From the NCBI GenBank assembly GCA_017445875.1, contig JAFSRZ010000036.1:1-50888 (forward strand): a stretch of DNA of 50,888 bases. The letters are read 5' to 3'. This document shows, piece after piece, positions 1 to 50,888 of this stretch. The stretch is from Oscillospiraceae bacterium (GTDB lineage Bacteria; Bacillota; Clostridia; Oscillospirales; Oscillospiraceae). The stretch's first letter is position 1. Each line of letters opens with the position of its first letter. The position numbers and the translations under genes were made by a program. The notes below the pieces were generated by a model. The model was not told the origin of the DNA. It saw nothing but the letters and a program-made list of their open reading frames with translations, and searched no databases.

Positions 1-445
1 GACCACCGAGAAGAAGTCCACCGTCGTCACGTCTATGGAAATGTTCCACAAGACGCTGGACTATGTCGAGGCTGGCGACAACGCCGGTTGCCTGCTCCGT
101 GGCGTGGAACGTACCGGTATCGAGCGCGGTCAAGTGCTTGCGAAACCCGGCTCCATTCACCCCCACACCAAGTTCAAGGGTCAGGTCTACGTGCTGACCA
201 AGGACGAGGGCGGACGCCATACCCCGTTCTTCAACAACTATCGTCCCCAGTTCTATTTCCGTACCACGGACGTGACCGGCGTCATCTCCCTGCCCGAAGG
301 TACCGAAATGTGCATGCCCGGCGACAACGTGGAAATGAGCGTCGAACTCATTACCCCGATTGCCATTGAAAAGGGTCTGCGTTTCGCCATCCGCGAGGGC
401 GGACGTACCGTCGGTTCCGGCGCTGTCACCGAGATTGACGAGTAA
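1..445 (+). CDS. tuf: Elongation factor Tu, C-terminal part (cut by window edge)
   Basis: The reading frame is open from base 2 and ends at TAA 443-445, giving the last ~147 residues of EF-Tu, the GTPase that carries aminoacyl-tRNA to the ribosome. Visible are the end of domain 2 ([22 protein letters not shown]) and all of domain 3, with [22 protein letters not shown] and [16 protein letters not shown], which contacts tRNA and EF-Ts. The G domain lies outside the window. The match to the family is unmistakable over the whole fragment and shows no frameshift. It is on the plus strand, which is opposite to the direction of replication if the origin at 47.6 kb is the active one. A hairpin follows 35 bp after the stop. 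Confidence 0.97.
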
Positions 446-480
446 TCGAACACAGTACGGTTTCACCGTAACAAACAGCG

Positions 481-504
481 CTCCCCCGGAGAAATCCGGG
501 GGAG
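481..504. terminator. Hairpin between tuf and hicB; left copy of a 36-bp repeat
   Basis: Arms CTCCCCCGGA (481-490) and TCCGGGGGAG (495-504) enclose a GAAA loop. It lies between converging tuf and hicB and can serve both, although the T tracts on both sides are short. The surrounding 36 bp (473-508) are identical to 1471-1506 on the other side of the hicBA pair. Confidence 0.75.
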
Positions 505-511
505 TTCGCAT

Positions 512-901
512 TTATGACAGGGACAATTTCGCTTTCAGGGCTTCCGTGAGCGTCGCGGAAAAATTAATCTTTCCCTGTTTCGCCAACAGGTCAAGCCACA
601 CGGGGATTGTCAGCGTTTTTTTGACATAGGTCTCTTTGACTTTGGAACGGTGATAGGGCATCCAGATATTGACGTAGGCGACGCTTTGACCGGGACTGTC
701 CGGCGTGATTGCTTCCGCGTCAGGAAGCGGTTCCCCCTCATCTTCCCGTGCTATGATTTCCAGCGTTAAGAGGTCTTGCGCGGCGGGAATCGGGTCTTCT
801 CTCGCCTCCACACAGCTTACGGCGTCAAAGGCCGGAATGCGGATATTGACAAAGTTTCCGTCCGGTTCCAGAATCACGGGATAGGTATAGTTCTCCTTCA
901 T
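512..901 (-). CDS. hicB: HicB-type antitoxin
   Basis: A 130-residue HicB-like antitoxin, which in this family binds and neutralises the HicA mRNA interferase and represses its own promoter. The N-terminal half (YPVILEPDGNFVNIRIPAF, then EAREDPIPAAQDLL) matches the partial RNase-H-like HicB fold. The C-terminal ~40 residues (VKKTLTIPVWLDLLAKQ...TLTEALKAKL) look like a ribbon-helix-helix DNA-binding segment. I chose the ATG at 899-901 because GAGGAGG sits 8 bp upstream; an in-frame GTG at 908-910 would add three residues but overlaps that ribosome site. The partner hicA is 331 bp away and divergent, whereas hicA and hicB are usually co-transcribed. The consensus promoter suggests strong expression of the antitoxin. 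Confidence 0.85.
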   Translation of the reverse strand: MKENYTYPVILEPDGNFVNIRIPAFDAVSCVEAREDPIPAAQDLLTLEIIAREDEGEPLPDAEAITPDSPGQSVAYVNIWMPYHRSKVKETYVKKTLTIPVWLDLLAKQGKINFSATLTEALKAKLSLS

Positions 902-923
902 GTGTCCCACCTCCTCACATTCT

Positions 924-951
924 ATTATAACACGTATTTAGTACGTGTCAA
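924..951 (-). promoter_or_regulatory. Consensus promoter of hicB with an embedded palindromic operator
   Basis: On the minus strand TTGACA (946-951) and TATAAT (924-929) are separated by 16 bp. The spacer carries a perfect inverted repeat ACACGTA / TACGTGT (930-936 and 942-948, 5-bp centre). That is a natural site for autorepression by the RHH end of HicB. The sequence match is direct; the repressor assignment is inference. Confidence 0.8.
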
Positions 952-1111
952 TAAGAAATTTGTCGTTTTTCTATTGCGATGGCGTAGAAATTATGATACA
1001 CTGATTTCCGCTCTTACTGCATAGTATTTCTGCTCTCAATTCCTTTGCCTGTACCCCCGAAAAACACGGAAAACAGAATAAGTGTCAGTGGCTTTAACTC
1101 GGATTCTTTCG

Positions 1112-1168
1112 TTCCGCGAACGCGGAAGGAGAACGCGTTTTGACAGGCATTTTTGAAAATGCTCTATG
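1112..1168 (+). promoter_or_regulatory. Candidate hicA promoter with two palindromes
   Basis: TTGACA at 1140-1145 is followed 17 bp later by a poor -10 (TCTATG, 1163-1168). The spacer holds GCATTTT/AAAATGC (1147-1153, 1156-1162), and upstream is TTCCGCG/CGCGGAA (1112-1118, 1121-1127). Neither palindrome matches the one in the hicB promoter. The weak -10 compared with the hicB promoter would favour an excess of antitoxin. Confidence 0.45.
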
Positions 1169-1232
1169 CCAAGCGTTCGGAAGTCGAAACTTTTACGGAC
1201 GGGGAATGTATGGGTAAGGAGGTAACGTATTC

Positions 1233-1424
1233 ATGACATATCGAGTGGCAAAGAAATACTTGGAAAGCAACAGTTACGTGATTGTCCGTCAAAACGGCTC
1301 TCATGTGACATTTCGTCACAAAATCACCGGGCAAACCGTCACGGTTCCCAATCATCCGGGGAAGGATATTTCTCCGGGAGTTATGGCTGACCTGAAACGG
1401 AAAACCGGACTGTCTTTCCGGTAA
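1233..1424 (+). CDS. hicA: HicA-type mRNA interferase toxin
   Basis: A 63-residue HicA/YcfA-like protein, the usual size. HicA proteins have a dsRBD-like fold and cut mRNA using a histidine. The family signature is present: a Gly22-Ser-His24 motif (RQNGSHVTFRH), a beta-strand region TGQTVTVPNHPGKDI and the C-terminal helix PGVMADLKRKTGL. AAGGAGG lies 9-10 bp before the ATG. It is divergent from hicB and ends in its own hairpin, so the two are separate transcription units. The protein looks intact, including the catalytic histidine. Confidence 0.87.
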   Translation: MTYRVAKKYLESNSYVIVRQNGSHVTFRHKITGQTVTVPNHPGKDISPGVMADLKRKTGLSFR

Positions 1425-1430
1425 GGGCGC

Positions 1431-1458
1431 GGGACTGTCTCATATCCGGGGCAGTCCC
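1431..1458 (+). terminator. Terminator of hicA
   Basis: GGGACTG (1431-1437) pairs with CAGTCCC (1452-1458) and is followed by GTTTTGT, directly downstream of the hicA stop. Confidence 0.75.
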
Positions 1459-1478
1459 GTTTTGTCCCCAAAACAGCG

Positions 1479-1502
1479 CTCCCCCGGAGAAATCCGGGGG
1501 AG
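1479..1502 (-). terminator. Terminator of the SLH-lipase gene; right copy of the 36-bp repeat
   Basis: It has the same 10-bp arms and 4-base loop as the hairpin at 481-504; the 36 bp at 1471-1506 are identical to 473-508. Read on the minus strand it is followed by GCGCTGTTTTGG, and it lies 12 bp after the stop of the SLH protein gene. Confidence 0.8.
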
Positions 1503-1513
1503 TTCGTGCGTGT

Positions 1514-4500
1514 TTACCGCTTGAAGTAGCGATACAGGAATGTCACAATCTGTCCGCGGTCGCAACTGCGAAGCGGCTGGAAGGCCGTAGCGGTGACGCC
1601 GCGTGTGACGCCCTTACCGTACGCCCACGCCACCGCGTCGCGGTAGTAGGCGTCGGCGGGGACATCCTCGAACGGTTGTTTCTCCACGCGTTCCGCGCCG
1701 CCGAAGGTGCGGTAAAGAAGCGTGATAAACTGACTGCGGGAAACAGTCTTGTCCGGGGAGAAGGTGCTTTCCGTGGTTCCCATGGTGATATCGTGTTCCG
1801 CCGCCCAGAGAACCGCCTTATAGTAATAGGCGTCGGGGTCAAGGTCTGTGAAGGGGCTTTCGGTCGACGACGGTTCCGGCGAACCCGCCGCCCGCCACAA
1901 AAATGTGACCGCCTGCGCCGCCGTACAGGGTTCTTTGGGGCTGAATGTCGTATCGGTGGTGCCGCTCACGACACCCGTTTCCGTCGCCCACAGAACCGCG
2001 TCGTAGCAGAAACTTTCCGGCGAAACGTCCGCGAACACGGGCGCGGCTTTCACGGGAATTTCCCGGAAACGCGCCGTCAAATTCGCGTCCTGCGTGACAC
2101 AGAAACGGTAACTTGCTTCCGTGGAAACGGGCGTTTCCGTGTCGGCGTACCAACCCGCGAAGGCGTAACCGTCATGGGGTGTGGCCTCCAACTGTACGAA
2201 GTCGCCATAGTGGAAGGTGCCGCCGCCCAAGACCATGCCGGACTTTTCATCGTCGGGCGTTGCCGCGACACTGTACACGGCCTCGGACGCCGCCGCCCCG
2301 GAGAGGTCGGACGTACTCGCAATTGTGTTGCCGTCGGGCGCGGTCAGCGTGTAGACGGTATCCGTTGGCGGCACGGTGTCGGGGGCTTGTTCCGGCACGG
2401 CGGGAATGACGCTTTCGAGCGTCTCGCCCTCCGACAGCGGCACGTCAAGGTAGTCGACGCCCCGTGTGATATCCGCCGTCAGCGCGGAATACTCGTCAAT
2501 GCCGACGTTGACGGATTCCGGTGTGTCGGACGCGCTCAACAGGTTCGCGGCGTCGGACTCCCGGCGCGTCACGGACACGCGATAGGCGCTGTCCAGCGGC
2601 AGAATGACAATTTTCTCGCCGTTTTCGTTGACCGCCGAAATGATACTGCTCCCGCGAATGTCCTGCGGGTTCTCGTTGACAATCTGCGCGACCACATCCC
2701 CGTTTTCGTCGCGGACGGACACATCCACGTCACAGTTGACACGCACAATCCGATAGTTGCCCTGATTCAAGGACAGTTCCGCGCCGCGCTTGTAGTTCGC
2801 GTCCATGGACGCCAGCCACGCGTAACACAACTCCCACGAGTGCGCGTCGCCGATTCCGCCCAGATTCCCGACAAGCGTTGTGGCCTCGTTGGGACGCTGT
2901 ACCAGAAGATTTACCAGCAAGTCCGACAGCGCCACGCCCGCGCTCCGTAATGTCGCCTCGTTGTACTCCTCGACGCCCGCCTCATTCGCCGCGTTCACGA
3001 GCCAGTCGGCGACAATCGAAAACGCCGTGTCTTTGCCCGTCAGCGGGTTGAAGTACGCCGCCACGACTTCCGGCCAGTGTTCGCAGGCCTGTTTCTGTAT
3101 GGAATCGAACATCGTCTTTTGTTGCGCGTCGGAACAGCCATAGAGAATGTATAAGACTTCCCGTATCTCGTCCTGATACCGCGCCACGTAATTTTCACGG
3201 TCTTTGATATACTCTTTCGCCAGAAGCGCGACGTAGTTCGACAGATAGACGCCCTGCGAATAGTTGTTTTTCACATCCTCCACCACGACGGACTTTTCTT
3301 TGGAAAGCAGATTTGCCAAATCCAGCTTTTGCATACGGAAATTGTCGACGGTGTACGCGCCGGTACTGTCCAGCGCGTTGAAAATCCGAAGCATGGCGGC
3401 GCGTTCCGTGAAATAGTTCGAGGATGCCTGCGCGGACGGTAAATAGCGGTCGATTCCGTACCGCCCGAAGCCCATGCCCGACGGCGCGACAAACGGCACG
3501 GCGTCGCTCTGGTTGACGATGTTGAAAATATTGTAATAAACTTCCTGATTCCGTGTTTCACTGACTAATGCCCCGGCGGGAGGCTCGAAGCAGTACGCGT
3601 ACACATCCTGCGGCGCGTAGGTGATATCCGCGCCGAAATCGTAGCCCTTGTCAAGCTCGCCGCTGACTAAATTCGCGGTTGCGCCGGCGCGGCTGAAGCC
3701 TGTCACCCAGAATTTGACGGCACCGGTAATTTTCTGTTTCTGAATGTAGGTTTTCAGATAGTCAAGCACGTTATTTTTCGCGGTGTCGAAACCGTTATGC
3801 TGTCCGGTCTCGCCGATGGTGAAATTACTCGCCCACTCGCGCCCGTAGCCGCCCCCGCGCATGGCGACGGCTATCAGGGTATAAGTTTGCCCATTGACCG
3901 TAATCGGCTTGTTGCCCGACACAACGCCGATGGAATCTGTCTCCGGGCGCACGGTAAACCATGCGTTGGTGTCGATAGCCGATTCCGCCACGCCGATACT
4001 CTTTAACAGGTTCCGGGCGTTGATACTCTTATTCGCGTAACGGGTCTGGTCGCCGCTGGCAAAGGCCGACATGGCGAAACTGATACTCATCGTCGCAAGA
4101 CTGGGGTTGTACTGGTACGCCGACGCGGAGAAATAGTCGTCGGAGTAGTAGCAGACGGCGGAATAGTCCTTGCCGTGCATGTAGCGGAAGTTTATTTTTT
4201 GGAGGCCGCTTTCGGTCAGCAGTTCGGACGTGAGGCTTTTTCGCATATCGTCCAGCGCGTTGGCGTTGAGGACTTCATAATAGCCCGCCGTCTGAATGTC
4301 GTTCAGGAAGCGGCGCGTAAAGTCAAACTCCTGTCCAGACAGCTCCTGTAAAAAGGCCACAGTTGACAGCGCGTCCCGGATGGACAGTTCCGCCGCCGCA
4401 TGATACGCCGCGTTCGCGTACTGATACAACGCGAAGTCCTGACTGTCATAGGGGCCGTCGTCGGACTGGTCGCCGTCGAGCGGGGCGCGGTCTGTCAACA

Positions 4501-4939
4501 GTACCACTTTCCGGTTAAGTTTCCCGCTCTCCTCCGAAAGCGTCTTGGCAAACTGAAACGCCGTGGAAAGTGTCCCGCCGCATTCGGCACGGCTCAAGGC
4601 GGCTTGCAGGTCGTTTTCGGTGGAAACCGCGTTCACGGCGCAGGACGGCCCTTTCGGCGGCGTCCCCGACTGCCAGTAAAGCACGCTGACCTGATTTTCG
4701 GCGGCCTGAAACTCGTCAAAGAGCGTCAGCGCGGCGGCGCTCATGACGTTGACAGTAGCGGCGTCGGCGTCGACGGACGGCAGGAACGCCAGCACGATTT
4801 CAGGACGCGCCGCGGGCGTCACGTCACGGTTGACAGGGCGCGACGCATTCCAGCGGTAGAGCCACAGACACAGAAAAAATGTCAGCAACAAAAAAATGAC
4901 CAGTATCCACAGGGAACGCCTTCGTTTCGATTTTTCCAT
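1514..4939 (-). CDS. SLH-anchored surface protein with VWA-like and lipase-like domains
   Basis: About 1,141 residues. The ATG at 4937-4939 (MEKSKRRRSL) is chosen over the upstream MKHEGG start because AAGGAGGG lies 7 bp before it. Order of parts: basic N-terminus and one membrane segment or signal anchor (ILVIFLLLTFFLCLWLY); a VWA-like region (about 50-200, VVLLTDRAPLDGDQ but no clean DxSxS MIDAS); an alpha/beta-hydrolase region resembling class 3 lipases with nucleophile elbow GFSRAG (about 415) and a possible catalytic His in GDAHSWELCYAW; an InlB-type bacterial repeat (about 890-965, GGGTFHYGDFVQLEATPHDG...GWYADTE); and three C-terminal SLH repeats (about 965-1141) that should bind secondary cell-wall polymer. 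Substrate is unknown; ester hydrolysis at the cell surface is the best guess. It is downstream of the DUF6273 lipoprotein gene on the same strand, separated by palindromic repeats. Confidence 0.85.
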   Translation of the reverse strand: MEKSKRRRSLWILVIFLLLTFFLCLWLYRWNASRPVNRDVTPAARPEIVLAFLPSVDADAATVNVMSAAALTLFDEFQAAENQVSVLYWQSGTPPKGPSCAVNAVSTENDLQAALSRAECGGTLSTAFQFAKTLSEESGKLNRKVVLLTDRAPLDGDQSDDGPYDSQDFALYQYANAAYHAAAELSIRDALSTVAFLQELSGQEFDFTRRFLNDIQTAGYYEVLNANALDDMRKSLTSELLTESGLQKINFRYMHGKDYSAVCYYSDDYFSASAYQYNPSLATMSISFAMSAFASGDQTRYANKSINARNLLKSIGVAESAIDTNAWFTVRPETDSIGVVSGNKPITVNGQTYTLIAVAMRGGGYGREWASNFTIGETGQHNGFDTAKNNVLDYLKTYIQKQKITGAVKFWVTGFSRAGATANLVSGELDKGYDFGADITYAPQDVYAYCFEPPAGALVSETRNQEVYYNIFNIVNQSDAVPFVAPSGMGFGRYGIDRYLPSAQASSNYFTERAAMLRIFNALDSTGAYTVDNFRMQKLDLANLLSKEKSVVVEDVKNNYSQGVYLSNYVALLAKEYIKDRENYVARYQDEIREVLYILYGCSDAQQKTMFDSIQKQACEHWPEVVAAYFNPLTGKDTAFSIVADWLVNAANEAGVEEYNEATLRSAGVALSDLLVNLLVQRPNEATTLVGNLGGIGDAHSWELCYAWLASMDANYKRGAELSLNQGNYRIVRVNCDVDVSVRDENGDVVAQIVNENPQDIRGSSIISAVNENGEKIVILPLDSAYRVSVTRRESDAANLLSASDTPESVNVGIDEYSALTADITRGVDYLDVPLSEGETLESVIPAVPEQAPDTVPPTDTVYTLTAPDGNTIASTSDLSGAAASEAVYSVAATPDDEKSGMVLGGGTFHYGDFVQLEATPHDGYAFAGWYADTETPVSTEASYRFCVTQDANLTARFREIPVKAAPVFADVSPESFCYDAVLWATETGVVSGTTDTTFSPKEPCTAAQAVTFLWRAAGSPEPSSTESPFTDLDPDAYYYKAVLWAAEHDITMGTTESTFSPDKTVSRSQFITLLYRTFGGAERVEKQPFEDVPADAYYRDAVAWAYGKGVTRGVTATAFQPLRSCDRGQIVTFLYRYFKR

Positions 4940-4966
4940 AATATGCCCTCCTTCATGTTTCAAAAA

Positions 4967-5070
4967 GTCGCCCCCTCTGTCGCCTTACGGCGATACATGC
5001 CGGGTGGGGCGCTTGCCCCCTCTGTCGCCTTACGGCGACATCTCCCCCCAAAGGGGGGCGACAAGAGAGC
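4967..5070. repeat. Intergenic palindromic repeat, family A (two hairpin units)
   Basis: Two TGTCGCCTTACGGCGA(C/T)A hairpins about 44 bp apart, joined by CCGGGTGGGGCG and closed by TCTCCCCCC/GGGGGGCGACA. The reverse complement matches the tandem array at the right edge of the window. Confidence 0.8.
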
Positions 5071-5131
5071 CGTCCCGCAACACATAGACCCGTACATCTT
5101 ACGGAACACTACCTCTATATGGGATACGGCC

Positions 5132-5186
5132 TCTTGCCCTCCCCTCTGGGGGAGGGTGGCGCGTCAGCGCCGGGTGGGGGCGAACA
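5132..5186. repeat. Intergenic palindromic repeat, family A variant
   Basis: TTGCCCTCCCCTCTGGGGGAGGG followed by TGGCGCGTCAGCGCC and GGGTGGGGGCGA. Almost the same sequence recurs at 37412-37467. The rest of 4940-5190 shows no gene. Confidence 0.75.
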
Positions 5187-5190
5187 TCAT

Positions 5191-6276
5191 TCAAGCGGAG
5201 AGAAAATAGACGGTCTGCCCTTGGACAATATCCGTTGTCGGGAAGGCGTCGGCGTCGGACGGGACGCGGAACGCCGGACGTATGCCATTTTCATTGTAGG
5301 CGTTGCCGCTTCCGAGGGAACCGTCCGCGCCGATTCCGTACGCGGCGGACAGATAGTACGTGTCGGGCGTACGTAACCACCAACTGACGGCGGTGCCGTT
5401 TTCCCGCGACGCCGTACGGTGTGCGGGGTCAGCGAAATACGACAGCGTGTTTCCCTCTTTCCCGGCGTTGACAAGGTTTGTGAAACCTGTTTCCGTACAC
5501 GAGAGCAGGAAAATTTCCCGTTCGATAGTCTGTACCGCGTCGCCGGAGACGCCGAGCGCGTCCGGGGCTGTCACGACAATGTCCGCCGACTGAATCAGAG
5601 GCCGCACGGCGTCGAGAGTTTGGACATACTCCGAGTTCAGATAGCGGTCAATGGCGCTGTCGGGGTAGGCGGCGCTGTAAGTGTTGAACGCTTGCGCGTC
5701 CGGGAGAACGTCCCGCCGCAATAGAAGCGTGTTTCCGCCATAGTCGGCGGTCAGTACCAGAAACGGCACATATACCCCGTTCTCCGACACGTACACGGTA
5801 CAGGAATCCGGGCGGACATCGTACGACAATTGCCCGATATGGATTCCCTCTCCCACAATATTCACCTCCGGCGATAATCCCCCCGACAAGTGCGCCTCGT
5901 CGTCGGGTTCAGACGCTGTATCTGATTCAGTGTCCGGTACAGTTTGCGCGTCGGGTTCGGGTGTCGTGTTCGGGACAGATTCCGCGTCGGGTTCGGGCGT
6001 CGTGTTCGGGACAGATTCCGCGTCGGGTTCGGGCGTTGTGTCCGGGACAAGTTCCGCGTCGGGTTCGGGCGTTGTGTCCGGGACAGTTTGCGCGTCCGGT
6101 TCGGGCGTCACGGCGGATTTGTCCGGCACAAATTGTACGTCCGATTCCTCCGGCGACAACTGTTCGTCCGAAACCGGCGGAAGTTCGTCCTCAATTTCCG
6201 CCCCGGCTCCGCCGCAGGCCGTCAGTAACAATACAAACGCGGTCACAATGGCAAACAATCGGCAATACCGCCACAT
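5191..6276 (-). CDS. DUF6273 lipoprotein with 12-residue repeats
   Basis: About 361 residues from the ATG at 6274-6276 (MWRYCRLF), which has AAGGAGGGGG upstream; a longer in-frame start has no ribosome site. The N-terminal signal ends in a lipobox (LLLTAC), so it should be a lipid-anchored surface protein. Residues ~60-120 are a Pro/Asp/Glu-rich linker of about five 12-residue units (TPEPDAESVPNT type, 36-bp units in DNA). The C-terminal ~210 residues carry the DUF6273 signature WWLRTP...G...NENGIRPAF. This domain is common in Clostridia surface proteins and its function is unknown. The gene is 45 bp downstream of the acetyltransferase and could be the last gene of that transcription unit. 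Confidence 0.82.
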   Translation of the reverse strand: MWRYCRLFAIVTAFVLLLTACGGAGAEIEDELPPVSDEQLSPEESDVQFVPDKSAVTPEPDAQTVPDTTPEPDAELVPDTTPEPDAESVPNTTPEPDAESVPNTTPEPDAQTVPDTESDTASEPDDEAHLSGGLSPEVNIVGEGIHIGQLSYDVRPDSCTVYVSENGVYVPFLVLTADYGGNTLLLRRDVLPDAQAFNTYSAAYPDSAIDRYLNSEYVQTLDAVRPLIQSADIVVTAPDALGVSGDAVQTIEREIFLLSCTETGFTNLVNAGKEGNTLSYFADPAHRTASRENGTAVSWWLRTPDTYYLSAAYGIGADGSLGSGNAYNENGIRPAFRVPSDADAFPTTDIVQGQTVYFLSA

Positions 6277-6321
6277 GAAACCCCCTCCTTGTGTCTTTCG
6301 GTGACAGGCCACGGCGTTTCT

Positions 6322-6924
6322 CTACTCGCTCATACGGTCGTCCTCTGTGATGGGTCGAATCACCCGGCACGGCACACCCGCCGCAACCACATTCGGCGGA
6401 ATGTCTCGCGTTACCACGCTCCCCGCGCCGATAACGCTTCCCGCCCCGATGGTCACGCCGCCGCAAATCGTCACATTCCCCGAAATCCAGCAGTTACTTT
6501 CAATTTTGACCGGCTTCGCGTACTCTCGATTGGCTATCGCTCCGTCCGGCTTGCGGAATACGTTCCGCTCCTGCCAGCGTAGCGGGTGCATGGGCGTCAA
6601 AATCGAGATATTCGGCCCCATGAACACGTTGTCCCCGATTTCCACCGGACAGCAGTCCAGACACGTGAAATTGAAGTTGATAAACGTATTCTCCCCGATG
6701 GACGTAAAACAGCCGTAGTCGAACCACACCGGCCCGCGAATGTAAACATCAGCGCCGCGCCGGATGTTCCACTCGTCCAGAATCGCCCGACGCTTGTCGG
6801 CGTCGGCTTCCACCGTGTCATTGTAGGCCTTGCCCAGTCTGGAGGCCTTGTCCCGTAACGCCATAAGTTCCGGGTCGGCGGGGTCGTATAACGCCCCGCT
6901 CAACATTTTTTCCTTTTCGGTCAT
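6322..6924 (-). CDS. maa: Maltose/galactoside O-acetyltransferase family protein
   Basis: About 200 residues of the left-handed beta-helix (hexapeptide repeat) acetyltransferases, which move acetyl from acetyl-CoA to a sugar hydroxyl. The N-terminal cap MTEKEKMLSGALYDPADPEL is the typical Maa/LacA/NodL start. The helix follows, with isoleucine-patch repeats (VEIGDNVFMGPNISILTPMHPL, GNVTICGGVTIGAGSVIGAGSVV, then RDIPPNVVAAGVPCRVIRPI). The His in TPMHPL is the probable catalytic base. The ATG at 6924 is preferred over a TTG overlapping the ridA stop. It lies 17 bp behind ridA and is likely co-transcribed. The true acceptor cannot be told from sequence. Confidence 0.88.
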   Translation of the reverse strand: MTEKEKMLSGALYDPADPELMALRDKASRLGKAYNDTVEADADKRRAILDEWNIRRGADVYIRGPVWFDYGCFTSIGENTFINFNFTCLDCCPVEIGDNVFMGPNISILTPMHPLRWQERNVFRKPDGAIANREYAKPVKIESNCWISGNVTICGGVTIGAGSVIGAGSVVTRDIPPNVVAAGVPCRVIRPITEDDRMSE

Positions 6925-6941
6925 GGTTCTGTCCTCGCGGC

Positions 6942-7337
6942 TCAAAGTTTCATGACATTGCCCGTGGTCGTCTCCGCGACAACCTCCACTTCCAGCAATG
7001 CGCCCTTGGGCAGTTCCCTGACCGCCACACAGCTTCGCGCCGGTTTCGTGGTGAAGTAGCGGGCGTATACGGTGTTGAAGTCCGCGAAAAGCGACATGTC
7101 GCTCAGATAACAGTTGACCTTTACGGCGTGCTGGAAGTCGGAACCTCCGGCGCGGAGTACCGCCCCCAGATTTTCCATGACCCGCGTTGCCTGTTGCTCA
7201 ATGTCGCCCTCGACCATGGTACCCGTGGCGGGGTCAAGCGGAATCTGTCCGGACGTGTAGAGCATGCCGCCCGACACAATGGCCTGTGAGTACGGCCCCA
7301 CGGCTTCGGGGGCGTCCGGCGTGTAAATCGCTTTCAT
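6942..7337 (-). CDS. ridA: RidA family enamine/imine deaminase
   Basis: 131 residues, the full length for YjgF/YER057c/UK114 proteins, which act as trimers and hydrolyse reactive enamines such as 2-aminoacrylate. Family motifs are GPYSQAIVSGGMLYTSGQIPLDP, the substrate-binding Arg in ARSCVAVRELPKGALLEVEVVA, and NLGAVLRAGGS. It starts 18 bp behind ilvA. Threonine/serine dehydratase releases the enamines that RidA clears, so the pairing supports both assignments. Confidence 0.93.
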   Translation of the reverse strand: MKAIYTPDAPEAVGPYSQAIVSGGMLYTSGQIPLDPATGTMVEGDIEQQATRVMENLGAVLRAGGSDFQHAVKVNCYLSDMSLFADFNTVYARYFTTKPARSCVAVRELPKGALLEVEVVAETTTGNVMKL

Positions 7338-7355
7338 ATTGTGGCCTCCTAATTT

Positions 7356-8570
7356 TTATTGCATTTCCTGTATGCGGTCGGTCATAATGCGGAATCCCGC
7401 GTTCGTGAGTGCTTCCTTGATACTGCGAATCTGGTCAAAGTCGCGTGTCTCCATGCCGATTTTCAGGAAGCAACTGGAAATTGCCATATTCGCGTCGGAA
7501 CGTTCGTGATGGACGGAAACAACATTCGCGCCGCAGTCGGAGATAATCTTGCTGACGCCCACAAGCTGTCCGGGCTTGTCCTCCAAGGCGATTTGCAGGA
7601 CACTGTTCCGTCCGCCCATGACAAGTCCGCGTGTGATGACCCGTGATAAAATGTTCACGTCAATATTTCCGCCGGATACCAGACAGACGGCCTTTTTGCC
7701 CTCAATCGGCACCTTTCGGAACATCGCCGCCGCCACGCTGACGGCTCCCGCGCCCTCGGCAATCAATTTTTGTTGCTCGATAAGCGCCAGAATCGCCGCC
7801 GCGATTTCGTCCTCTGACACCGACACCATTTCGTCGACGTACTGCCGCGCCATTGCGTATGTTAAGTCTCCGGGCGTCTTGACGGCAATGCCGTCGGCGA
7901 ATGTCGCCACGGTGTCTAACGTAATAATACCGTCCTCCCGGAAACTGCGTACCATACTCGGCGCGTTCTCGGCCTGTACGCCGTAGACTTTGATATTGGG
8001 ATTCAGATTCTTAATGGCGAACGCCACACCCGCTAAAAGTCCGCCGCCGCCAACGGGTACGATAACCGCTTCCACGTCCGGCAACTGGTCGAGAATTTCC
8101 AGCCCGATAGTACCCTGTCCCGCCATGACAAGTTCATCGTTGAACGGGTGAATAAACGTCGCGCCGGTCTCCTGTTGCAGACGACACGCGTACTCATAGG
8201 CGTCGTCGTACGCGCCCGGCACGAGACGCACTTCCGCGCCCAGACGCTTTGTCGCCTCCACTTTGCTGATTGGCGCGCCGTCGGGCATACATACAATGCT
8301 GTGTGCGCCCATTTTCGTCGCCGACAGCGCCACGCCCTGCGCGTGATTCCCCGCCGAACACGCTAAAATACCCGCCGCACGCTGTTCGGGTGTCAGGGAC
8401 GCGATTTTGTTGTAAGCGCCCCGGAGTTTGAAACTGCCCGTGACCTGTAGATTTTCGGTTTTGAGGTAAATTTGCGCGTCGTGCCGGAGATTCTGCGCGT
8501 AAAGCAAGTCTGTTTTCCGCGCCACGCCCTTGAGCGTGTACGCGGCCTGATAAATTTTGTCGAGTGTCAT
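7356..8570 (-). CDS. ilvA: Threonine ammonia-lyase (threonine dehydratase)
   Basis: 404 residues. It converts L-threonine to 2-oxobutanoate and ammonia with pyridoxal phosphate. The PLP lysine is in TGSFKLRGAYNKI (about residue 48), the phosphate-binding glycine loop is VGGGGLLAGVAF, and SAGNHAQGVA is a further family motif. The C-terminal ~75 residues (LQIALEDKPGQLVGVSKII...) form one ACT domain, as in the single-ACT TdcB/IlvA type, so allosteric control by an amino acid is likely. It is first in the ilvA-ridA-acetyltransferase group, behind a good promoter at 8627-8656. Whether its role is biosynthetic (isoleucine) or catabolic is not settled by the sequence. Confidence 0.93.
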   Translation of the reverse strand: MTLDKIYQAAYTLKGVARKTDLLYAQNLRHDAQIYLKTENLQVTGSFKLRGAYNKIASLTPEQRAAGILACSAGNHAQGVALSATKMGAHSIVCMPDGAPISKVEATKRLGAEVRLVPGAYDDAYEYACRLQQETGATFIHPFNDELVMAGQGTIGLEILDQLPDVEAVIVPVGGGGLLAGVAFAIKNLNPNIKVYGVQAENAPSMVRSFREDGIITLDTVATFADGIAVKTPGDLTYAMARQYVDEMVSVSEDEIAAAILALIEQQKLIAEGAGAVSVAAAMFRKVPIEGKKAVCLVSGGNIDVNILSRVITRGLVMGGRNSVLQIALEDKPGQLVGVSKIISDCGANVVSVHHERSDANMAISSCFLKIGMETRDFDQIRSIKEALTNAGFRIMTDRIQEMQ

Positions 8571-8626
8571 AAATCCTCCCTGACGGCGGCGGAATCGCCG
8601 TCCGTCTGTTGTAAACTTCCTGTGCT

Positions 8627-8656
8627 ATCGTAACCGCAATGGACAGCGTTTGTCAA
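8627..8656 (-). promoter_or_regulatory. Promoter of the ilvA-ridA group
   Basis: TTGACA (8651-8656), 18 bp, TACGAT (8627-8632) on the minus strand. A GACGGCG/CGCCGTC hairpin (8582-8588, 8596-8602) lies in the leader just before the ilvA ribosome site. Confidence 0.7.
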
Positions 8657-8689
8657 GAGCGGACGTAAATTTTCCGGGTGTTCGCTTCT

Positions 8690-8733
8690 CTGTCGCCTAC
8701 GGCGACATGTGCCGGGCGGGGGCGAAACCCCGG
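8690..8733. repeat. Intergenic palindromic repeat, family A (single unit)
   Basis: CTCTGTCGCCTACGGCGACATGT followed by GCCGGGCGGGGGCGA. It is one module of the family seen at 4967-5070 and at the right edge. Confidence 0.7.
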
Positions 8734-8742
8734 ACAGCGAAA

Positions 8743-8776
8743 CCCCCGCGAACAGGGGCGGCCTGTCTCGCGGGGG
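8743..8776 (-). terminator. Terminator of rplU-prp-rpmA
   Basis: CCCCCGCGA (8743-8751) pairs with TCGCGGGGG (8768-8776). Read on the minus strand it follows the rpmA stop and is trailed by TTTCGC. Confidence 0.7.
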
Positions 8777-8788
8777 AATGTCGGTACA

Positions 8789-9070
8789 TTATTCGGCGAC
8801 GTAGACAGAGGCCTGTTTGCGGTCGCGTCCCATGCGCTCGAAACGGAGTTTGCCGTCGACACGGGCGTAGAGCGTATCGTCACTGCCAATGCCGACATTG
8901 AGGCCGGGATGAATCCGGGTGCCGCGCTGGCGTACGAGAATATTACCGGCTTTGACAAACTGTCCGTCGGCACGCTTCGCGCCCAGACGCTTGGCTTTGG
9001 AGTCGCGGCCGTTTTTGGTGGAACCGCCGCCCTTTTTGTGAGCGAAAAATTGCAAACCAATCTGAATCAT
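8789..9070 (-). CDS. rpmA: 50S ribosomal protein L27 with cleavable N-terminal extension
   Basis: 93 residues. L27 lies near the peptidyl transferase centre. The ATG at 9068-9070 gives [20 protein letters not shown]. The segment up to FF is the Bacillota-type N-terminal extension, removed by Prp after the second Phe to expose AHKKGGGS. The core ([34 protein letters not shown]) is canonical. The reading frame stays open upstream into prp but the sequence there is unrelated to L27. It is third in the operon after rplU and prp. Confidence 0.96.
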
Positions 9071-9099
9071 GGTGAAATCCCCCTTCTTATCGTAATTCG

Positions 9100-9435
9100 T
9101 CACGCTTCCTCGTAGACTTCCACGGAATCCGGGTACTCGCTGTGCAACTGCGAAAGGTAGACCATCAGCCCCGCCATTAAGGCCTGTGTGGTCTCCTCCA
9201 GCTCCGGGGAAAGCCCGCCGGGCAGACGGAACGCAATCGACGGCGTTTCCGCCTCCCGCACCCGCACCGACGCCGCCAGACCTAACACGTCGTTGACCGT
9301 GGCTTCCAGATACCGTATGGCGCTCGTGACGGCGGCACACACAATATCTGTCCCGGCCTCGGCGTGTCCGCTGTGGCCTTCACAGGTGAATCCGGTAATC
9401 CTGTCCCGGTCGGTACGGAATTTGACAGTCGTCAT
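9100..9435 (-). CDS. prp: Ribosomal-processing cysteine protease Prp
   Basis: 111 residues from the ATG at 9433-9435, separated by one base from the rplU stop (translational coupling). Prp cuts the N-terminal extension of L27, a step required in Bacillota whose L27 carries it. The expected catalytic pair is present: His in [17 protein letters not shown] and Cys in the same motif, 12 residues apart. The placement between L21 and L27 genes matches B. subtilis ysxB, and the substrate motif LQFF|A is present in the adjacent rpmA. Confidence 0.93.
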
Positions 9436-9436
9436 G

Positions 9437-9748
9437 TCAGACGCTGATTTTGCCGATTTCGACTTTGGTATAGGGCTGGCGGTGTCCCTGACGGCGGCGG
9501 TAGCCCTTCTTGGGATTGTACTTGAACACGCGGATTTTCTTCCCCTTGCCGTTCTTGACAATCTTACCCTCGACGGACGCGCCCTCCACGACGGGCGTAC
9601 CGAAACGGGGGTTGTCGCCGTCCAGAATCGCAAGCACCCGGTCAAAGGTCACGGTGTCGCCCGCTTCCTGTCCGAGCTTCTCAATGTAGATGACATCGCC
9701 CTCGGCGACCTTGTACTGTTTCCCTCCGGTCACAATAATCGCGTTCAT
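9437..9748 (-). CDS. rplU: 50S ribosomal protein L21
   Basis: 103 residues, full length. N-terminus [18 protein letters not shown] and the basic C-terminal part [24 protein letters not shown] are diagnostic. It binds 23S rRNA. It is first of three genes (rplU-prp-rpmA) behind a consensus promoter and a structured leader. Confidence 0.97.
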
Positions 9749-9828
9749 TTGCTGGCTCTCTCCTTTATAACGGTCTCGCTCTCGCGGGCGGCGTACGGCG
9801 ACGCGCTTGTGACCCGTTCAAAGCGGTT
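9749..9828 (-). ncRNA. Probable L21 leader (ribosomal protein autoregulatory 5' UTR)
   Basis: About 80 nt lie between the predicted transcription start (near 9827) and the rplU ATG. They contain several complementary GC-rich segments and ACCGTTATAAAGGAGAGAG just before the start, as in Bacillota L21 leaders. I did not fold it; assignment is by position and general resemblance. Confidence 0.5.
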
Positions 9829-9833
9829 TTCAA

Positions 9834-9862
9834 AGTATACCAGTCCGCGCCCCGATTGTCAA
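9834..9862 (-). promoter_or_regulatory. Promoter of rplU-prp-rpmA
   Basis: TTGACA (9857-9862), 17-bp spacer, TATACT (9834-9839) on the minus strand: near-perfect sigma-A promoter. Confidence 0.88.
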
Positions 9863-9912
9863 CGCTTTTTTGAAAAAATTCCGTCCGCGCCGGGGAAAAG
9901 TCAAATCTGTAC

Positions 9913-9941
9913 TTGCCTGTCGGCGCTGACGGGTGTATAAT
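9913..9941 (+). promoter_or_regulatory. Promoter of the GH17-type gene
   Basis: TTGCCT (9913-9918), 17-bp spacer, TATAAT (9936-9941), about 65 bp before the start codon. Confidence 0.75.
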
Positions 9942-10008
9942 TACAGAATATCCGCAAGGGTACGCACGAACCCGCTTTCCGTGGCTGACACTTGAAGGAG
10001 GCGATTGC

Positions 10009-11640
10009 ATGAAAAAATTAAGCGTTTTCTTAATTCCGCCGCTTATCCTGTTGATAAGTCTGCTGGCCTGTAGCGTCTCGTCCGGCGCGGGAAGTGTTCC
10101 TGTCATCGCGCTGACTTACGTCCCCGCTTACGGAGAGAAAGCCCCGTTTCAGGGCATTGTGTTCACGGAGGACGGGAGCGCCTTTGACCCGTCCGCGTAT
10201 CGAATCTCCCTCTACCTGCAAATCACGGAGGGCGGTACCTATTACGTAAAACCCACTTACGATACCCCTTACGCCGTTGTCGCTCAAGACGGTTCCTTTT
10301 CCGTTACCTACGTCACGGGCGGCGTTGACGAACAGGCGCAAATTCTCCATCTGATGTTGATTCCGTCCTCGTATACGCCCGGCGCTTCGTACGCGGAGAC
10401 AAAAAATGTGGCGCTGGATTATGTAAAGGTGACGCGCACACAGGACAAAGACGCGTTGCCGGTTGTCGCGCCAAACCGTCAGCCCCCGACGCTCAAACCG
10501 GGAGACATCGCGCCCGCCATGCCGTCGGGACTGTTGCCGGTGTCGCGGGACAAAATCGCGCTGGATTTGGGTCTCTATACCAACGGCGGCGCGGCGGGAA
10601 GCGCGTTAAGCGCCGATTTGGTGCGCCAGCATTTGGACGCCGTGTCGGACTTCTGCGACACCGTGCGCTTTTACGGTTCGGCGGGGGAACTCGACAAAGC
10701 GTACAAAATCGCGCATGATATGGGCTTCGCCGTGCTGGGAAACGCGTGGCTCGACAGGGACAAGGCCTCCAATCAGACGGAGTTGGACGCCCTGATTGAA
10801 CATTGCAACAAGGGTCACTGTAAAATCGCCATTGTGGGCAGTGAGGTGCTTTTGCGCGGCGATTTGACCGCCGGGGAACTCGTGGAAGCGATACAATATG
10901 TCCGGGAACGTCTGACGGATAAAACGATTCCGGTCACGACCGCCGACAGCGTGGACAAATTGCGTGATACGCCGTCCGTACGCAACGCCTGCAATCTGCT
11001 TCTTCCGAACTGTTACCCGTACTGGGGCGGGTCTGACATCGAACACGCGGCGGAGCATTTCATAGACAATATGAAGGCGCTGGAGGCTGTCAGCAGCGGG
11101 AAGGAAATTTTAGTGTCCGAAACGGGCTGGCCGACCGCCGGACAGGGGAACGCCGGAGACGCCGCCGCCGCGCAGTATTACGCCGCAATCCGGGAATGGT
11201 CGCTTTCCGGTAACACGCAAATTCTGTATTTCGCCTCCGCCGACGAGCCGTGGAAGGCCTCCACCGACGAGGGCGAAGCGGGCGCGCATTGGGGATTCAT
11301 GACGACCGCTTTGTCTCTCAAAGACTGCTACCGGAATTTGAATCCGTTCCAAGAGAAGTACGCCATAGCCTATACTGGCAGTGACGGTACATCCGCGACG
11401 GCGACGCTGACGAACAACACCGGCACGTCCGTCGAAATCTCGTACTGTCTCGCGGCGTACAACGCCGCCGGGCGCATGCTGTCCTGCAATGTGGTGTCGA
11501 AGTCGTTGAACGTCGCGGAAAGTGTCCCGCTGACCGTCACGCACGCCGGAGGCGGCACTGTGTCGGAAATCCGGGCGTTTGTTCTCGACGCGGCTACCTT
11601 TGCCCCGCTCCGCGCCGCGTCCGTCAAAAAAGTCGGATAG
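10009..11640 (+). CDS. GH17-like glucanase lipoprotein
   Basis: 543 residues from the ATG at 10009, with GAAGGAGG 9 bp upstream. The signal peptide ends in a lipobox-like LISLLAC, so it is probably lipid-anchored outside the cell. Residues ~30-150 form a beta-rich domain of unknown type. Residues ~180-455 resemble the GH17 / COG5309 (beta/alpha)8 beta-1,3-glucanases: LDLGLYTNGG at strand 1, TVRFYGSAGELDKAYKIAHDMGFAVLGNAW, acid/base Glu in VGSEVLLRGD, LLPNCYPYWGG, and the nucleophile Glu in SETGWPTAGQGN. The usual Asn before the acid/base Glu (VGNE) is Ser here. The last ~95 residues form an Ig-like domain. It probably acts on beta-1,3-glucan or a related polymer; activity is uncertain because of the VGSE change. 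Confidence 0.8.
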   Translation: MKKLSVFLIPPLILLISLLACSVSSGAGSVPVIALTYVPAYGEKAPFQGIVFTEDGSAFDPSAYRISLYLQITEGGTYYVKPTYDTPYAVVAQDGSFSVTYVTGGVDEQAQILHLMLIPSSYTPGASYAETKNVALDYVKVTRTQDKDALPVVAPNRQPPTLKPGDIAPAMPSGLLPVSRDKIALDLGLYTNGGAAGSALSADLVRQHLDAVSDFCDTVRFYGSAGELDKAYKIAHDMGFAVLGNAWLDRDKASNQTELDALIEHCNKGHCKIAIVGSEVLLRGDLTAGELVEAIQYVRERLTDKTIPVTTADSVDKLRDTPSVRNACNLLLPNCYPYWGGSDIEHAAEHFIDNMKALEAVSSGKEILVSETGWPTAGQGNAGDAAAAQYYAAIREWSLSGNTQILYFASADEPWKASTDEGEAGAHWGFMTTALSLKDCYRNLNPFQEKYAIAYTGSDGTSATATLTNNTGTSVEISYCLAAYNAAGRMLSCNVVSKSLNVAESVPLTVTHAGGGTVSEIRAFVLDAATFAPLRAASVKKVG

Positions 11641-11652
11641 TCTCAAAATTTG

Positions 11653-11681
11653 TTGAGGCGGCGCGGAAACTGTGGTATACT
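11653..11681 (+). promoter_or_regulatory. Promoter of the Gly-Tyr-repeat protein gene
   Basis: TTGAGG (11653-11658), 17-bp spacer, TATACT (11676-11681); AAGGAAG and the ATG at 11705 follow closely. Confidence 0.7.
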
Positions 11682-11704
11682 GCCGTCGAAAGGAAGTGTA
11701 TCCC

Positions 11705-12559
11705 ATGACAGAGACACAAGAGCGGACACCGCTTTCCCGGAAGTTATACGGACTGCTTGCGGCGTGTTGTCTGATATGTGCCGTGTGCGGGTACGTTGTC
11801 GGGACACGTGCGGGGGAATCTCGCGGGGCGGTCGACGGCTACGAAAGCGGTTACACGGAGGGGACAAACGCCGGATACGACAGCGGCAAAAAAGACGGCT
11901 ATCAAGAGGGATACGACGCGGCGGGGAGCGGTTACGACAACGGCTATCAGGCCGGGACAGAGGCCGGATATCAGACAGGATACGAGGAAGGCCGGAAAGC
12001 CGGATACGAATCCGGTCAGGCGGACGGATACGCCAGCGGCGAGGCCGCCGGATACAAACAGGGATACCAAGTCGGTTACGAGGAAGGCGGCGGTATCGGC
12101 TACGATAACGGCTATAAAGACGGTTCCGGTGTCGGCTACGACAGCGGCTATAAGGCCGGTTCTGATGTCGGCTACGACAACGGTTACAAAGCGGGTTCCG
12201 ATGTCGGCTACGACAACGGTTACAAAGCGGGTTCCGATGTCGGCTACGATAACGGCTACAAGGCCGGACAAACGGCGGCAGCGTCACGTTCCACGCCGTC
12301 CAGCGGTGCAACAAAATCCGCGCCATCGTCTGGGAGTTCGTCAAATGCCGCTGTATCGTCGGGCAACGCGTCCAGCGCGGCGACAACGCCGGGCAACGCG
12401 TCCAATACGGCGAAAGCGTCCGGCAAAACGGTCTATGTCACGAAAACCGGGAAGCGCTACCATTACGACAACCATTGCAACGGCGGCACCTACTATGAAT
12501 CCACGCTTGACGAGGCCGAACAACGCGGCTTGACGCCCTGTCAAAAGTGCGTCAAATAA
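11705..12559 (+). CDS. Membrane-anchored GY-repeat protein with Cys/His C-terminal motif
   Basis: 284 residues from ATG 11705. A short cytoplasmic N-terminus is followed by one membrane segment (LYGLLAACCLICAVCGYVVG), then ~150 residues of degenerate 4- and 12-residue repeats (GYxxGYxxG). The last units are near-perfect GYDNGYKAGSDV copies encoded by 36-bp DNA repeats. A Ser/Ala/Asn linker leads to a C-terminal ~40-residue motif: VYVTKTGKRYHYDNHC, EAEQRGLTPCQKC. This H-x4-H-C / C-x2-C arrangement looks like the small putative metal-binding tail found at the ends of several Gram-positive secreted nucleases and lipoproteins. The repeat region may form a stalk. No function is assigned. The final 26 bp of the gene recur at 13547-13572, beyond the next gene. 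Confidence 0.75.
   Translation: MTETQERTPLSRKLYGLLAACCLICAVCGYVVGTRAGESRGAVDGYESGYTEGTNAGYDSGKKDGYQEGYDAAGSGYDNGYQAGTEAGYQTGYEEGRKAGYESGQADGYASGEAAGYKQGYQVGYEEGGGIGYDNGYKDGSGVGYDSGYKAGSDVGYDNGYKAGSDVGYDNGYKAGSDVGYDNGYKAGQTAAASRSTPSSGATKSAPSSGSSSNAAVSSGNASSAATTPGNASNTAKASGKTVYVTKTGKRYHYDNHCNGGTYYESTLDEAEQRGLTPCQKCVK
12534..12559 (+). repeat. 26-bp direct repeat, left copy
   Basis: It encodes the end of the preceding protein (PCQKCVK, stop). It is identical to 13547-13572; the methyltransferase gene lies between the copies (1,013-bp period). Confidence 0.9.
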
Positions 12560-12646
12560 CAAGAGATGAACGTGTAACCGCTGTCATGCCCATATCAGCG
12601 CAACGGCGGATAGGAACACGTCTATCACAAAGAAGGGGCAGTATCT

Positions 12647-13534
12647 ATGAGTGAATTATGCAAACGGGTACAATGGCTGGATTCCATACTGGACACGGAC
12701 AAAATAATTTCCGGGGAGTTCAATTCCATCAGGGACATTAAACTCTATTACGCGATAAACCGCATTCCCTACAGGCTCTGGCACTCCCGCGAGGGCTTTA
12801 TGCACTTCCGCGTGAGCAAGGACGGCACATTCTCCAACGATGATATTTATTATCAGCCGGACACGATTTCCGGGTATATTCCGCCCATGTCCCGTGTGCT
12901 GGAACTCGGTCCCGGACAGGGCGCGAACCTGCTCTATCTCGCCGGACGCCATCCCGATTCCTATTTCTGCGGCGTGGACTTGCTCCCCGCCAAATTCAAA
13001 GACCCCCCGTCGAATCTGCGTATCATCAAGCGCGACTACTCCGACATGTCCAATTTCCCGGACAACGTCTTTGACGTGGCTTACGCCATTGAGACCATTG
13101 TACACAGTTCGCAAAAGGACAGGATTTTCAAAGAGGTTTACCGCGTCCTGAAACCCGGCGGCGTGTTCATCGTGTATGATTATACATTGCTGCATGAATA
13201 CGCCAATTACGACCCGTTGACCCAAAAGGCAATAGCGCTTATCTCGAAAGGCGGAACTTCCCCGCTGATTGAATCAGAAACGGCTTGGCGGAATTACTTC
13301 ACATCGAACGGCTTCCGCGAGGAGAAAGCCGGGGACTTGTCGGAGCGGATACTGCCCGACTTGAAGCGTCTGCAACGCAAGTCCGAGCGCGTCCTGAAGT
13401 ACCCGAACCGCACGAAATGGGCATTCCGGTTGTTCCCGTCGCTGTTCGCAAACAATGCTCTGCTCGCTTATCTGACGCACGACGCCTGTCAAGAGGGCGT
13501 GTTCCACTACAAAGAATGGATATTCCGCAAGTGA
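12647..13534 (+). CDS. Class I SAM-dependent methyltransferase
   Basis: 295 residues, ATG at 12647 behind AGAAGGGG. It is a Methyltransf_11-type Rossmann enzyme: motif I LELGPGQGANLLYLAGRHP (about residues 84-102), motif II acidic end CGVDLL, FPDNVFDVAYAIETIVHS (motif post II/IV) and VYRVLKPGGVFIVYDY. The ~75 residues before the core and ~110 after it are not recognised and probably define the substrate; such layouts occur in small-molecule and sterol/ubiquinone-type methyltransferases. No clear promoter is visible in the 87 bp upstream, so read-through from the preceding gene is possible. The gene and its flanks sit between 26-bp direct repeats. Confidence 0.85.
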   Translation: MSELCKRVQWLDSILDTDKIISGEFNSIRDIKLYYAINRIPYRLWHSREGFMHFRVSKDGTFSNDDIYYQPDTISGYIPPMSRVLELGPGQGANLLYLAGRHPDSYFCGVDLLPAKFKDPPSNLRIIKRDYSDMSNFPDNVFDVAYAIETIVHSSQKDRIFKEVYRVLKPGGVFIVYDYTLLHEYANYDPLTQKAIALISKGGTSPLIESETAWRNYFTSNGFREEKAGDLSERILPDLKRLQRKSERVLKYPNRTKWAFRLFPSLFANNALLAYLTHDACQEGVFHYKEWIFRK

Positions 13535-13546
13535 CGCAAAGCAAGC

Positions 13547-13572
13547 CGCCCTGTCAAAAGTGCGTCAAATAA
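13547..13572 (+). repeat. 26-bp direct repeat, right copy
   Basis: A perfect second copy of the 3' end of the GY-repeat gene, including its stop codon, in a place where no such protein is encoded upstream. It looks like a remnant of a duplicated or replaced paralogue. Confidence 0.9.
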
Positions 13573-13583
13573 TGTGAAAAATT

Positions 13584-13610
13584 CTGTCCGGACGGAACAC
13601 GCCCGGACAG
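13584..13610. terminator. Bidirectional terminator
   Basis: CTGTCCGG (13584-13591) pairs with CCGGACAG (13603-13610). TTTTT follows on the minus side (PII-like gene) and GTTTCGTTT on the plus side (methyltransferase). Confidence 0.8.
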
Positions 13611-13618
13611 AGTTTCGT

Positions 13619-14335
13619 TTACTTGTTCTCCGTCCCGGCGGACGCTTCCGGGGGCGTGGGTTCGTCGTCTTGGTCGAGCAGTCGCAGTCCCGCCGTGCTG
13701 GTCACGGGCAGTGAAAATACAATCGACTGCGCCTGTGTCTCCATACCCGCCTTTTCCATCACGGATTTCATGATAGCGTTTTTTCCGGCGGTTTTCGTGA
13801 CAATCAACGTAATGTCCTTTTCGGCGGCGAGCGAAATGCCCAGAAACTTTTCGGCGCGTTCCATGCCCGTGCCGCGTGCGTGCAGGACTGTCCCGCCGTG
13901 TGCGCCCGCCTCTCGCGCCGCGTCCATGACAAGTTCATTGTAGCCCTGATTGCTGATGACGATTAAGAGTTCCCGGTTGGTGCCTTGCATGACGCTTTCT
14001 TCCCCCTTTGTCCAGTTCTGCCCGTCGACCATGAAGCGGAGTTCCCGCTTCCCGCCGATACTGCTCATGGGTACGGTAAACGCGATTCCGGTACCCGGAA
14101 TGTCAATGCGTATTTTCTGTTCGAGGTCACGCTTGAGGGATTTCCACGTCTGTTCCGTGACCACGGACAGCGCTAAAGCGCGTTCCGAACCCGTCAGCCC
14201 TAACAGGCTTAACACTTCTCCGCTTGCGGTACCGTGTCCAAGCGCAATCATGTTCACGTAGACTTGGTGCAGACGGTAGAGGGAGATAAAATCCCGAAGG
14301 CGTCGCCTGTCCATGACTGTCACCATGAGATACAT
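13619..14335 (-). CDS. PII-like protein paired with DUF1538
   Basis: 238 residues, ATG at 14333-14335 behind AAGGAGGGAG. It looks like two ferredoxin-like halves of the PII/GlnB type. The first is residues ~1-110 (YLMVTVMDRRRLRDFISLYRL). The second is ~125-225 (ELLIVISNQGYNELVMDAAREAGAHGGTVLHARGTG, then DITLIVTKTAGKNAIMKSVMEKAG), with a loop resembling the PII T-loop region. PII proteins sense nucleotides and 2-oxoglutarate and bind transporters. It follows the DUF1538 membrane protein by 14 bp, suggesting it regulates that protein. The tandem-PII reading is by eye. Confidence 0.72.
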   Translation of the reverse strand: MYLMVTVMDRRRLRDFISLYRLHQVYVNMIALGHGTASGEVLSLLGLTGSERALALSVVTEQTWKSLKRDLEQKIRIDIPGTGIAFTVPMSSIGGKRELRFMVDGQNWTKGEESVMQGTNRELLIVISNQGYNELVMDAAREAGAHGGTVLHARGTGMERAEKFLGISLAAEKDITLIVTKTAGKNAIMKSVMEKAGMETQAQSIVFSLPVTSTAGLRLLDQDDEPTPPEASAGTENK

Positions 14336-14349
14336 GTTCGTCTCCCTCC

Positions 14350-15876
14350 TTACAGTTCAATAATGGCGTAATCGTCGAGCGCGGCGAACGGGTCTTCACC
14401 GACAGGTGTTTCCCCGGCCTTGCCGTGTCCTTGCAGACGGTACGCCAGTCCCAGAAGTTGGATTGCCACAAGCGGGGTCATGGCGACCATGGCAACCACG
14501 CCGAAAGCGTCCGTGACGACGTTCCCGCCCACCGCCAGACACGCCCCGGTTGCGAACGGTAACAGAAATGTAGCGGTCATGGGTCCCGACGCCACGCCGC
14601 CGGAGTCGAAGGCAATCGCGGTAAAGATATCGGGTACGAAGAACGTCAGCCCCAGCGCGAGGGCATAGCCGGGAATCATGAAATACATGACGGGCAGTCC
14701 GGTCAGCACCCGGAACAGTGCCAGCCCAATCGACACCGACACGCCCACCGACAATGTACGTTGCAAGAGTTGTCCGGGTACCGCGCCGTTGGTGAGTTCC
14801 TCCACCTGACGCATGAGGACGTAGACGGCGGGTTCGGCCTTGACAATGTAGAAGCCTATCAGCATACCAATGGGAATAACGACCCAGCGGAAGGGAAGTT
14901 CGGCGAGTGTCTGTCCGAGATACGTACCGGCGGGCATGAATCCGACGTTGACGCCTGTCAGAAACACCACTAAGCCAATATAAGTGTACAAAATGCCGAT
15001 TCCGATACGGATGAGCGTATTTTTGCCCAGATGGAGACTGAACACTTGAAACAGTCCGAAAAATCCGGCAATGGGAAGCAACGCCCTTGCGATTTCCTCC
15101 ATATACGTCGGGAAGGCCTCCACGAAAAGCTGACGCAGTTCGAGAGAGTGCGTGACAGTCGGGACAAGGGTTTCAGCGTAGTCGGCGCTGTCGGGGCGGA
15201 AAATCAGGCTCAGAAACAGGACAGCGATTATCGGCCCCACCGAACACAGCGAAATCAGCCCGAAACTGTCATCCGCGGCGTGGCGGTCGCTTCGGATTGC
15301 GGAAATACCGATTCCGAACGCCATAATAAACGGCACGGTCATAGGCCCCGTTGTGACGCCGCCCGAATCAAACGCCACCGCCAAGAAGTCGGACGGCGTG
15401 AACAGCGTCAGAAGAAAGAGCAGGCCATAGGAGGCAATCAACATCGTACGCAGTCGGACGCCTAACAGAATCCGCAACAGCGCAAACACAAGGAACAGTC
15501 CCACGCCGCCCGCGACAGAGAATATCAGCGTATTGTTGGGAATGGACTGCACCTGATTCGCCAGCACCTGTAAATCCGGTTCCGATACGGTGATAAGGAA
15601 TCCCAGCAGGAAACCGATAATGAGTATCAGGGACAGTTTTCTTGTCCGGGTGATACGCGCTCCCATGTGCTGTCCCATGGGTTCCATGGACAGTTCCGCG
15701 CCGAGGGAGAAGAACATATTCCCCACCACGAGCATGACGCCGCCGAACAGAAACGCCAGTAGCACACTGGGCGTCACGGGGGCGATTGTCAGCGACAGCA
15801 CCAGCACAATGGCAACCACCGGAAGCACCGCCGCGACAGCCTCATTTAACTTTTCCCAAAGCCTTGTCCGATACAC
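14350..15876 (-). CDS. DUF1538 membrane protein (two copies of the domain)
   Basis: 508 residues with about a dozen hydrophobic segments. It starts at GTG 15874-15876 behind GAGGGGGTC. The protein is an internal duplication: FDSGGVTTGPMTVPFIMAFGIGISA in the first half matches FDSGGVASGPMTATFLLPFATGACLA in the second, and SLGAELSMEPMGQHMG is a further conserved stretch. DUF1538 proteins are predicted transporters of unknown substrate; inverted or direct repeats with a conserved FDSGG motif suggest a transport core. It is co-transcribed with the PII-like gene, which would fit control by nitrogen or energy status. A consensus promoter lies upstream. Confidence 0.85.
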   Translation of the reverse strand: MYRTRLWEKLNEAVAAVLPVVAIVLVLSLTIAPVTPSVLLAFLFGGVMLVVGNMFFSLGAELSMEPMGQHMGARITRTRKLSLILIIGFLLGFLITVSEPDLQVLANQVQSIPNNTLIFSVAGGVGLFLVFALLRILLGVRLRTMLIASYGLLFLLTLFTPSDFLAVAFDSGGVTTGPMTVPFIMAFGIGISAIRSDRHAADDSFGLISLCSVGPIIAVLFLSLIFRPDSADYAETLVPTVTHSLELRQLFVEAFPTYMEEIARALLPIAGFFGLFQVFSLHLGKNTLIRIGIGILYTYIGLVVFLTGVNVGFMPAGTYLGQTLAELPFRWVVIPIGMLIGFYIVKAEPAVYVLMRQVEELTNGAVPGQLLQRTLSVGVSVSIGLALFRVLTGLPVMYFMIPGYALALGLTFFVPDIFTAIAFDSGGVASGPMTATFLLPFATGACLAVGGNVVTDAFGVVAMVAMTPLVAIQLLGLAYRLQGHGKAGETPVGEDPFAALDDYAIIEL

Positions 15877-15970
15877 AGTCTGACCCCCTCATATCTTTTC
15901 CGCGTTCCCGGCTATAGGCTTACTTTGTCCCAGCGTGGCCTGTGGCCTTTGTCCGCGCCCATACACGCAC

Positions 15971-15999
15971 ATTTTACACGACTATCCACGCTTTGTCAA
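15971..15999 (-). promoter_or_regulatory. Promoter of DUF1538-PII operon
   Basis: TTGACA (15994-15999), 17-bp spacer, TAAAAT (15971-15976) on the minus strand. Confidence 0.85.
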
Positions 16000-16033
16000 G
16001 GAACGCGAAAGCAAGCCTTGTGGAAATTGACGC

Positions 16034-16062
16034 TTGCGGTCACACCGAAAGTAGGGTATACT
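16034..16062 (+). promoter_or_regulatory. Promoter of the aminotransferase gene
   Basis: TTGCGG (16034-16039), 17-bp spacer, TATACT (16057-16062). It is divergent from the DUF1538 promoter with about 35 bp between the -35 boxes. Confidence 0.7.
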
Positions 16063-16101
16063 ATACACTCGACAATCCGTGTTGAAAGGATGATGACAGG
16101 T

Positions 16102-17391
16102 ATGACGGGAATGAATATGAAGGCGTACAATCTGCTGACCCACGCCGAACGTGAACAGGAGTACGCCGCTTTACATGAGCGCTGGGTCAAGTTCCGTGAC
16201 AGCGGCCTCAAGTTGAATATGGCTCGCGGCAAGCCCGGCAAGGAACAGTTAGACGTTGTCAGCGGAATTTTTTTCCGGATGTTGGAGCATGACGAATACC
16301 TGTCTGACGGGGAGGACGTGCGCAACTACGGCGAATTAGCCGGACTGCCATCGGCGCGGCGTCTGTTCGCGGACATTCTCGACTGCAAGCCTGAACAGGT
16401 CTTTGTCGGCGGCAACGCCAGTCTGCAACTCATGTACGACACCATTTCCAAGGGCTACACCCACGGACTGTTACACAGTTCCGGCCCGTGGTTCAAAGAG
16501 GGCATGCTTCGCTGGCTCTGTCCGGTTCCCGGCTACGACCGACACTTCCGCATTACGGAAGATTTCGGCTTTGAGATGATTACCGTACCCATGACCCGCA
16601 ACGGCCCCGATATGGACTTTGTGGAGTCCGCCGTCAAAGACCCCAGCGTGAAAGGCATGTGGTGCGTGCCGAAGTATTCCAACCCGCAGGGCGTGATTTA
16701 CTCCGAGGAGACAATCCACCGTCTGGCGTCCATGCGCACCGCCGCGCCCGACTTCCTGTTAATGTGGGATAACGCCTATGTCGTGCACGAGTTCGAGGGC
16801 GATTATGTGCCGTTCCCGGACATGATTTCCATCTGTGCCGAACACGGACACCCCGAACGCGTGATAGAGTTCGCGTCCACGTCGAAAATTACGCTTCCGG
16901 GCGCGGGCGTGTCGTGTTTCGCCTGTTCCGTCAACAATATGACGTACCTGAAGCGGCTTTTGTCCGTACAGGCCATCAGTTTCGACAAGGTGAACCAACA
17001 GCGCCACGTACTTTATCTGCGGAGTAAGGAACACACGCTTGACCTCATGAAAGAACACGCCGCGATTCTGCGCCCGAAATTCCGCTGTGTCGAGGAGACG
17101 TTAGAGCGCGAACTTGGACGCTTGGACATCGCCTCATGGAATCATCCGAAAGGCGGCTACTTTATCTCGCTGGACGCCATGCCGGGGACGGCGCGCCGCG
17201 CCTTACACCTCTGTCATCAGGCGGGCGTGACCATGACGGCGGCGGGCGCTACGTATCCCTACGGCCTCGACCCGCTGGACAGCAATATCCGTATTGCGCC
17301 CTCGTATCCGCCCATTGGCGAACTCCGCAAGGCGGCGGAAATTCTCTGTGTGTGCCTCAAAATGGCCGCGCTCGAAAAGCTGGATATGTAA
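16102..17391 (+). CDS. PLP-dependent aminotransferase, aspartate-aminotransferase-like
   Basis: About 429 residues. Several ATGs are in frame (16090, 16093, 16102, 16111, 16117). I chose 16102 because GAAAGG is 12 bp upstream, but 16111 is also possible. The protein belongs to the fold-type I class that includes the Asp_aminotransf (PF12897) group: substrate-binding LNMARGKPGKEQLD at the start, MWCVPKYSNPQGVIYS, WDNAYVVHEF, the PLP lysine in FASTSKITLPGAGVSC, and the C-terminal Arg in SNIRIAPSYPP. It is expected to transfer an amino group between an amino acid and a 2-oxo acid. The substrate is not determined. It is monocistronic, with its own promoter and terminator. Confidence 0.88.
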   Translation: MTGMNMKAYNLLTHAEREQEYAALHERWVKFRDSGLKLNMARGKPGKEQLDVVSGIFFRMLEHDEYLSDGEDVRNYGELAGLPSARRLFADILDCKPEQVFVGGNASLQLMYDTISKGYTHGLLHSSGPWFKEGMLRWLCPVPGYDRHFRITEDFGFEMITVPMTRNGPDMDFVESAVKDPSVKGMWCVPKYSNPQGVIYSEETIHRLASMRTAAPDFLLMWDNAYVVHEFEGDYVPFPDMISICAEHGHPERVIEFASTSKITLPGAGVSCFACSVNNMTYLKRLLSVQAISFDKVNQQRHVLYLRSKEHTLDLMKEHAAILRPKFRCVEETLERELGRLDIASWNHPKGGYFISLDAMPGTARRALHLCHQAGVTMTAAGATYPYGLDPLDSNIRIAPSYPPIGELRKAAEILCVCLKMAALEKLDM

Positions 17392-17400
17392 CACAAAAAG

Positions 17401-17426
17401 CCCTCTCCCGCGCAAACGGGAGAGGG
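17401..17426. terminator. Terminator shared by aminotransferase and malic enzyme genes
   Basis: CCCTCTCCCG (17401-17410) pairs with CGGGAGAGGG (17417-17426). On the minus strand it is followed by CTTTTTGTG; on the plus strand the T tract is poor. Confidence 0.75.
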
Positions 17427-17480
17427 TGCAACTCAGGCCGGGAAACTGACCGGATTACCAAGAAAACGTGACAATTTTAC

Positions 17481-17549
17481 CGGAAATGTCGGGCTTTGTG
17501 CGTCTCCCGCACGGCGGGGGAGGTGTCGCGCAGCGGCGGAGGGGGAAAC
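17481..17549. repeat. Intergenic palindromic repeat, family B
   Basis: CGGAAATGTCGGGCTTTG then CTCCCGCACGGCGGGGGAGG and TGTCGCGCAGCGGCGGAGGGGG. The same arrangement is at 18899-18946 and 45876-45940. The rest of 17427-17625 holds no visible gene. Confidence 0.8.
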
Positions 17550-17625
17550 AAACCTTGACAACGGTTCCTTTACGCATATTTCACCGCACAGTTTCAGACT
17601 TCTTCCCGGCACGCCGCGTATCGCG

Positions 17626-18810
17626 TTACAGGTTTCTTCTCGCCACGCCGGAACGCCGCGCCGCGTCGGCAACTGCCTCGGCGACTGCCGGACCGACACG
17701 GGGGTCAAATGCTTTCGGGATGATATAATCCGCGTTCAATTCGTCGTCGGAAATCAAACCGGCAAGCGCCCGCGCCGCCGCCATTTTCATTTCCTCGTTA
17801 ATGTCGCTGGCTCCCACGTCGAACGCGCCCCGGAATACGCCCGGAAACGCGAGTACATTGTTAATCTGGTTAGGGTAGTCACTGCGCCCCGTGGAGACAA
17901 CCGCCGCGCCGCCCGCTTTGGCGTCCTCCGGGAAAATTTCCGGGGTCGGATTGGCGCACGCGAACACAATCGCGCCTTGGTTCATAGTCCTGACCATGTC
18001 GGTTGTGACCATGCCGGGGGCGGACACGCCGATAAACACGTCCGCGCCGGTGAGCATGTCCGCCAGAGAGCCGGAACGGCGGGACAAATTTGTAACCTCC
18101 GCCATTTCCTCTTTAATCCAGTTGAGGCCGCCGCGCCCCTTGTAAATCGCGCCCCCGCGGTCGCACATGGTAACGTCCTTGACACCGGCGGACAAAAGCA
18201 GTTTTGTAATGGAAATTGCCGCCGCGCCCGCGCCGGATGTGACGACTTTGACTTCCTCTTTCCGCTTGCCGACGACTTTGAGCGCGTTTGTCAGCCCCGC
18301 GAGCGTAATAATGGCGGTGCCGTGCTGGTCGTCGTGGAAAATCGGAATATCAATCATGGGATGTTCTTTCAGTTTCCGCTCAATCTCGAAACAGCGGGGG
18401 GCGGAGATATCCTCCAGATTGATTCCGCCGAACGAACCCGAAATCAGGGCGATTGTATTGACGATGGTGTCCACGTCCTTGGACTTGATACACAGCGGGA
18501 AGGCGTCGACGCCGCCAAAATTCTTGAACAGGACACATTTCCCCTCCATGACGGGCATACCGGCTTCGGGGCCGATGTCGCCCAGTCCCAGAACCGCGGT
18601 GCCGTCCGTGATGACCGCGCAAAGGTTGTGGCGGCGGGTCAGAAAGAAACTCTGTTCATAGTCTTTCTGGATTTCCAGACAGGGCGCGGCGACGCCGGGC
18701 GTGTAGGCCAAAGACAAGTCATCCTCATTGTTGGTCGGGACGCTAGCCGTTACTTCAATTTTGCCCTTCCACTCCCTGTGCAGTCTGAGCGATTCCTTTG
18801 CGTAATCCAT
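17626..18810 (-). CDS. NAD(P)-dependent malic enzyme (short form)
   Basis: 394 residues from ATG 18808-18810, behind AAAGAGGTG; an in-frame extension to 18912 has no ribosome site and crosses the promoter. It oxidatively decarboxylates malate to pyruvate and CO2. Motifs: LAYTPGVAAPCLEI (catalytic Tyr), VITDGTAVLGLGDIGPEAGMPVMEGK, the Lys in CVLFKNFGGVDAFP, metal site EDISAPRCFEIE and IPIFHDDQHGTAI, and a Rossmann site VVTSGAGAAAISITKLLL. The phosphotransacetylase tail of long MaeB is absent, as is usual in Bacillota. Cofactor choice is not decided here. Confidence 0.93.
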   Translation of the reverse strand: MDYAKESLRLHREWKGKIEVTASVPTNNEDDLSLAYTPGVAAPCLEIQKDYEQSFFLTRRHNLCAVITDGTAVLGLGDIGPEAGMPVMEGKCVLFKNFGGVDAFPLCIKSKDVDTIVNTIALISGSFGGINLEDISAPRCFEIERKLKEHPMIDIPIFHDDQHGTAIITLAGLTNALKVVGKRKEEVKVVTSGAGAAAISITKLLLSAGVKDVTMCDRGGAIYKGRGGLNWIKEEMAEVTNLSRRSGSLADMLTGADVFIGVSAPGMVTTDMVRTMNQGAIVFACANPTPEIFPEDAKAGGAAVVSTGRSDYPNQINNVLAFPGVFRGAFDVGASDINEEMKMAAARALAGLISDDELNADYIIPKAFDPRVGPAVAEAVADAARRSGVARRNL

Positions 18811-18840
18811 GCCGACACCTCTTTCTATAAATATGTTGCT

Positions 18841-18869
18841 ATCATACCATAAAAGGCATAGACACACAA
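18841..18869 (-). promoter_or_regulatory. Promoter of malic enzyme gene
   Basis: TTGTGT (18864-18869), 17-bp spacer, TATGAT (18841-18846) on the minus strand. Confidence 0.65.
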
Positions 18870-18898
18870 GCACTATTTTACCCCGGCGCGGGAAACTT

Positions 18899-18946
18899 TC
18901 CGCCTCCCGCACGGCGGTGGGAGGTGTCGCGCAGCGACGGAAGGGG
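18899..18946. repeat. Intergenic palindromic repeat, family B
   Basis: CGCCTCCCGCACGGCGGTGG then GAGGTGTCGCGCAGCGACGG and AAGGGG; the same family as 17481-17549 and 45876-45940. Confidence 0.8.
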
Positions 18947-18950
18947 CAAA

Positions 18951-18978
18951 GCCTCCCCCGGACGTATCCGGGGGAGGC
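18951..18978 (-). terminator. Terminator of spoIIIAG-AH
   Basis: Arms GCCTCCCCCGGA (18951-18962) and TCCGGGGGAGGC (18967-18978), 4-base loop, with TTTGCC following on the minus strand. The stem shares its core with the hairpins at 481-504 and 1479-1502. Confidence 0.8.
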
Positions 18979-18997
18979 TGTTATGTCCGAACGCGGT

Positions 18998-19612
18998 TCA
19001 GTTCGCGGACATGATTTTCACGCCGCTGGCGGGGAAACCGGTCTCCGACATGGCAATGTCGGCGATACGCGCCACATCTTCGGCCTGTAGCGCCTCGTCG
19101 CCCGTCGACACGACCACGCTGACACTCCCGTCCCCCATGAACGCCACGCAGTCCTGATACCCTTTCGCCGTGACAAGGTTCTCAATCTGGGCTTCTTTCA
19201 TGGTGTAGCTGGCAAGGACTTGGATACCCTCGGAGGCCTCATGTTGCGCGGCCTCGGAAGCGTCGGGACGCTGTGCGGCCTCCTGCAAGAGCGACACGGC
19301 GTTGTCCCGCGCCTGCTGACGCGTCAGACGCGCCGACGCGAAGTAATCCGCGCCGGAGTACGCCGCCGCGCCGTCGGTGACAATCCCGGTGTCGTCGCCG
19401 GACAGCGGCACGGCCTCGGCGTCCTGTACGCCCGGTTCCTGTCCCGAAACAAGCGTGGCCTCGCCTAACAGTTTTGTCCCGGACGCGGCCTCGACTTTAT
19501 CGGCGTCGAAGGTGTCGAAGGTTCCGGCGTACTTCCAGTTCAGCGCGACCGCCGCGCACACCAACACAACCATTGTCGCCACAACCGCGTTGCGTTTCCA
19601 CTTGGATTTCAT
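18998..19612 (-). CDS. spoIIIAH: Stage III sporulation protein AH
   Basis: 204 residues, ATG at 19610-19612 behind GGAGGAGG. SpoIIIAH is the mother-cell membrane protein that pairs with forespore SpoIIQ to form the channel between the two compartments. Seen here: basic start MKSKWKRN, one membrane segment (AVVATMVVLVCAAVALNWKYAG), a linker with an FDADKV stretch, then an extracellular helix-rich part (ARLTRQQARDNAVSLLQEAAQRPDAS) and a ring-building C-terminal domain (IENLVTAKGYQDCVAFMGDGSVSVVV), ending GFPASGVKIM. It is 23 bp behind spoIIIAG. Confidence 0.92.
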   Translation of the reverse strand: MKSKWKRNAVVATMVVLVCAAVALNWKYAGTFDTFDADKVEAASGTKLLGEATLVSGQEPGVQDAEAVPLSGDDTGIVTDGAAAYSGADYFASARLTRQQARDNAVSLLQEAAQRPDASEAAQHEASEGIQVLASYTMKEAQIENLVTAKGYQDCVAFMGDGSVSVVVSTGDEALQAEDVARIADIAMSETGFPASGVKIMSAN

Positions 19613-19635
19613 CGCGTTTTTCCTCCTCCAGACAA

Positions 19636-20118
19636 TCACTGACATTTTACCACCGCGACCCGGTTCGCGGGCAGTCCGGTCAGCGCCGTGACCGCCTCCG
19701 TCACCGCCAGCTTGACCGCCGGCAAATCCCCGCCCTCGCATACTACCAGCGCCCCCCGGTATGTCGCGCTCTCCGTCCGCGTCACGACGACCGCTTCCCC
19801 GTTCCGGGCGTCCAGAAGGACTGTCTCGGAGCTTTCGGAGTATTCGTCCCCGCGAAAAGAGATTTTTCTGTCCCGCGCCAAGGTCTGTGCCGGACTGCTC
19901 TCCTCCGTCAGCAGTACCCACACCGCGCCCACGTCCCGGATTTTGCCCAACGCCGCCTGTAAGTCGCCTTGCAGGTCCCGCGACTGTGGCGCGGGAGTCG
20001 GCACCGCCGCCGCGCCGCGTGGCTCCGTCGGCCACAACATCAGCGCCGCGCCAAGCGCTATCACCAGCGCCGCGAATTTGTACTTGTCCCATGCCGCCCG
20101 CACTCCTTCCGCACTCAT
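19636..20118 (-). CDS. spoIIIAG: Stage III sporulation protein AG
   Basis: 160 residues, ATG at 20116-20118. SpoIIIAG forms the large ring of the feeding-tube complex in the mother-cell membrane. It has a membrane segment (KFAALVIALGAALMLW), a Pro-rich linker and a ring-building domain. The family signature ATYRGALVVCEGGDLPAVKLAVTEAVTALTGL is close to consensus. In most spore formers it is the seventh gene of spoIIIAA-AH; here the region upstream is the end of the adhesin operon, so AA-AF are elsewhere or lost. It has its own SigE-like promoter. Confidence 0.92.
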   Translation of the reverse strand: MSAEGVRAAWDKYKFAALVIALGAALMLWPTEPRGAAAVPTPAPQSRDLQGDLQAALGKIRDVGAVWVLLTEESSPAQTLARDRKISFRGDEYSESSETVLLDARNGEAVVVTRTESATYRGALVVCEGGDLPAVKLAVTEAVTALTGLPANRVAVVKCQ

Positions 20119-20155
20119 GGCAATCTCTGCCTCTCCCGGTAGAATCTCCGCTTCT

Positions 20156-20184
20156 TATGTATGCGGCGGCGCGGGCAATTATGA
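20156..20184 (-). promoter_or_regulatory. SigE-like promoter of spoIIIAG-AH
   Basis: On the minus strand TCATAAT (20178-20184), 14-bp spacer, CATACATA (20156-20163). This is close to the SigE consensus KHATAnn-N14-CATACAHT. Its -35 overlaps by two bases the terminator stem of the upstream operon. The spoIIIA operon is a known SigE target. Confidence 0.7.
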
Positions 20185-20218
20185 CACCCCCAACTCTTTC
20201 ACAAGAGCCGGGGGTGTC
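20183..20218 (-). terminator. Terminator of the pilin-adhesin operon
   Basis: GACACCCCC (20183-20191) pairs with GGGGGTGTC (20210-20218), 15 bp after the adhesin stop codon. The stem is strong but the following T tract is poor. Confidence 0.7.
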
Positions 20219-20233
20219 GTACTGCTGTTGTTG

Positions 20234-23200
20234 TTACGGTGTTGCGGGCGCTATCGGTTCTGTCGGCTCCGCGTCCAGCGGAACCGGGGCAGACGCGCCG
20301 TTTCCGTCTACAGTGAACCAGAACCAGTTATCATTTGTCGCCGTGATTCTGGCGTAACCGTCCGGAACCGTGGTCTCGTGCAGATAGTACGTCCCGTACG
20401 GGAGATTCCCGACCCAAAAGACGCCATTCGACGCAGAGGTCAAACCGCTTGCCATCACTGTTTTGTTATAATACAGGATATCGAATACGGCGTCTTTCAG
20501 AGACCCGTTTTCGCCAATCTTGCGCAGAATGACCGGGCTTTGCTTGTCCGTGTTTGTGTCCGAGAAGATGTTCATGATACCGAATTTTGAGATATCCGGC
20601 GTGGGCTTTCCGTTACTGTCCTGCAGGATGTTTCCGGCGTCATCCAGCAGGAAAACGCCAAATTCCTTACCATCCCACACATTTTCCCCGCCAACACAGA
20701 GAAGGTACTTTTTCTCCGGCTCCGGTTTGAATCCTGCCGGAGTGACCGTTTCCTTCATGTAGTGGACGCCGTAAGGAACCATAAGAAACTTGATATTGCC
20801 GTCCACATCACTGGTTGCTTCGATACCCTCATCATCTTCAGGTCGGCACCGGAAATCCGAGTAGAGCCTAAACGTAGCGTCTGGCAGAGCGCCACCGGAA
20901 CCGTTCACTTTCTGGAAGAAGTTGTTGACCTCTATGTCTTTTTGCTTGTTGGTGAACTCGGCTTTGGATTCGGTTCCGCTACTGATAGTCCCCGTGCCGC
21001 CGTTGCTTGTGGTTGTGAAGTCGCTGTTTTCCGTCTCAGTGACAGTGTAGCCGATACCCGCCGGTAAGCCCGTCGCGGTTACGCTCCCGCCGTCTCGCAA
21101 TTGGAACACATTCGAGACGTTATTATGGAACGTCATACCGTCATAAGTGCCGTCTTGCACTGTGCCGCCGGTCAGCGTGACCGTGAAGGCAAAGTTCGTG
21201 GTCAAGTCTCCGGGACGGGAACTTTTTACTGTCTTGCTGACGGTCAAACTTCCCGTCTGGCGTGTGTTGGTGAATGTCACATGGGAGTCCGCGCCCTTGC
21301 TGATGGTGCCGACCGCGTACGTGTTGACATCCGCGCCTGTGGCGTCTGTAATGGTGGTGGTCATGTTGTCAACGGGCGTCTCGCTGACCCGGTAGGCCAG
21401 CCCGCACGGAAGATTGATAGTTTTACTTGTTCCGCCCGGTATCGTGACATTATCCGACACGCCACTACCGCCGTTAAAGCGGACGCCGGAGAACGTATAC
21501 GACGGATATTCACCAAGAGACGCCCCGACAAAGTTGCCGGTGTCGTCGAGCTTGCCCAGTTCGATTTTGAAGACATAATTTTTAGTTCTGTCTTCCAAAA
21601 CAGAGCTGTCGACGTTCTTGGTAATCGTCAGACTGCCGGTTTTGCGGGTGTTGGTGAACGTCGCGGTAGCCGCGTTTGCGCTGATGGTACCCTTCGCGCC
21701 CGTGCTGATTGTCGTGAAGTCATCGTCCGGCGTCTCGGTCACTTCATAGCGGACATCTTTTGGCAATTCCTGTGCTTCCACTTCTTGACCGTGTTTCAGC
21801 GTGAACTCCGCGACGCCGTCTTTGAACGTCATACCGCCGTAGGGTTTGCCGTCCGGGTATTCCACCGTATTACCAATGGTCGTATCGTTCAGCGTGACCG
21901 TGAAGGTAAATTCTTTGTTTTCGTCCAGCGCTTTTGTGTAATTACTCACGGTCTTTTTGACTTTCAAAGCGCCCTGTTTCCGGGTGTTCGTGAACGCCAC
22001 GGTAGAGCCGTCTGTGTTGATAGTACCCATGTTAGTGGCTTTCGTTTCGCCGTTCTCTGTGACGGTGACAGCGGTATCAAAGTTAGCGTCGGGCGTCTCG
22101 GTCACGGTGTAGTCGACATCCGTCGGGAGTTCGGAAATCGTGACGGACTGACCGTTTTTCAGCGTGACCTTTGCCGCGCCGTTTTTGAAGGTTACAGTTT
22201 CCGTGATTCCGTCGGGATTTCTCACGGCGTCGAACGTCTTATTGATTCTTGTGTCACCCAGTTTCACGTTGAACGTAAAATCAGTGTCGGCGTCCTCGGT
22301 CAGTCCGTTGAGTACAGTCTTGCTGATTTGCAAGGCACCCGTTGCGCGGGCATTCGTAAAGGTAGTGGTAATGCCCGCCGCGCCGATAGTTCCGCTTTCG
22401 TTGGTTTTGCCGGTGTTGTCGAAGTTGTCCGGGATATTCACTTCCTCCACCCGGTATTCCATTTCCCGCGGCAGGCCGGAGATAGTTTTTGTCGAGGCTC
22501 CTTTGATAGTAACCGTTGCGACGCCCTCGGTAAATGTCGCGCCTTGGTAAGCCTTGTTAATGCTCTTATCAGCGGTGAACTCGCCGTTGATGGTCGTGCC
22601 AAGGCTGACTTTGAACGTGAACTGGGTATCCCGGTCGGCGTAGCGGTCGCTTTCGAGTACCTTACGAATGGTAAGTTTTCCGGTCTGGCGGGTGTTGACA
22701 AACGTGGATGTAATGACGTTATCGGTAACGCGCCCCATACTGTTTGTTTTGCGGGTATTGAGGAACCCCGGCACGCTCTCCTCTGTTACGGTGTAGTTGA
22801 CGTTATAGGGCAGGCCTATGGCCTCTTTATATTCGCCGTCTTTGAGTGAGAACGTGGCAACGCCGCTGACAAATTTCATGGCGGTATCGCCCTCGCCGTA
22901 CGTGTGGGTAACAGTTCTGTCACTCAGTGTCACGGTGAAGCTGAACGACACATCCTTGTCGGCGGCGGCGTCGCTGGAGACCGTCTTTTTGACGATTAAG
23001 CCGCCCTTTTTGCGCGTGTTGGTGAACTGGACATTGTTCTCACCGGGTTGCAGGTCGACATTCGACACAGAGGAAGTTTCTTCATCGTTGACCTTGGTTG
23101 TGGTGTTGAAGTTGCTGTTGTATTTCTCCGTGACGGTGTATCGGATACCGGTGGGGAGGTTTGACGCCGTGACCGGGTTGCCGGGCGTCAGTGTGAACTC

Positions 23201-26200
23201 CGCCTTGTTGCCGGTGAAGGTCATATCCCCGTAGGTGCCGCTGATAAGGTCATTCTTATCATTGGAGAGCAGTACCGTGAAGGTAAATTCTCTGTTCTTG
23301 TCGTCGTCATCATCGCTCTCAACGGTTTTTGTCACGGTCAGATTGCCGGTCTTGCGGGTGTTGGTGAAGTCGACCGTATGCGCGGAGGGCGCGTCCTCTT
23401 CATTGCTGAACGTACCCGTTACGCCGATTCCGTATTTGTCCACTCCGTTCACGTTGATTCTGATGTTTTTGTCCGCGTCGGAAACTTCGGTTCCGTCGTT
23501 GACGACTGCCGTTGTGAAGCCGCTGTTTTCGGTTTCCATGACGGTGTATCCGCCCGTGAGGCTCCCGCCCATCGACGGAAGATACAGCGCGGTTTTGGAT
23601 TCGCCGTCTTTCAGGCTGAACTCCGCGACGCCGTTGGTGAAGTTCATGGAGGTTTTCCCCTTGCCGAGTTCCCCGTTAATACTGCTGTCAACGATTACGG
23701 TAAAGTGGAAGGACATATTCCGGTGGTCACTGTTCAGGGGGCTGGATACGGTCTTGCTGACCGTGAGGGACTGCATTTTCACCCATATGACTTTGTTCTC
23801 TGTATCATGCTTCCAGCCGCGCAAAGCGTTTCTGTCGTTGACAAACAGGAACAGGTTGTCGTCTCCCGTCCGGGTACCGAACAAGTCCCCCTCCCCGCCG
23901 CGTGTCTTATAAGGGTCGGTAGCATCATCGCCCGGCACATACACGCCGATAAGCGCGTCCACCCCAAGGCCGCTGGTGTTGATTACGGCGTCCGTGTCCT
24001 GATTCAGTTCGACGTTGCACTTTATGTTGTCGCCCTTTGTGTTGTTGTACACCACAACATTGTCGGAGAAGTACAATTTGGACCCCGTGTTACCCACGGA
24101 AATACCGCCGCCCGTGGTGGCGCTGTTGTTCTGGACAGCGCCGCCGGACATGTTCATGGTCTTTTTGTCCGCGACGAACACGCCGCCGCCACTGCCGGAA
24201 GCGGTACACTTTGTGATACTACCGCCCGACATCGTAAATGTGCCGTTGTTCACGAACACGCCGCCGCCGTTGCCGGAAGTCGCACTACAACTCCGGATTT
24301 CGCCCTTGCGGAACTCGAACGTCTGCCCTTTGTCTTTCATATAAACGGCACCGCCGTTTTGCGCTTTACAGTTCTCGATTGTTCCGCCGTCTATCACGAG
24401 ATTTCCGGACTTTACACAGACGCAACCAGTACCACTACTGTCCACCGTGTTGTTACCCTTGCGGATAATCGCGTGTTCTCCCAGTGTTGCCGTCACGGTG
24501 TTATCGGTATCTTTTATCAGGAAAAGAGAACCCTCCGTATTTGTCGGGATATCAGCTCCGTCCAGAATGATATTTTCGAGCGTAAAGCTGACTTTCGCGG
24601 TCACGAGACTGTTTGATGTGCTTATCCCCGTGGCGGTGGCTCTGACAATGGTCGCGTACGAATCCTCGCCCCTGTACGGGAAGCCGTCCTCGTCATCTTT
24701 GCCCGCCGTGGTGAAGGTGATGTGCTGCCACGTATTATCCTTATTGGTTCCGATATAATTGCTCACCTTGTACGACTCCAACATCTTGACACAGAAATCG
24801 GTGCCTTCATAGTGGGAACCGTCCGCGTAATACAGCATGTTCCGAATTTCGGACCGGCTCTTTCTTAAAAAGGCAAATGCCGCGTCGGGGTTCGTGTTCG
24901 TTATTTTACCGTTATTGACGTAGTTGTCCAAGTGGTCAAATACGGCGGCGTCCGCCTGATTCTCGTCGAAATAGAGCAGGTTTCCGTCCGCGTCGGTAAT
25001 CTTGCAGACGGGCGGAGCGCCCCAGAGAATCTTTTTGGGGGTTTCGCGGTCTATCGCGCCATAGAGGTCGTTATCGTCGCCCTTGAAAGCGTCCATGTTC
25101 GCGGGACGGTCGTCATCCGCAAGCCCGAACTTTGTGCCTTTGTTTCTCGCGTTCAGGACGCGCAACTCACTGTTGTCGCTCAAATGACTTTTTATCCTGA
25201 CACAATCTTCCTTGTTCACGCCGCTTTGCATGGGAAGTCTGAGGTTGGACGCGGTGCCGTTGCTGGTCTCATTTTCGCGTACGATGATGGTATCCCGGTC
25301 GCTTTCACTGTTAGGGCCGACGGTCAACGTCTTTTCGTCGGGCATATATACGCCGGCACCGTTGTCCGCAGTGCTGTTCAGGAGAGAGTTATTTGTAATA
25401 GTTGTGTTGTTGCAGAGTGTTACGTTACCGCTGGCGTACACGCCGCCGCCTCTGTAGCCGGATTGATTGCCGCGTATGGTGCAGTGGTCGAGGACAAGTT
25501 CCAGTCCGGCGCTCTGGCAAATGCCGCCGCCGCCTTCTGATTGTCTACCATTTTCGTCCATAGCCGCTTTCGCGGTGTTATTCTCAAAGGTACAGCCTGT
25601 TACAGTAGTGTTCCGGTACGTTGTACGGAACGCGCCGCCACGACAATTGGCGTAACAATACTCGAAAGTGCAATCCTCCACCGCGAGTGATGTGTTACCG
25701 GATGCGCTGGCGCTTGTATCCTGCAGATAGGCGTTGAACGCGCCGCCGTTTCGCCCCGGCTGAACGCCATTTTTCCCGTCCATTTCTGTGGCCTGACAGT
25801 ATGAGAACTCACACCCCTTAACCTTGGCGGTGTAACTGTCGAGTTCCAAGCCGCCGCCCGCCCGCGCCTTACACTCTGTAAAAGTACAGCCAATGACGGA
25901 AGAACGGGAGTCCGCACGATAAGAGTAAGCCGTGTCAATTCTATGGAACACCGCCCCGCCTTGGTCGTAGGCCTCGCAGTAACGGAAGTGACAGTTCGTC
26001 ATCTGGAAATCTACGGCGGTTGTCCAAATCGCGCCGCCGCCCATACGACTGTCTCCCGTGGAAGTGCAGTGGTCAAAGTTACAATCGAAAATGTGGAGTA
26101 CGCAAGCGTCACCCTTATCATTTCCCACGTAAACCGCGCCGCCGTTTCCGGCTCTGAAATTCTGGAAGTCACAGGATTTAATCGTCACAGTACACCGACT

Positions 26201-29200
26201 TGCGTTGACAACGCCGCCGTTGCTCGAACCGAGCTGGTAGCCGTTGAAGTTCAGATTTTCGATGGTCAGCGCGGTTCCATCCGGGGTTCCGTTCGCGGCG
26301 GCGTTCTTATTCACCGTGATAAACGAATTGCCGTTGCCTTGGTCGCGGCTGATGGTTGCGCGTTCGCCCTCGCCTCTGTAAAGATATTCCTCGCCGCTCT
26401 CCGGCTTGGTGGTCGCGGTGGTGAGCGTGAAATTCTGACCATTGGAAATATTCGGCTTGTCCCCCGATGGAATCGGATAATCCTGCAACAGCTCGATTTT
26501 GACGGTTTGACAAGGGTTGCCGTTCTCGTCTATGACGGGGTTGCCGTTCTCATCCGTGACGGGAACTTTATACATGTAGCCTGTCTCCACGGCTTCCTGC
26601 AAACTGGGATAGGTGTATTCATTGATTTTATTGCCGTCCGCGTCGCGTTCCACAATTTTACAAATCATGGTGGCCTTGCCGAACACAATCTGAATCGTGG
26701 AATTATTACTAAAGGTTTTTCCGGTGATGTCAAAGGCGGTCATTTGCGTGGGAGTAAGTGAGGCTTCCTGTTTGGTGGGGTTTTTATCCGCCGTGTCGTA
26801 GGAGTAGTCGACGGATACATTCTCTCCAAAGCTGTCGCCGAAAGAACCGTTGAGCGCATACTGTTTACCACGCACGCCGGGGAACATCAACTTGATGTTG
26901 TTCTTTGGCGGTAATATCAGGTCACTGGCCTGAACGGGAACAAAGTGGTTCACGGTCGCGCCATTGTGGACGACGACAAAGCCGAAGCGGTTTTCCGCCA
27001 CGTTGATATTATTGTCCAGTATCAGGGAACGGATGTTCAACGGGTACTCCGTGTTGTTGGCGATGGAGACATAGGCCGGGAGAGAGTAGTAAAGAATCAG
27101 GGTATCGACGTTGGTTACAGGGGGGGCGTCGTCGTGACGGATAGCGCTCCAGTTTCCGGTGGCGCTGTCCCAATTGACTTTGGAAAGACACTGGCTGTAT
27201 TGGTTATCACCGGGCAAAAACGCGCAGGCAAACACCACGTCACTATTATTGGAATTCAGTGTCTTAGCCTTGGCTAAAAGTTTGGTATCCGTGCCGATAT
27301 CAGAGACAAAGTTCTGAATGTCGGCGGGGTAATAATCGTCCATGCTGATGAATCCAGTATCCGGCTCCGGTCGCACTGGCGGTCGGGTGGCGCTGTCGCT
27401 GAAGTCCGCGACATAGTAGACCTTAACCTTTAACGGCTTTCCCCAGACAAGCCGACTGTCTTCGACACTCACGGTCATGCCGGGTGTGCGGTCATTGCAG
27501 AACGCGTTACCTGCCTCCGCGTTCGTACTGGTGCAGACGCCGAACTGCTTCTGTGACACGCCGCGGTTTTTGTACACGCTTCCGTCACCCGGCACATAAA
27601 TGCCGATTTGCTTGGGTTTGGAGTCCAATCCCACAAGCGCGTTGATGATAGCTGGGGAATCCACGTTGAGACAGACATTCGCGGGAGAGGCGCTTGTCTC
27701 GTCTGTCTCATCCCCGGTCGTTTTGGACAGCGTATTATCAATGATTTTCGGAGAGCCGGTGAATTGCAGTCTGACGGAAGCCGAGCCGATACCCACCGCG
27801 CCGCCGTTCTCGTTCGTGGCGACGTTCCCCGTGATTTCGCCGCCCGAAAAATTGGCGTTGCCGGAATTGATGAAAATCGCCGCGCCGTTGACCGCCATAT
27901 TCTCGCCGCCGATTTTGCCGCCTTCGACTGTGACGCCGCTTTCGACGTAAATCGCGCCGCCGTACGTTGTGGCGCTGTTGCCCGCGAGTACGCCGCCGGA
28001 GATATCCACTGTCGCGCCGTGGGCGTACACCGCGCCGCCGTTCTGCGTGGCGCTGTTGCCCGTCAGGGTACCGCCGGAGATGTTCACCGCGCCGCCCGTG
28101 GCGGAAATCGCGCCGCCGTTTTGCGCCGTGTTGCCCGTCAGGGTGCCGCCGGAGATGTCGACGGTGCCGCCGGTACTCTGAATCGCGCCGCCGTTGCCGC
28201 TGTTCTTGGCGTTTCGGATTGTCGCGCCGCCGGCGATATAGAGTGTGCCGCTGTTGACAATCATGGCGTTGTTTGCCGTGACATTCCCGCCGTTGCCGTC
28301 AAGGATGATTCTGCTGTCCAGTTCCTCGCCGCCTAAGTTCAACGTGCCGTGGTTCGTGAACATGACGCCGGTATGCCCCGGTGCGCGGGTAATGGTGGCG
28401 CACTCGCCTTCATACTCCGAGGCGGTGGACAGCGTAATATGACAGTTGGCGGGAATGTTGACCTCATCCGCGGCGGGCATGATGTAGTCCGTCAGCATTT
28501 CGATGATGGCGGTGCCGTCATACTCTGTCCGGGCATACCCGACCGCGCTGGAAATCGTCTGGAACTCCGTCCCCTCAATTCTGCAAATATTGCCCCGCAC
28601 GTTGGTAAAGACAATGCTGGTCTGGCTCTCCGCCACGGAATAGAGCGACGCCGTGACATCCTCGTACTCGTCGTCGTTTATGGAAATCCATGTCGTATAG
28701 CGGTTGGGATTGTCCCCGATTTTCTCCTCCACGGTGATGGAAGCCCCCAGCGGAATGGAAAGTTTCTGGTCTCTTGTCCCGCCGCCGCTGACCGCGAGCG
28801 TAAACACGGCCTCGCCGTTTTCATCCGTTGTGATACCTTCGGCAAGCGGATAATCCCGGACAGGTTCTTCGTTATCGTCCGTCAGCTTCACGCCGAAAGC
28901 AAACGGTTCCGGGGTCGTCGCCAGTTCATCTTCGAGTGTTTTTCTGACCACCACCGCCGGATTGACGGTAATCCAGCCGTCTTCCACTTCAAAAGTAACC
29001 GTCTCAAAGTTCGGGTTGATGTTGCTGAAAAAGTCCGGTAAAAGGTTCATTTCCGTGGTTCCGGCGTCGGTACGTTTGGCCTCATTGTAGCCGTTAAATA
29101 CGAAATCGTCCTCCGTGTATAAACCGGTGCTGAACGCCACATCGTACCCGCTGACGCTGTGTTCCGTGCCGTCATAGGTGAACGTGCCGGTATGGCCTGT

Positions 29201-32200
29201 GACAGTCACCGTCGCGTCAATCGGCGTAATGGTCTGATAGCCGTCCTCCACCACAAATTTCACGTTGCTGAAGTTGTCACTGCTGTTGTTGCTGAAACTG
29301 GCCTCCAACAGTCCCATATCGGTAGTACCGGCATTTGTACGGCTGGCGGTGGCGGTGCCGTTGAACGTGACATACTCCGCTTTGTACAGGGAATTTTCCA
29401 CGACCTGTACATCATAGCCGCTGACGGTGTGTTCGGTGCCGTCATAGGGCACTGTGTTGTTATGACCAATGATATTGACGATAACCTGTTCCTCAAAGGG
29501 GGTAATGGTCACATAACCGTCCGTCACATCAAAAGTTACCGTCTTAAAGTTAGGGTTGGTGTTCTGAAACTGTTCCGCCGTCAGTCCCATGGGATATGTG
29601 CCGACATTAATTCCCGTAGCTGTCGCCTCGCCGCTGAACGTAAAATCCCCGTTGACATTGTACAAGTCCGTATCGGGGGTGGCGGTGTAGCCGGTGATAC
29701 TTTGCTCTGTGCCGTTATACTCATACGTGTCGTTGTTGCCGATAATGGTCACGGTCGCGTTAATCGGCGTAATTTCCTGCCAGCCGTCCGTAATGACAAA
29801 GGTCACGTCAAAGTTGGGCTTGTCATTGACAAACTGCAATTCCATGAGTGTTTTGCCAACGTCGGTACGTTTAGCTTCCGCCGTGCCTTCGTTGTGGAAA
29901 TCAGTCTCTTTATATAAGGTATCGCTGATTTTCACGTCATAGCCGCTGACACTGTGTTCCGTGCCGTTGTACACTGTCGTATCGCTGTTACCTGTGATAG
30001 TCACTGTAACCGGCCTCGACGTAATGGTAAAGTCGCCCGGTTCAAAGACTACATTGTAATTACCCTGTTCCGCCGCGCCGGACGCCGTGATAGCGTACGT
30101 TCTGACATCCTGCCCTGCCTCGCGGGACAGTTCATAGGAAATGACACTTTCCGTATCCCCGTTTTTAAGCCCGGTCACAGTCGCCGTCAGTGTGGGGTCG
30201 GTCTCGCCGGTATTGTCATAGACTTTCGTTTTTTTCTCTGCTGTGACTGTGACAGTTGCCCGGTCAATCGTAAATGTACCATTTACATAGGACACGTTAT
30301 AGTTACCCTGTTCCGTCTCGCCGGACGCCGTGATAGCGTACGCTCCGACACCCTCTCCCGCCGCACGGGCAAGGCTATAAGTAATGACATCTTCCGTATC
30401 CTCATTTTTAAGCCCGGTCACAGTCACCGTAAATTCCGGGTCGTCCTCGCCGTAGACTTTCGTTTTGTCGTCCGCTTTCACGGTGACAGTCGCTTTCGTA
30501 ATCGTCAGCGTACCCGGCACATAGGTCACGGTATAGTTGTCCTGCGTCGTCTCGTCGGTAAACTGGATAGCGTAATTCCCCACGTTTTCGCCTTTTACGC
30601 GGGACAGCGTATAGGAAATCCCTTCCGGCAAATCCGCCGGTTCCCCGTTCACTGTCACAGTCGCCGTCAGTTCCGGCTCCGCGCCGCCATAGACTTTCTC
30701 TTTGTTCTCCGCCGTGACCGTGACAGTCGCTTTCGTAATCGTCAGCGTACCCGTTTCATAGGTCACGGTATAGTTTCCCTGTTCCGCGTCACCGGTGGGC
30801 GTGATGGTATACATTCCGACACCCTCTCCCGCCGCACGGGACACCGTATAGAAAATGACACTTTCCGCGTCCTCATTCACAAGCCCGGTTACAGTCGCCG
30901 TCAGTTCCGGCTCCGCGCCGCCATAGACTTTCTCTTTGTTCTCCGCCGTGACCGTGACCGCCGCTTTCGTAATCGTCAGCGTACCCGTTTCATAGGTCAC
31001 GTTATAGTTTCCCTGTACCGCATCACCGGCGGGCGTGATGGTGTACGTTCCGACATCCTCGCCCTCGTTGCGGGACAGTGTATAGGCAATGGTGACACCT
31101 TCCGGCAACTCCGCCGCTTCCCCGTTCACTGTCACAGTCGCTGTCAGTGCGGGGTCGGCCTCGCCGTACGTCTTGGAGGCCGGATTAGCTGTCACGGTAA
31201 CAGGAATCAGTTCGGCGGACGTGTCCTCCGTAATGGTCAGCGTACCCGGCGCATAAGTCACGGTATAGTTGCCCTGTGTCGCCTCGCCGGTGGGCGTGAT
31301 AGCGTACGTTCCGGCCTCATCTCCCGCGACGCGGGACAGCGTGTAGTTGACAGTATCCGTCCCTATAAGCCCGTCAACAGTTGCCGTCAGTTCGGGGTCT
31401 GCCGCGCCGTGGACTTTCGTTTTGTTGTCCGCCGTCACGGTAACGGCTTTCGGCGTGACTTCCAACGTACCGTTTATATAAGTAATGTCATACTGCCCGG
31501 TCACATTTTCGCCGTTCCTGTCCAAGATAACCGCGCCGCCGGGGACGTTCGCACTGCTTCCGGCGTTGGTCTGACTGCCCGTCACAGTGACGCTCTCGAT
31601 ACTGTCTCCGTCCCTAAGTCCGCTGTGCGTACACGTGGACACTGTCAGGGGGTTGCCGTCGTAAACTTTGGTGCCGCTGTTCGCCGTGATGGTCAGATTC
31701 AACCCGCCCACGTGGGTATAGCCTTCTCCGTCCGTAAAGCACGGGGTTCCTGTCGGAATATAGGGGGCAAGCGGCGTTGTACCCTGCTTGAACACGCCCC
31801 CGGTAATGCACAAAGCATATAGGTTGTCTGCGGCGCTGACAGGTGCCTCGAACAGTCCGCCGGTAATGGTGGTAATTTTGTCGTTTCCAGCCGAAACAGA
31901 CACGCCATCGATTGTGCCGCCGCTGATTTTCGCTGTAGAGCGGTCTATCTTTATCGCCTCGCCTTGACCGTTATTGGTTACTTCGCCGCCGGTGATGATA
32001 GCTTTCGCGTTGTCCTTTACGTTGAGGGTGAGCTCGTTCGAACTGGACAGAGTGCCGTTCTTAATTTCAATAGAGGAATTGCTGTCTTCAACGGTCGCCG
32101 CCGGATATTGAGTGCTGGTAGTGCTTACGTTTGCGCCGTCAATCACTATCGAAGCGCCGTTGTCGGCATAGAGAACATAGCGGGAACTTTTGACTCTCAG

Positions 32201-33109
32201 GCCGCTTCCCAGCACAATAGTGCCGCCCTTGGACGCGTAGTTCTCTTTGGTCGCGTAGATGATATCATCCTTGTTATCAGAGGTAATCGTGCCGTTGATA
32301 ATGGTCAACGCTCCGCCGTTCTTGGATGTGATACCCTGATTGACGTTCACCTGTAACTTATGCCCGTTCAAGTCTATCGTAAGCGTTTTGTTCGTGGAAA
32401 GAACGCTGTTCACGGTCACGTCCTTCAAAAGCGTTATCGTGTCCCTGTTCTGTGCATAATTCAGCGCCTCGGACAGCGTGGGATAGGGCGTGTCCCCGAT
32501 TTTGGCCTCATATTCGGGTCCCTCTAAAAAATACGCCGGGAAAAGATTCGTCGTGAAGTCCACAAATTTTTCGCTGACAATGCCGCCCTCCACGATTTCC
32601 AGCGGCGCGGACACCGGCACCGGCTGGGACGCCGTCCCCACAAACGCGTACACCGAGAAAGAATCCGTCTCGAAGTCCAGCGCGCCGGAGCCGCCCCGTT
32701 TCAGGGACGGCGACACCACGCCGCCCCCGTCCAGAAAGTGCAGAACGCGTACCGCGCCGCTTCCGGGCAGGCGGAACGCCACCTTCACCGGCGCGGACGG
32801 CTCAATCTCCGTGCCGTCGGGGGCCAGACAGCGGATGTCGAACGCCCGCATACTGTCCACGCGTCCCAGTTCCGCCACGGCGCGGGCGTAACAGCGCCCG
32901 TAGCGCGTCCCCGACAGCTCCGCGACTTCCAGCGACGCCCCCGCCGGAATCCGCGCCGCCGCGCCGTACGTCACCGCGATTTCGTAGCTTGTGCCGTCCG
33001 AGGCCGTCAGTGTCCCCGACGCCCCGCCGAAACGCGCCAGTAATCCAAGCGTGATTACGCAGAAAAGCAGAATCCCCATTTTATGGTATCTGTTGAGAAT
33101 CCCGTTCAT
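20234..33109 (-). CDS. Giant secreted adhesin of MBG, beta-helix, DUF5979-like and SpaA modules
   Basis: About 4,291 residues in one uninterrupted frame; ATG 33107-33109 with GAGGTGA upstream (GTG 33110-33112 is an alternative). Order of parts: signal peptide (MGILLFCVITLGLLARFGGA); N-terminal domain to ~170; beta-helix with serial short repeats (~200-470); one larger and six MBG repeats (~474-1031, VTVTAENKEKVYGGAEPELTATV type); four NxTxxYNGTEHSVSGYD repeats (~1033-1385); a Cna-B-like domain (~1390-1510); three more beta-helix regions (~1510-3110; GGAVYxxGxxxxISGGxLTGNxA and Cys-rich variants); eight Cna-B/DUF5979-like domains (~3113-4060; LTVSKTV...F.FTV) and two SpaA-like domains (~4060-4292). 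It ends PTEPIAPATP with no LPXTG, SLH, choline-binding or transmembrane tail. It is the last gene of a type IV pilin operon, so a pilus-tip or pilus-secreted adhesin is my inference. Confidence 0.88.
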   Translation of the reverse strand: MNGILNRYHKMGILLFCVITLGLLARFGGASGTLTASDGTSYEIAVTYGAAARIPAGASLEVAELSGTRYGRCYARAVAELGRVDSMRAFDIRCLAPDGTEIEPSAPVKVAFRLPGSGAVRVLHFLDGGGVVSPSLKRGGSGALDFETDSFSVYAFVGTASQPVPVSAPLEIVEGGIVSEKFVDFTTNLFPAYFLEGPEYEAKIGDTPYPTLSEALNYAQNRDTITLLKDVTVNSVLSTNKTLTIDLNGHKLQVNVNQGITSKNGGALTIINGTITSDNKDDIIYATKENYASKGGTIVLGSGLRVKSSRYVLYADNGASIVIDGANVSTTSTQYPAATVEDSNSSIEIKNGTLSSSNELTLNVKDNAKAIITGGEVTNNGQGEAIKIDRSTAKISGGTIDGVSVSAGNDKITTITGGLFEAPVSAADNLYALCITGGVFKQGTTPLAPYIPTGTPCFTDGEGYTHVGGLNLTITANSGTKVYDGNPLTVSTCTHSGLRDGDSIESVTVTGSQTNAGSSANVPGGAVILDRNGENVTGQYDITYINGTLEVTPKAVTVTADNKTKVHGAADPELTATVDGLIGTDTVNYTLSRVAGDEAGTYAITPTGEATQGNYTVTYAPGTLTITEDTSAELIPVTVTANPASKTYGEADPALTATVTVNGEAAELPEGVTIAYTLSRNEGEDVGTYTITPAGDAVQGNYNVTYETGTLTITKAAVTVTAENKEKVYGGAEPELTATVTGLVNEDAESVIFYTVSRAAGEGVGMYTITPTGDAEQGNYTVTYETGTLTITKATVTVTAENKEKVYGGAEPELTATVTVNGEPADLPEGISYTLSRVKGENVGNYAIQFTDETTQDNYTVTYVPGTLTITKATVTVKADDKTKVYGEDDPEFTVTVTGLKNEDTEDVITYSLARAAGEGVGAYAITASGETEQGNYNVSYVNGTFTIDRATVTVTAEKKTKVYDNTGETDPTLTATVTGLKNGDTESVISYELSREAGQDVRTYAITASGAAEQGNYNVVFEPGDFTITSRPVTVTITGNSDTTVYNGTEHSVSGYDVKISDTLYKETDFHNEGTAEAKRTDVGKTLMELQFVNDKPNFDVTFVITDGWQEITPINATVTIIGNNDTYEYNGTEQSITGYTATPDTDLYNVNGDFTFSGEATATGINVGTYPMGLTAEQFQNTNPNFKTVTFDVTDGYVTITPFEEQVIVNIIGHNNTVPYDGTEHTVSGYDVQVVENSLYKAEYVTFNGTATASRTNAGTTDMGLLEASFSNNSSDNFSNVKFVVEDGYQTITPIDATVTVTGHTGTFTYDGTEHSVSGYDVAFSTGLYTEDDFVFNGYNEAKRTDAGTTEMNLLPDFFSNINPNFETVTFEVEDGWITVNPAVVVRKTLEDELATTPEPFAFGVKLTDDNEEPVRDYPLAEGITTDENGEAVFTLAVSGGGTRDQKLSIPLGASITVEEKIGDNPNRYTTWISINDDEYEDVTASLYSVAESQTSIVFTNVRGNICRIEGTEFQTISSAVGYARTEYDGTAIIEMLTDYIMPAADEVNIPANCHITLSTASEYEGECATITRAPGHTGVMFTNHGTLNLGGEELDSRIILDGNGGNVTANNAMIVNSGTLYIAGGATIRNAKNSGNGGAIQSTGGTVDISGGTLTGNTAQNGGAISATGGAVNISGGTLTGNSATQNGGAVYAHGATVDISGGVLAGNSATTYGGAIYVESGVTVEGGKIGGENMAVNGAAIFINSGNANFSGGEITGNVATNENGGAVGIGSASVRLQFTGSPKIIDNTLSKTTGDETDETSASPANVCLNVDSPAIINALVGLDSKPKQIGIYVPGDGSVYKNRGVSQKQFGVCTSTNAEAGNAFCNDRTPGMTVSVEDSRLVWGKPLKVKVYYVADFSDSATRPPVRPEPDTGFISMDDYYPADIQNFVSDIGTDTKLLAKAKTLNSNNSDVVFACAFLPGDNQYSQCLSKVNWDSATGNWSAIRHDDAPPVTNVDTLILYYSLPAYVSIANNTEYPLNIRSLILDNNINVAENRFGFVVVHNGATVNHFVPVQASDLILPPKNNIKLMFPGVRGKQYALNGSFGDSFGENVSVDYSYDTADKNPTKQEASLTPTQMTAFDITGKTFSNNSTIQIVFGKATMICKIVERDADGNKINEYTYPSLQEAVETGYMYKVPVTDENGNPVIDENGNPCQTVKIELLQDYPIPSGDKPNISNGQNFTLTTATTKPESGEEYLYRGEGERATISRDQGNGNSFITVNKNAAANGTPDGTALTIENLNFNGYQLGSSNGGVVNASRCTVTIKSCDFQNFRAGNGGAVYVGNDKGDACVLHIFDCNFDHCTSTGDSRMGGGAIWTTAVDFQMTNCHFRYCEAYDQGGAVFHRIDTAYSYRADSRSSVIGCTFTECKARAGGGLELDSYTAKVKGCEFSYCQATEMDGKNGVQPGRNGGAFNAYLQDTSASASGNTSLAVEDCTFEYCYANCRGGAFRTTYRNTTVTGCTFENNTAKAAMDENGRQSEGGGGICQSAGLELVLDHCTIRGNQSGYRGGGVYASGNVTLCNNTTITNNSLLNSTADNGAGVYMPDEKTLTVGPNSESDRDTIIVRENETSNGTASNLRLPMQSGVNKEDCVRIKSHLSDNSELRVLNARNKGTKFGLADDDRPANMDAFKGDDNDLYGAIDRETPKKILWGAPPVCKITDADGNLLYFDENQADAAVFDHLDNYVNNGKITNTNPDAAFAFLRKSRSEIRNMLYYADGSHYEGTDFCVKMLESYKVSNYIGTNKDNTWQHITFTTAGKDDEDGFPYRGEDSYATIVRATATGISTSNSLVTAKVSFTLENIILDGADIPTNTEGSLFLIKDTDNTVTATLGEHAIIRKGNNTVDSSGTGCVCVKSGNLVIDGGTIENCKAQNGGAVYMKDKGQTFEFRKGEIRSCSATSGNGGGVFVNNGTFTMSGGSITKCTASGSGGGVFVADKKTMNMSGGAVQNNSATTGGGISVGNTGSKLYFSDNVVVYNNTKGDNIKCNVELNQDTDAVINTSGLGVDALIGVYVPGDDATDPYKTRGGEGDLFGTRTGDDNLFLFVNDRNALRGWKHDTENKVIWVKMQSLTVSKTVSSPLNSDHRNMSFHFTVIVDSSINGELGKGKTSMNFTNGVAEFSLKDGESKTALYLPSMGGSLTGGYTVMETENSGFTTAVVNDGTEVSDADKNIRINVNGVDKYGIGVTGTFSNEEDAPSAHTVDFTNTRKTGNLTVTKTVESDDDDDKNREFTFTVLLSNDKNDLISGTYGDMTFTGNKAEFTLTPGNPVTASNLPTGIRYTVTEKYNSNFNTTTKVNDEETSSVSNVDLQPGENNVQFTNTRKKGGLIVKKTVSSDAAADKDVSFSFTVTLSDRTVTHTYGEGDTAMKFVSGVATFSLKDGEYKEAIGLPYNVNYTVTEESVPGFLNTRKTNSMGRVTDNVITSTFVNTRQTGKLTIRKVLESDRYADRDTQFTFKVSLGTTINGEFTADKSINKAYQGATFTEGVATVTIKGASTKTISGLPREMEYRVEEVNIPDNFDNTGKTNESGTIGAAGITTTFTNARATGALQISKTVLNGLTEDADTDFTFNVKLGDTRINKTFDAVRNPDGITETVTFKNGAAKVTLKNGQSVTISELPTDVDYTVTETPDANFDTAVTVTENGETKATNMGTINTDGSTVAFTNTRKQGALKVKKTVSNYTKALDENKEFTFTVTLNDTTIGNTVEYPDGKPYGGMTFKDGVAEFTLKHGQEVEAQELPKDVRYEVTETPDDDFTTISTGAKGTISANAATATFTNTRKTGSLTITKNVDSSVLEDRTKNYVFKIELGKLDDTGNFVGASLGEYPSYTFSGVRFNGGSGVSDNVTIPGGTSKTINLPCGLAYRVSETPVDNMTTTITDATGADVNTYAVGTISKGADSHVTFTNTRQTGSLTVSKTVKSSRPGDLTTNFAFTVTLTGGTVQDGTYDGMTFHNNVSNVFQLRDGGSVTATGLPAGIGYTVTETENSDFTTTSNGGTGTISSGTESKAEFTNKQKDIEVNNFFQKVNGSGGALPDATFRLYSDFRCRPEDDEGIEATSDVDGNIKFLMVPYGVHYMKETVTPAGFKPEPEKKYLLCVGGENVWDGKEFGVFLLDDAGNILQDSNGKPTPDISKFGIMNIFSDTNTDKQSPVILRKIGENGSLKDAVFDILYYNKTVMASGLTSASNGVFWVGNLPYGTYYLHETTVPDGYARITATNDNWFWFTVDGNGASAPVPLDAEPTEPIAPATP
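30668..31015 (-). repeat. Recent 234-bp tandem duplication within MBG repeats
   Basis: 114 bp at 30668-30781 and 30902-31015 differ at only three positions, while other MBG units in this gene are much more diverged. The period of 234 bp keeps the frame (78 codons). Confidence 0.85.
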
Positions 33110-33153
33110 CACTGTTCACCTCAATTCCGTTACGCGCCGTGTCCTTACGGCGA

Positions 33154-35595
33154 TTACTTCGTGTTGATAACCTGTGTCTCCATAGGCCAGTCCCCGTAAT
33201 GGGTTGTCATCCAGTCGGCGGTATAGGCTCCACTGTCATGAAGCTGACTGATGGTCTTAAACATATACTTGCCGCCGTAAAACTTTCGCAGAGTGTCATT
33301 GTAAGGCTTCGCGCCATTTGTACAGGGAGTGTAGGAGAGATAATCCGCGAGTGAATCATCCAACTTGCTCACATTCGGGTGGTCTTCTATGTTTCCCACG
33401 TTGGGAAGTTTCCCTGTAATGATGGACAAATAGCGGGCATTGGTAAATCTCGTTGTCGCGTCCGTTGCTTCTCCCGCGAACGCGCCCGCGTAATTGCCCC
33501 CCTCGACATAGCCGGTGACATAACAATTTTCGATTGTGCCGCCTTTTACGTCTCCGATAAGTCCTCCCGCGTTTTCGTCCGCCTTTACACTGGTTGTCGC
33601 GTAGCAGTTTTGCACGGTCAAGCTCGCCGTACTGGTTCCCGCACTGCTCCCGATAAGGCCTCCGGCGTTCTTTTTAGCGGTAACGTTATTATTGTACTCT
33701 ACGCCGATTTCCTTTTCATCGTCATCTTTTTTTGTGATTACATGCCCTCCGGCGTAACTGTCGGACACTGTGACTTGTGTGCCGCTTTCGTTGTCAATTG
33801 CGCCAATCAGCCCCCCGGCGTCGCCTTCGCCCGACGTGACGTACACCGCCGCCGCGCTCTGCTCAATGATACAAGCGCCCGGTGTCTTGTCAGCCGGAAT
33901 TTCTCCAAGCGCTATCTTTCCAATCAGACCGCCAGTAGAGGAGCTTCCTTGTATGGTTTGCTTCTCTTTGGACAAATTAGGGTCGATATCATGATGTACC
34001 AACACACGTTGCACCTTGGAATCGTCTTCCAAGACTTCCAGAACACCCGCAAGCGCTCCCGCGTTGCCGCCGCTGGACTTAACGCTGAAATTCACAAGTT
34101 CCAAGTCCGTGACGGTGGAACTGTGTCCCAGTTTTGCGAACAGTCCCGCGTTGCCGGATACGTCGATTTTGACATTGCTGATTTTCGCGGCACGAATCCG
34201 GTTGCCGAGGTTATCCGTGATTGTGCCGATGTACTCAATCTGCTCCTGATTCTCAATGGGCAGATAATATCCGTCCTTGGAGTGGGTAGTGTCACTGTAT
34301 ACCTCTACCGTTTCCGCTATCTTTTCTTTTTTCTTTAGTTTTTTCACATTCTCAACGAATTTGTCCCAGTACATGTCACTGGTCTGTTTCGCTTTGGTGA
34401 TTGCGGTACTTGGGTTAGAACCAACATAGGAGATATTGGAATCCAGATTTTCCAAGTGGCGGAAATTGGCAATATCCGCGGCGGAACCGTCTACCGAGGC
34501 AAACAGACTGTTTGTTGTGGCGCTGGCACTGGTTGCGATATTCGTCAGTTCCGTATTGTTATAGGCTACCGCACGAATTACGATATCCTCACCGGGATAC
34601 AGATTTCCACGAAATTCTTCCATCATCTTGTAAAAACGGGTGTTGGCTTGTGTCACGTCGTCGAGAATCACGCGGTAAGTCTTGACAAGGTATGGATTAT
34701 TACTATAGAGTTCCTTGTGTGTTATATAATGATTCTCATCTACAGGATAACCAGAATTGTCGATTAATTCAATAGGTGTACACTTTTTCCCGCTCTGTAC
34801 CCCGGTAATTTCAAGGTGCAGTCTTGCGGTTTTGAATGGCGAATCCCAGCGGTCTTTGTCCAAATTCGGGTTTGTGACCTCCACGTACAACTGTTCCGCG
34901 TTGACAATCTTGACCGTCGGCGGCGACAACGGTTCGCCCTTTTTCACGGGTGTCGGCGTACCTCCTGAAATCGTCGAGAACCATTCCGGGTCTACGCCAT
35001 ACCAGCCAATAATGGCGTGATTTGTTCCGTAATCGCCACGTTCTTGTTTTTTATCGTTTCCACAGTAGTCCCACAGTGTGCCTTCCGCTTCTGTTTCAGT
35101 GAATGTATAAGTAAATTTTCTGTTTACAGTTTCCCCCGTCTCTGTTTTCTCCGCCGCCGCGTAGAAAACATCCAGCACAAGGGCGGGATTCTTCTGGTAG
35201 CGGATAACATAACTGCCGCTCTTCAAAACCGTCTCATCCACCGAAGCGAAAGGCAACATCAGATTCAGCATATTCAGTGCGTTACGTGCGGGGATATGCT
35301 CCGCGACATAATAACGTATCTCTGGCGTGGTATCTGTCTCCACCTGATACAGTTCGCCCCAATCGGAATCGGAATCGGGGTCAATGCCCATGAAATTCTG
35401 ACTTTCAGCCATAGTCAGGTGATTTTGCGCGGCGACGAAAATTTCACGGGCAATGCCGTCGAGTTCCACCTGCGTGAGCGTGCGCTGATAGTGTACGACA
35501 TTGACCGCCGTCACACCCGACAAAATAGCGATAATCGCCACCGCCAGCGCCAGTTCCAGAAGCGTAAATCCCTCCGTGTTTCTGCGTGTTTTCAT
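33154..35595 (-). CDS. Large type IV pilin-like protein with GLUG-type repeats
   Basis: 813 residues from ATG 35593-35595, behind GAGGTGG; a longer in-frame start has no ribosome site. It begins with a class III prepilin signal (KTRRNTEG|FTLLELALAVAIIAIL) with Glu at mature position 5, so it should be cut by a prepilin peptidase and enter a pilus. This is very large for a pilin. The exported part has beta-rich domains with FYKMMEEFRGNLYPGEDIVIRAVAYN, then ~510-705 GLUG-like repeats (AGGLIGSSAGTSTASLTVQNCYATTSV). It is probably a tip or decorating pilin. It is 28 bp behind the preceding pilin gene and 44 bp before the adhesin gene. Confidence 0.85.
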   Translation of the reverse strand: MKTRRNTEGFTLLELALAVAIIAILSGVTAVNVVHYQRTLTQVELDGIAREIFVAAQNHLTMAESQNFMGIDPDSDSDWGELYQVETDTTPEIRYYVAEHIPARNALNMLNLMLPFASVDETVLKSGSYVIRYQKNPALVLDVFYAAAEKTETGETVNRKFTYTFTETEAEGTLWDYCGNDKKQERGDYGTNHAIIGWYGVDPEWFSTISGGTPTPVKKGEPLSPPTVKIVNAEQLYVEVTNPNLDKDRWDSPFKTARLHLEITGVQSGKKCTPIELIDNSGYPVDENHYITHKELYSNNPYLVKTYRVILDDVTQANTRFYKMMEEFRGNLYPGEDIVIRAVAYNNTELTNIATSASATTNSLFASVDGSAADIANFRHLENLDSNISYVGSNPSTAITKAKQTSDMYWDKFVENVKKLKKKEKIAETVEVYSDTTHSKDGYYLPIENQEQIEYIGTITDNLGNRIRAAKISNVKIDVSGNAGLFAKLGHSSTVTDLELVNFSVKSSGGNAGALAGVLEVLEDDSKVQRVLVHHDIDPNLSKEKQTIQGSSSTGGLIGKIALGEIPADKTPGACIIEQSAAAVYVTSGEGDAGGLIGAIDNESGTQVTVSDSYAGGHVITKKDDDEKEIGVEYNNNVTAKKNAGGLIGSSAGTSTASLTVQNCYATTSVKADENAGGLIGDVKGGTIENCYVTGYVEGGNYAGAFAGEATDATTRFTNARYLSIITGKLPNVGNIEDHPNVSKLDDSLADYLSYTPCTNGAKPYNDTLRKFYGGKYMFKTISQLHDSGAYTADWMTTHYGDWPMETQVINTK

Positions 35596-35623
35596 AGTAT
35601 CCACCTCGATACTGCTAAGTGCG

Positions 35624-36190
35624 TTACGGGTTGAGCGTGTGAATGACATAATCATCATCTTCCAATGTTGCAAGGACGACCCTGCTTCCGTCCTTGTCCA
35701 CTTTTTCCACTTTCAAACCACTGATTGTGAAAAAATCTCCGTTGTTCTGCGGATAGTTGATTGTGTCATAGGACGAAACAAAACTGGTCAAAATCAAATC
35801 GTTCTGTCTTCGCAGTTTTTCACTCGGTGCCAGAGGTTGATATGATTCCCGTGTCCTGTCAATGTCCAGATACTGAACAATCTGTATCCCATCGTCCTCA
35901 TTGTTACGGATGTTGTAATAGCCTGTTTGCGGATGCTCAAAGTAGTCAATAGCTCCATTAGCTTTGAGTACAGGCTTGGAGACACACAGTCTGCTCCGTA
36001 AGGCAATCATGGTTGTGTTAAGGTACGTTTCGGCGTTGGCGGTGTCGACGGCTCTTTGATAGGTGTGTATCACGACGGGGATACCCTGCGCCGCCATGCC
36101 CGTCATGAGCGCGAGTATCAACATAGTGAGCATGAGTTCCGCGAAGGTGAAGCCGCCGGACGTGTGCAGTTTACGGCGTTTCGGTTCCAT
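35624..36190 (-). CDS. Minor pilin-like protein (PilW/GspJ-like position)
   Basis: 188 residues. Prepilin signal KLHTSGG|FTFAELMLTMLILALMTGMA with Glu5. The rest is a small pilin-like globular part (YLNTTMIALRSRLCV...DYFEHPQTGYYNIRN) without a known domain. The ATG at 36188-36190 overlaps the end of the preceding gene by 20 bp, so the two are translationally coupled. Confidence 0.82.
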   Translation of the reverse strand: MEPKRRKLHTSGGFTFAELMLTMLILALMTGMAAQGIPVVIHTYQRAVDTANAETYLNTTMIALRSRLCVSKPVLKANGAIDYFEHPQTGYYNIRNNEDDGIQIVQYLDIDRTRESYQPLAPSEKLRRQNDLILTSFVSSYDTINYPQNNGDFFTISGLKVEKVDKDGSRVVLATLEDDDYVIHTLNP

Positions 36191-36509
36191 AAGAAATCAC
36201 CTGCTCCCCGCTGTACTTGTCAGCGTCGGCAATGTAGAGTATCACGGGTGTATTATCCTCTATGAGTGTCGCGCCGCCGCTGGAAATGGAAATTGCCCCG
36301 GAGACTGTCCGTATACCGCCGCCGCTTCGGGTCTCCAAAAGCGTATTGAGTTCATTGACTGCGGCGTTCCAACTCCGCCCGGTCTTGGTCAGATTCACGG
36401 CGGGGGAAAGCATTTGGGCGAACATTATCAGAGAAATGGCGGAAATCAGCAGTGCAACAAGTGTTTCGACCAGAGTTTCCCCGCGCCGGTTGTGGAGTGT
36501 GTGAAGCAT
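36171..36509 (-). CDS. Minor pilin-like protein (PilV/GspI-like)
   Basis: 112 residues from ATG 36507-36509 behind AAGGAGG; the in-frame extension upstream lies within the previous gene. The prepilin signal LHNRRG|ETLVETLVALLISAISLIMF has Glu5, and a short C-terminal part follows (LNTLLETRSGGGIRTVSGAISI). The size, E-T-L-V-E motif and place in the operon fit the PilV/GspI class. Confidence 0.82.
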   Translation of the reverse strand: MLHTLHNRRGETLVETLVALLISAISLIMFAQMLSPAVNLTKTGRSWNAAVNELNTLLETRSGGGIRTVSGAISISSGGATLIEDNTPVILYIADADKYSGEQVISYGTETP

Positions 36510-36519
36510 ACGCGCCTCC

Positions 36520-37182
36520 TTAATTCCCGTAACTGACTTTGCCGATGTGCCATTCCATGGAATAGATGGTAGCGTCCCCGCCGGGGATTTCCGTATACCC
36601 CATGACATATTCCATGTTCAGGCGAAACTTTTCACTGTCGCCGTTGCCGTTTTCCAGTTGGAATGTCAGGCCGGACGGCGTGAAATTCACGGTGACAGTT
36701 GTTTGCAGACTATCTATTTCACCGTCATCAGTTTTCATTTTCAGTGTGTAGTCAGGGGGTGTCGTTTCCATGTCCTTTACGTCGTTTATTATCTGGGGAT
36801 AAGGGTCTGACCACTGGATTTGAGGAGTTACGCGTTTGTCCAGCAGATAAACGGACTGGTCTATGACAAATTTTTCTTCGGTGTGTGCGTGGTTACGCGC
36901 TATCCAACTATCGCCGTGTTTTATCATTACATCGACAGTATCACCCGTGACCGTGACGCGGACAGACTTCCCGTCGAACTTTTGTCGGATAAGTTCGGCG
37001 GCGGAGGTGACGCTGAAATAGCGCTGGTCGAGTTTGGCGCGTTCGCTGAGGGTGCCGGAGGTAGCGGTACCGGCCGCCAGTACGACGCTTCCGGCCACCG
37101 CGCACACCAGAAAGAGTAACAGGGACAGCAGAAGCGTCATACCCTGACTGGAACGGAGTTTTCGTTTGAGTTGATTTTTCAC
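36520..37182 (-). CDS. Minor pilin-like protein lacking Glu5 (PilX/GspK-like)
   Basis: 220 residues from GTG 37180-37182, with GGGAGGA upstream; an in-frame ATG at 37254 would lie in the 5' leader. The signal is KRKLRSSQG|MTLLLSLLLFLVCAVAGSVVLAAG: prepilin-like but with Leu at mature position 5. Loss of Glu5 is typical of GspK and PilX, which sit at the tip of the pseudopilus. The remaining ~180 residues are soluble, with no recognised domain. It is first gene of the operon, 10 bp before the next pilin gene. Confidence 0.8.
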   Translation of the reverse strand: MKNQLKRKLRSSQGMTLLLSLLLFLVCAVAGSVVLAAGTATSGTLSERAKLDQRYFSVTSAAELIRQKFDGKSVRVTVTGDTVDVMIKHGDSWIARNHAHTEEKFVIDQSVYLLDKRVTPQIQWSDPYPQIINDVKDMETTPPDYTLKMKTDDGEIDSLQTTVTVNFTPSGLTFQLENGNGDSEKFRLNMEYVMGYTEIPGGDATIYSMEWHIGKVSYGN

Positions 37183-37219
37183 GGTGTCCTCCCTTCCACT
37201 GCGGGGGTCGCGGGGATAC

Positions 37220-37268
37220 AAAAAAGACAGTTTCCCGTTACATGTGGTGTCCACAGGCGGGCGAAACT
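37220..37268 (-). promoter_or_regulatory. Leader hairpin followed by a T tract in the pilin operon
   Basis: On the minus strand, AGTTT (37264-37268) with CCCG, an inner TGTGG-ACA-CCACA hairpin, CGGG and AAACT (37229-37233) form a long stem. It is followed by GTCTTTTTTG (T run 37220-37225). The element begins about 6 nt after the predicted transcription start and looks like an intrinsic terminator placed ahead of the first gene, that is an attenuator. It is too short to hold a riboswitch aptamer upstream of the stem. Confidence 0.55.
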
Positions 37269-37280
37269 ATGCTTTTTTCG

Positions 37281-37309
37281 ATTATAGCAAAGCAAACCAT
37301 ACATTTCAA
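37281..37309 (-). promoter_or_regulatory. Promoter of the pilin-adhesin operon
   Basis: TTGAAA (37304-37309), 17-bp spacer, TATAAT (37281-37286) on the minus strand; about 100 nt of leader before the GTG. The rest of 37310-37411 is AT-rich with no gene. Confidence 0.85.
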
Positions 37310-37411
37310 GGCGGAAACGGAAAAATTTTCGGTTTGTTTACAATTTATTCAAATATTCGCGCCCGCAAGCGATTAAAATACCTTGTTCGCAATTTTTCGG
37401 CGGATGAAGTT

Positions 37412-37467
37412 CTCTTGCCCTCCCCCTTTGGGGGAGGGTGGCGCGTCAGCGCCGGGTGGGGGCGACA
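37412..37467. repeat. Intergenic palindromic repeat, family A variant
   Basis: CTTGCCCTCCCCCTTTGGGG then GAGGGTGGCGCGTCAGCGCC and GGGTGGGGGCGA; nearly identical to 5132-5186. Confidence 0.8.
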
Positions 37468-37499
37468 AGTGCGCTTTTCAGAAAATTACGCCGCCGCAC

Positions 37500-37528
37500 T
37501 TGTCAGCGCGGCGGAAATCCGTTATAAT
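37500..37528 (+). promoter_or_regulatory. Promoter of the phosphodiesterase gene
   Basis: TTGTCA (37500-37505), 17-bp spacer, TATAAT (37523-37528). A CCGCCGC/GCGGCGG inverted repeat (37491-37497 and about 37508-37514) flanks the -35 box. Confidence 0.8.
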
Positions 37529-37559
37529 GCTGGAAACGCTGGAAAGGAATGGTGAACCC

Positions 37560-38036
37560 ATGAAAATACTGGTTCTGTCGGACTCCCACGGGGACGCAAA
37601 GACGGCGTGTCTGGCAGTCGAGAAGGAACAGCCCCGCATGATTTTCTTTTTAGGGGACGGCTGGCGCGATGCGGGGGTGATTATGGAGCAGTTCCCCGAT
37701 ACGCCGCTGTTCCGGGTGCCGGGGAACTGTGACTATTTTCTCCCGGAGCAGAACGCGCCGGAACAGTTGATAGCGGTGGAAGGGTTCCGCATTCTGATTT
37801 GTCACGGGCATACATACGGGGTCAAGCAGGGGATGTGGGAGGCGGAGGAGACCGCCAAGCGCGAACATCTTGACGCGTTTCTGTTCGGACACACGCACAC
37901 GCCGCTGTCCCGGCGGCGGGGAAAGACGCTGTATTTCAATCCGGGCAGTATCGGGATGAGCTTCCCGCCGACGTACGGGGTACTGTACGCGGAGCGCGGG
38001 AAAACGCTGGACGGGCGTATTTACCGCCTGAAGTGA
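37560..38036 (+). CDS. YfcE/MJ0936-family metallophosphoesterase
   Basis: 158 residues, ATG at 37560. It is a small calcineurin-like phosphoesterase with two metal ions. The binding motifs are all present: LSDSHGD near the N-terminus, LGDGWRD, PGNCD, CHGHTYGV and FGHTHTP. The frame is open further upstream but that part is the family A repeat and promoter. YfcE-type enzymes hydrolyse phosphodiesters such as model substrates; the natural substrate is unclear. The 3' end of the gene is copied imperfectly just after the stop. Confidence 0.88.
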   Translation: MKILVLSDSHGDAKTACLAVEKEQPRMIFFLGDGWRDAGVIMEQFPDTPLFRVPGNCDYFLPEQNAPEQLIAVEGFRILICHGHTYGVKQGMWEAEETAKREHLDAFLFGHTHTPLSRRRGKTLYFNPGSIGMSFPPTYGVLYAERGKTLDGRIYRLK

Positions 38037-38099
38037 CACACAATCCGTGTCACCGTCCCGCACGGCGCGGGAAAACGCTGGACGGGGCGTATTGACCGC
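37994..38099 (+). repeat. Imperfect tandem duplication of the phosphodiesterase 3' end
   Basis: The 34 bp at 37994-38027 recur at 38065-38099 with one inserted G and one substitution (GCGCGGGAAAACGCTGGACG core, period about 71 bp). The second copy lies between the converging phosphodiesterase and ychF genes. Confidence 0.85.
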
Positions 38100-38104
38100 A
38101 AATC

Positions 38105-39196
38105 TCACACGTTGAAGCGGAAATAAATCATGTCGCCGTCCTGTACGACATAGTCCTTGCCCTCACTGCGGTAGAGGCCTTTTTCCTTGGCGGCGGCGAC
38201 ACTTCCACAGCGTTGCATGTCCGCCCACGCCAGCACTTCGGCGCGGATAAAGCCGCGCTGGATATCGGTATGGATTTTGCCGGCGGCTTCGGGGGCTTTG
38301 GTACCCTTGCGGATTGTCCACGCCCGACACTCGTCTTTACCGTAGGTCAGGAACGATATCAGCCCCAACAGGTCATAGGCGCACTGTACGAGGCGGTCAA
38401 GGCCGGATTCCTGTAGGCCGAGTTCCTCCAGAAACATGGCGCGTTCGTCCTCCTCCAGCGCGGCGATATCCTCCTCTAACTTCGCGCAAATGGGCAAAAC
38501 CTGATTGCCCTCCGCTTTGGCAATCTCCGCGACAGTCTGATAGTACGCGTTCTCGGACAGGTGCGTGAACCCGTATTCGTCGGTATTGGCGGCGTAAATG
38601 ACAGGTTTGAGCGTCAGCAGGTCGGACGTACGCAGTAAGGCGGCGTCGTCGGGGTCACAGTCGAACGTACGCGCCGCGTGTCCGGCGTCGAGGTGCTTCG
38701 ACAACGCCGTGAACAGTTCGACTTCGCGGGCGTACTTCTTATCTCCCTTCGCCGCCCGCGACGCCTTCTCAATGCGGCGCTGTACCATTTCGAGGTCAGC
38801 CATGACAAGTTCCAAGTTGATAATTTCGATATCGCGTGCCGGGTCGGTGGTGTTCTCGACATGAATCACGTTTTCGTCGTCGAAACACCGCACGACATGC
38901 ACAATGGCGTCAGTTTCGCGGATATTGGCAAGGAATTTGTTACCGAGGCCTTCGCCCTTACTCGCGCCGCGGACAAGTCCGGCAATGTCGACGAACTCCA
39001 CGACAGCGGGTGTCTTTTTCAAGGGCTGGTAAAGTTCGGCTAATGCGTCAAGGCGGGTATCCGGCACGGCGACAACGCCGGTATTGGGTTCGATGGTACA
39101 GAACGGGTAATTAGCGCTCTCCGCGCCCGCGTTGGTGATTGCGTTATAGAGTGTGGACTTTCCGACGTTGGGCAGTCCGACGATTCCGGCTTTCAT
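38105..39196 (-). CDS. ychF: Redox-regulated ATPase YchF (OLA1 family)
   Basis: 363 residues, full length. It is an Obg-family P-loop protein that prefers ATP. G1 GLPNVGKST (residues ~7-15), G3 [20 protein letters not shown], and the altered G4 ANTDE (Glu in place of the Asp of GTP-specific NKxD). A coiled-coil insertion (about 120-190) and a C-terminal TGS domain ([20 protein letters not shown]) that ends FRFNV are present. In bacteria it binds ribosomes and is linked to oxidative stress. It has its own promoter. Confidence 0.96.
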
Positions 39197-39235
39197 AATA
39201 ACAGACTTCCTCCCGGTTGATTGGATTTGACGACC

Positions 39236-39264
39236 ATTGTACCACGCTTTCCCCGAACCCGCAA
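39236..39264 (-). promoter_or_regulatory. Promoter of ychF
   Basis: TTGCGG (39259-39264), 17-bp spacer, TACAAT (39236-39241) on the minus strand. Confidence 0.7.
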
Positions 39265-39309
39265 GAGCGCCGACACCCTCTATATATCAAGGAAGCGCGG
39301 CAAAAGCAA

Positions 39310-39336
39310 AAACCCTTCCCATTTCGGGAAGGGTTT
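39310..39336 (-). terminator. Terminator of the VTC-DUF4956-MBL cluster
   Basis: AAACCCTTCCC (39310-39320) pairs with GGGAAGGGTTT (39326-39336); TTGCTTTTG follows on the minus strand. Confidence 0.88.
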
Positions 39337-39365
39337 ACACGCTGTCCGGAGAGGGGCGGACAGGT

Positions 39366-40319
39366 TTAGGCATATTCCACGGTCAACTGTGTACCGTCGG
39401 AGTGAACAAGGACTTGTCCGAAGCGGGTGAGGAAGGTTTCGACGCCGAAACTTTCCAGCAGTTCGAGCGTTTCGCTGTCCTCCGGCTCGTCGTCGGAGGA
39501 GGTAATAAGCGCGTAGCGCGGGGCGGTGGATTCGACCAGTAACAACAGGGGTTCGTGCCAACTCCCGTGATGAGGCATTTTCAGGAAGTCGTAGGTACCC
39601 CAGCCGCCGATGGAGAGAAATTCTTCCAAACGTTCGTCCTCGGCGTCGCCGGTGAACAGGAGCCGGTTCTGTCCGTTCTCGACGGAGACTATCAGGGAGG
39701 AATTGTTGCTGGTATCGCTGTTGTACTTGTTCTTTTTGGGCGGGTTGACGGTGTACGACACGCCGTCGAGTGTGAAAGAGAGCGTTTCGCGGACGGTTTC
39801 GGGTTCGATACCTGCTGTTTTGACGGCCTTTACATATTTTTCGTACTCCTCGCTGTCCTTGGGGGAATTGCTTTGCAGAATCCGGGTCACGGGGAAATTG
39901 TTGATAATACGCGCCGCGCCGCCGACATGGTCTTGGTCAAAGTGCGTGATAATCATCAAGTCAAGCTGTGTGATTCCACGGGTTTCGAGTTCGGCTAAGA
40001 TGGTACGCCCGAAGCCCTTGACGCCGCAGTCAATCAGGACGGCGCTTTCGGGTGTCAGCAAGAGGAACGCGTCAGCCTTCCCGGCGGCGAAGCAGACGAC
40101 TGTCAAATCCGTGCCGGAGGTGGTTTCGGTGACAGTCACGGCGTCGGCGGTATCGGTGCCGTTTGCGGCGTCGGACGTGGTATCAGTGCCGGACGCGGTG
40201 TCGGTGTCGGTGACGGTCACGGTGTCGGACGCGGAACCGGTGTCCACGACGCCGGAACCTGTCGAGACGCCGCAGGCCGTCAGCAGGAACGCGAACACAA
40301 GTAAAATTGTCGCTCTCAT
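39366..40319 (-). CDS. Metallo-beta-lactamase-fold lipoprotein, ComEC C-terminal type
   Basis: 317 residues, ATG at 40317-40319 behind AAAAGGAGG; its first base overlaps the TAA of the preceding gene. The signal peptide ends in a lipobox (FLLTAC), then a ~50-residue Thr/Asp/Ser/Ala linker. The catalytic domain has THFDQDHVGG (metal-binding HxDxDH), FTGDAE and MPHHGS, as in the beta-lactamase domain of the DNA-uptake protein ComEC and related extracellular hydrolases. No ComEC membrane domain is present, so it probably acts at the cell surface as a phosphodiesterase or nuclease. It is the third gene of the VTC-DUF4956 cluster. Confidence 0.85.
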   Translation of the reverse strand: MRATILLVFAFLLTACGVSTGSGVVDTGSASDTVTVTDTDTASGTDTTSDAANGTDTADAVTVTETTSGTDLTVVCFAAGKADAFLLLTPESAVLIDCGVKGFGRTILAELETRGITQLDLMIITHFDQDHVGGAARIINNFPVTRILQSNSPKDSEEYEKYVKAVKTAGIEPETVRETLSFTLDGVSYTVNPPKKNKYNSDTSNNSSLIVSVENGQNRLLFTGDAEDERLEEFLSIGGWGTYDFLKMPHHGSWHEPLLLLVESTAPRYALITSSDDEPEDSETLELLESFGVETFLTRFGQVLVHSDGTQLTVEYA

Positions 40320-40984
40320 TACAGTGCCTCCTTTTCAAGCATGCGCCCGCAAACAATATTCAGATTCCCGTTCCGGCACCGTAAGGCGTCAAGGAACTCT
40401 TTCGGGACACTTGCGGCGCGCATTGTGACTTTGTATGTCAACTCGTAGAGGGTACCCATATTCGTTGTCTTGACGCGCTGGAGTTCCCAGCGGGACGCGT
40501 ACTGGTCAAGCAGGTCGTCGAACAGGCCTTCATAGTCGAGATTTTCCCCGATGGTAATTTTCAAGGTACGTTCGTTGTCGCGCCCGGCACCGAAGCGGCA
40601 CGACATCAGCGCGGCGGCGTAGAGGGCGACTGTCAGGAAGAACACGACCGCCAGCGCGACGTAGCCCATACCGGTGGCGATACCGAGTGTCACGGCGAGG
40701 AAAATCAGGCCGATTTCGCGGGCGCTTCCGGGGGCGGAGCGGAAACGTACCAGTCCGAACGCGCCCGCCACGGCGACGCCCGCGCCGATATTGCCATTGA
40801 CCAGCATAATGACGACTTGCACCATGACGGGCAGGAGTGCCATTGTGAGGGCGAAACTTTGCGAACAGCGGTTCTTGTACATGCACAGCAGAGCCGCGCC
40901 GAGTCCGAGCAGAAGCGAAGTCGCGGTACAGACAAAGAACGCCGGGACAGTGATTTCAGTGCCGGTGATAATCGAGTTAAGCAA
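40319..40984 (-). CDS. DUF4956 membrane protein
   Basis: 221 residues. About four membrane segments in the first ~130 residues (FFVCTATSLLLGLGAALLC, FALTMALLPVMVQVVIMLV, the NGNIGAGVAVAGAFGLVRFRS motif, EIGLIFLAVTLGIATGMGY), then a soluble C-terminal domain (RTLKITIGENLDYEGLFDDLLD...). GAFGLVRFRSxPG is the family signature. DUF4956 genes are commonly next to VTC-like polyphosphate polymerase genes, as here, where the reading frames overlap by 8 bp. The function is unknown. Confidence 0.86.
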   Translation of the reverse strand: MLNSIITGTEITVPAFFVCTATSLLLGLGAALLCMYKNRCSQSFALTMALLPVMVQVVIMLVNGNIGAGVAVAGAFGLVRFRSAPGSAREIGLIFLAVTLGIATGMGYVALAVVFFLTVALYAAALMSCRFGAGRDNERTLKITIGENLDYEGLFDDLLDQYASRWELQRVKTTNMGTLYELTYKVTMRAASVPKEFLDALRCRNGNLNIVCGRMLEKEAL

Positions 40985-41714
40985 CGGAAAGCACCTCTTT
41001 CTGATACGAATAGGCGGCGGGCGCGGTCTGACGCGTCAAGATGTAGCGTTTGTAATACGCGCCGTACTTGGAAAAGGACGTGGACACAATGTGGTTGTCA
41101 CTCAGCAGGCGGGCGAGCCAGAGCGGAGCCGCGCCGGGGATTTTGATTTCCATCAGAATCTGATTCCCGCCCAAAATGGACTGCCCGTAGTCGCCGGAAC
41201 GCAGGTCTACATGTTCGGTACGCCCGCGGAGGCGGGTATCGAAAGTAACGCGCAGGTCTGGATTTCCGGTTCCGGCGAAGGCCTCCCGGTCGTAGGCGAT
41301 AAAGACCTTTGGCGCGGGCTGGTAACTGTGCATAAACCAGTCGATTTCGCGGAAAATCTGGGTATCGTCGCCGGGTTCGCGTCCGGCGAGATACGCCACG
41401 GCGTCGGCGGCCTCCATGACCACGCGGCGCTTGTACACAACGCCGTCGAACTTCTTTTTGAGTTCGACGAACACGCGCCCGGCGTCGTTGACCGTGCCGT
41501 AGGAGCGGACACGTAACTTTTCCTTGTAGACGGGCTTTTCGAGGGACGTACGAATCAGGCGGAAGTCGTCGGTATCGTAGTAGACATTGCAAATGGTATA
41601 CTTACTGTAGGCGTCGGGTGTCATATAGGACTGCATGCCCGCCCGGACGGCCTCATACTGTGCCGGGGTGAGCAGATACTTTTTTTCGTAGCGCTGGAAA
41701 CTGCACTGAATCAT
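40977..41714 (-). CDS. VTC-domain protein (polyphosphate polymerase-like)
   Basis: 245 residues from ATG 41712-41714 behind GGGAGG. VTC domains form a tunnel-shaped TTM-fold enzyme that makes polyphosphate from ATP in yeast Vtc4; bacterial members are poorly tested. The expected basic and acidic residues are seen: RYEKKYLL, VYYDTDDF, KLRVRSYG, VFVELKKKFDGVVYKRR, LMEIKIPGAAP and SFSKYGAYYKRY. The upstream in-frame extension has no ribosome site. The protein has no membrane segment, so the overlapping DUF4956 gene may supply one. The upstream 41715-41958 holds only the S-layer gene terminator. Confidence 0.86.
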   Translation of the reverse strand: MIQCSFQRYEKKYLLTPAQYEAVRAGMQSYMTPDAYSKYTICNVYYDTDDFRLIRTSLEKPVYKEKLRVRSYGTVNDAGRVFVELKKKFDGVVYKRRVVMEAADAVAYLAGREPGDDTQIFREIDWFMHSYQPAPKVFIAYDREAFAGTGNPDLRVTFDTRLRGRTEHVDLRSGDYGQSILGGNQILMEIKIPGAAPLWLARLLSDNHIVSTSFSKYGAYYKRYILTRQTAPAAYSYQKEVLSVA

Positions 41715-41818
41715 GGCGTATGGCCTCCCTTGTTGGGATATAAGCGCGCTTTTGCTTCTGGTACAGTATTCGGAATCCGGCGCGGAAAAAATGGGGTCTC
41801 CCGCGAAAAAAAAACAAG

Positions 41819-41848
41819 ACACGGCCCCCGGTTTCCCGGAGGCCGTGT
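41819..41848 (-). terminator. Terminator of the S-layer protein gene
   Basis: ACACGGCC (41819-41826) pairs with GGCCGTGT (41841-41848), with inner CCGG pairs; on the minus strand CTTGTTTTTTTTT follows. It is a very strong terminator, as expected for a highly expressed gene. Confidence 0.93.
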
Positions 41849-41958
41849 GGATTATCGTGGACGCAGTATCCGGGGAGACCGGACTTTCGTCACTGGGAAC
41901 CGTTGCCGGAGTATCCGGGGAACCGGACTGCCGTCATACGGGCGGGGGGACTGACTGC

Positions 41959-44900
41959 TCAGTTGTTGGTGGACTGGGGTGTCGCGTCGGTCGCCACAGT
42001 GATTCTCACCTGAACGCCGCTGGCATTGCCGTTCGTCATCCAGTCATAGACGTAGACGGGGCTGACGCTTTGAGCCGCGTTATACTGGAAGTTGCCAGCG
42101 GTGGGGGCATAGGTGCTGGTAATCGCGGAGTGGCTGGAAATATACTGCCGGATGGTTTCAGGATTCACAGTCGCAAGGGCGGCGGAATTGGAGGAGAGAA
42201 CATGCAGGGTATAAGCCGTGGCGGCACCGTTGCTGGTTTCCTCCAACTGACCATCCGTATAGACAATCTGGGTATTGGTGTTCTGACCGTCGTCACCGGC
42301 CCCGTCGAAGTTGACGATAAAGATATAGGTCACTTCGCCGTCCTTGTCCTCAAGGAGGTAGACATAATCCGTGCTGTCGGTGACAATCTCGTCGTATTCG
42401 ATTTCCTCAATGTCGTCGCCGTCCACGAAGTACACGCGGACATCGGAGGCAACGTCTTTCAGGGTGGAGTTCTGGAAGAAGGTGTTGACGCGGATTTCCT
42501 CGTCATTGACGCGGCGGATACCGTGGTAACGCACGGCTGTTTCGTCGGTGGACTTGAACTCGCCGCCGGTGATAAAGTCGTTGGAGTCATACTTCACGTT
42601 GTTGAGGATAACGCAGAAGTATTCCTTCTCGGTGTCGACGCCATTCGTCTTGACGTTGCCGGGTACGAACTGGTACCGCGTGCCGTTGTACTTCGTGCCG
42701 GTGAAGGATACGGGGTTGTTCGGATTGTACTTGACCATGAGGGTCTTAATCTCGTTCTTCTCAACGGCGCTGACTTCATAGTAGGAGCCGTCGTCGTTCT
42801 CCACCAGATTAGAAGTGGAGTTCGCCACGAGGAATACAACGTCGTTGCTGGAGTTGGAGACATCCCAGCCGTTGGTGATAAAGACCAGTTTCGCGGTGGA
42901 GCCGTCCGTATAGACATACGCGGTCGCGTTCTGGTTGGCACCAACGAGCTTCACGGTCGGGGCATTCTTGACGCCAATATAGGACTTGTAAGAACCCTGC
43001 ACGTTGTCCTCAACGACAAAGTGTGTCTCGGAGTCCAAGTCAATGGCGACCCTCGCCCCGTTGAAATAGAGCTTGTTGCCGGTAAGGCTGGCGTCGCTAA
43101 TCCGGAGGAAACGGTTGGCGTTGATGGAATGGAGACGGTAGCCGTTGCTGTTGGAGCTGATACGGACAATGTGTCCGGCGGTGAAGGGTTCGGCAATCCA
43201 GTTGCCGTCGTCGCCGGAGGTGCCGGCTACGATGTCGACGGTACCAGCCACACCCTTATTCGTCCACACGCCATTCTCGAACTTCTGAATTACGTCGGTG
43301 GTGGTGTTTGTGGCGGTGTCCATAATCGTGCTGACTTGGACAGTGGCGTCGCTGGCGGAACTGGTGCGGTAGTTCTTGGAATCGTCAAGGGTGACGGTTC
43401 TGCGGGTGCCGTTGGAGTAACGAACCTGCGCCTGTGCGTCCCAACTGCTGTTGCCCACGGCGTCCTTGCTCTGGTTGTAAGCCTTCTGCAACGCGTCGGA
43501 GTTCGGACCCGTGTAGCCGGGATTGGTTTCGGCTGCGCCGAGTACGCTGGCGGTCTTGGTGGTCACGTTGTTGACGGTGGTCTCAATGGTGATACGTTCC
43601 ACAAGGACGTAATCATCGACGGAGAACTCGTCCTCTTCAATCCACAGAACATAGTCGTTCTCGTCAAGGTAGACAATGTAGGAGGACTTCGTGCCGAGGC
43701 GGTCTTCGGTCAGGTCGTCAAACGTGTACTCTTTGCCGTAACTGTAAGTGGTGTCGTCCAGACGGAGGCTCTTACCGGTAACTCTGCTCTGGAGAGTGCC
43801 GCTTTCGGACTCCATGAGGTACATGCTCTTGATTTCGGCGGCGCTGTCAGAGTACGTGAAGGCGACCACATCGTCTTCATCAAACTCTTCGGTCTCAAAT
43901 TCGCGGTTTCCGGACTCGTTGATGGTATCGGGATATCTGTCGGGGAAAGCGTTATTGTTGACGCTGATGATGACATAGGCGTCCTTCTTGGTTGTCGCGC
44001 CCTTCACGGCGTCAACTTTGCCGCCGTAAACGGAGATAACGCACACGTCAACATGGTTGGTGGCTTCGTTCAGGAAGGCTTCAATAATGGTGCCGTCACC
44101 GATACGGTCAACGTTACGGTTGCCGTTGGCACGACCGCCGGTTGTGTCAATGCTGTTGGTGAATTTCGTTCCGGCCTGCTTGTAGATTTCGTCGGCGAGG
44201 TCCTTGTCATTGGCGCGCTCGACCTTGAACTCACCCATAGCGTTGGGGTTGCCGATATAGCCAGCACCGGCGACATACCAGCCTCTGTTGGCCTCGGAGC
44301 TGTTGATATAGAGGCTCGCGCTGCTGGAACCGCTGGACATATTCGCGTTGTCGTGCAACGCCTGATAAATGGCGTTGACCTTCACGCCGCCGACAAACGT
44401 CGCGTCGGGCTGACGGGAGTAGGTGCCAACGTCGACGCCTTTCCACTTCCACTTAATGGAGGGGCGGCCGAAATCGTCCTGCGTGTAGGTATCCCACTTC
44501 TTGGGGAAGCGTTCGAGTTTATCAAAGTAGCGTTCCGCGAACTGCACGATAGGACGGGCGTTGTTACCGTCGCTGACCTCGTCGTTAATGTAGTTGGCGG
44601 AGGTGCTGGACGTGTTCCACGTCTGCGGGGTGGCCTTGCCGTTGCCCATGCTGACGGCTACGCCGTTGATGTTGATGGTGTTCTGGGACGGATACTCCAC
44701 GAGGTCGCCCTGAAGGGTGTTGAAGGAGTAAATAGCGGCGTCCTCACGGGTCACGCCTTGGTCGAGCTGTTCGCCTTCGGGGTCGGACGTAATGCCCTTG
44801 TTGAGGCCGATACCCAGCGCGATTTTGGCGACGTTGACTTTCCAGTTACCGCCCGTGAAACCTTCGGCGCTTCCGCTGTAGCCCAGCGCACCGAGGAGCA

Positions 44901-45315
44901 TTTTCAGGAAGGCGTATCCGGTCAGGGCGCCGGTCGGCTTAAAGGTGCCGTCGCTGTAACCGTTGATAATGCCCTCGTGGGAGCAGTAGGAGATGTAGCC
45001 TGCCCATTCGGTTCCGGGATTGACATCCGGGAAGGGGGCTTCGTTGGTGGGGAGCGCCTTCGCCGTGACGGGGCCAAGAATCATGTTGCAGATAATCTTG
45101 GCGGCGGCCTGCCGGGTCAAAGTCGCTTCGGGCTTGAAGGTGTCGTCGTCATAACCGGCCATGACATCAATCGTCTGGATAACGTCAATGGCCTGTTTGG
45201 CGTACTGGGACAACTCGTCGGTGTCCGTGAAGGCGTCGGCTTCGGGAACCGCGACGAACGTGCACAGAGACAGCGTCATCACGAGCGCCAGCGCCATGGA
45301 AATGAACTTCTTCAT
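41959..45315 (-). CDS. Probable major S-layer protein with N-terminal SLH repeats
   Basis: 1,118 residues from ATG 45313-45315 behind AAAGGAGG; the open frame extends to 45606 but that part is leader. Signal peptide MKKFISMALALVMTLSLCTF...EADA. Three SLH repeats follow: FTDTDELSQYAKQAIDVIQT...YDDDTFKPEATLTRQAA, FPDVNPGTEWAGYISYCSHEG...YSDGTFKPTG, and a more diverged third with GVTREDAA (~170-210). They should bind pyruvylated cell-wall polymer. The remaining ~900 residues are Asp/Asn/Thr/Val-rich beta structure without recognised domains, typical of S-layer array proteins. The strong terminator, long leader and position beside oriC all suit a very abundant protein. Confidence 0.85.
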   Translation of the reverse strand: MKKFISMALALVMTLSLCTFVAVPEADAFTDTDELSQYAKQAIDVIQTIDVMAGYDDDTFKPEATLTRQAAAKIICNMILGPVTAKALPTNEAPFPDVNPGTEWAGYISYCSHEGIINGYSDGTFKPTGALTGYAFLKMLLGALGYSGSAEGFTGGNWKVNVAKIALGIGLNKGITSDPEGEQLDQGVTREDAAIYSFNTLQGDLVEYPSQNTININGVAVSMGNGKATPQTWNTSSTSANYINDEVSDGNNARPIVQFAERYFDKLERFPKKWDTYTQDDFGRPSIKWKWKGVDVGTYSRQPDATFVGGVKVNAIYQALHDNANMSSGSSSASLYINSSEANRGWYVAGAGYIGNPNAMGEFKVERANDKDLADEIYKQAGTKFTNSIDTTGGRANGNRNVDRIGDGTIIEAFLNEATNHVDVCVISVYGGKVDAVKGATTKKDAYVIISVNNNAFPDRYPDTINESGNREFETEEFDEDDVVAFTYSDSAAEIKSMYLMESESGTLQSRVTGKSLRLDDTTYSYGKEYTFDDLTEDRLGTKSSYIVYLDENDYVLWIEEDEFSVDDYVLVERITIETTVNNVTTKTASVLGAAETNPGYTGPNSDALQKAYNQSKDAVGNSSWDAQAQVRYSNGTRRTVTLDDSKNYRTSSASDATVQVSTIMDTATNTTTDVIQKFENGVWTNKGVAGTVDIVAGTSGDDGNWIAEPFTAGHIVRISSNSNGYRLHSINANRFLRISDASLTGNKLYFNGARVAIDLDSETHFVVEDNVQGSYKSYIGVKNAPTVKLVGANQNATAYVYTDGSTAKLVFITNGWDVSNSSNDVVFLVANSTSNLVENDDGSYYEVSAVEKNEIKTLMVKYNPNNPVSFTGTKYNGTRYQFVPGNVKTNGVDTEKEYFCVILNNVKYDSNDFITGGEFKSTDETAVRYHGIRRVNDEEIRVNTFFQNSTLKDVASDVRVYFVDGDDIEEIEYDEIVTDSTDYVYLLEDKDGEVTYIFIVNFDGAGDDGQNTNTQIVYTDGQLEETSNGAATAYTLHVLSSNSAALATVNPETIRQYISSHSAITSTYAPTAGNFQYNAAQSVSPVYVYDWMTNGNASGVQVRITVATDATPQSTNN

Positions 45316-45571
45316 TGGGATTCCTCCTTTTACAGATTTGCCGTTGCCGGACGGGTTCGACCGTCGCGTGTGTCGCGTTCCCGGGGAGGACGGACGCACT
45401 GTAGACGGTTCTAAGCCGGGGTAAGCGGCTTCGGACACGTCCGGCGCGGGCATGGATAAGAAGTTCCTTTGTGAATGCACGAAAGACTTCTTTCTGCCCC
45501 GGTGATTCCGGAGGCGTCTTCCCCTGTAAGTCGTGGTGCCGGGGAGGAAAGAGGCCTTCTGTGCTTCACAG
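45316..45571 (-). promoter_or_regulatory. Long 5' leader of the S-layer gene
   Basis: About 255 nt lie between the predicted transcription start and the ATG. The frame happens to stay open, but its translation looks like no protein and lacks a ribosome site. Complementary CCCCGG/CCGGGG segments within it suggest structure. Long stable leaders are known for S-layer mRNAs. Confidence 0.55.
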
Positions 45572-45577
45572 TTTGGG

Positions 45578-45606
45578 ATGATAACAGATTCCGAACCGAA
45601 ATGCAA
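45578..45606 (-). promoter_or_regulatory. Promoter of the S-layer gene
   Basis: TTGCAT (45601-45606), 17-bp spacer, TATCAT (45578-45583) on the minus strand. Bases 45607-45802 to the right hold no gene that I can support. Confidence 0.7.
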
Positions 45607-45802
45607 GGGGTTTCCGGCACTTGTAATGAAAGTGTAACATTACCGGAAAATACCGCATTTTTAACGGAATCGGGCATATGACAGGGGTTTCCGGCTGTAA
45701 AAATCGCGTAACAGAGTGACAGAGGCGTTACAGGCGGTAACGAAATATGGAAAAAAATAACGGCGCGGTGACAATTTTTGCCATGTCGCGGGCGTGGGCG
45801 TC

Positions 45803-45811
45803 TGTGGAAAA
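45803..45811 (-). promoter_or_regulatory. Single DnaA box upstream of dnaA
   Basis: TGTGGAAAA, the reverse complement of the TTTTCCACA boxes in oriC, lies 160 bp before the dnaA promoter. It may serve autoregulation. Confidence 0.5.
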
Positions 45812-45875
45812 TCGCCATAGCGCCGGGAACGGCCTCCGAAATCGTCCCCGCACGGGACGCGCTTCCCTCTTTATC

Positions 45876-45940
45876 GGAAATGTCGAGGCTTTCCGCCTCC
45901 CCCGCACGGCGGGGGAGGTGTCGCGTAGCGACGGAGGGGA
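45876..45940. repeat. Intergenic palindromic repeat, family B
   Basis: CGGAAATGTCGAGGCTTTCC then GCCTCCCCCGCACGGCGGGG and GAGGTGTCGCGTAGCGACGG. It matches 17481-17549 along its whole length. Confidence 0.82.
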
Positions 45941-45970
45941 AAACGATTCCTTGTATACAAAAAATCAGGA

Positions 45971-45999
45971 TTGTACTGGACGTGGAAACGTGGTATACT
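45971..45999 (+). promoter_or_regulatory. Promoter of dnaA
   Basis: TTGTAC (45971-45976), 17-bp spacer, TATACT (45994-45999), 45 bp before the TTG start. Confidence 0.8.
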
Positions 46000-46043
46000 T
46001 CCGGGTGGAAAACAGGCACATCCGGGAAAGAGAGGTGTTTTTT

Positions 46044-47396
46044 TTGAACTCAGTCGCGGACGTATGGGAGAACGTCCTGACACAAATGCGCGGGGCGCTC
46101 TCGGACACCACTATCAATACGTGGTTCGACGAAATTGACCCCGTGGACATTCAGGGCAACACGTTAATTCTACACTGCGGGAACGACTTCAAGCGGGGGT
46201 ATATCAAGTCCCTGTTCACGGAGAACATTCAGGACGCCATGAAAAATCTGTTCTCGCGGGACTTCGACGTGAACGTGCTGGACGACGACGAGTACCGCAA
46301 GTTTCAGGGCAAGGGCGCGGACACGTTCGGGGTACACACCAGCGCACGTTTCACCTTTGACACGTTCGTAGTCGGGCCGTCGAACAAACTTGCGTGGGCG
46401 GCGTCAAAGTCGGTGGCGATGTACCCGACGCGGAACTACAATCCGCTGTTGATTTACGGGGAATCGGGCTTGGGGAAAACGCACCTGATTTACGCCATCA
46501 AGAACGAAATCCATCAGAATTTCCCGCGCTACCACACGATTTACGTCAAGGGGGACGAACTCGCCAACGAGCTTGTGGACGCGATACAGGCCGGGCGTAT
46601 GGCTACGGCGGAAATGCGCGACAAGTACCGCAAGGCGGACGTACTGCTTGTGGACGACGTGCAGTTTATCGCCGGGAAGAAGCAGACACAGGAGGAATTT
46701 TTCCACACATTCAACAGTCTGTATGAATCGGGGCGGCAAATCGTGCTGACAAGTGACCGTCCGCCGCACGAAATCACGCTGTTGGAGGAGCGGCTACGGA
46801 CACGCTTCGAGTGGGGACTGATAGTGGACGTGGAGCCGCCGGACTTTGAAACGCGTGTCGCCATTATCCGGTCGAAAGCCGCCAGTCTGGGGATTACCTT
46901 TCCAGACACGGTGTCGTCGTACATTGCGGAGAATGTCACGTCGAACGTACGGCAGTTGGAGGGGACGGTCAACAAGGTGTTGGCCTACCGTGACCTGTTG
47001 AACGACCACACGGACAAGGCGACAGTCCGCCGCGCCATGCAGGACATTTTGAAGCAGACCACGGCGGAGTATGTCCCGACGCCGCAGAGCATTATACAGT
47101 ACGTCAGTCACTGCTACGACCTGACGCCGGATGTAGTGACGGGGCAGTCGCGGAACCGGAACGCGGCGACGGCGCGACAGGTTGCCATGTATCTGATACG
47201 GAACATGACGAACCTGTCACAGGACGAAATCGGGCAGAGGTTCAACGGGCGTGACCATTCCACGGTGATTTACTCGTTGCGTCAGACCGAACTCCGCATG
47301 CGCGACGACCCGGCGTTTGCCAAGACCATCCGGGAAATCAAGACAAATCTGCTTTCGGAGTTCGACGCCGAACGCCACAACGGCGGCGGCCTCTGA
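46044..47396 (+). CDS. dnaA: Chromosomal replication initiator DnaA
   Basis: 450 residues with a TTG start at 46044, GAGAGGTG 6 bp upstream; an ATG at 45747 is in frame but lies before the promoter. Domain I (SVADVWENVLTQMRGALSDTTINTWF), short linker, AAA+ domain III with Walker A YGESGLGKTHLIYAI, Walker B VLLVDDVQFI, and the box VII Arg in LRTRFEWGL. Domain IV binds the DnaA box: signature FNGRDHSTVIYSLRQTE. It melts oriC with ATP. Domain II is almost absent, hence the modest length. It is first of dnaA-dnaN-yaaA-recF. Confidence 0.98.
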   Translation: MNSVADVWENVLTQMRGALSDTTINTWFDEIDPVDIQGNTLILHCGNDFKRGYIKSLFTENIQDAMKNLFSRDFDVNVLDDDEYRKFQGKGADTFGVHTSARFTFDTFVVGPSNKLAWAASKSVAMYPTRNYNPLLIYGESGLGKTHLIYAIKNEIHQNFPRYHTIYVKGDELANELVDAIQAGRMATAEMRDKYRKADVLLVDDVQFIAGKKQTQEEFFHTFNSLYESGRQIVLTSDRPPHEITLLEERLRTRFEWGLIVDVEPPDFETRVAIIRSKAASLGITFPDTVSSYIAENVTSNVRQLEGTVNKVLAYRDLLNDHTDKATVRRAMQDILKQTTAEYVPTPQSIIQYVSHCYDLTPDVVTGQSRNRNAATARQVAMYLIRNMTNLSQDEIGQRFNGRDHSTVIYSLRQTELRMRDDPAFAKTIREIKTNLLSEFDAERHNGGGL

Positions 47397-47480
47397 CACG
47401 CCGGAACGGTTCCCGGCGGGGTGGAACGCGTCCGGCGACGCCCCCGGACGCCCTCGCGGGACAAGTCCGAAACACCCTCA

Positions 47481-47549
47481 AAAAGTTGCGAAAATGGCAC
47501 TTTTCCGAAAAACGCCGGAAAACGCGTTTTGCCGGAATTTGCAACTTTT
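47481..47549. repeat. Nested inverted repeat between dnaA and the DnaA boxes
   Basis: Outer arms AAAAGTTGC (47481-47489) and GCAACTTTT (47541-47549). Inside is the 12-bp palindrome AAAACGCGTTTT (47519-47530) flanked by CCGG on both sides. It could be the dnaA terminator or an origin structure; 47397-47480 has nothing else visible. Confidence 0.7.
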
Positions 47550-47602
47550 CGGACAAATTGGACAGGCCGTTTTTCAGAGGCTTAGTAAATAAGTTTTTCT
47601 AC

Positions 47603-47830
47603 TTTTCCACAAAAAAAATGTGGAATGTGGAATAAAAACCTGTGGAAAACTTTTTAGTAAAGAAGTTTTCCACACTTTCCACAAAGTTTCCACATGCCGA
47701 TGTGGAAAACGGATTGGCTCTACGAGGGGCTTTGAGGCACTTTTCCACATTTTCCACATCCCTACTACTACTACTATTAAACTTTACTGTTTTTTCATTG
47801 CGCGGGGCCTTTTTTTGAAAATCGGGCTTT
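47603..47830. other. oriC: Chromosomal replication origin: DnaA boxes, DnaA-trio and AT-rich region
   Basis: DnaA boxes of the form TTTTCCACA: plus strand 47603-47611, 47666-47674, 47741-47749, 47750-47758; minus strand 47641-47649 and 47701-47709; one-mismatch boxes at 47675-47683 and 47686-47694. Directly after the last tandem pair, TCC is followed by five CTA and one TTA triplets (47762-47779). This is the DnaA-trio pattern of the B. subtilis basal unwinding system. AT-rich sequence follows. The place between dnaA and dnaN is the classic Bacillota origin. Confidence 0.9.
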
Positions 47831-47885
47831 CCGGAATCCGGCTTTTCATTTCTATTCCAAACAAAACTTTCAGGAGGAACTTTCC

Positions 47886-48995
47886 ATGATTTCTTTTTTG
47901 TGTGAAAAAGTGTTATTGCAGGGAGCCATCAATCTCGCCGGACGTGCTGTGTCCCCCAAGAGCAGTATACCAGCCCTTGAAGGACTGCTTCTGGACGCTG
48001 ACACCGGTATCACCCTTTCGGGTTACAACATGAATACGGGCATCCGTTCGTTCTTACCGGCGGAAGTACGGGAGAAGGGGCGAGTTGTTTTGTCCGCCCG
48101 GCTGTGCTCAGACATAGTACGTCGTATGCCTGACAATATGATATCCGTCACAGTGTCGGACAATCTGTCTGTCCGCATGACCTGCGGCGACGCCGACTTT
48201 GAAATCACCGGGCTTGACGCCGCCGACTTCCCCGAACTCCCCGGCGTCGAGGAGGAAGCGTCCCTGACCATCCGTCAAAACCTGTTCCGGGACATGATTG
48301 ACCAGACGGTGTTTTCGGTGTCGACGAACGAGGCGCGCCTGATTCACACGGGGGCGCTGTTCGAGACCGAGGCCGGACGCCTGACTATGGTCGCCGTGGA
48401 CGGTTTCCGGCTCGCCTTACGCCGGGAGGAGTTACTGTCCAGCACGGGCGGCAACATGTCCTTTGTGGTGCCGGGTTCGGCGCTCAACGAAGTGAAGAAT
48501 ATCTGTGCCGATACGGACGAACCCGCCGCCGTCACACTCGGAAAGCGTCATATTCTGTTTGAAATCGGCGGAACGGAACTGATTTGCCGCCGTCTGGAGG
48601 GAGAGTTTTTGAACTACCGCCAGTCGATTCCCCGCGACAATCCCACCCGTGTGACCGTGGAGTGTCGGGACATGCTCAACAGTCTTGACCGGGTGTCGGT
48701 GGTGATTTCGGAGAAACTCAAAGCGCCGGTTCGGTGCAAGTTCGAGCGTGACCGGGTATTCATGTCGGCGCGGACGGGGAGCGGCGAAGCCCGCGACGTG
48801 TGTCAGACAGTCGGCGACGGCAAAAATCTGGAAATCGGGTTCAACAACCGTTATCTGATAGACGCCCTGCGCCACGCCCCCGCCGATTCCGTGGAAATTC
48901 AACTCAATACGGGCGTATCCCCGGCGATTATCGCCCCCGTGGACGGTAGCGACAACTTTTTGTACATGGTTCTGCCCGTCCGCCTGAAAGCCTGA
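47886..48995 (+). CDS. dnaN: DNA polymerase III sliding clamp (beta)
   Basis: 369 residues, ATG at 47886 behind GGAGGAAC. Three clamp domains of ~120 residues each. Motifs: LSGYNMNTGIRSFLPAEV in domain 1, ETEAGRLTMVAVDGFRLALRREE in domain 2, and the C-terminal AIIAPVDGSDNFLYMVLPVRL, the usual YLIMPVR-like ending of the clamp. It holds polymerase on DNA and recruits partners. Confidence 0.97.
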   Translation: MISFLCEKVLLQGAINLAGRAVSPKSSIPALEGLLLDADTGITLSGYNMNTGIRSFLPAEVREKGRVVLSARLCSDIVRRMPDNMISVTVSDNLSVRMTCGDADFEITGLDAADFPELPGVEEEASLTIRQNLFRDMIDQTVFSVSTNEARLIHTGALFETEAGRLTMVAVDGFRLALRREELLSSTGGNMSFVVPGSALNEVKNICADTDEPAAVTLGKRHILFEIGGTELICRRLEGEFLNYRQSIPRDNPTRVTVECRDMLNSLDRVSVVISEKLKAPVRCKFERDRVFMSARTGSGEARDVCQTVGDGKNLEIGFNNRYLIDALRHAPADSVEIQLNTGVSPAIIAPVDGSDNFLYMVLPVRLKA

Positions 48996-49001
48996 TAAAA
49001 G

Positions 49002-49133
49002 TTTTCCACAAAGTTTCAAAACCTGTGGAAAGTTTCCGGCGATTGTGATACTATGTCCTTACGCGCTCTCCCGGAAGCGGAGAGGCGGGAGAAATGGAAA
49101 GTTTTCCACAACATGTCAACAAATTGTGGAAAA
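49002..49133 (+). promoter_or_regulatory. Second DnaA-box cluster and candidate yaaA-recF promoter
   Basis: Boxes TTTTCCACA at 49002-49010 and 49102-49110, TGTGGAAAA at 49125-49133, and TGTGGAAAG (one mismatch) at 49024-49032. An extended -10 TGTGATACT (49044-49052) has its weak -35 (49024-49029) inside a box. A CTCCCG/CGGGAG hairpin lies between the box pairs. Confidence 0.6.
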
Positions 49134-49155
49134 CTTTCCGCCGAAAGGAGCCGCC

Positions 49156-49377
49156 ATGCCCACTGAACTTGTCCGAATCCACACCGGTTTCATCACGTTA
49201 CAGGAGCTTTTGAAGCTCACCGGAGCCGTCGACACCGGCGGGGAAGCCAAAATCCGCATTCAGAACGGGGAAGCCTCCGTCAACGGCGAACCCTGTACCC
49301 AGCGCGGAAAAAAACTCCGCCCCGGCGACACCGTTTCTTTCCGGGAACGTCACTTTACCGTCGGTCATGGAACTTGA
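49156..49377 (+). CDS. yaaA: S4-domain RNA-binding protein YaaA
   Basis: 73 residues, ATG at 49156 behind AAAGGAG. A single S4-like domain: FITLQELLKLTGAVDTGGEAKIRIQNGEASVNGEPCTQRGKKLRPGDTV. It has the alphaL RNA-binding motif and the G-E-V/A-x-V-N-G-E turn of the small YaaA/YlmH-type proteins. The place between dnaN and recF matches B. subtilis yaaA. Its role is not clear in any species. It overlaps recF by 11 bp. Confidence 0.93.
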   Translation: MPTELVRIHTGFITLQELLKLTGAVDTGGEAKIRIQNGEASVNGEPCTQRGKKLRPGDTVSFRERHFTVGHGT

Positions 49378-50503
49378 AACGCTGACTTTGACCCGTTTCC
49401 GCAACTATTCCGGCGCGGAAGCCGTCTTTCACCCGGACTGTAACGTACTCACCGGCGCGAACGCCCAAGGAAAAACAAATCTGCTGGAAGCGATAGTTTG
49501 TCTGTCCGGGATGAAGCCGCCACGCGTCCGCGCCGACCGCGATATGATTCAGTTCGACGCCGACAACGCCGCGATTTCCGCGCAAATCCGCGCAAGAGGC
49601 CGGACTTATCTTGTGGAAATCCGGCTTTCCCGCGACGGACGCCGTAAAATCACCGTCAACGGCGTACACGCTCGAACCCCCGCCGAACTCCGCGAACGGT
49701 TCCATACCGTCCTATTCCGCCCGGAAGATTTGTTGCTCATCCGCGACGCCCCCGCCACACGGCGACACTTTCTCGATACCGCCCTGTCACAACTGCGTCC
49801 GCGCTACGCCGACGCCCTCGCGTACTATCAGGCCGCACTCGCCCGGAAGTCTCGCATTCTCCGCGACGCCGCCGAACACCCCGGACTTTTGCGCACATTG
49901 CCCGATTTCAGTACCCAAATGGTACGATACGGCGCGGTTTTAGTCCGCTACCGCGCCCATTACACGCAACGCCTCCACGAGTACGCCGCCCGCCATCACG
50001 CCGCCTGTTCCGGCGGACACGAACAGCTTGCCGTGTCCTACCGCACGGTCTCGACTGTTACCGACCCGTCCGCGCCCGAAGGCGTCATTCAGGAACAGTT
50101 ACACCGGCACATGGAAGCCCACGAACGCGCCGAACTTGCCGCCAAACAGTGTCTTTCCGGCGCACACAGGGACGATTTGTCGATAACGGTCGACGGACGC
50201 GACGCCCGGACATGGGCCTCACAGGGACAAACCCGCACCGCCGCGCTTTCGCTGAAATTAGCCGAACGCGAAATTCTCCGCAACGCCTCCGGGGAATACC
50301 CCGTTCTCCTGCTCGACGACGTGTTGAGTGAACTTGACCCCGTGCGGCAGTCGTACGTACTGCGCGAAATCGAGGGCGGACAACGTTTCCTGACCTGTTG
50401 CGAGGATGACCGTTTGTCGGACATGCCCCCCGGACAGGTGTACCGTGTGCGGAACGGGTGTCTGTCGGCGGAAAATGTCGCGCCCCGTCAGAATGGCGTT
50501 TAG
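49367..50503 (+). CDS. recF: DNA replication and repair protein RecF
   Basis: 378 residues, slightly longer than the common ~360-370. It is an SMC/ABC-type ATPase that helps load RecA at gapped DNA with RecO and RecR. N-terminal LTLTRFRNYSGAEAVFHP, Walker A TGANAQGKTNLLEAI, HTVLFRPEDLLLIRDAPATRRHFLD, signature motif ASQGQTRTAALSLKLAE, Walker B YPVLLLDDVLSELD. Its ATG lies inside the end of yaaA, so translation is coupled. gyrB would be expected next but the window ends first. Confidence 0.97.
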   Translation: MELETLTLTRFRNYSGAEAVFHPDCNVLTGANAQGKTNLLEAIVCLSGMKPPRVRADRDMIQFDADNAAISAQIRARGRTYLVEIRLSRDGRRKITVNGVHARTPAELRERFHTVLFRPEDLLLIRDAPATRRHFLDTALSQLRPRYADALAYYQAALARKSRILRDAAEHPGLLRTLPDFSTQMVRYGAVLVRYRAHYTQRLHEYAARHHAACSGGHEQLAVSYRTVSTVTDPSAPEGVIQEQLHRHMEAHERAELAAKQCLSGAHRDDLSITVDGRDARTWASQGQTRTAALSLKLAEREILRNASGEYPVLLLDDVLSELDPVRQSYVLREIEGGQRFLTCCEDDRLSDMPPGQVYRVRNGCLSAENVAPRQNGV

Positions 50504-50603
50504 AAGCTCTGTAAGCGTCGTTTCTTCCGGGAGTGTTCCGAATACCATCCGCGCACAAAAGCGCGTCAGAGACCCCTTAAAACGCCCTACAGGCCATTCC
50601 ACG

Positions 50604-50888
50604 GAAAATGTCTCTCTTGTCGCCCCCCTGGGGGGGGAGATGTCGCCACAGGCGACAGAGGGGGGGACACCGCCCCCACCCGGCACGTGTCGCCACAGGC
50701 GACAGAGGGGGAACGTCGCCCCCACCCGGCACGTGTCGCCACAGGCGACAGAGGGGGGAACGTCGCCCCCACCCGGCACGTGTCGCCACAGGCGACAGAG
50801 GGGGGACGCCGCCCCCACCCGGCACGTGTCGCCACAGGCGACAGAGGGGGGAACGTCGCCCCCACCCGGCACGTGTCGCCACAGGCGA
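50604..50888. repeat. Tandem array of 46-47-bp palindromic units (family A), cut by window edge
   Basis: A leading CTTGTCGCCCCCCTGGGGGG segment is followed by units that start at 50641, 50688, 50734, 50781, 50827 and 50874. Each has TGTCGCCACAGGCGACA, a G run, a short variable AAC/ACG part and CGCCCCCACCCGGCACG. Units differ only by one-base indels and a few substitutions. The reverse complement of 4967-5070 is the same element with two units. Confidence 0.9.

Follow-up and report, generated by a model that had tools for sequence, protein, structure and literature searches.

The window, a stretch of 50,888 nucleotides of Oscillospiraceae bacterium (GCA_017445875.1, contig JAFSRZ010000036.1), carries five open reading frames on the minus strand at 20234-37182, and raises the question of whether a monoderm bacterium could hold a giant secreted adhesin at the tip of a type IV pilus by means of minor pilins encoded beside it. 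The original prediction had proposed such a joint system and had called it a possible counterpart of the PilVWX-PilY1 tip module. Passages of a 2023 review (PMC10191384) place the non-pilin adhesin PilC/PilY1 at the tip of diderm type IVa pili and have Streptococcus sanguinis using modular pilins instead. PilC/PilY1 is described in parts of this review and of a 2021 survey (PMC8179133) as an exported, large and modular protein that occurs with four minor pilins, one of them without Glu5, and whose C-terminal part is conserved while the rest is variable. The monoderm type IV pilus of S. sanguinis (PilA/PilB/PilC) carries adhesive modules on its tip pilins, one of which is Glu5-less, according to sections of a further paper (PMC9934059).

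The five genes probably constitute one type IV pilus tip module in which the adhesin is held by the pilin H, a reading in which considerable confidence can be placed. K, I, J and H would be the minor pilins that initiate the filament and form its cap, with K, which lacks Glu5, as the outermost subunit and H as a large modular pilin. The adhesin would be exported via Sec and, with no anchor of its own, be held by H at the pilus tip, and the filament would be assembled by PilB, PilC and PilM/N/O. A sticky rod of several thousand residues could thereby be carried through the thick wall, and PilT could retract it. What the genomes show directly is the order of the genes, its recurrence, co-occurrence of adhesin and H, missing anchors, natural fusions of pilin and adhesin, and a pilus machine in the same genome; position at the tip, attachment to H, adhesion and retraction are inferred.

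Gene order and the four minor pilins

The genes run on the minus strand in the order K, I, J, H and adhesin, with the following features:

37281..37309 (-): promoter-like site TTGAAA-17-TATAAT, 11/12, roughly 100 bp ahead of K (identified by consensus alone)
36520..37182 (-): K-type minor prepilin, first gene of the cluster, 220 aa, GTG start, cleavage RSSQG^MTLLL, Leu at +5
36171..36509 (-): I-type minor prepilin, 112 aa, RRG^ETLVE, Glu at +1 and +5
35624..36190 (-): J-type minor prepilin, 188 aa, SGG^FTFAE
33154..35595 (-): H-type modular prepilin, 813 aa, TEG^FTLLE; made up of a pilin helix, a conserved domain, a GLUG-like region and a GDWP end
33157..33201 (-): H C-terminal tail HYGDWPMETQVINTK, GDWP with Asn 7 or 8 positions beyond it; candidate docking strand
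20234..33112 (-): giant secreted adhesin without wall anchor, 4,292 codons including the GTG
33014..33112 (-): signal sequence of the adhesin, Sec-type as judged by hydropathy
32588..33025 (-): adhesin N-terminal domain A2, common to other adhesins, fused pilin-adhesins and one LPXTG protein
20933..23341 (-): CnaB-like stalk-domain array (DUF7601/DUF5979, Pfam), weak match to the streptococcal pilus ancillary protein Cpa
20237..20866 (-): adhesin C-terminal module A3, conserved, anchorless, two SpaA/CnaB-like domains
20297..20533 (-): terminal CnaB-like domain of the adhesin, which retains Lys and Glu; a last strand with Asn was not recognised

The gaps between K/I, I/J, J/H and H/adhesin are 10, -20, 28 and 41 bp, which bears out the tight spacing or overlap noticed earlier. 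An assembly artefact is unlikely because the H-adhesin junction is seen again in eight other genomes, and the K-I-J-H arrangement is more than chance since the same set is found in dozens of loci. Cleavage sites can be read in K, I, J and H, so that the row of four prepilin genes, one without Glu5 and three with it, holds as originally described, as does the single pilin of 813 residues, which is H. The four prepilins have class III signal peptides and are encoded together, as in an HIJK set. Across the loci collected, Glu5 is absent from K in all 49 called positions (2 of 51 were unreadable, and the call for locus L049, one of the 49, is unreliable because its start was not recovered). It is kept in I (46 of 46 called, 4 of 50 unreadable), in J (50/50) and in H (52 of 53 called, 2 of 55 unreadable), where the one exception, L042, is a script miscall.

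The Pfam domain N_methyl is present in I, J and H of the window (in J under the curated cut-off) and is not found in its K, for which there is also no PDB relative at E<=1. At E<=0.05 the GspK model of NCBIfam gives weak matches to 18 of the 33 members of the K family, the ComGG model matches 5/33 and PilX_N 2/33, with none of these models matching the window's own K. The labels H, I and J are assigned from the order of the genes and from profile matches that are weak. H combines a prepilin N-terminus with a non-pilin module and is thus a modular pilin, as are three fusion proteins described below (G573, G618 and G198; genomes and loci are given by their G and L numbers). The GLUG repeats of the window's H are not called by Pfam; of three giant H homologues scanned, all of the pil-operon type described below, L054 alone has a Pfam Glug call.

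The adhesin and the pilus machine

The Pfam content of the adhesin comprises 7 MBG_2 and 9 DUF7601 stretches together with SpaA, DUF5979 and a sub-threshold DUF4982. Its stalk weakly matches pilus_ancill_1 and the Cpa structure, and its end module is matched by collagen adhesion proteins (3kpt/3rkp, which we take to be BcpA). The same stalk domain types occur in sortase-built pilus ancillary and SpaA/CnaB surface proteins such as Cpa and BcpA; unlike sortase-anchored proteins, the window adhesin has no C-terminal LPXTG signal with hydrophobic segment and basic tail, and no sortase was found in the window's genome, which is incomplete (77%). Hydropathy, the only measure used, gives a single strong hydrophobic segment at the N-terminus. 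There is no LPXTG-like motif anywhere in the protein, no frame directly downstream supplies one, and neither a C-terminal transmembrane segment nor an SLH domain is present in it, which agrees with the earlier description of a giant adhesin with a Sec signal and without LPXTG, SLH or membrane tail. The adhesin is not itself a modular pilin, as its N-terminus is of Sec type and reading of the sequence gave no prepilin site. The Pfam scan of adhesins, which covered the set without G441 and G446, found no beta-propeller domain of the PilY1/PilC family along the whole window adhesin, whose make-up is unrelated to that of PilY1, as had been supposed. Viral contigs scanned with A3 gave just two weak CnaB-type matches.

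Like PilC/PilY1 with PilHIJK (FimU-PilV-PilW-PilX), the window encodes a non-pilin Sec adhesin together with four minor pilins, one of them Glu5-less. Unlike PilY1, the adhesin has a CnaB/SpaA-like conserved end in place of a beta-propeller, belongs to monoderm hosts, spans about 2,000-7,000 aa across its relatives and has modules that are also found fused to H or K pilins. The proposed counterpart of PilVWX-PilY1 stands as an analogy in what the parts would do and how the genes are arranged, and falls as a homology of the adhesins. The locus also differs from S. sanguinis, in which the adhesive modules lie within pilins and the pilins number three, in having the four pilins K-I-J-H and, in most linked genomes, an adhesin that is a separate protein. 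That many relatives of this gut-type bacterium have the adhesin next to a tip pilin or fused to one points to a Gram-positive form of the adhesive tips of Gram-negative pili, in which a monoderm lineage (Bacillota and Actinomycetota) has a separate, unrelated non-pilin adhesin travelling with tip pilins. No paper describing a K-I-J-H plus adhesin cluster was found among the matches listed for open-licence PubMed Central (titles and abstract openings).

The assembly machine was expected to lie elsewhere, and contig C31 of the same genome indeed encodes pilB, pilT, pilC, pilD, pilM, pilN and pilO, with a major-pilin candidate on contig C27. PilB/T and PilD were named by Pfam, and pilC, pilM, pilN, pilO and pilT by reading the open reading frames. 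The monoderm type IV pilus gene set (PilB, PilC, PilD, PilM/N/O, PilT and major pilin) is thus present, including the prepilin peptidase and pilus ATPase on which the original prediction made a joint system depend. Machine and tip genes are on different contigs of this 77% complete genome. Full-length pilB occurs in 10 of 13 further K-I-J-H genomes and in 8 of 10 among members of the adhesin clade; none was found in G442, G450 and G451.

The same machine bears on two other interpretations of the pilin set. It is very unlikely that the filament acts like the pseudopilus of type II secretion, driving the folded adhesin across the wall without displaying it. The four minor pilins with a Glu5-less K and the weak GspK matches to K relatives do recall the GspHIJK tip, passages of the 2023 review describe HIJK sets as shared with type II secretion, where they contact effectors (PMC10191384), and the adhesin has its own Sec-type signal; unlike type II secretion systems, the genome encodes the retraction ATPase PilT and PilM/N/O, and adhesins that are fused to pilins are unlikely to be released substrates. 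That K-I-J-H is the set of a competence (Com) pilus is extremely improbable: some family members weakly match the ComGE, ComGF or ComGG models, but the genome has PilT and PilM/N/O, which Com pili lack according to the same passages (PMC10191384).

Linkage of the adhesin to one clade of H pilins

The H pilin of the window belongs to a clade of 18 members from Bacillota and Actinomycetota, in which the adhesin is linked to H in 13 of 17 assessable loci, lying adjacent in 9, 6.5 kb away in 1 and fused in frame to H in 3. Where this kind of H occurs the adhesin mostly accompanies it, contrary to the refuting case named in the original prediction, an adhesin gene without pilins in most relatives. 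The nine genomes with the adhesin directly behind H are those of the window, G066, G282, G446, G447, G448, G450, G683 and G671. In G447, a metagenome-assembled genome of Actinomycetota, a single strand carries K-I-J-H-adhesin-pilB-pilT-pilC-major pilin. In the H tree a single branch, with support of 99/99, has the 13 linked H pilins all on the same side; the tree holds 51 of 55 rows, leaving out L070, L082, L084 and, on account of its length, L074. Loci L049, L050 and L051 had been considered as adhesin-linked or fused and were rejected, as the tree puts them outside the adhesin clade and their big open reading frames are not shown to be adhesins; L074, considered in the same way, was too short for the tree.

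The adhesin end module A3 co-occurs with the H pilin. It is matched at 70 bits or more in 4 of the 394 genomes that belong to the same order as the window (its own genome included) and in 7 of 247 of the order of G447 (G447 included), where the cases are not fully independent because the genomes may be close kin. The H pilin is on the same contig in 10 of these 11 genomes, and in the eleventh, G477, the match lies at a contig end; seven of the ten (G282, G198, G618, G573, G683, G671 and G635) were in neither training alignment. The distribution of the module is nevertheless patchy: the K query matched 8 of 48 sampled genomes of the same genus, and the seven of these with readable context have another, pil-operon arrangement with an H that lacks the domains of the window adhesin. 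The giant H pilins of this pil-operon type (often >2,000 aa, in Oscillibacter and others) were considered as fused adhesins and rejected, there being no BLASTP match at 1e-5 between the adhesins and the H pilins that were compared by this means.

Among the 55 H proteins, A2 and A3 occur only in G198, G573 and G618. The in-frame fusion of G573 has 4,609 aa, with H at 1-327, A2 at 936-1069 and A3 at 3972-4095, and those of G618 and G198 have 4,252 and 2,901 aa. A second fusion in G573, of 3,704 aa, joins a Glu5-less K-type N-terminus to A2 and A3. Pilin fusions thus reach 4,609 aa, compared with the 860-residue protein that parts of the 2021 survey single out as the extreme for the number of domains added (PMC8179133). 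The same adhesin is therefore seen both free and fused to a pilin, and the loading of adhesins on tips and the origin of modular pilins become directly testable. A joint system is favoured by these fusions, found in three genomes, and by the Actinomycetota operon, where the adhesin gene separates the minor pilins from pilB.

Anchors follow the same division. None of the ten complete A3 proteins of the pilin group (G477 counted) has a C-terminal anchor, and of the 23 complete unlinked A3-like proteins 21 have a C-terminal hydrophobic segment and 16 an LPXTG-like signal; 15 of 48 loci, 13 unlinked and 2 linked, are cut before the C-terminus and were not scored. Sortase is present in 13 of 14 cluster genomes checked.

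An adhesin that is secreted independently or loosely bound to the wall, and that shares the operon through regulatory convenience or joint transfer, would fit the clade members in which the two genes are apart. G441 (L039) has the closest H (66% over the first 370 residues) and the closest adhesin, and yet its 5,049-aa adhesin is on another contig among unrelated genes; the adhesin is about 60 kb away in G449 and on another contig in G442. In G443 no adhesin was found with the N-domain, the sole query used there. The N-domain occurs, moreover, in a sortase-anchored protein (A2 in L163, an LPXTG protein of a sortase locus). This explanation is nevertheless unlikely in view of four natural fusions that involve two different pilin types, the presence of the adhesin alongside a single H clade in two phyla, and anchors that are missing in the linked set only.

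The possible docking end

If the adhesin is held by H, the C-terminal tail of H is a candidate site. A GDWP tail with Asn 7 or 8 positions beyond it ends 16 of 17 readable H pilins of the clade, compared with 1 of 48 copies of the motif outside it. The tail alignment has 16 rows, without L041 and L043; of these two, L043 ends in the contig and L041, an H within the clade for which the adhesin was not found, has no GDWP tail. The last CnaB-like domain of the adhesin keeps a Lys (in VILRK), presumably the bond-forming residue, and a Glu (in YYLHET), presumably with the catalytic role, and stops before the Asn strand and LPXTG of many relatives. When the stretch behind the last CnaB-like domain is scanned for a hydrophobic-x-Asn motif, 15 of 22 unlinked controls have one, as do 3 of 17 scored adhesins (those of G198 and G573, both fused, and G683), or 1 of 13 separate adhesins (G683, with G477 counted), a comparison that is uneven because up to 62 residues were scanned and the control tails are longer than the 10-42 residues of the adhesins. 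The adhesin of G450 lacks the A3 end domain and with it a last CnaB-like domain for this scoring. The tail of H might supply the missing Asn strand and so place the adhesin covalently on the pilus tip, a natural split isopeptide clip resembling SpyTag, which joins SpyCatcher. As it stands this clip is a rather unlikely proposal, and if true it would be a natural covalent protein-docking device.

A variant that overlaps with the tip module has the adhesin dock through its N-terminal A2, with the end module as distal head or cross-linker, and is possible if doubtful. Each of the three H fusions has the order H tail, linker, A2, which makes the N-terminus of the adhesin the pilin-proximal end there. 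A2 is, however, also seen outside the pilin-linked proteins, and the window query did not find it in G446; it is the anchorless end, not A2, that tracks the H clade. The fused proteins also keep the H tail, which a simple clip does not predict.

The gene cluster and its pilus machine

The four prepilin genes K, I, J and H and the giant adhesin gene behind H occupy positions 20234-37182 of the window, exact to the base as first predicted:

36520-37182, minus strand, first in order: K pilin, without Glu5
36171-36509, minus strand, second: I pilin
35624-36190, minus strand, third: J pilin
33154-35595, minus strand, fourth: H pilin, 813 residues
20234-33112, minus strand, last: adhesin, 4,292 codons

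The intergenic distances K-I, I-J, J-H and H-adhesin are 10, -20, 28 and 41 bp, and K is preceded, at a distance of about 100 bp, by a promoter-like site. Pfam places seven stretches of MBG_2, nine of DUF7601 and a terminal SpaA domain in the adhesin, whose single strong hydrophobic segment is N-terminal and in which no anchor-like feature was found. The original prediction located the assembly machine outside the window and called for a prepilin peptidase and a pilus ATPase in the same genome (1.41 Mb in 49 contigs, 77% complete); both are present, as pilD and pilB, on contig 31, where one run comprises pilB, pilT, pilC, a 239-residue prepilin-like protein, pilD, pilM, pilN and pilO. PilB/T and PilD were named via Pfam and the remaining machine genes by reading ORFs. 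A major-pilin candidate of 151 residues is encoded on contig 27. A conserved Glu5-less prepilin-like protein adjoins pilD in three genomes (loci L004, 3474-4193, 239 residues; L126, 5119-5895; L127, 8047-8790) and has no NCBIfam match.

Linkage of the adhesin to one clade of H pilins

Apart from the genome of the window, nine of 79 related ones gave a relative of K (eight of 48 from the same genus, and G066), and a search with an alignment of H pilin N-termini (A1, nine rows) gave 48 named loci; A1 matches at E<=1e-5 occur in 84 of the 394 genomes of the window's order, many covering the pilin helix only. Glu5 is absent from K in all 49 called cases and kept in I, J and H, the latter three labels being based on gene order and weak profile matches. 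The I pilins (window 36171-36509 and homologues) nearly always carry Glu at mature position +1 (Asp once) besides Glu5; Glu at +1 is unusual among type IV pilins. Gene maps reveal two arrangements of K-I-J-H loci. The pil-operon type, to which the seven readable same-genus genomes belong, combines K, I and J with a giant H, often above 2,000 residues, with pilB alongside in many loci; the other has a short H. Giant H pilins exceed 2,500 residues at L054, L079 and L083, the three tested for the window adhesin's domains and found to lack them, and 5,000 in G199 (L162, 4498-20000).

In a midpoint-rooted tree of 51 H pilins, all 13 with an adjoining, nearby or fused adhesin fall on one side of a single branch (support 99/99) that holds 18 rows, the window's H among them, and covers Bacillota and Actinomycetota. 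The anticipated linkage of pilin set and giant adhesin is borne out, among MAGs of uneven quality, in 13 of the 17 assessable clade loci (L043 ends in the contig): the adhesin is adjacent to H in nine (window, G066 (L042), G282, G446 (L044), G447 (L045), G448 (L046), G450 (L048), G683 and G671), 6.5 kb away on the same strand in G635, and fused to H in G573, G618 and G198. It lies elsewhere in the genome in three, G441 (L039, closest H), G449 (L047) and G442 (L040), and none was found in G443 (L041) with the N-domain as the only query. G447, named as a Denitrobacterium MAG, carries K, I, J, H, a 3,952-residue adhesin, pilB, pilT, pilC and a major pilin on one strand. In G635 (L211, 7787-13746; L212) the interval separating H from the adhesin, and the region behind the adhesin, contain several ORFs that begin alike; by eye they resemble AAA-ATPase/PD-DEXK proteins and are possibly mobile elements that interrupted the linkage. 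At Oribacterium locus L120 (17106-20000, partly masked) a second adhesin-like gene with a nearly identical N-terminus starts behind the first.

Proteins that are separate in some species and fused in others are a standard sign of joint function. The H pilin domain, the adhesin N-domain (A2) and the SpaA/CnaB-like C-terminal module (A3) share one reading frame in three genomes:

G573, 4,609 residues: H 1-327, A2 936-1069, A3 3972-4095
G618, 4,252 residues: H 21-342, A2 910-1046 and 1335-1470, A3 3633-3728
G198, 2,901 residues

A further gene in G573 (L205, 4835-15949; 3,704 residues), adjoining a major-pilin-like gene, has a K-type N-terminus lacking Glu5 (37 bits) ahead of A2 and A3 and is a second kind of pilin-adhesin fusion.

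With an eight-row alignment and a threshold of at least 70 bits, A3 is present in four of the 394 genomes from the order of the window (G066, the window's G000, G282, G198) and seven of 247 of G447's order (G447, G477, G683, G671, G635, G573, G618), while A1 above 200 bits occurs in five and six genomes of these sets, respectively. G083, of the pil-operon type, has A1 alone, and G477, with its A3 match at a contig end, has A3 alone. Seven of the ten genomes with both contributed to neither training alignment (G000, G066 and G447 did); because of the kinship among the genomes, no p-value is given.

Anchors, docking and known systems

None of nine adhesins compared has an LPXTG-like motif in its last 100 residues or a C-terminal hydrophobic segment. 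A3 searches returned 48 loci, 33 with complete C-termini. Anchors occur in none of the ten complete proteins of the adhesin group (G477 and two fused proteins counted), and the 23 others comprise 16 with LPXTG-like sorting signals, five with other C-terminal hydrophobic segments and two with neither. A sortase is present in 13 of 14 cluster genomes and was not found in the window's (77% complete), so that in most of the cluster genomes anchor loss goes along with the pilins and not a missing sortase.

By analogy with HIJK sets elsewhere, which cap the filament (PMC10191384, PMC9934059), K-I-J-H would cap the filament and H would hold the adhesin. The adhesin N-domain adjoins H in the fusions, and the anchorless end is the part that tracks the H clade. 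The end domain is similar to CnaB isopeptide domains (PDB matches, alignments) and keeps a Lys and a Glu. The chain of the 13 separate adhesins scored stops 10-42 residues past the matched part of this domain, and a hydrophobic-x-Asn strand after the last CnaB-like domain is seen in one of them versus 15 of 22 unlinked controls, whose tails are longer. Of the 17 readable members of the clade, 16 have an H pilin ending with GDWP plus an Asn that follows at a distance of 7 (window) or 8 residues; L041, which lacks this tail, is also the member without a found adhesin; such an Asn accompanies one of 48 GDWP copies outside the clade. The adhesin end without an Asn strand and the H tail with GDWP-Asn leave room, on sequence grounds, for a split, strand-swapped, perhaps covalent clip joining the two, which we consider unlikely. 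Counting against a simple split clip, fused proteins retain the H tail, past which their chain continues, G198 retains the incomplete end, and the G450 adhesin has no end domain.

The cluster had been proposed as a Gram-positive counterpart of the PilVWX-PilY1 tip module; the PilY1-like working stands as a proposed role, known here from genes, whereas a Pfam scan found no PilY1 domain in the adhesin. H qualifies as a modular pilin and the adhesin itself does not; the adhesin has stalk domains in common with sortase-built pilus proteins but differs in having no sorting signal. Judged from its genes, the K-I-J-H-linked adhesin is a new variety of type IV pilus tip adhesin, whose tip position we infer. 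Among the matches listed by searches of the open-licence PubMed Central literature, none is a publication on this cluster, judged by title or abstract opening.

Genes flanking the cluster

Immediately after the adhesin (18998-20118) lie a SpoIIIAG-like gene, its match under the curated cut-off, and a second gene without a family match, which we take to be spoIIIAH. Genes read as spoIIIAA/AB are on a different contig (L005, 8852-10251) beside phage-like genes; it looks as if the sporulation operon, or else the assembly, is split. Long ORFs overlap on opposite strands at 41713-45414 (plus), without a Pfam match, and 41959-45606 (minus); the minus ORF is the likelier gene, judged by its codon composition and its signal-like beginning. 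With dnaA and dnaN (45747-48995) at about 8.6 kb from K, the replication origin is probably close to the cluster.
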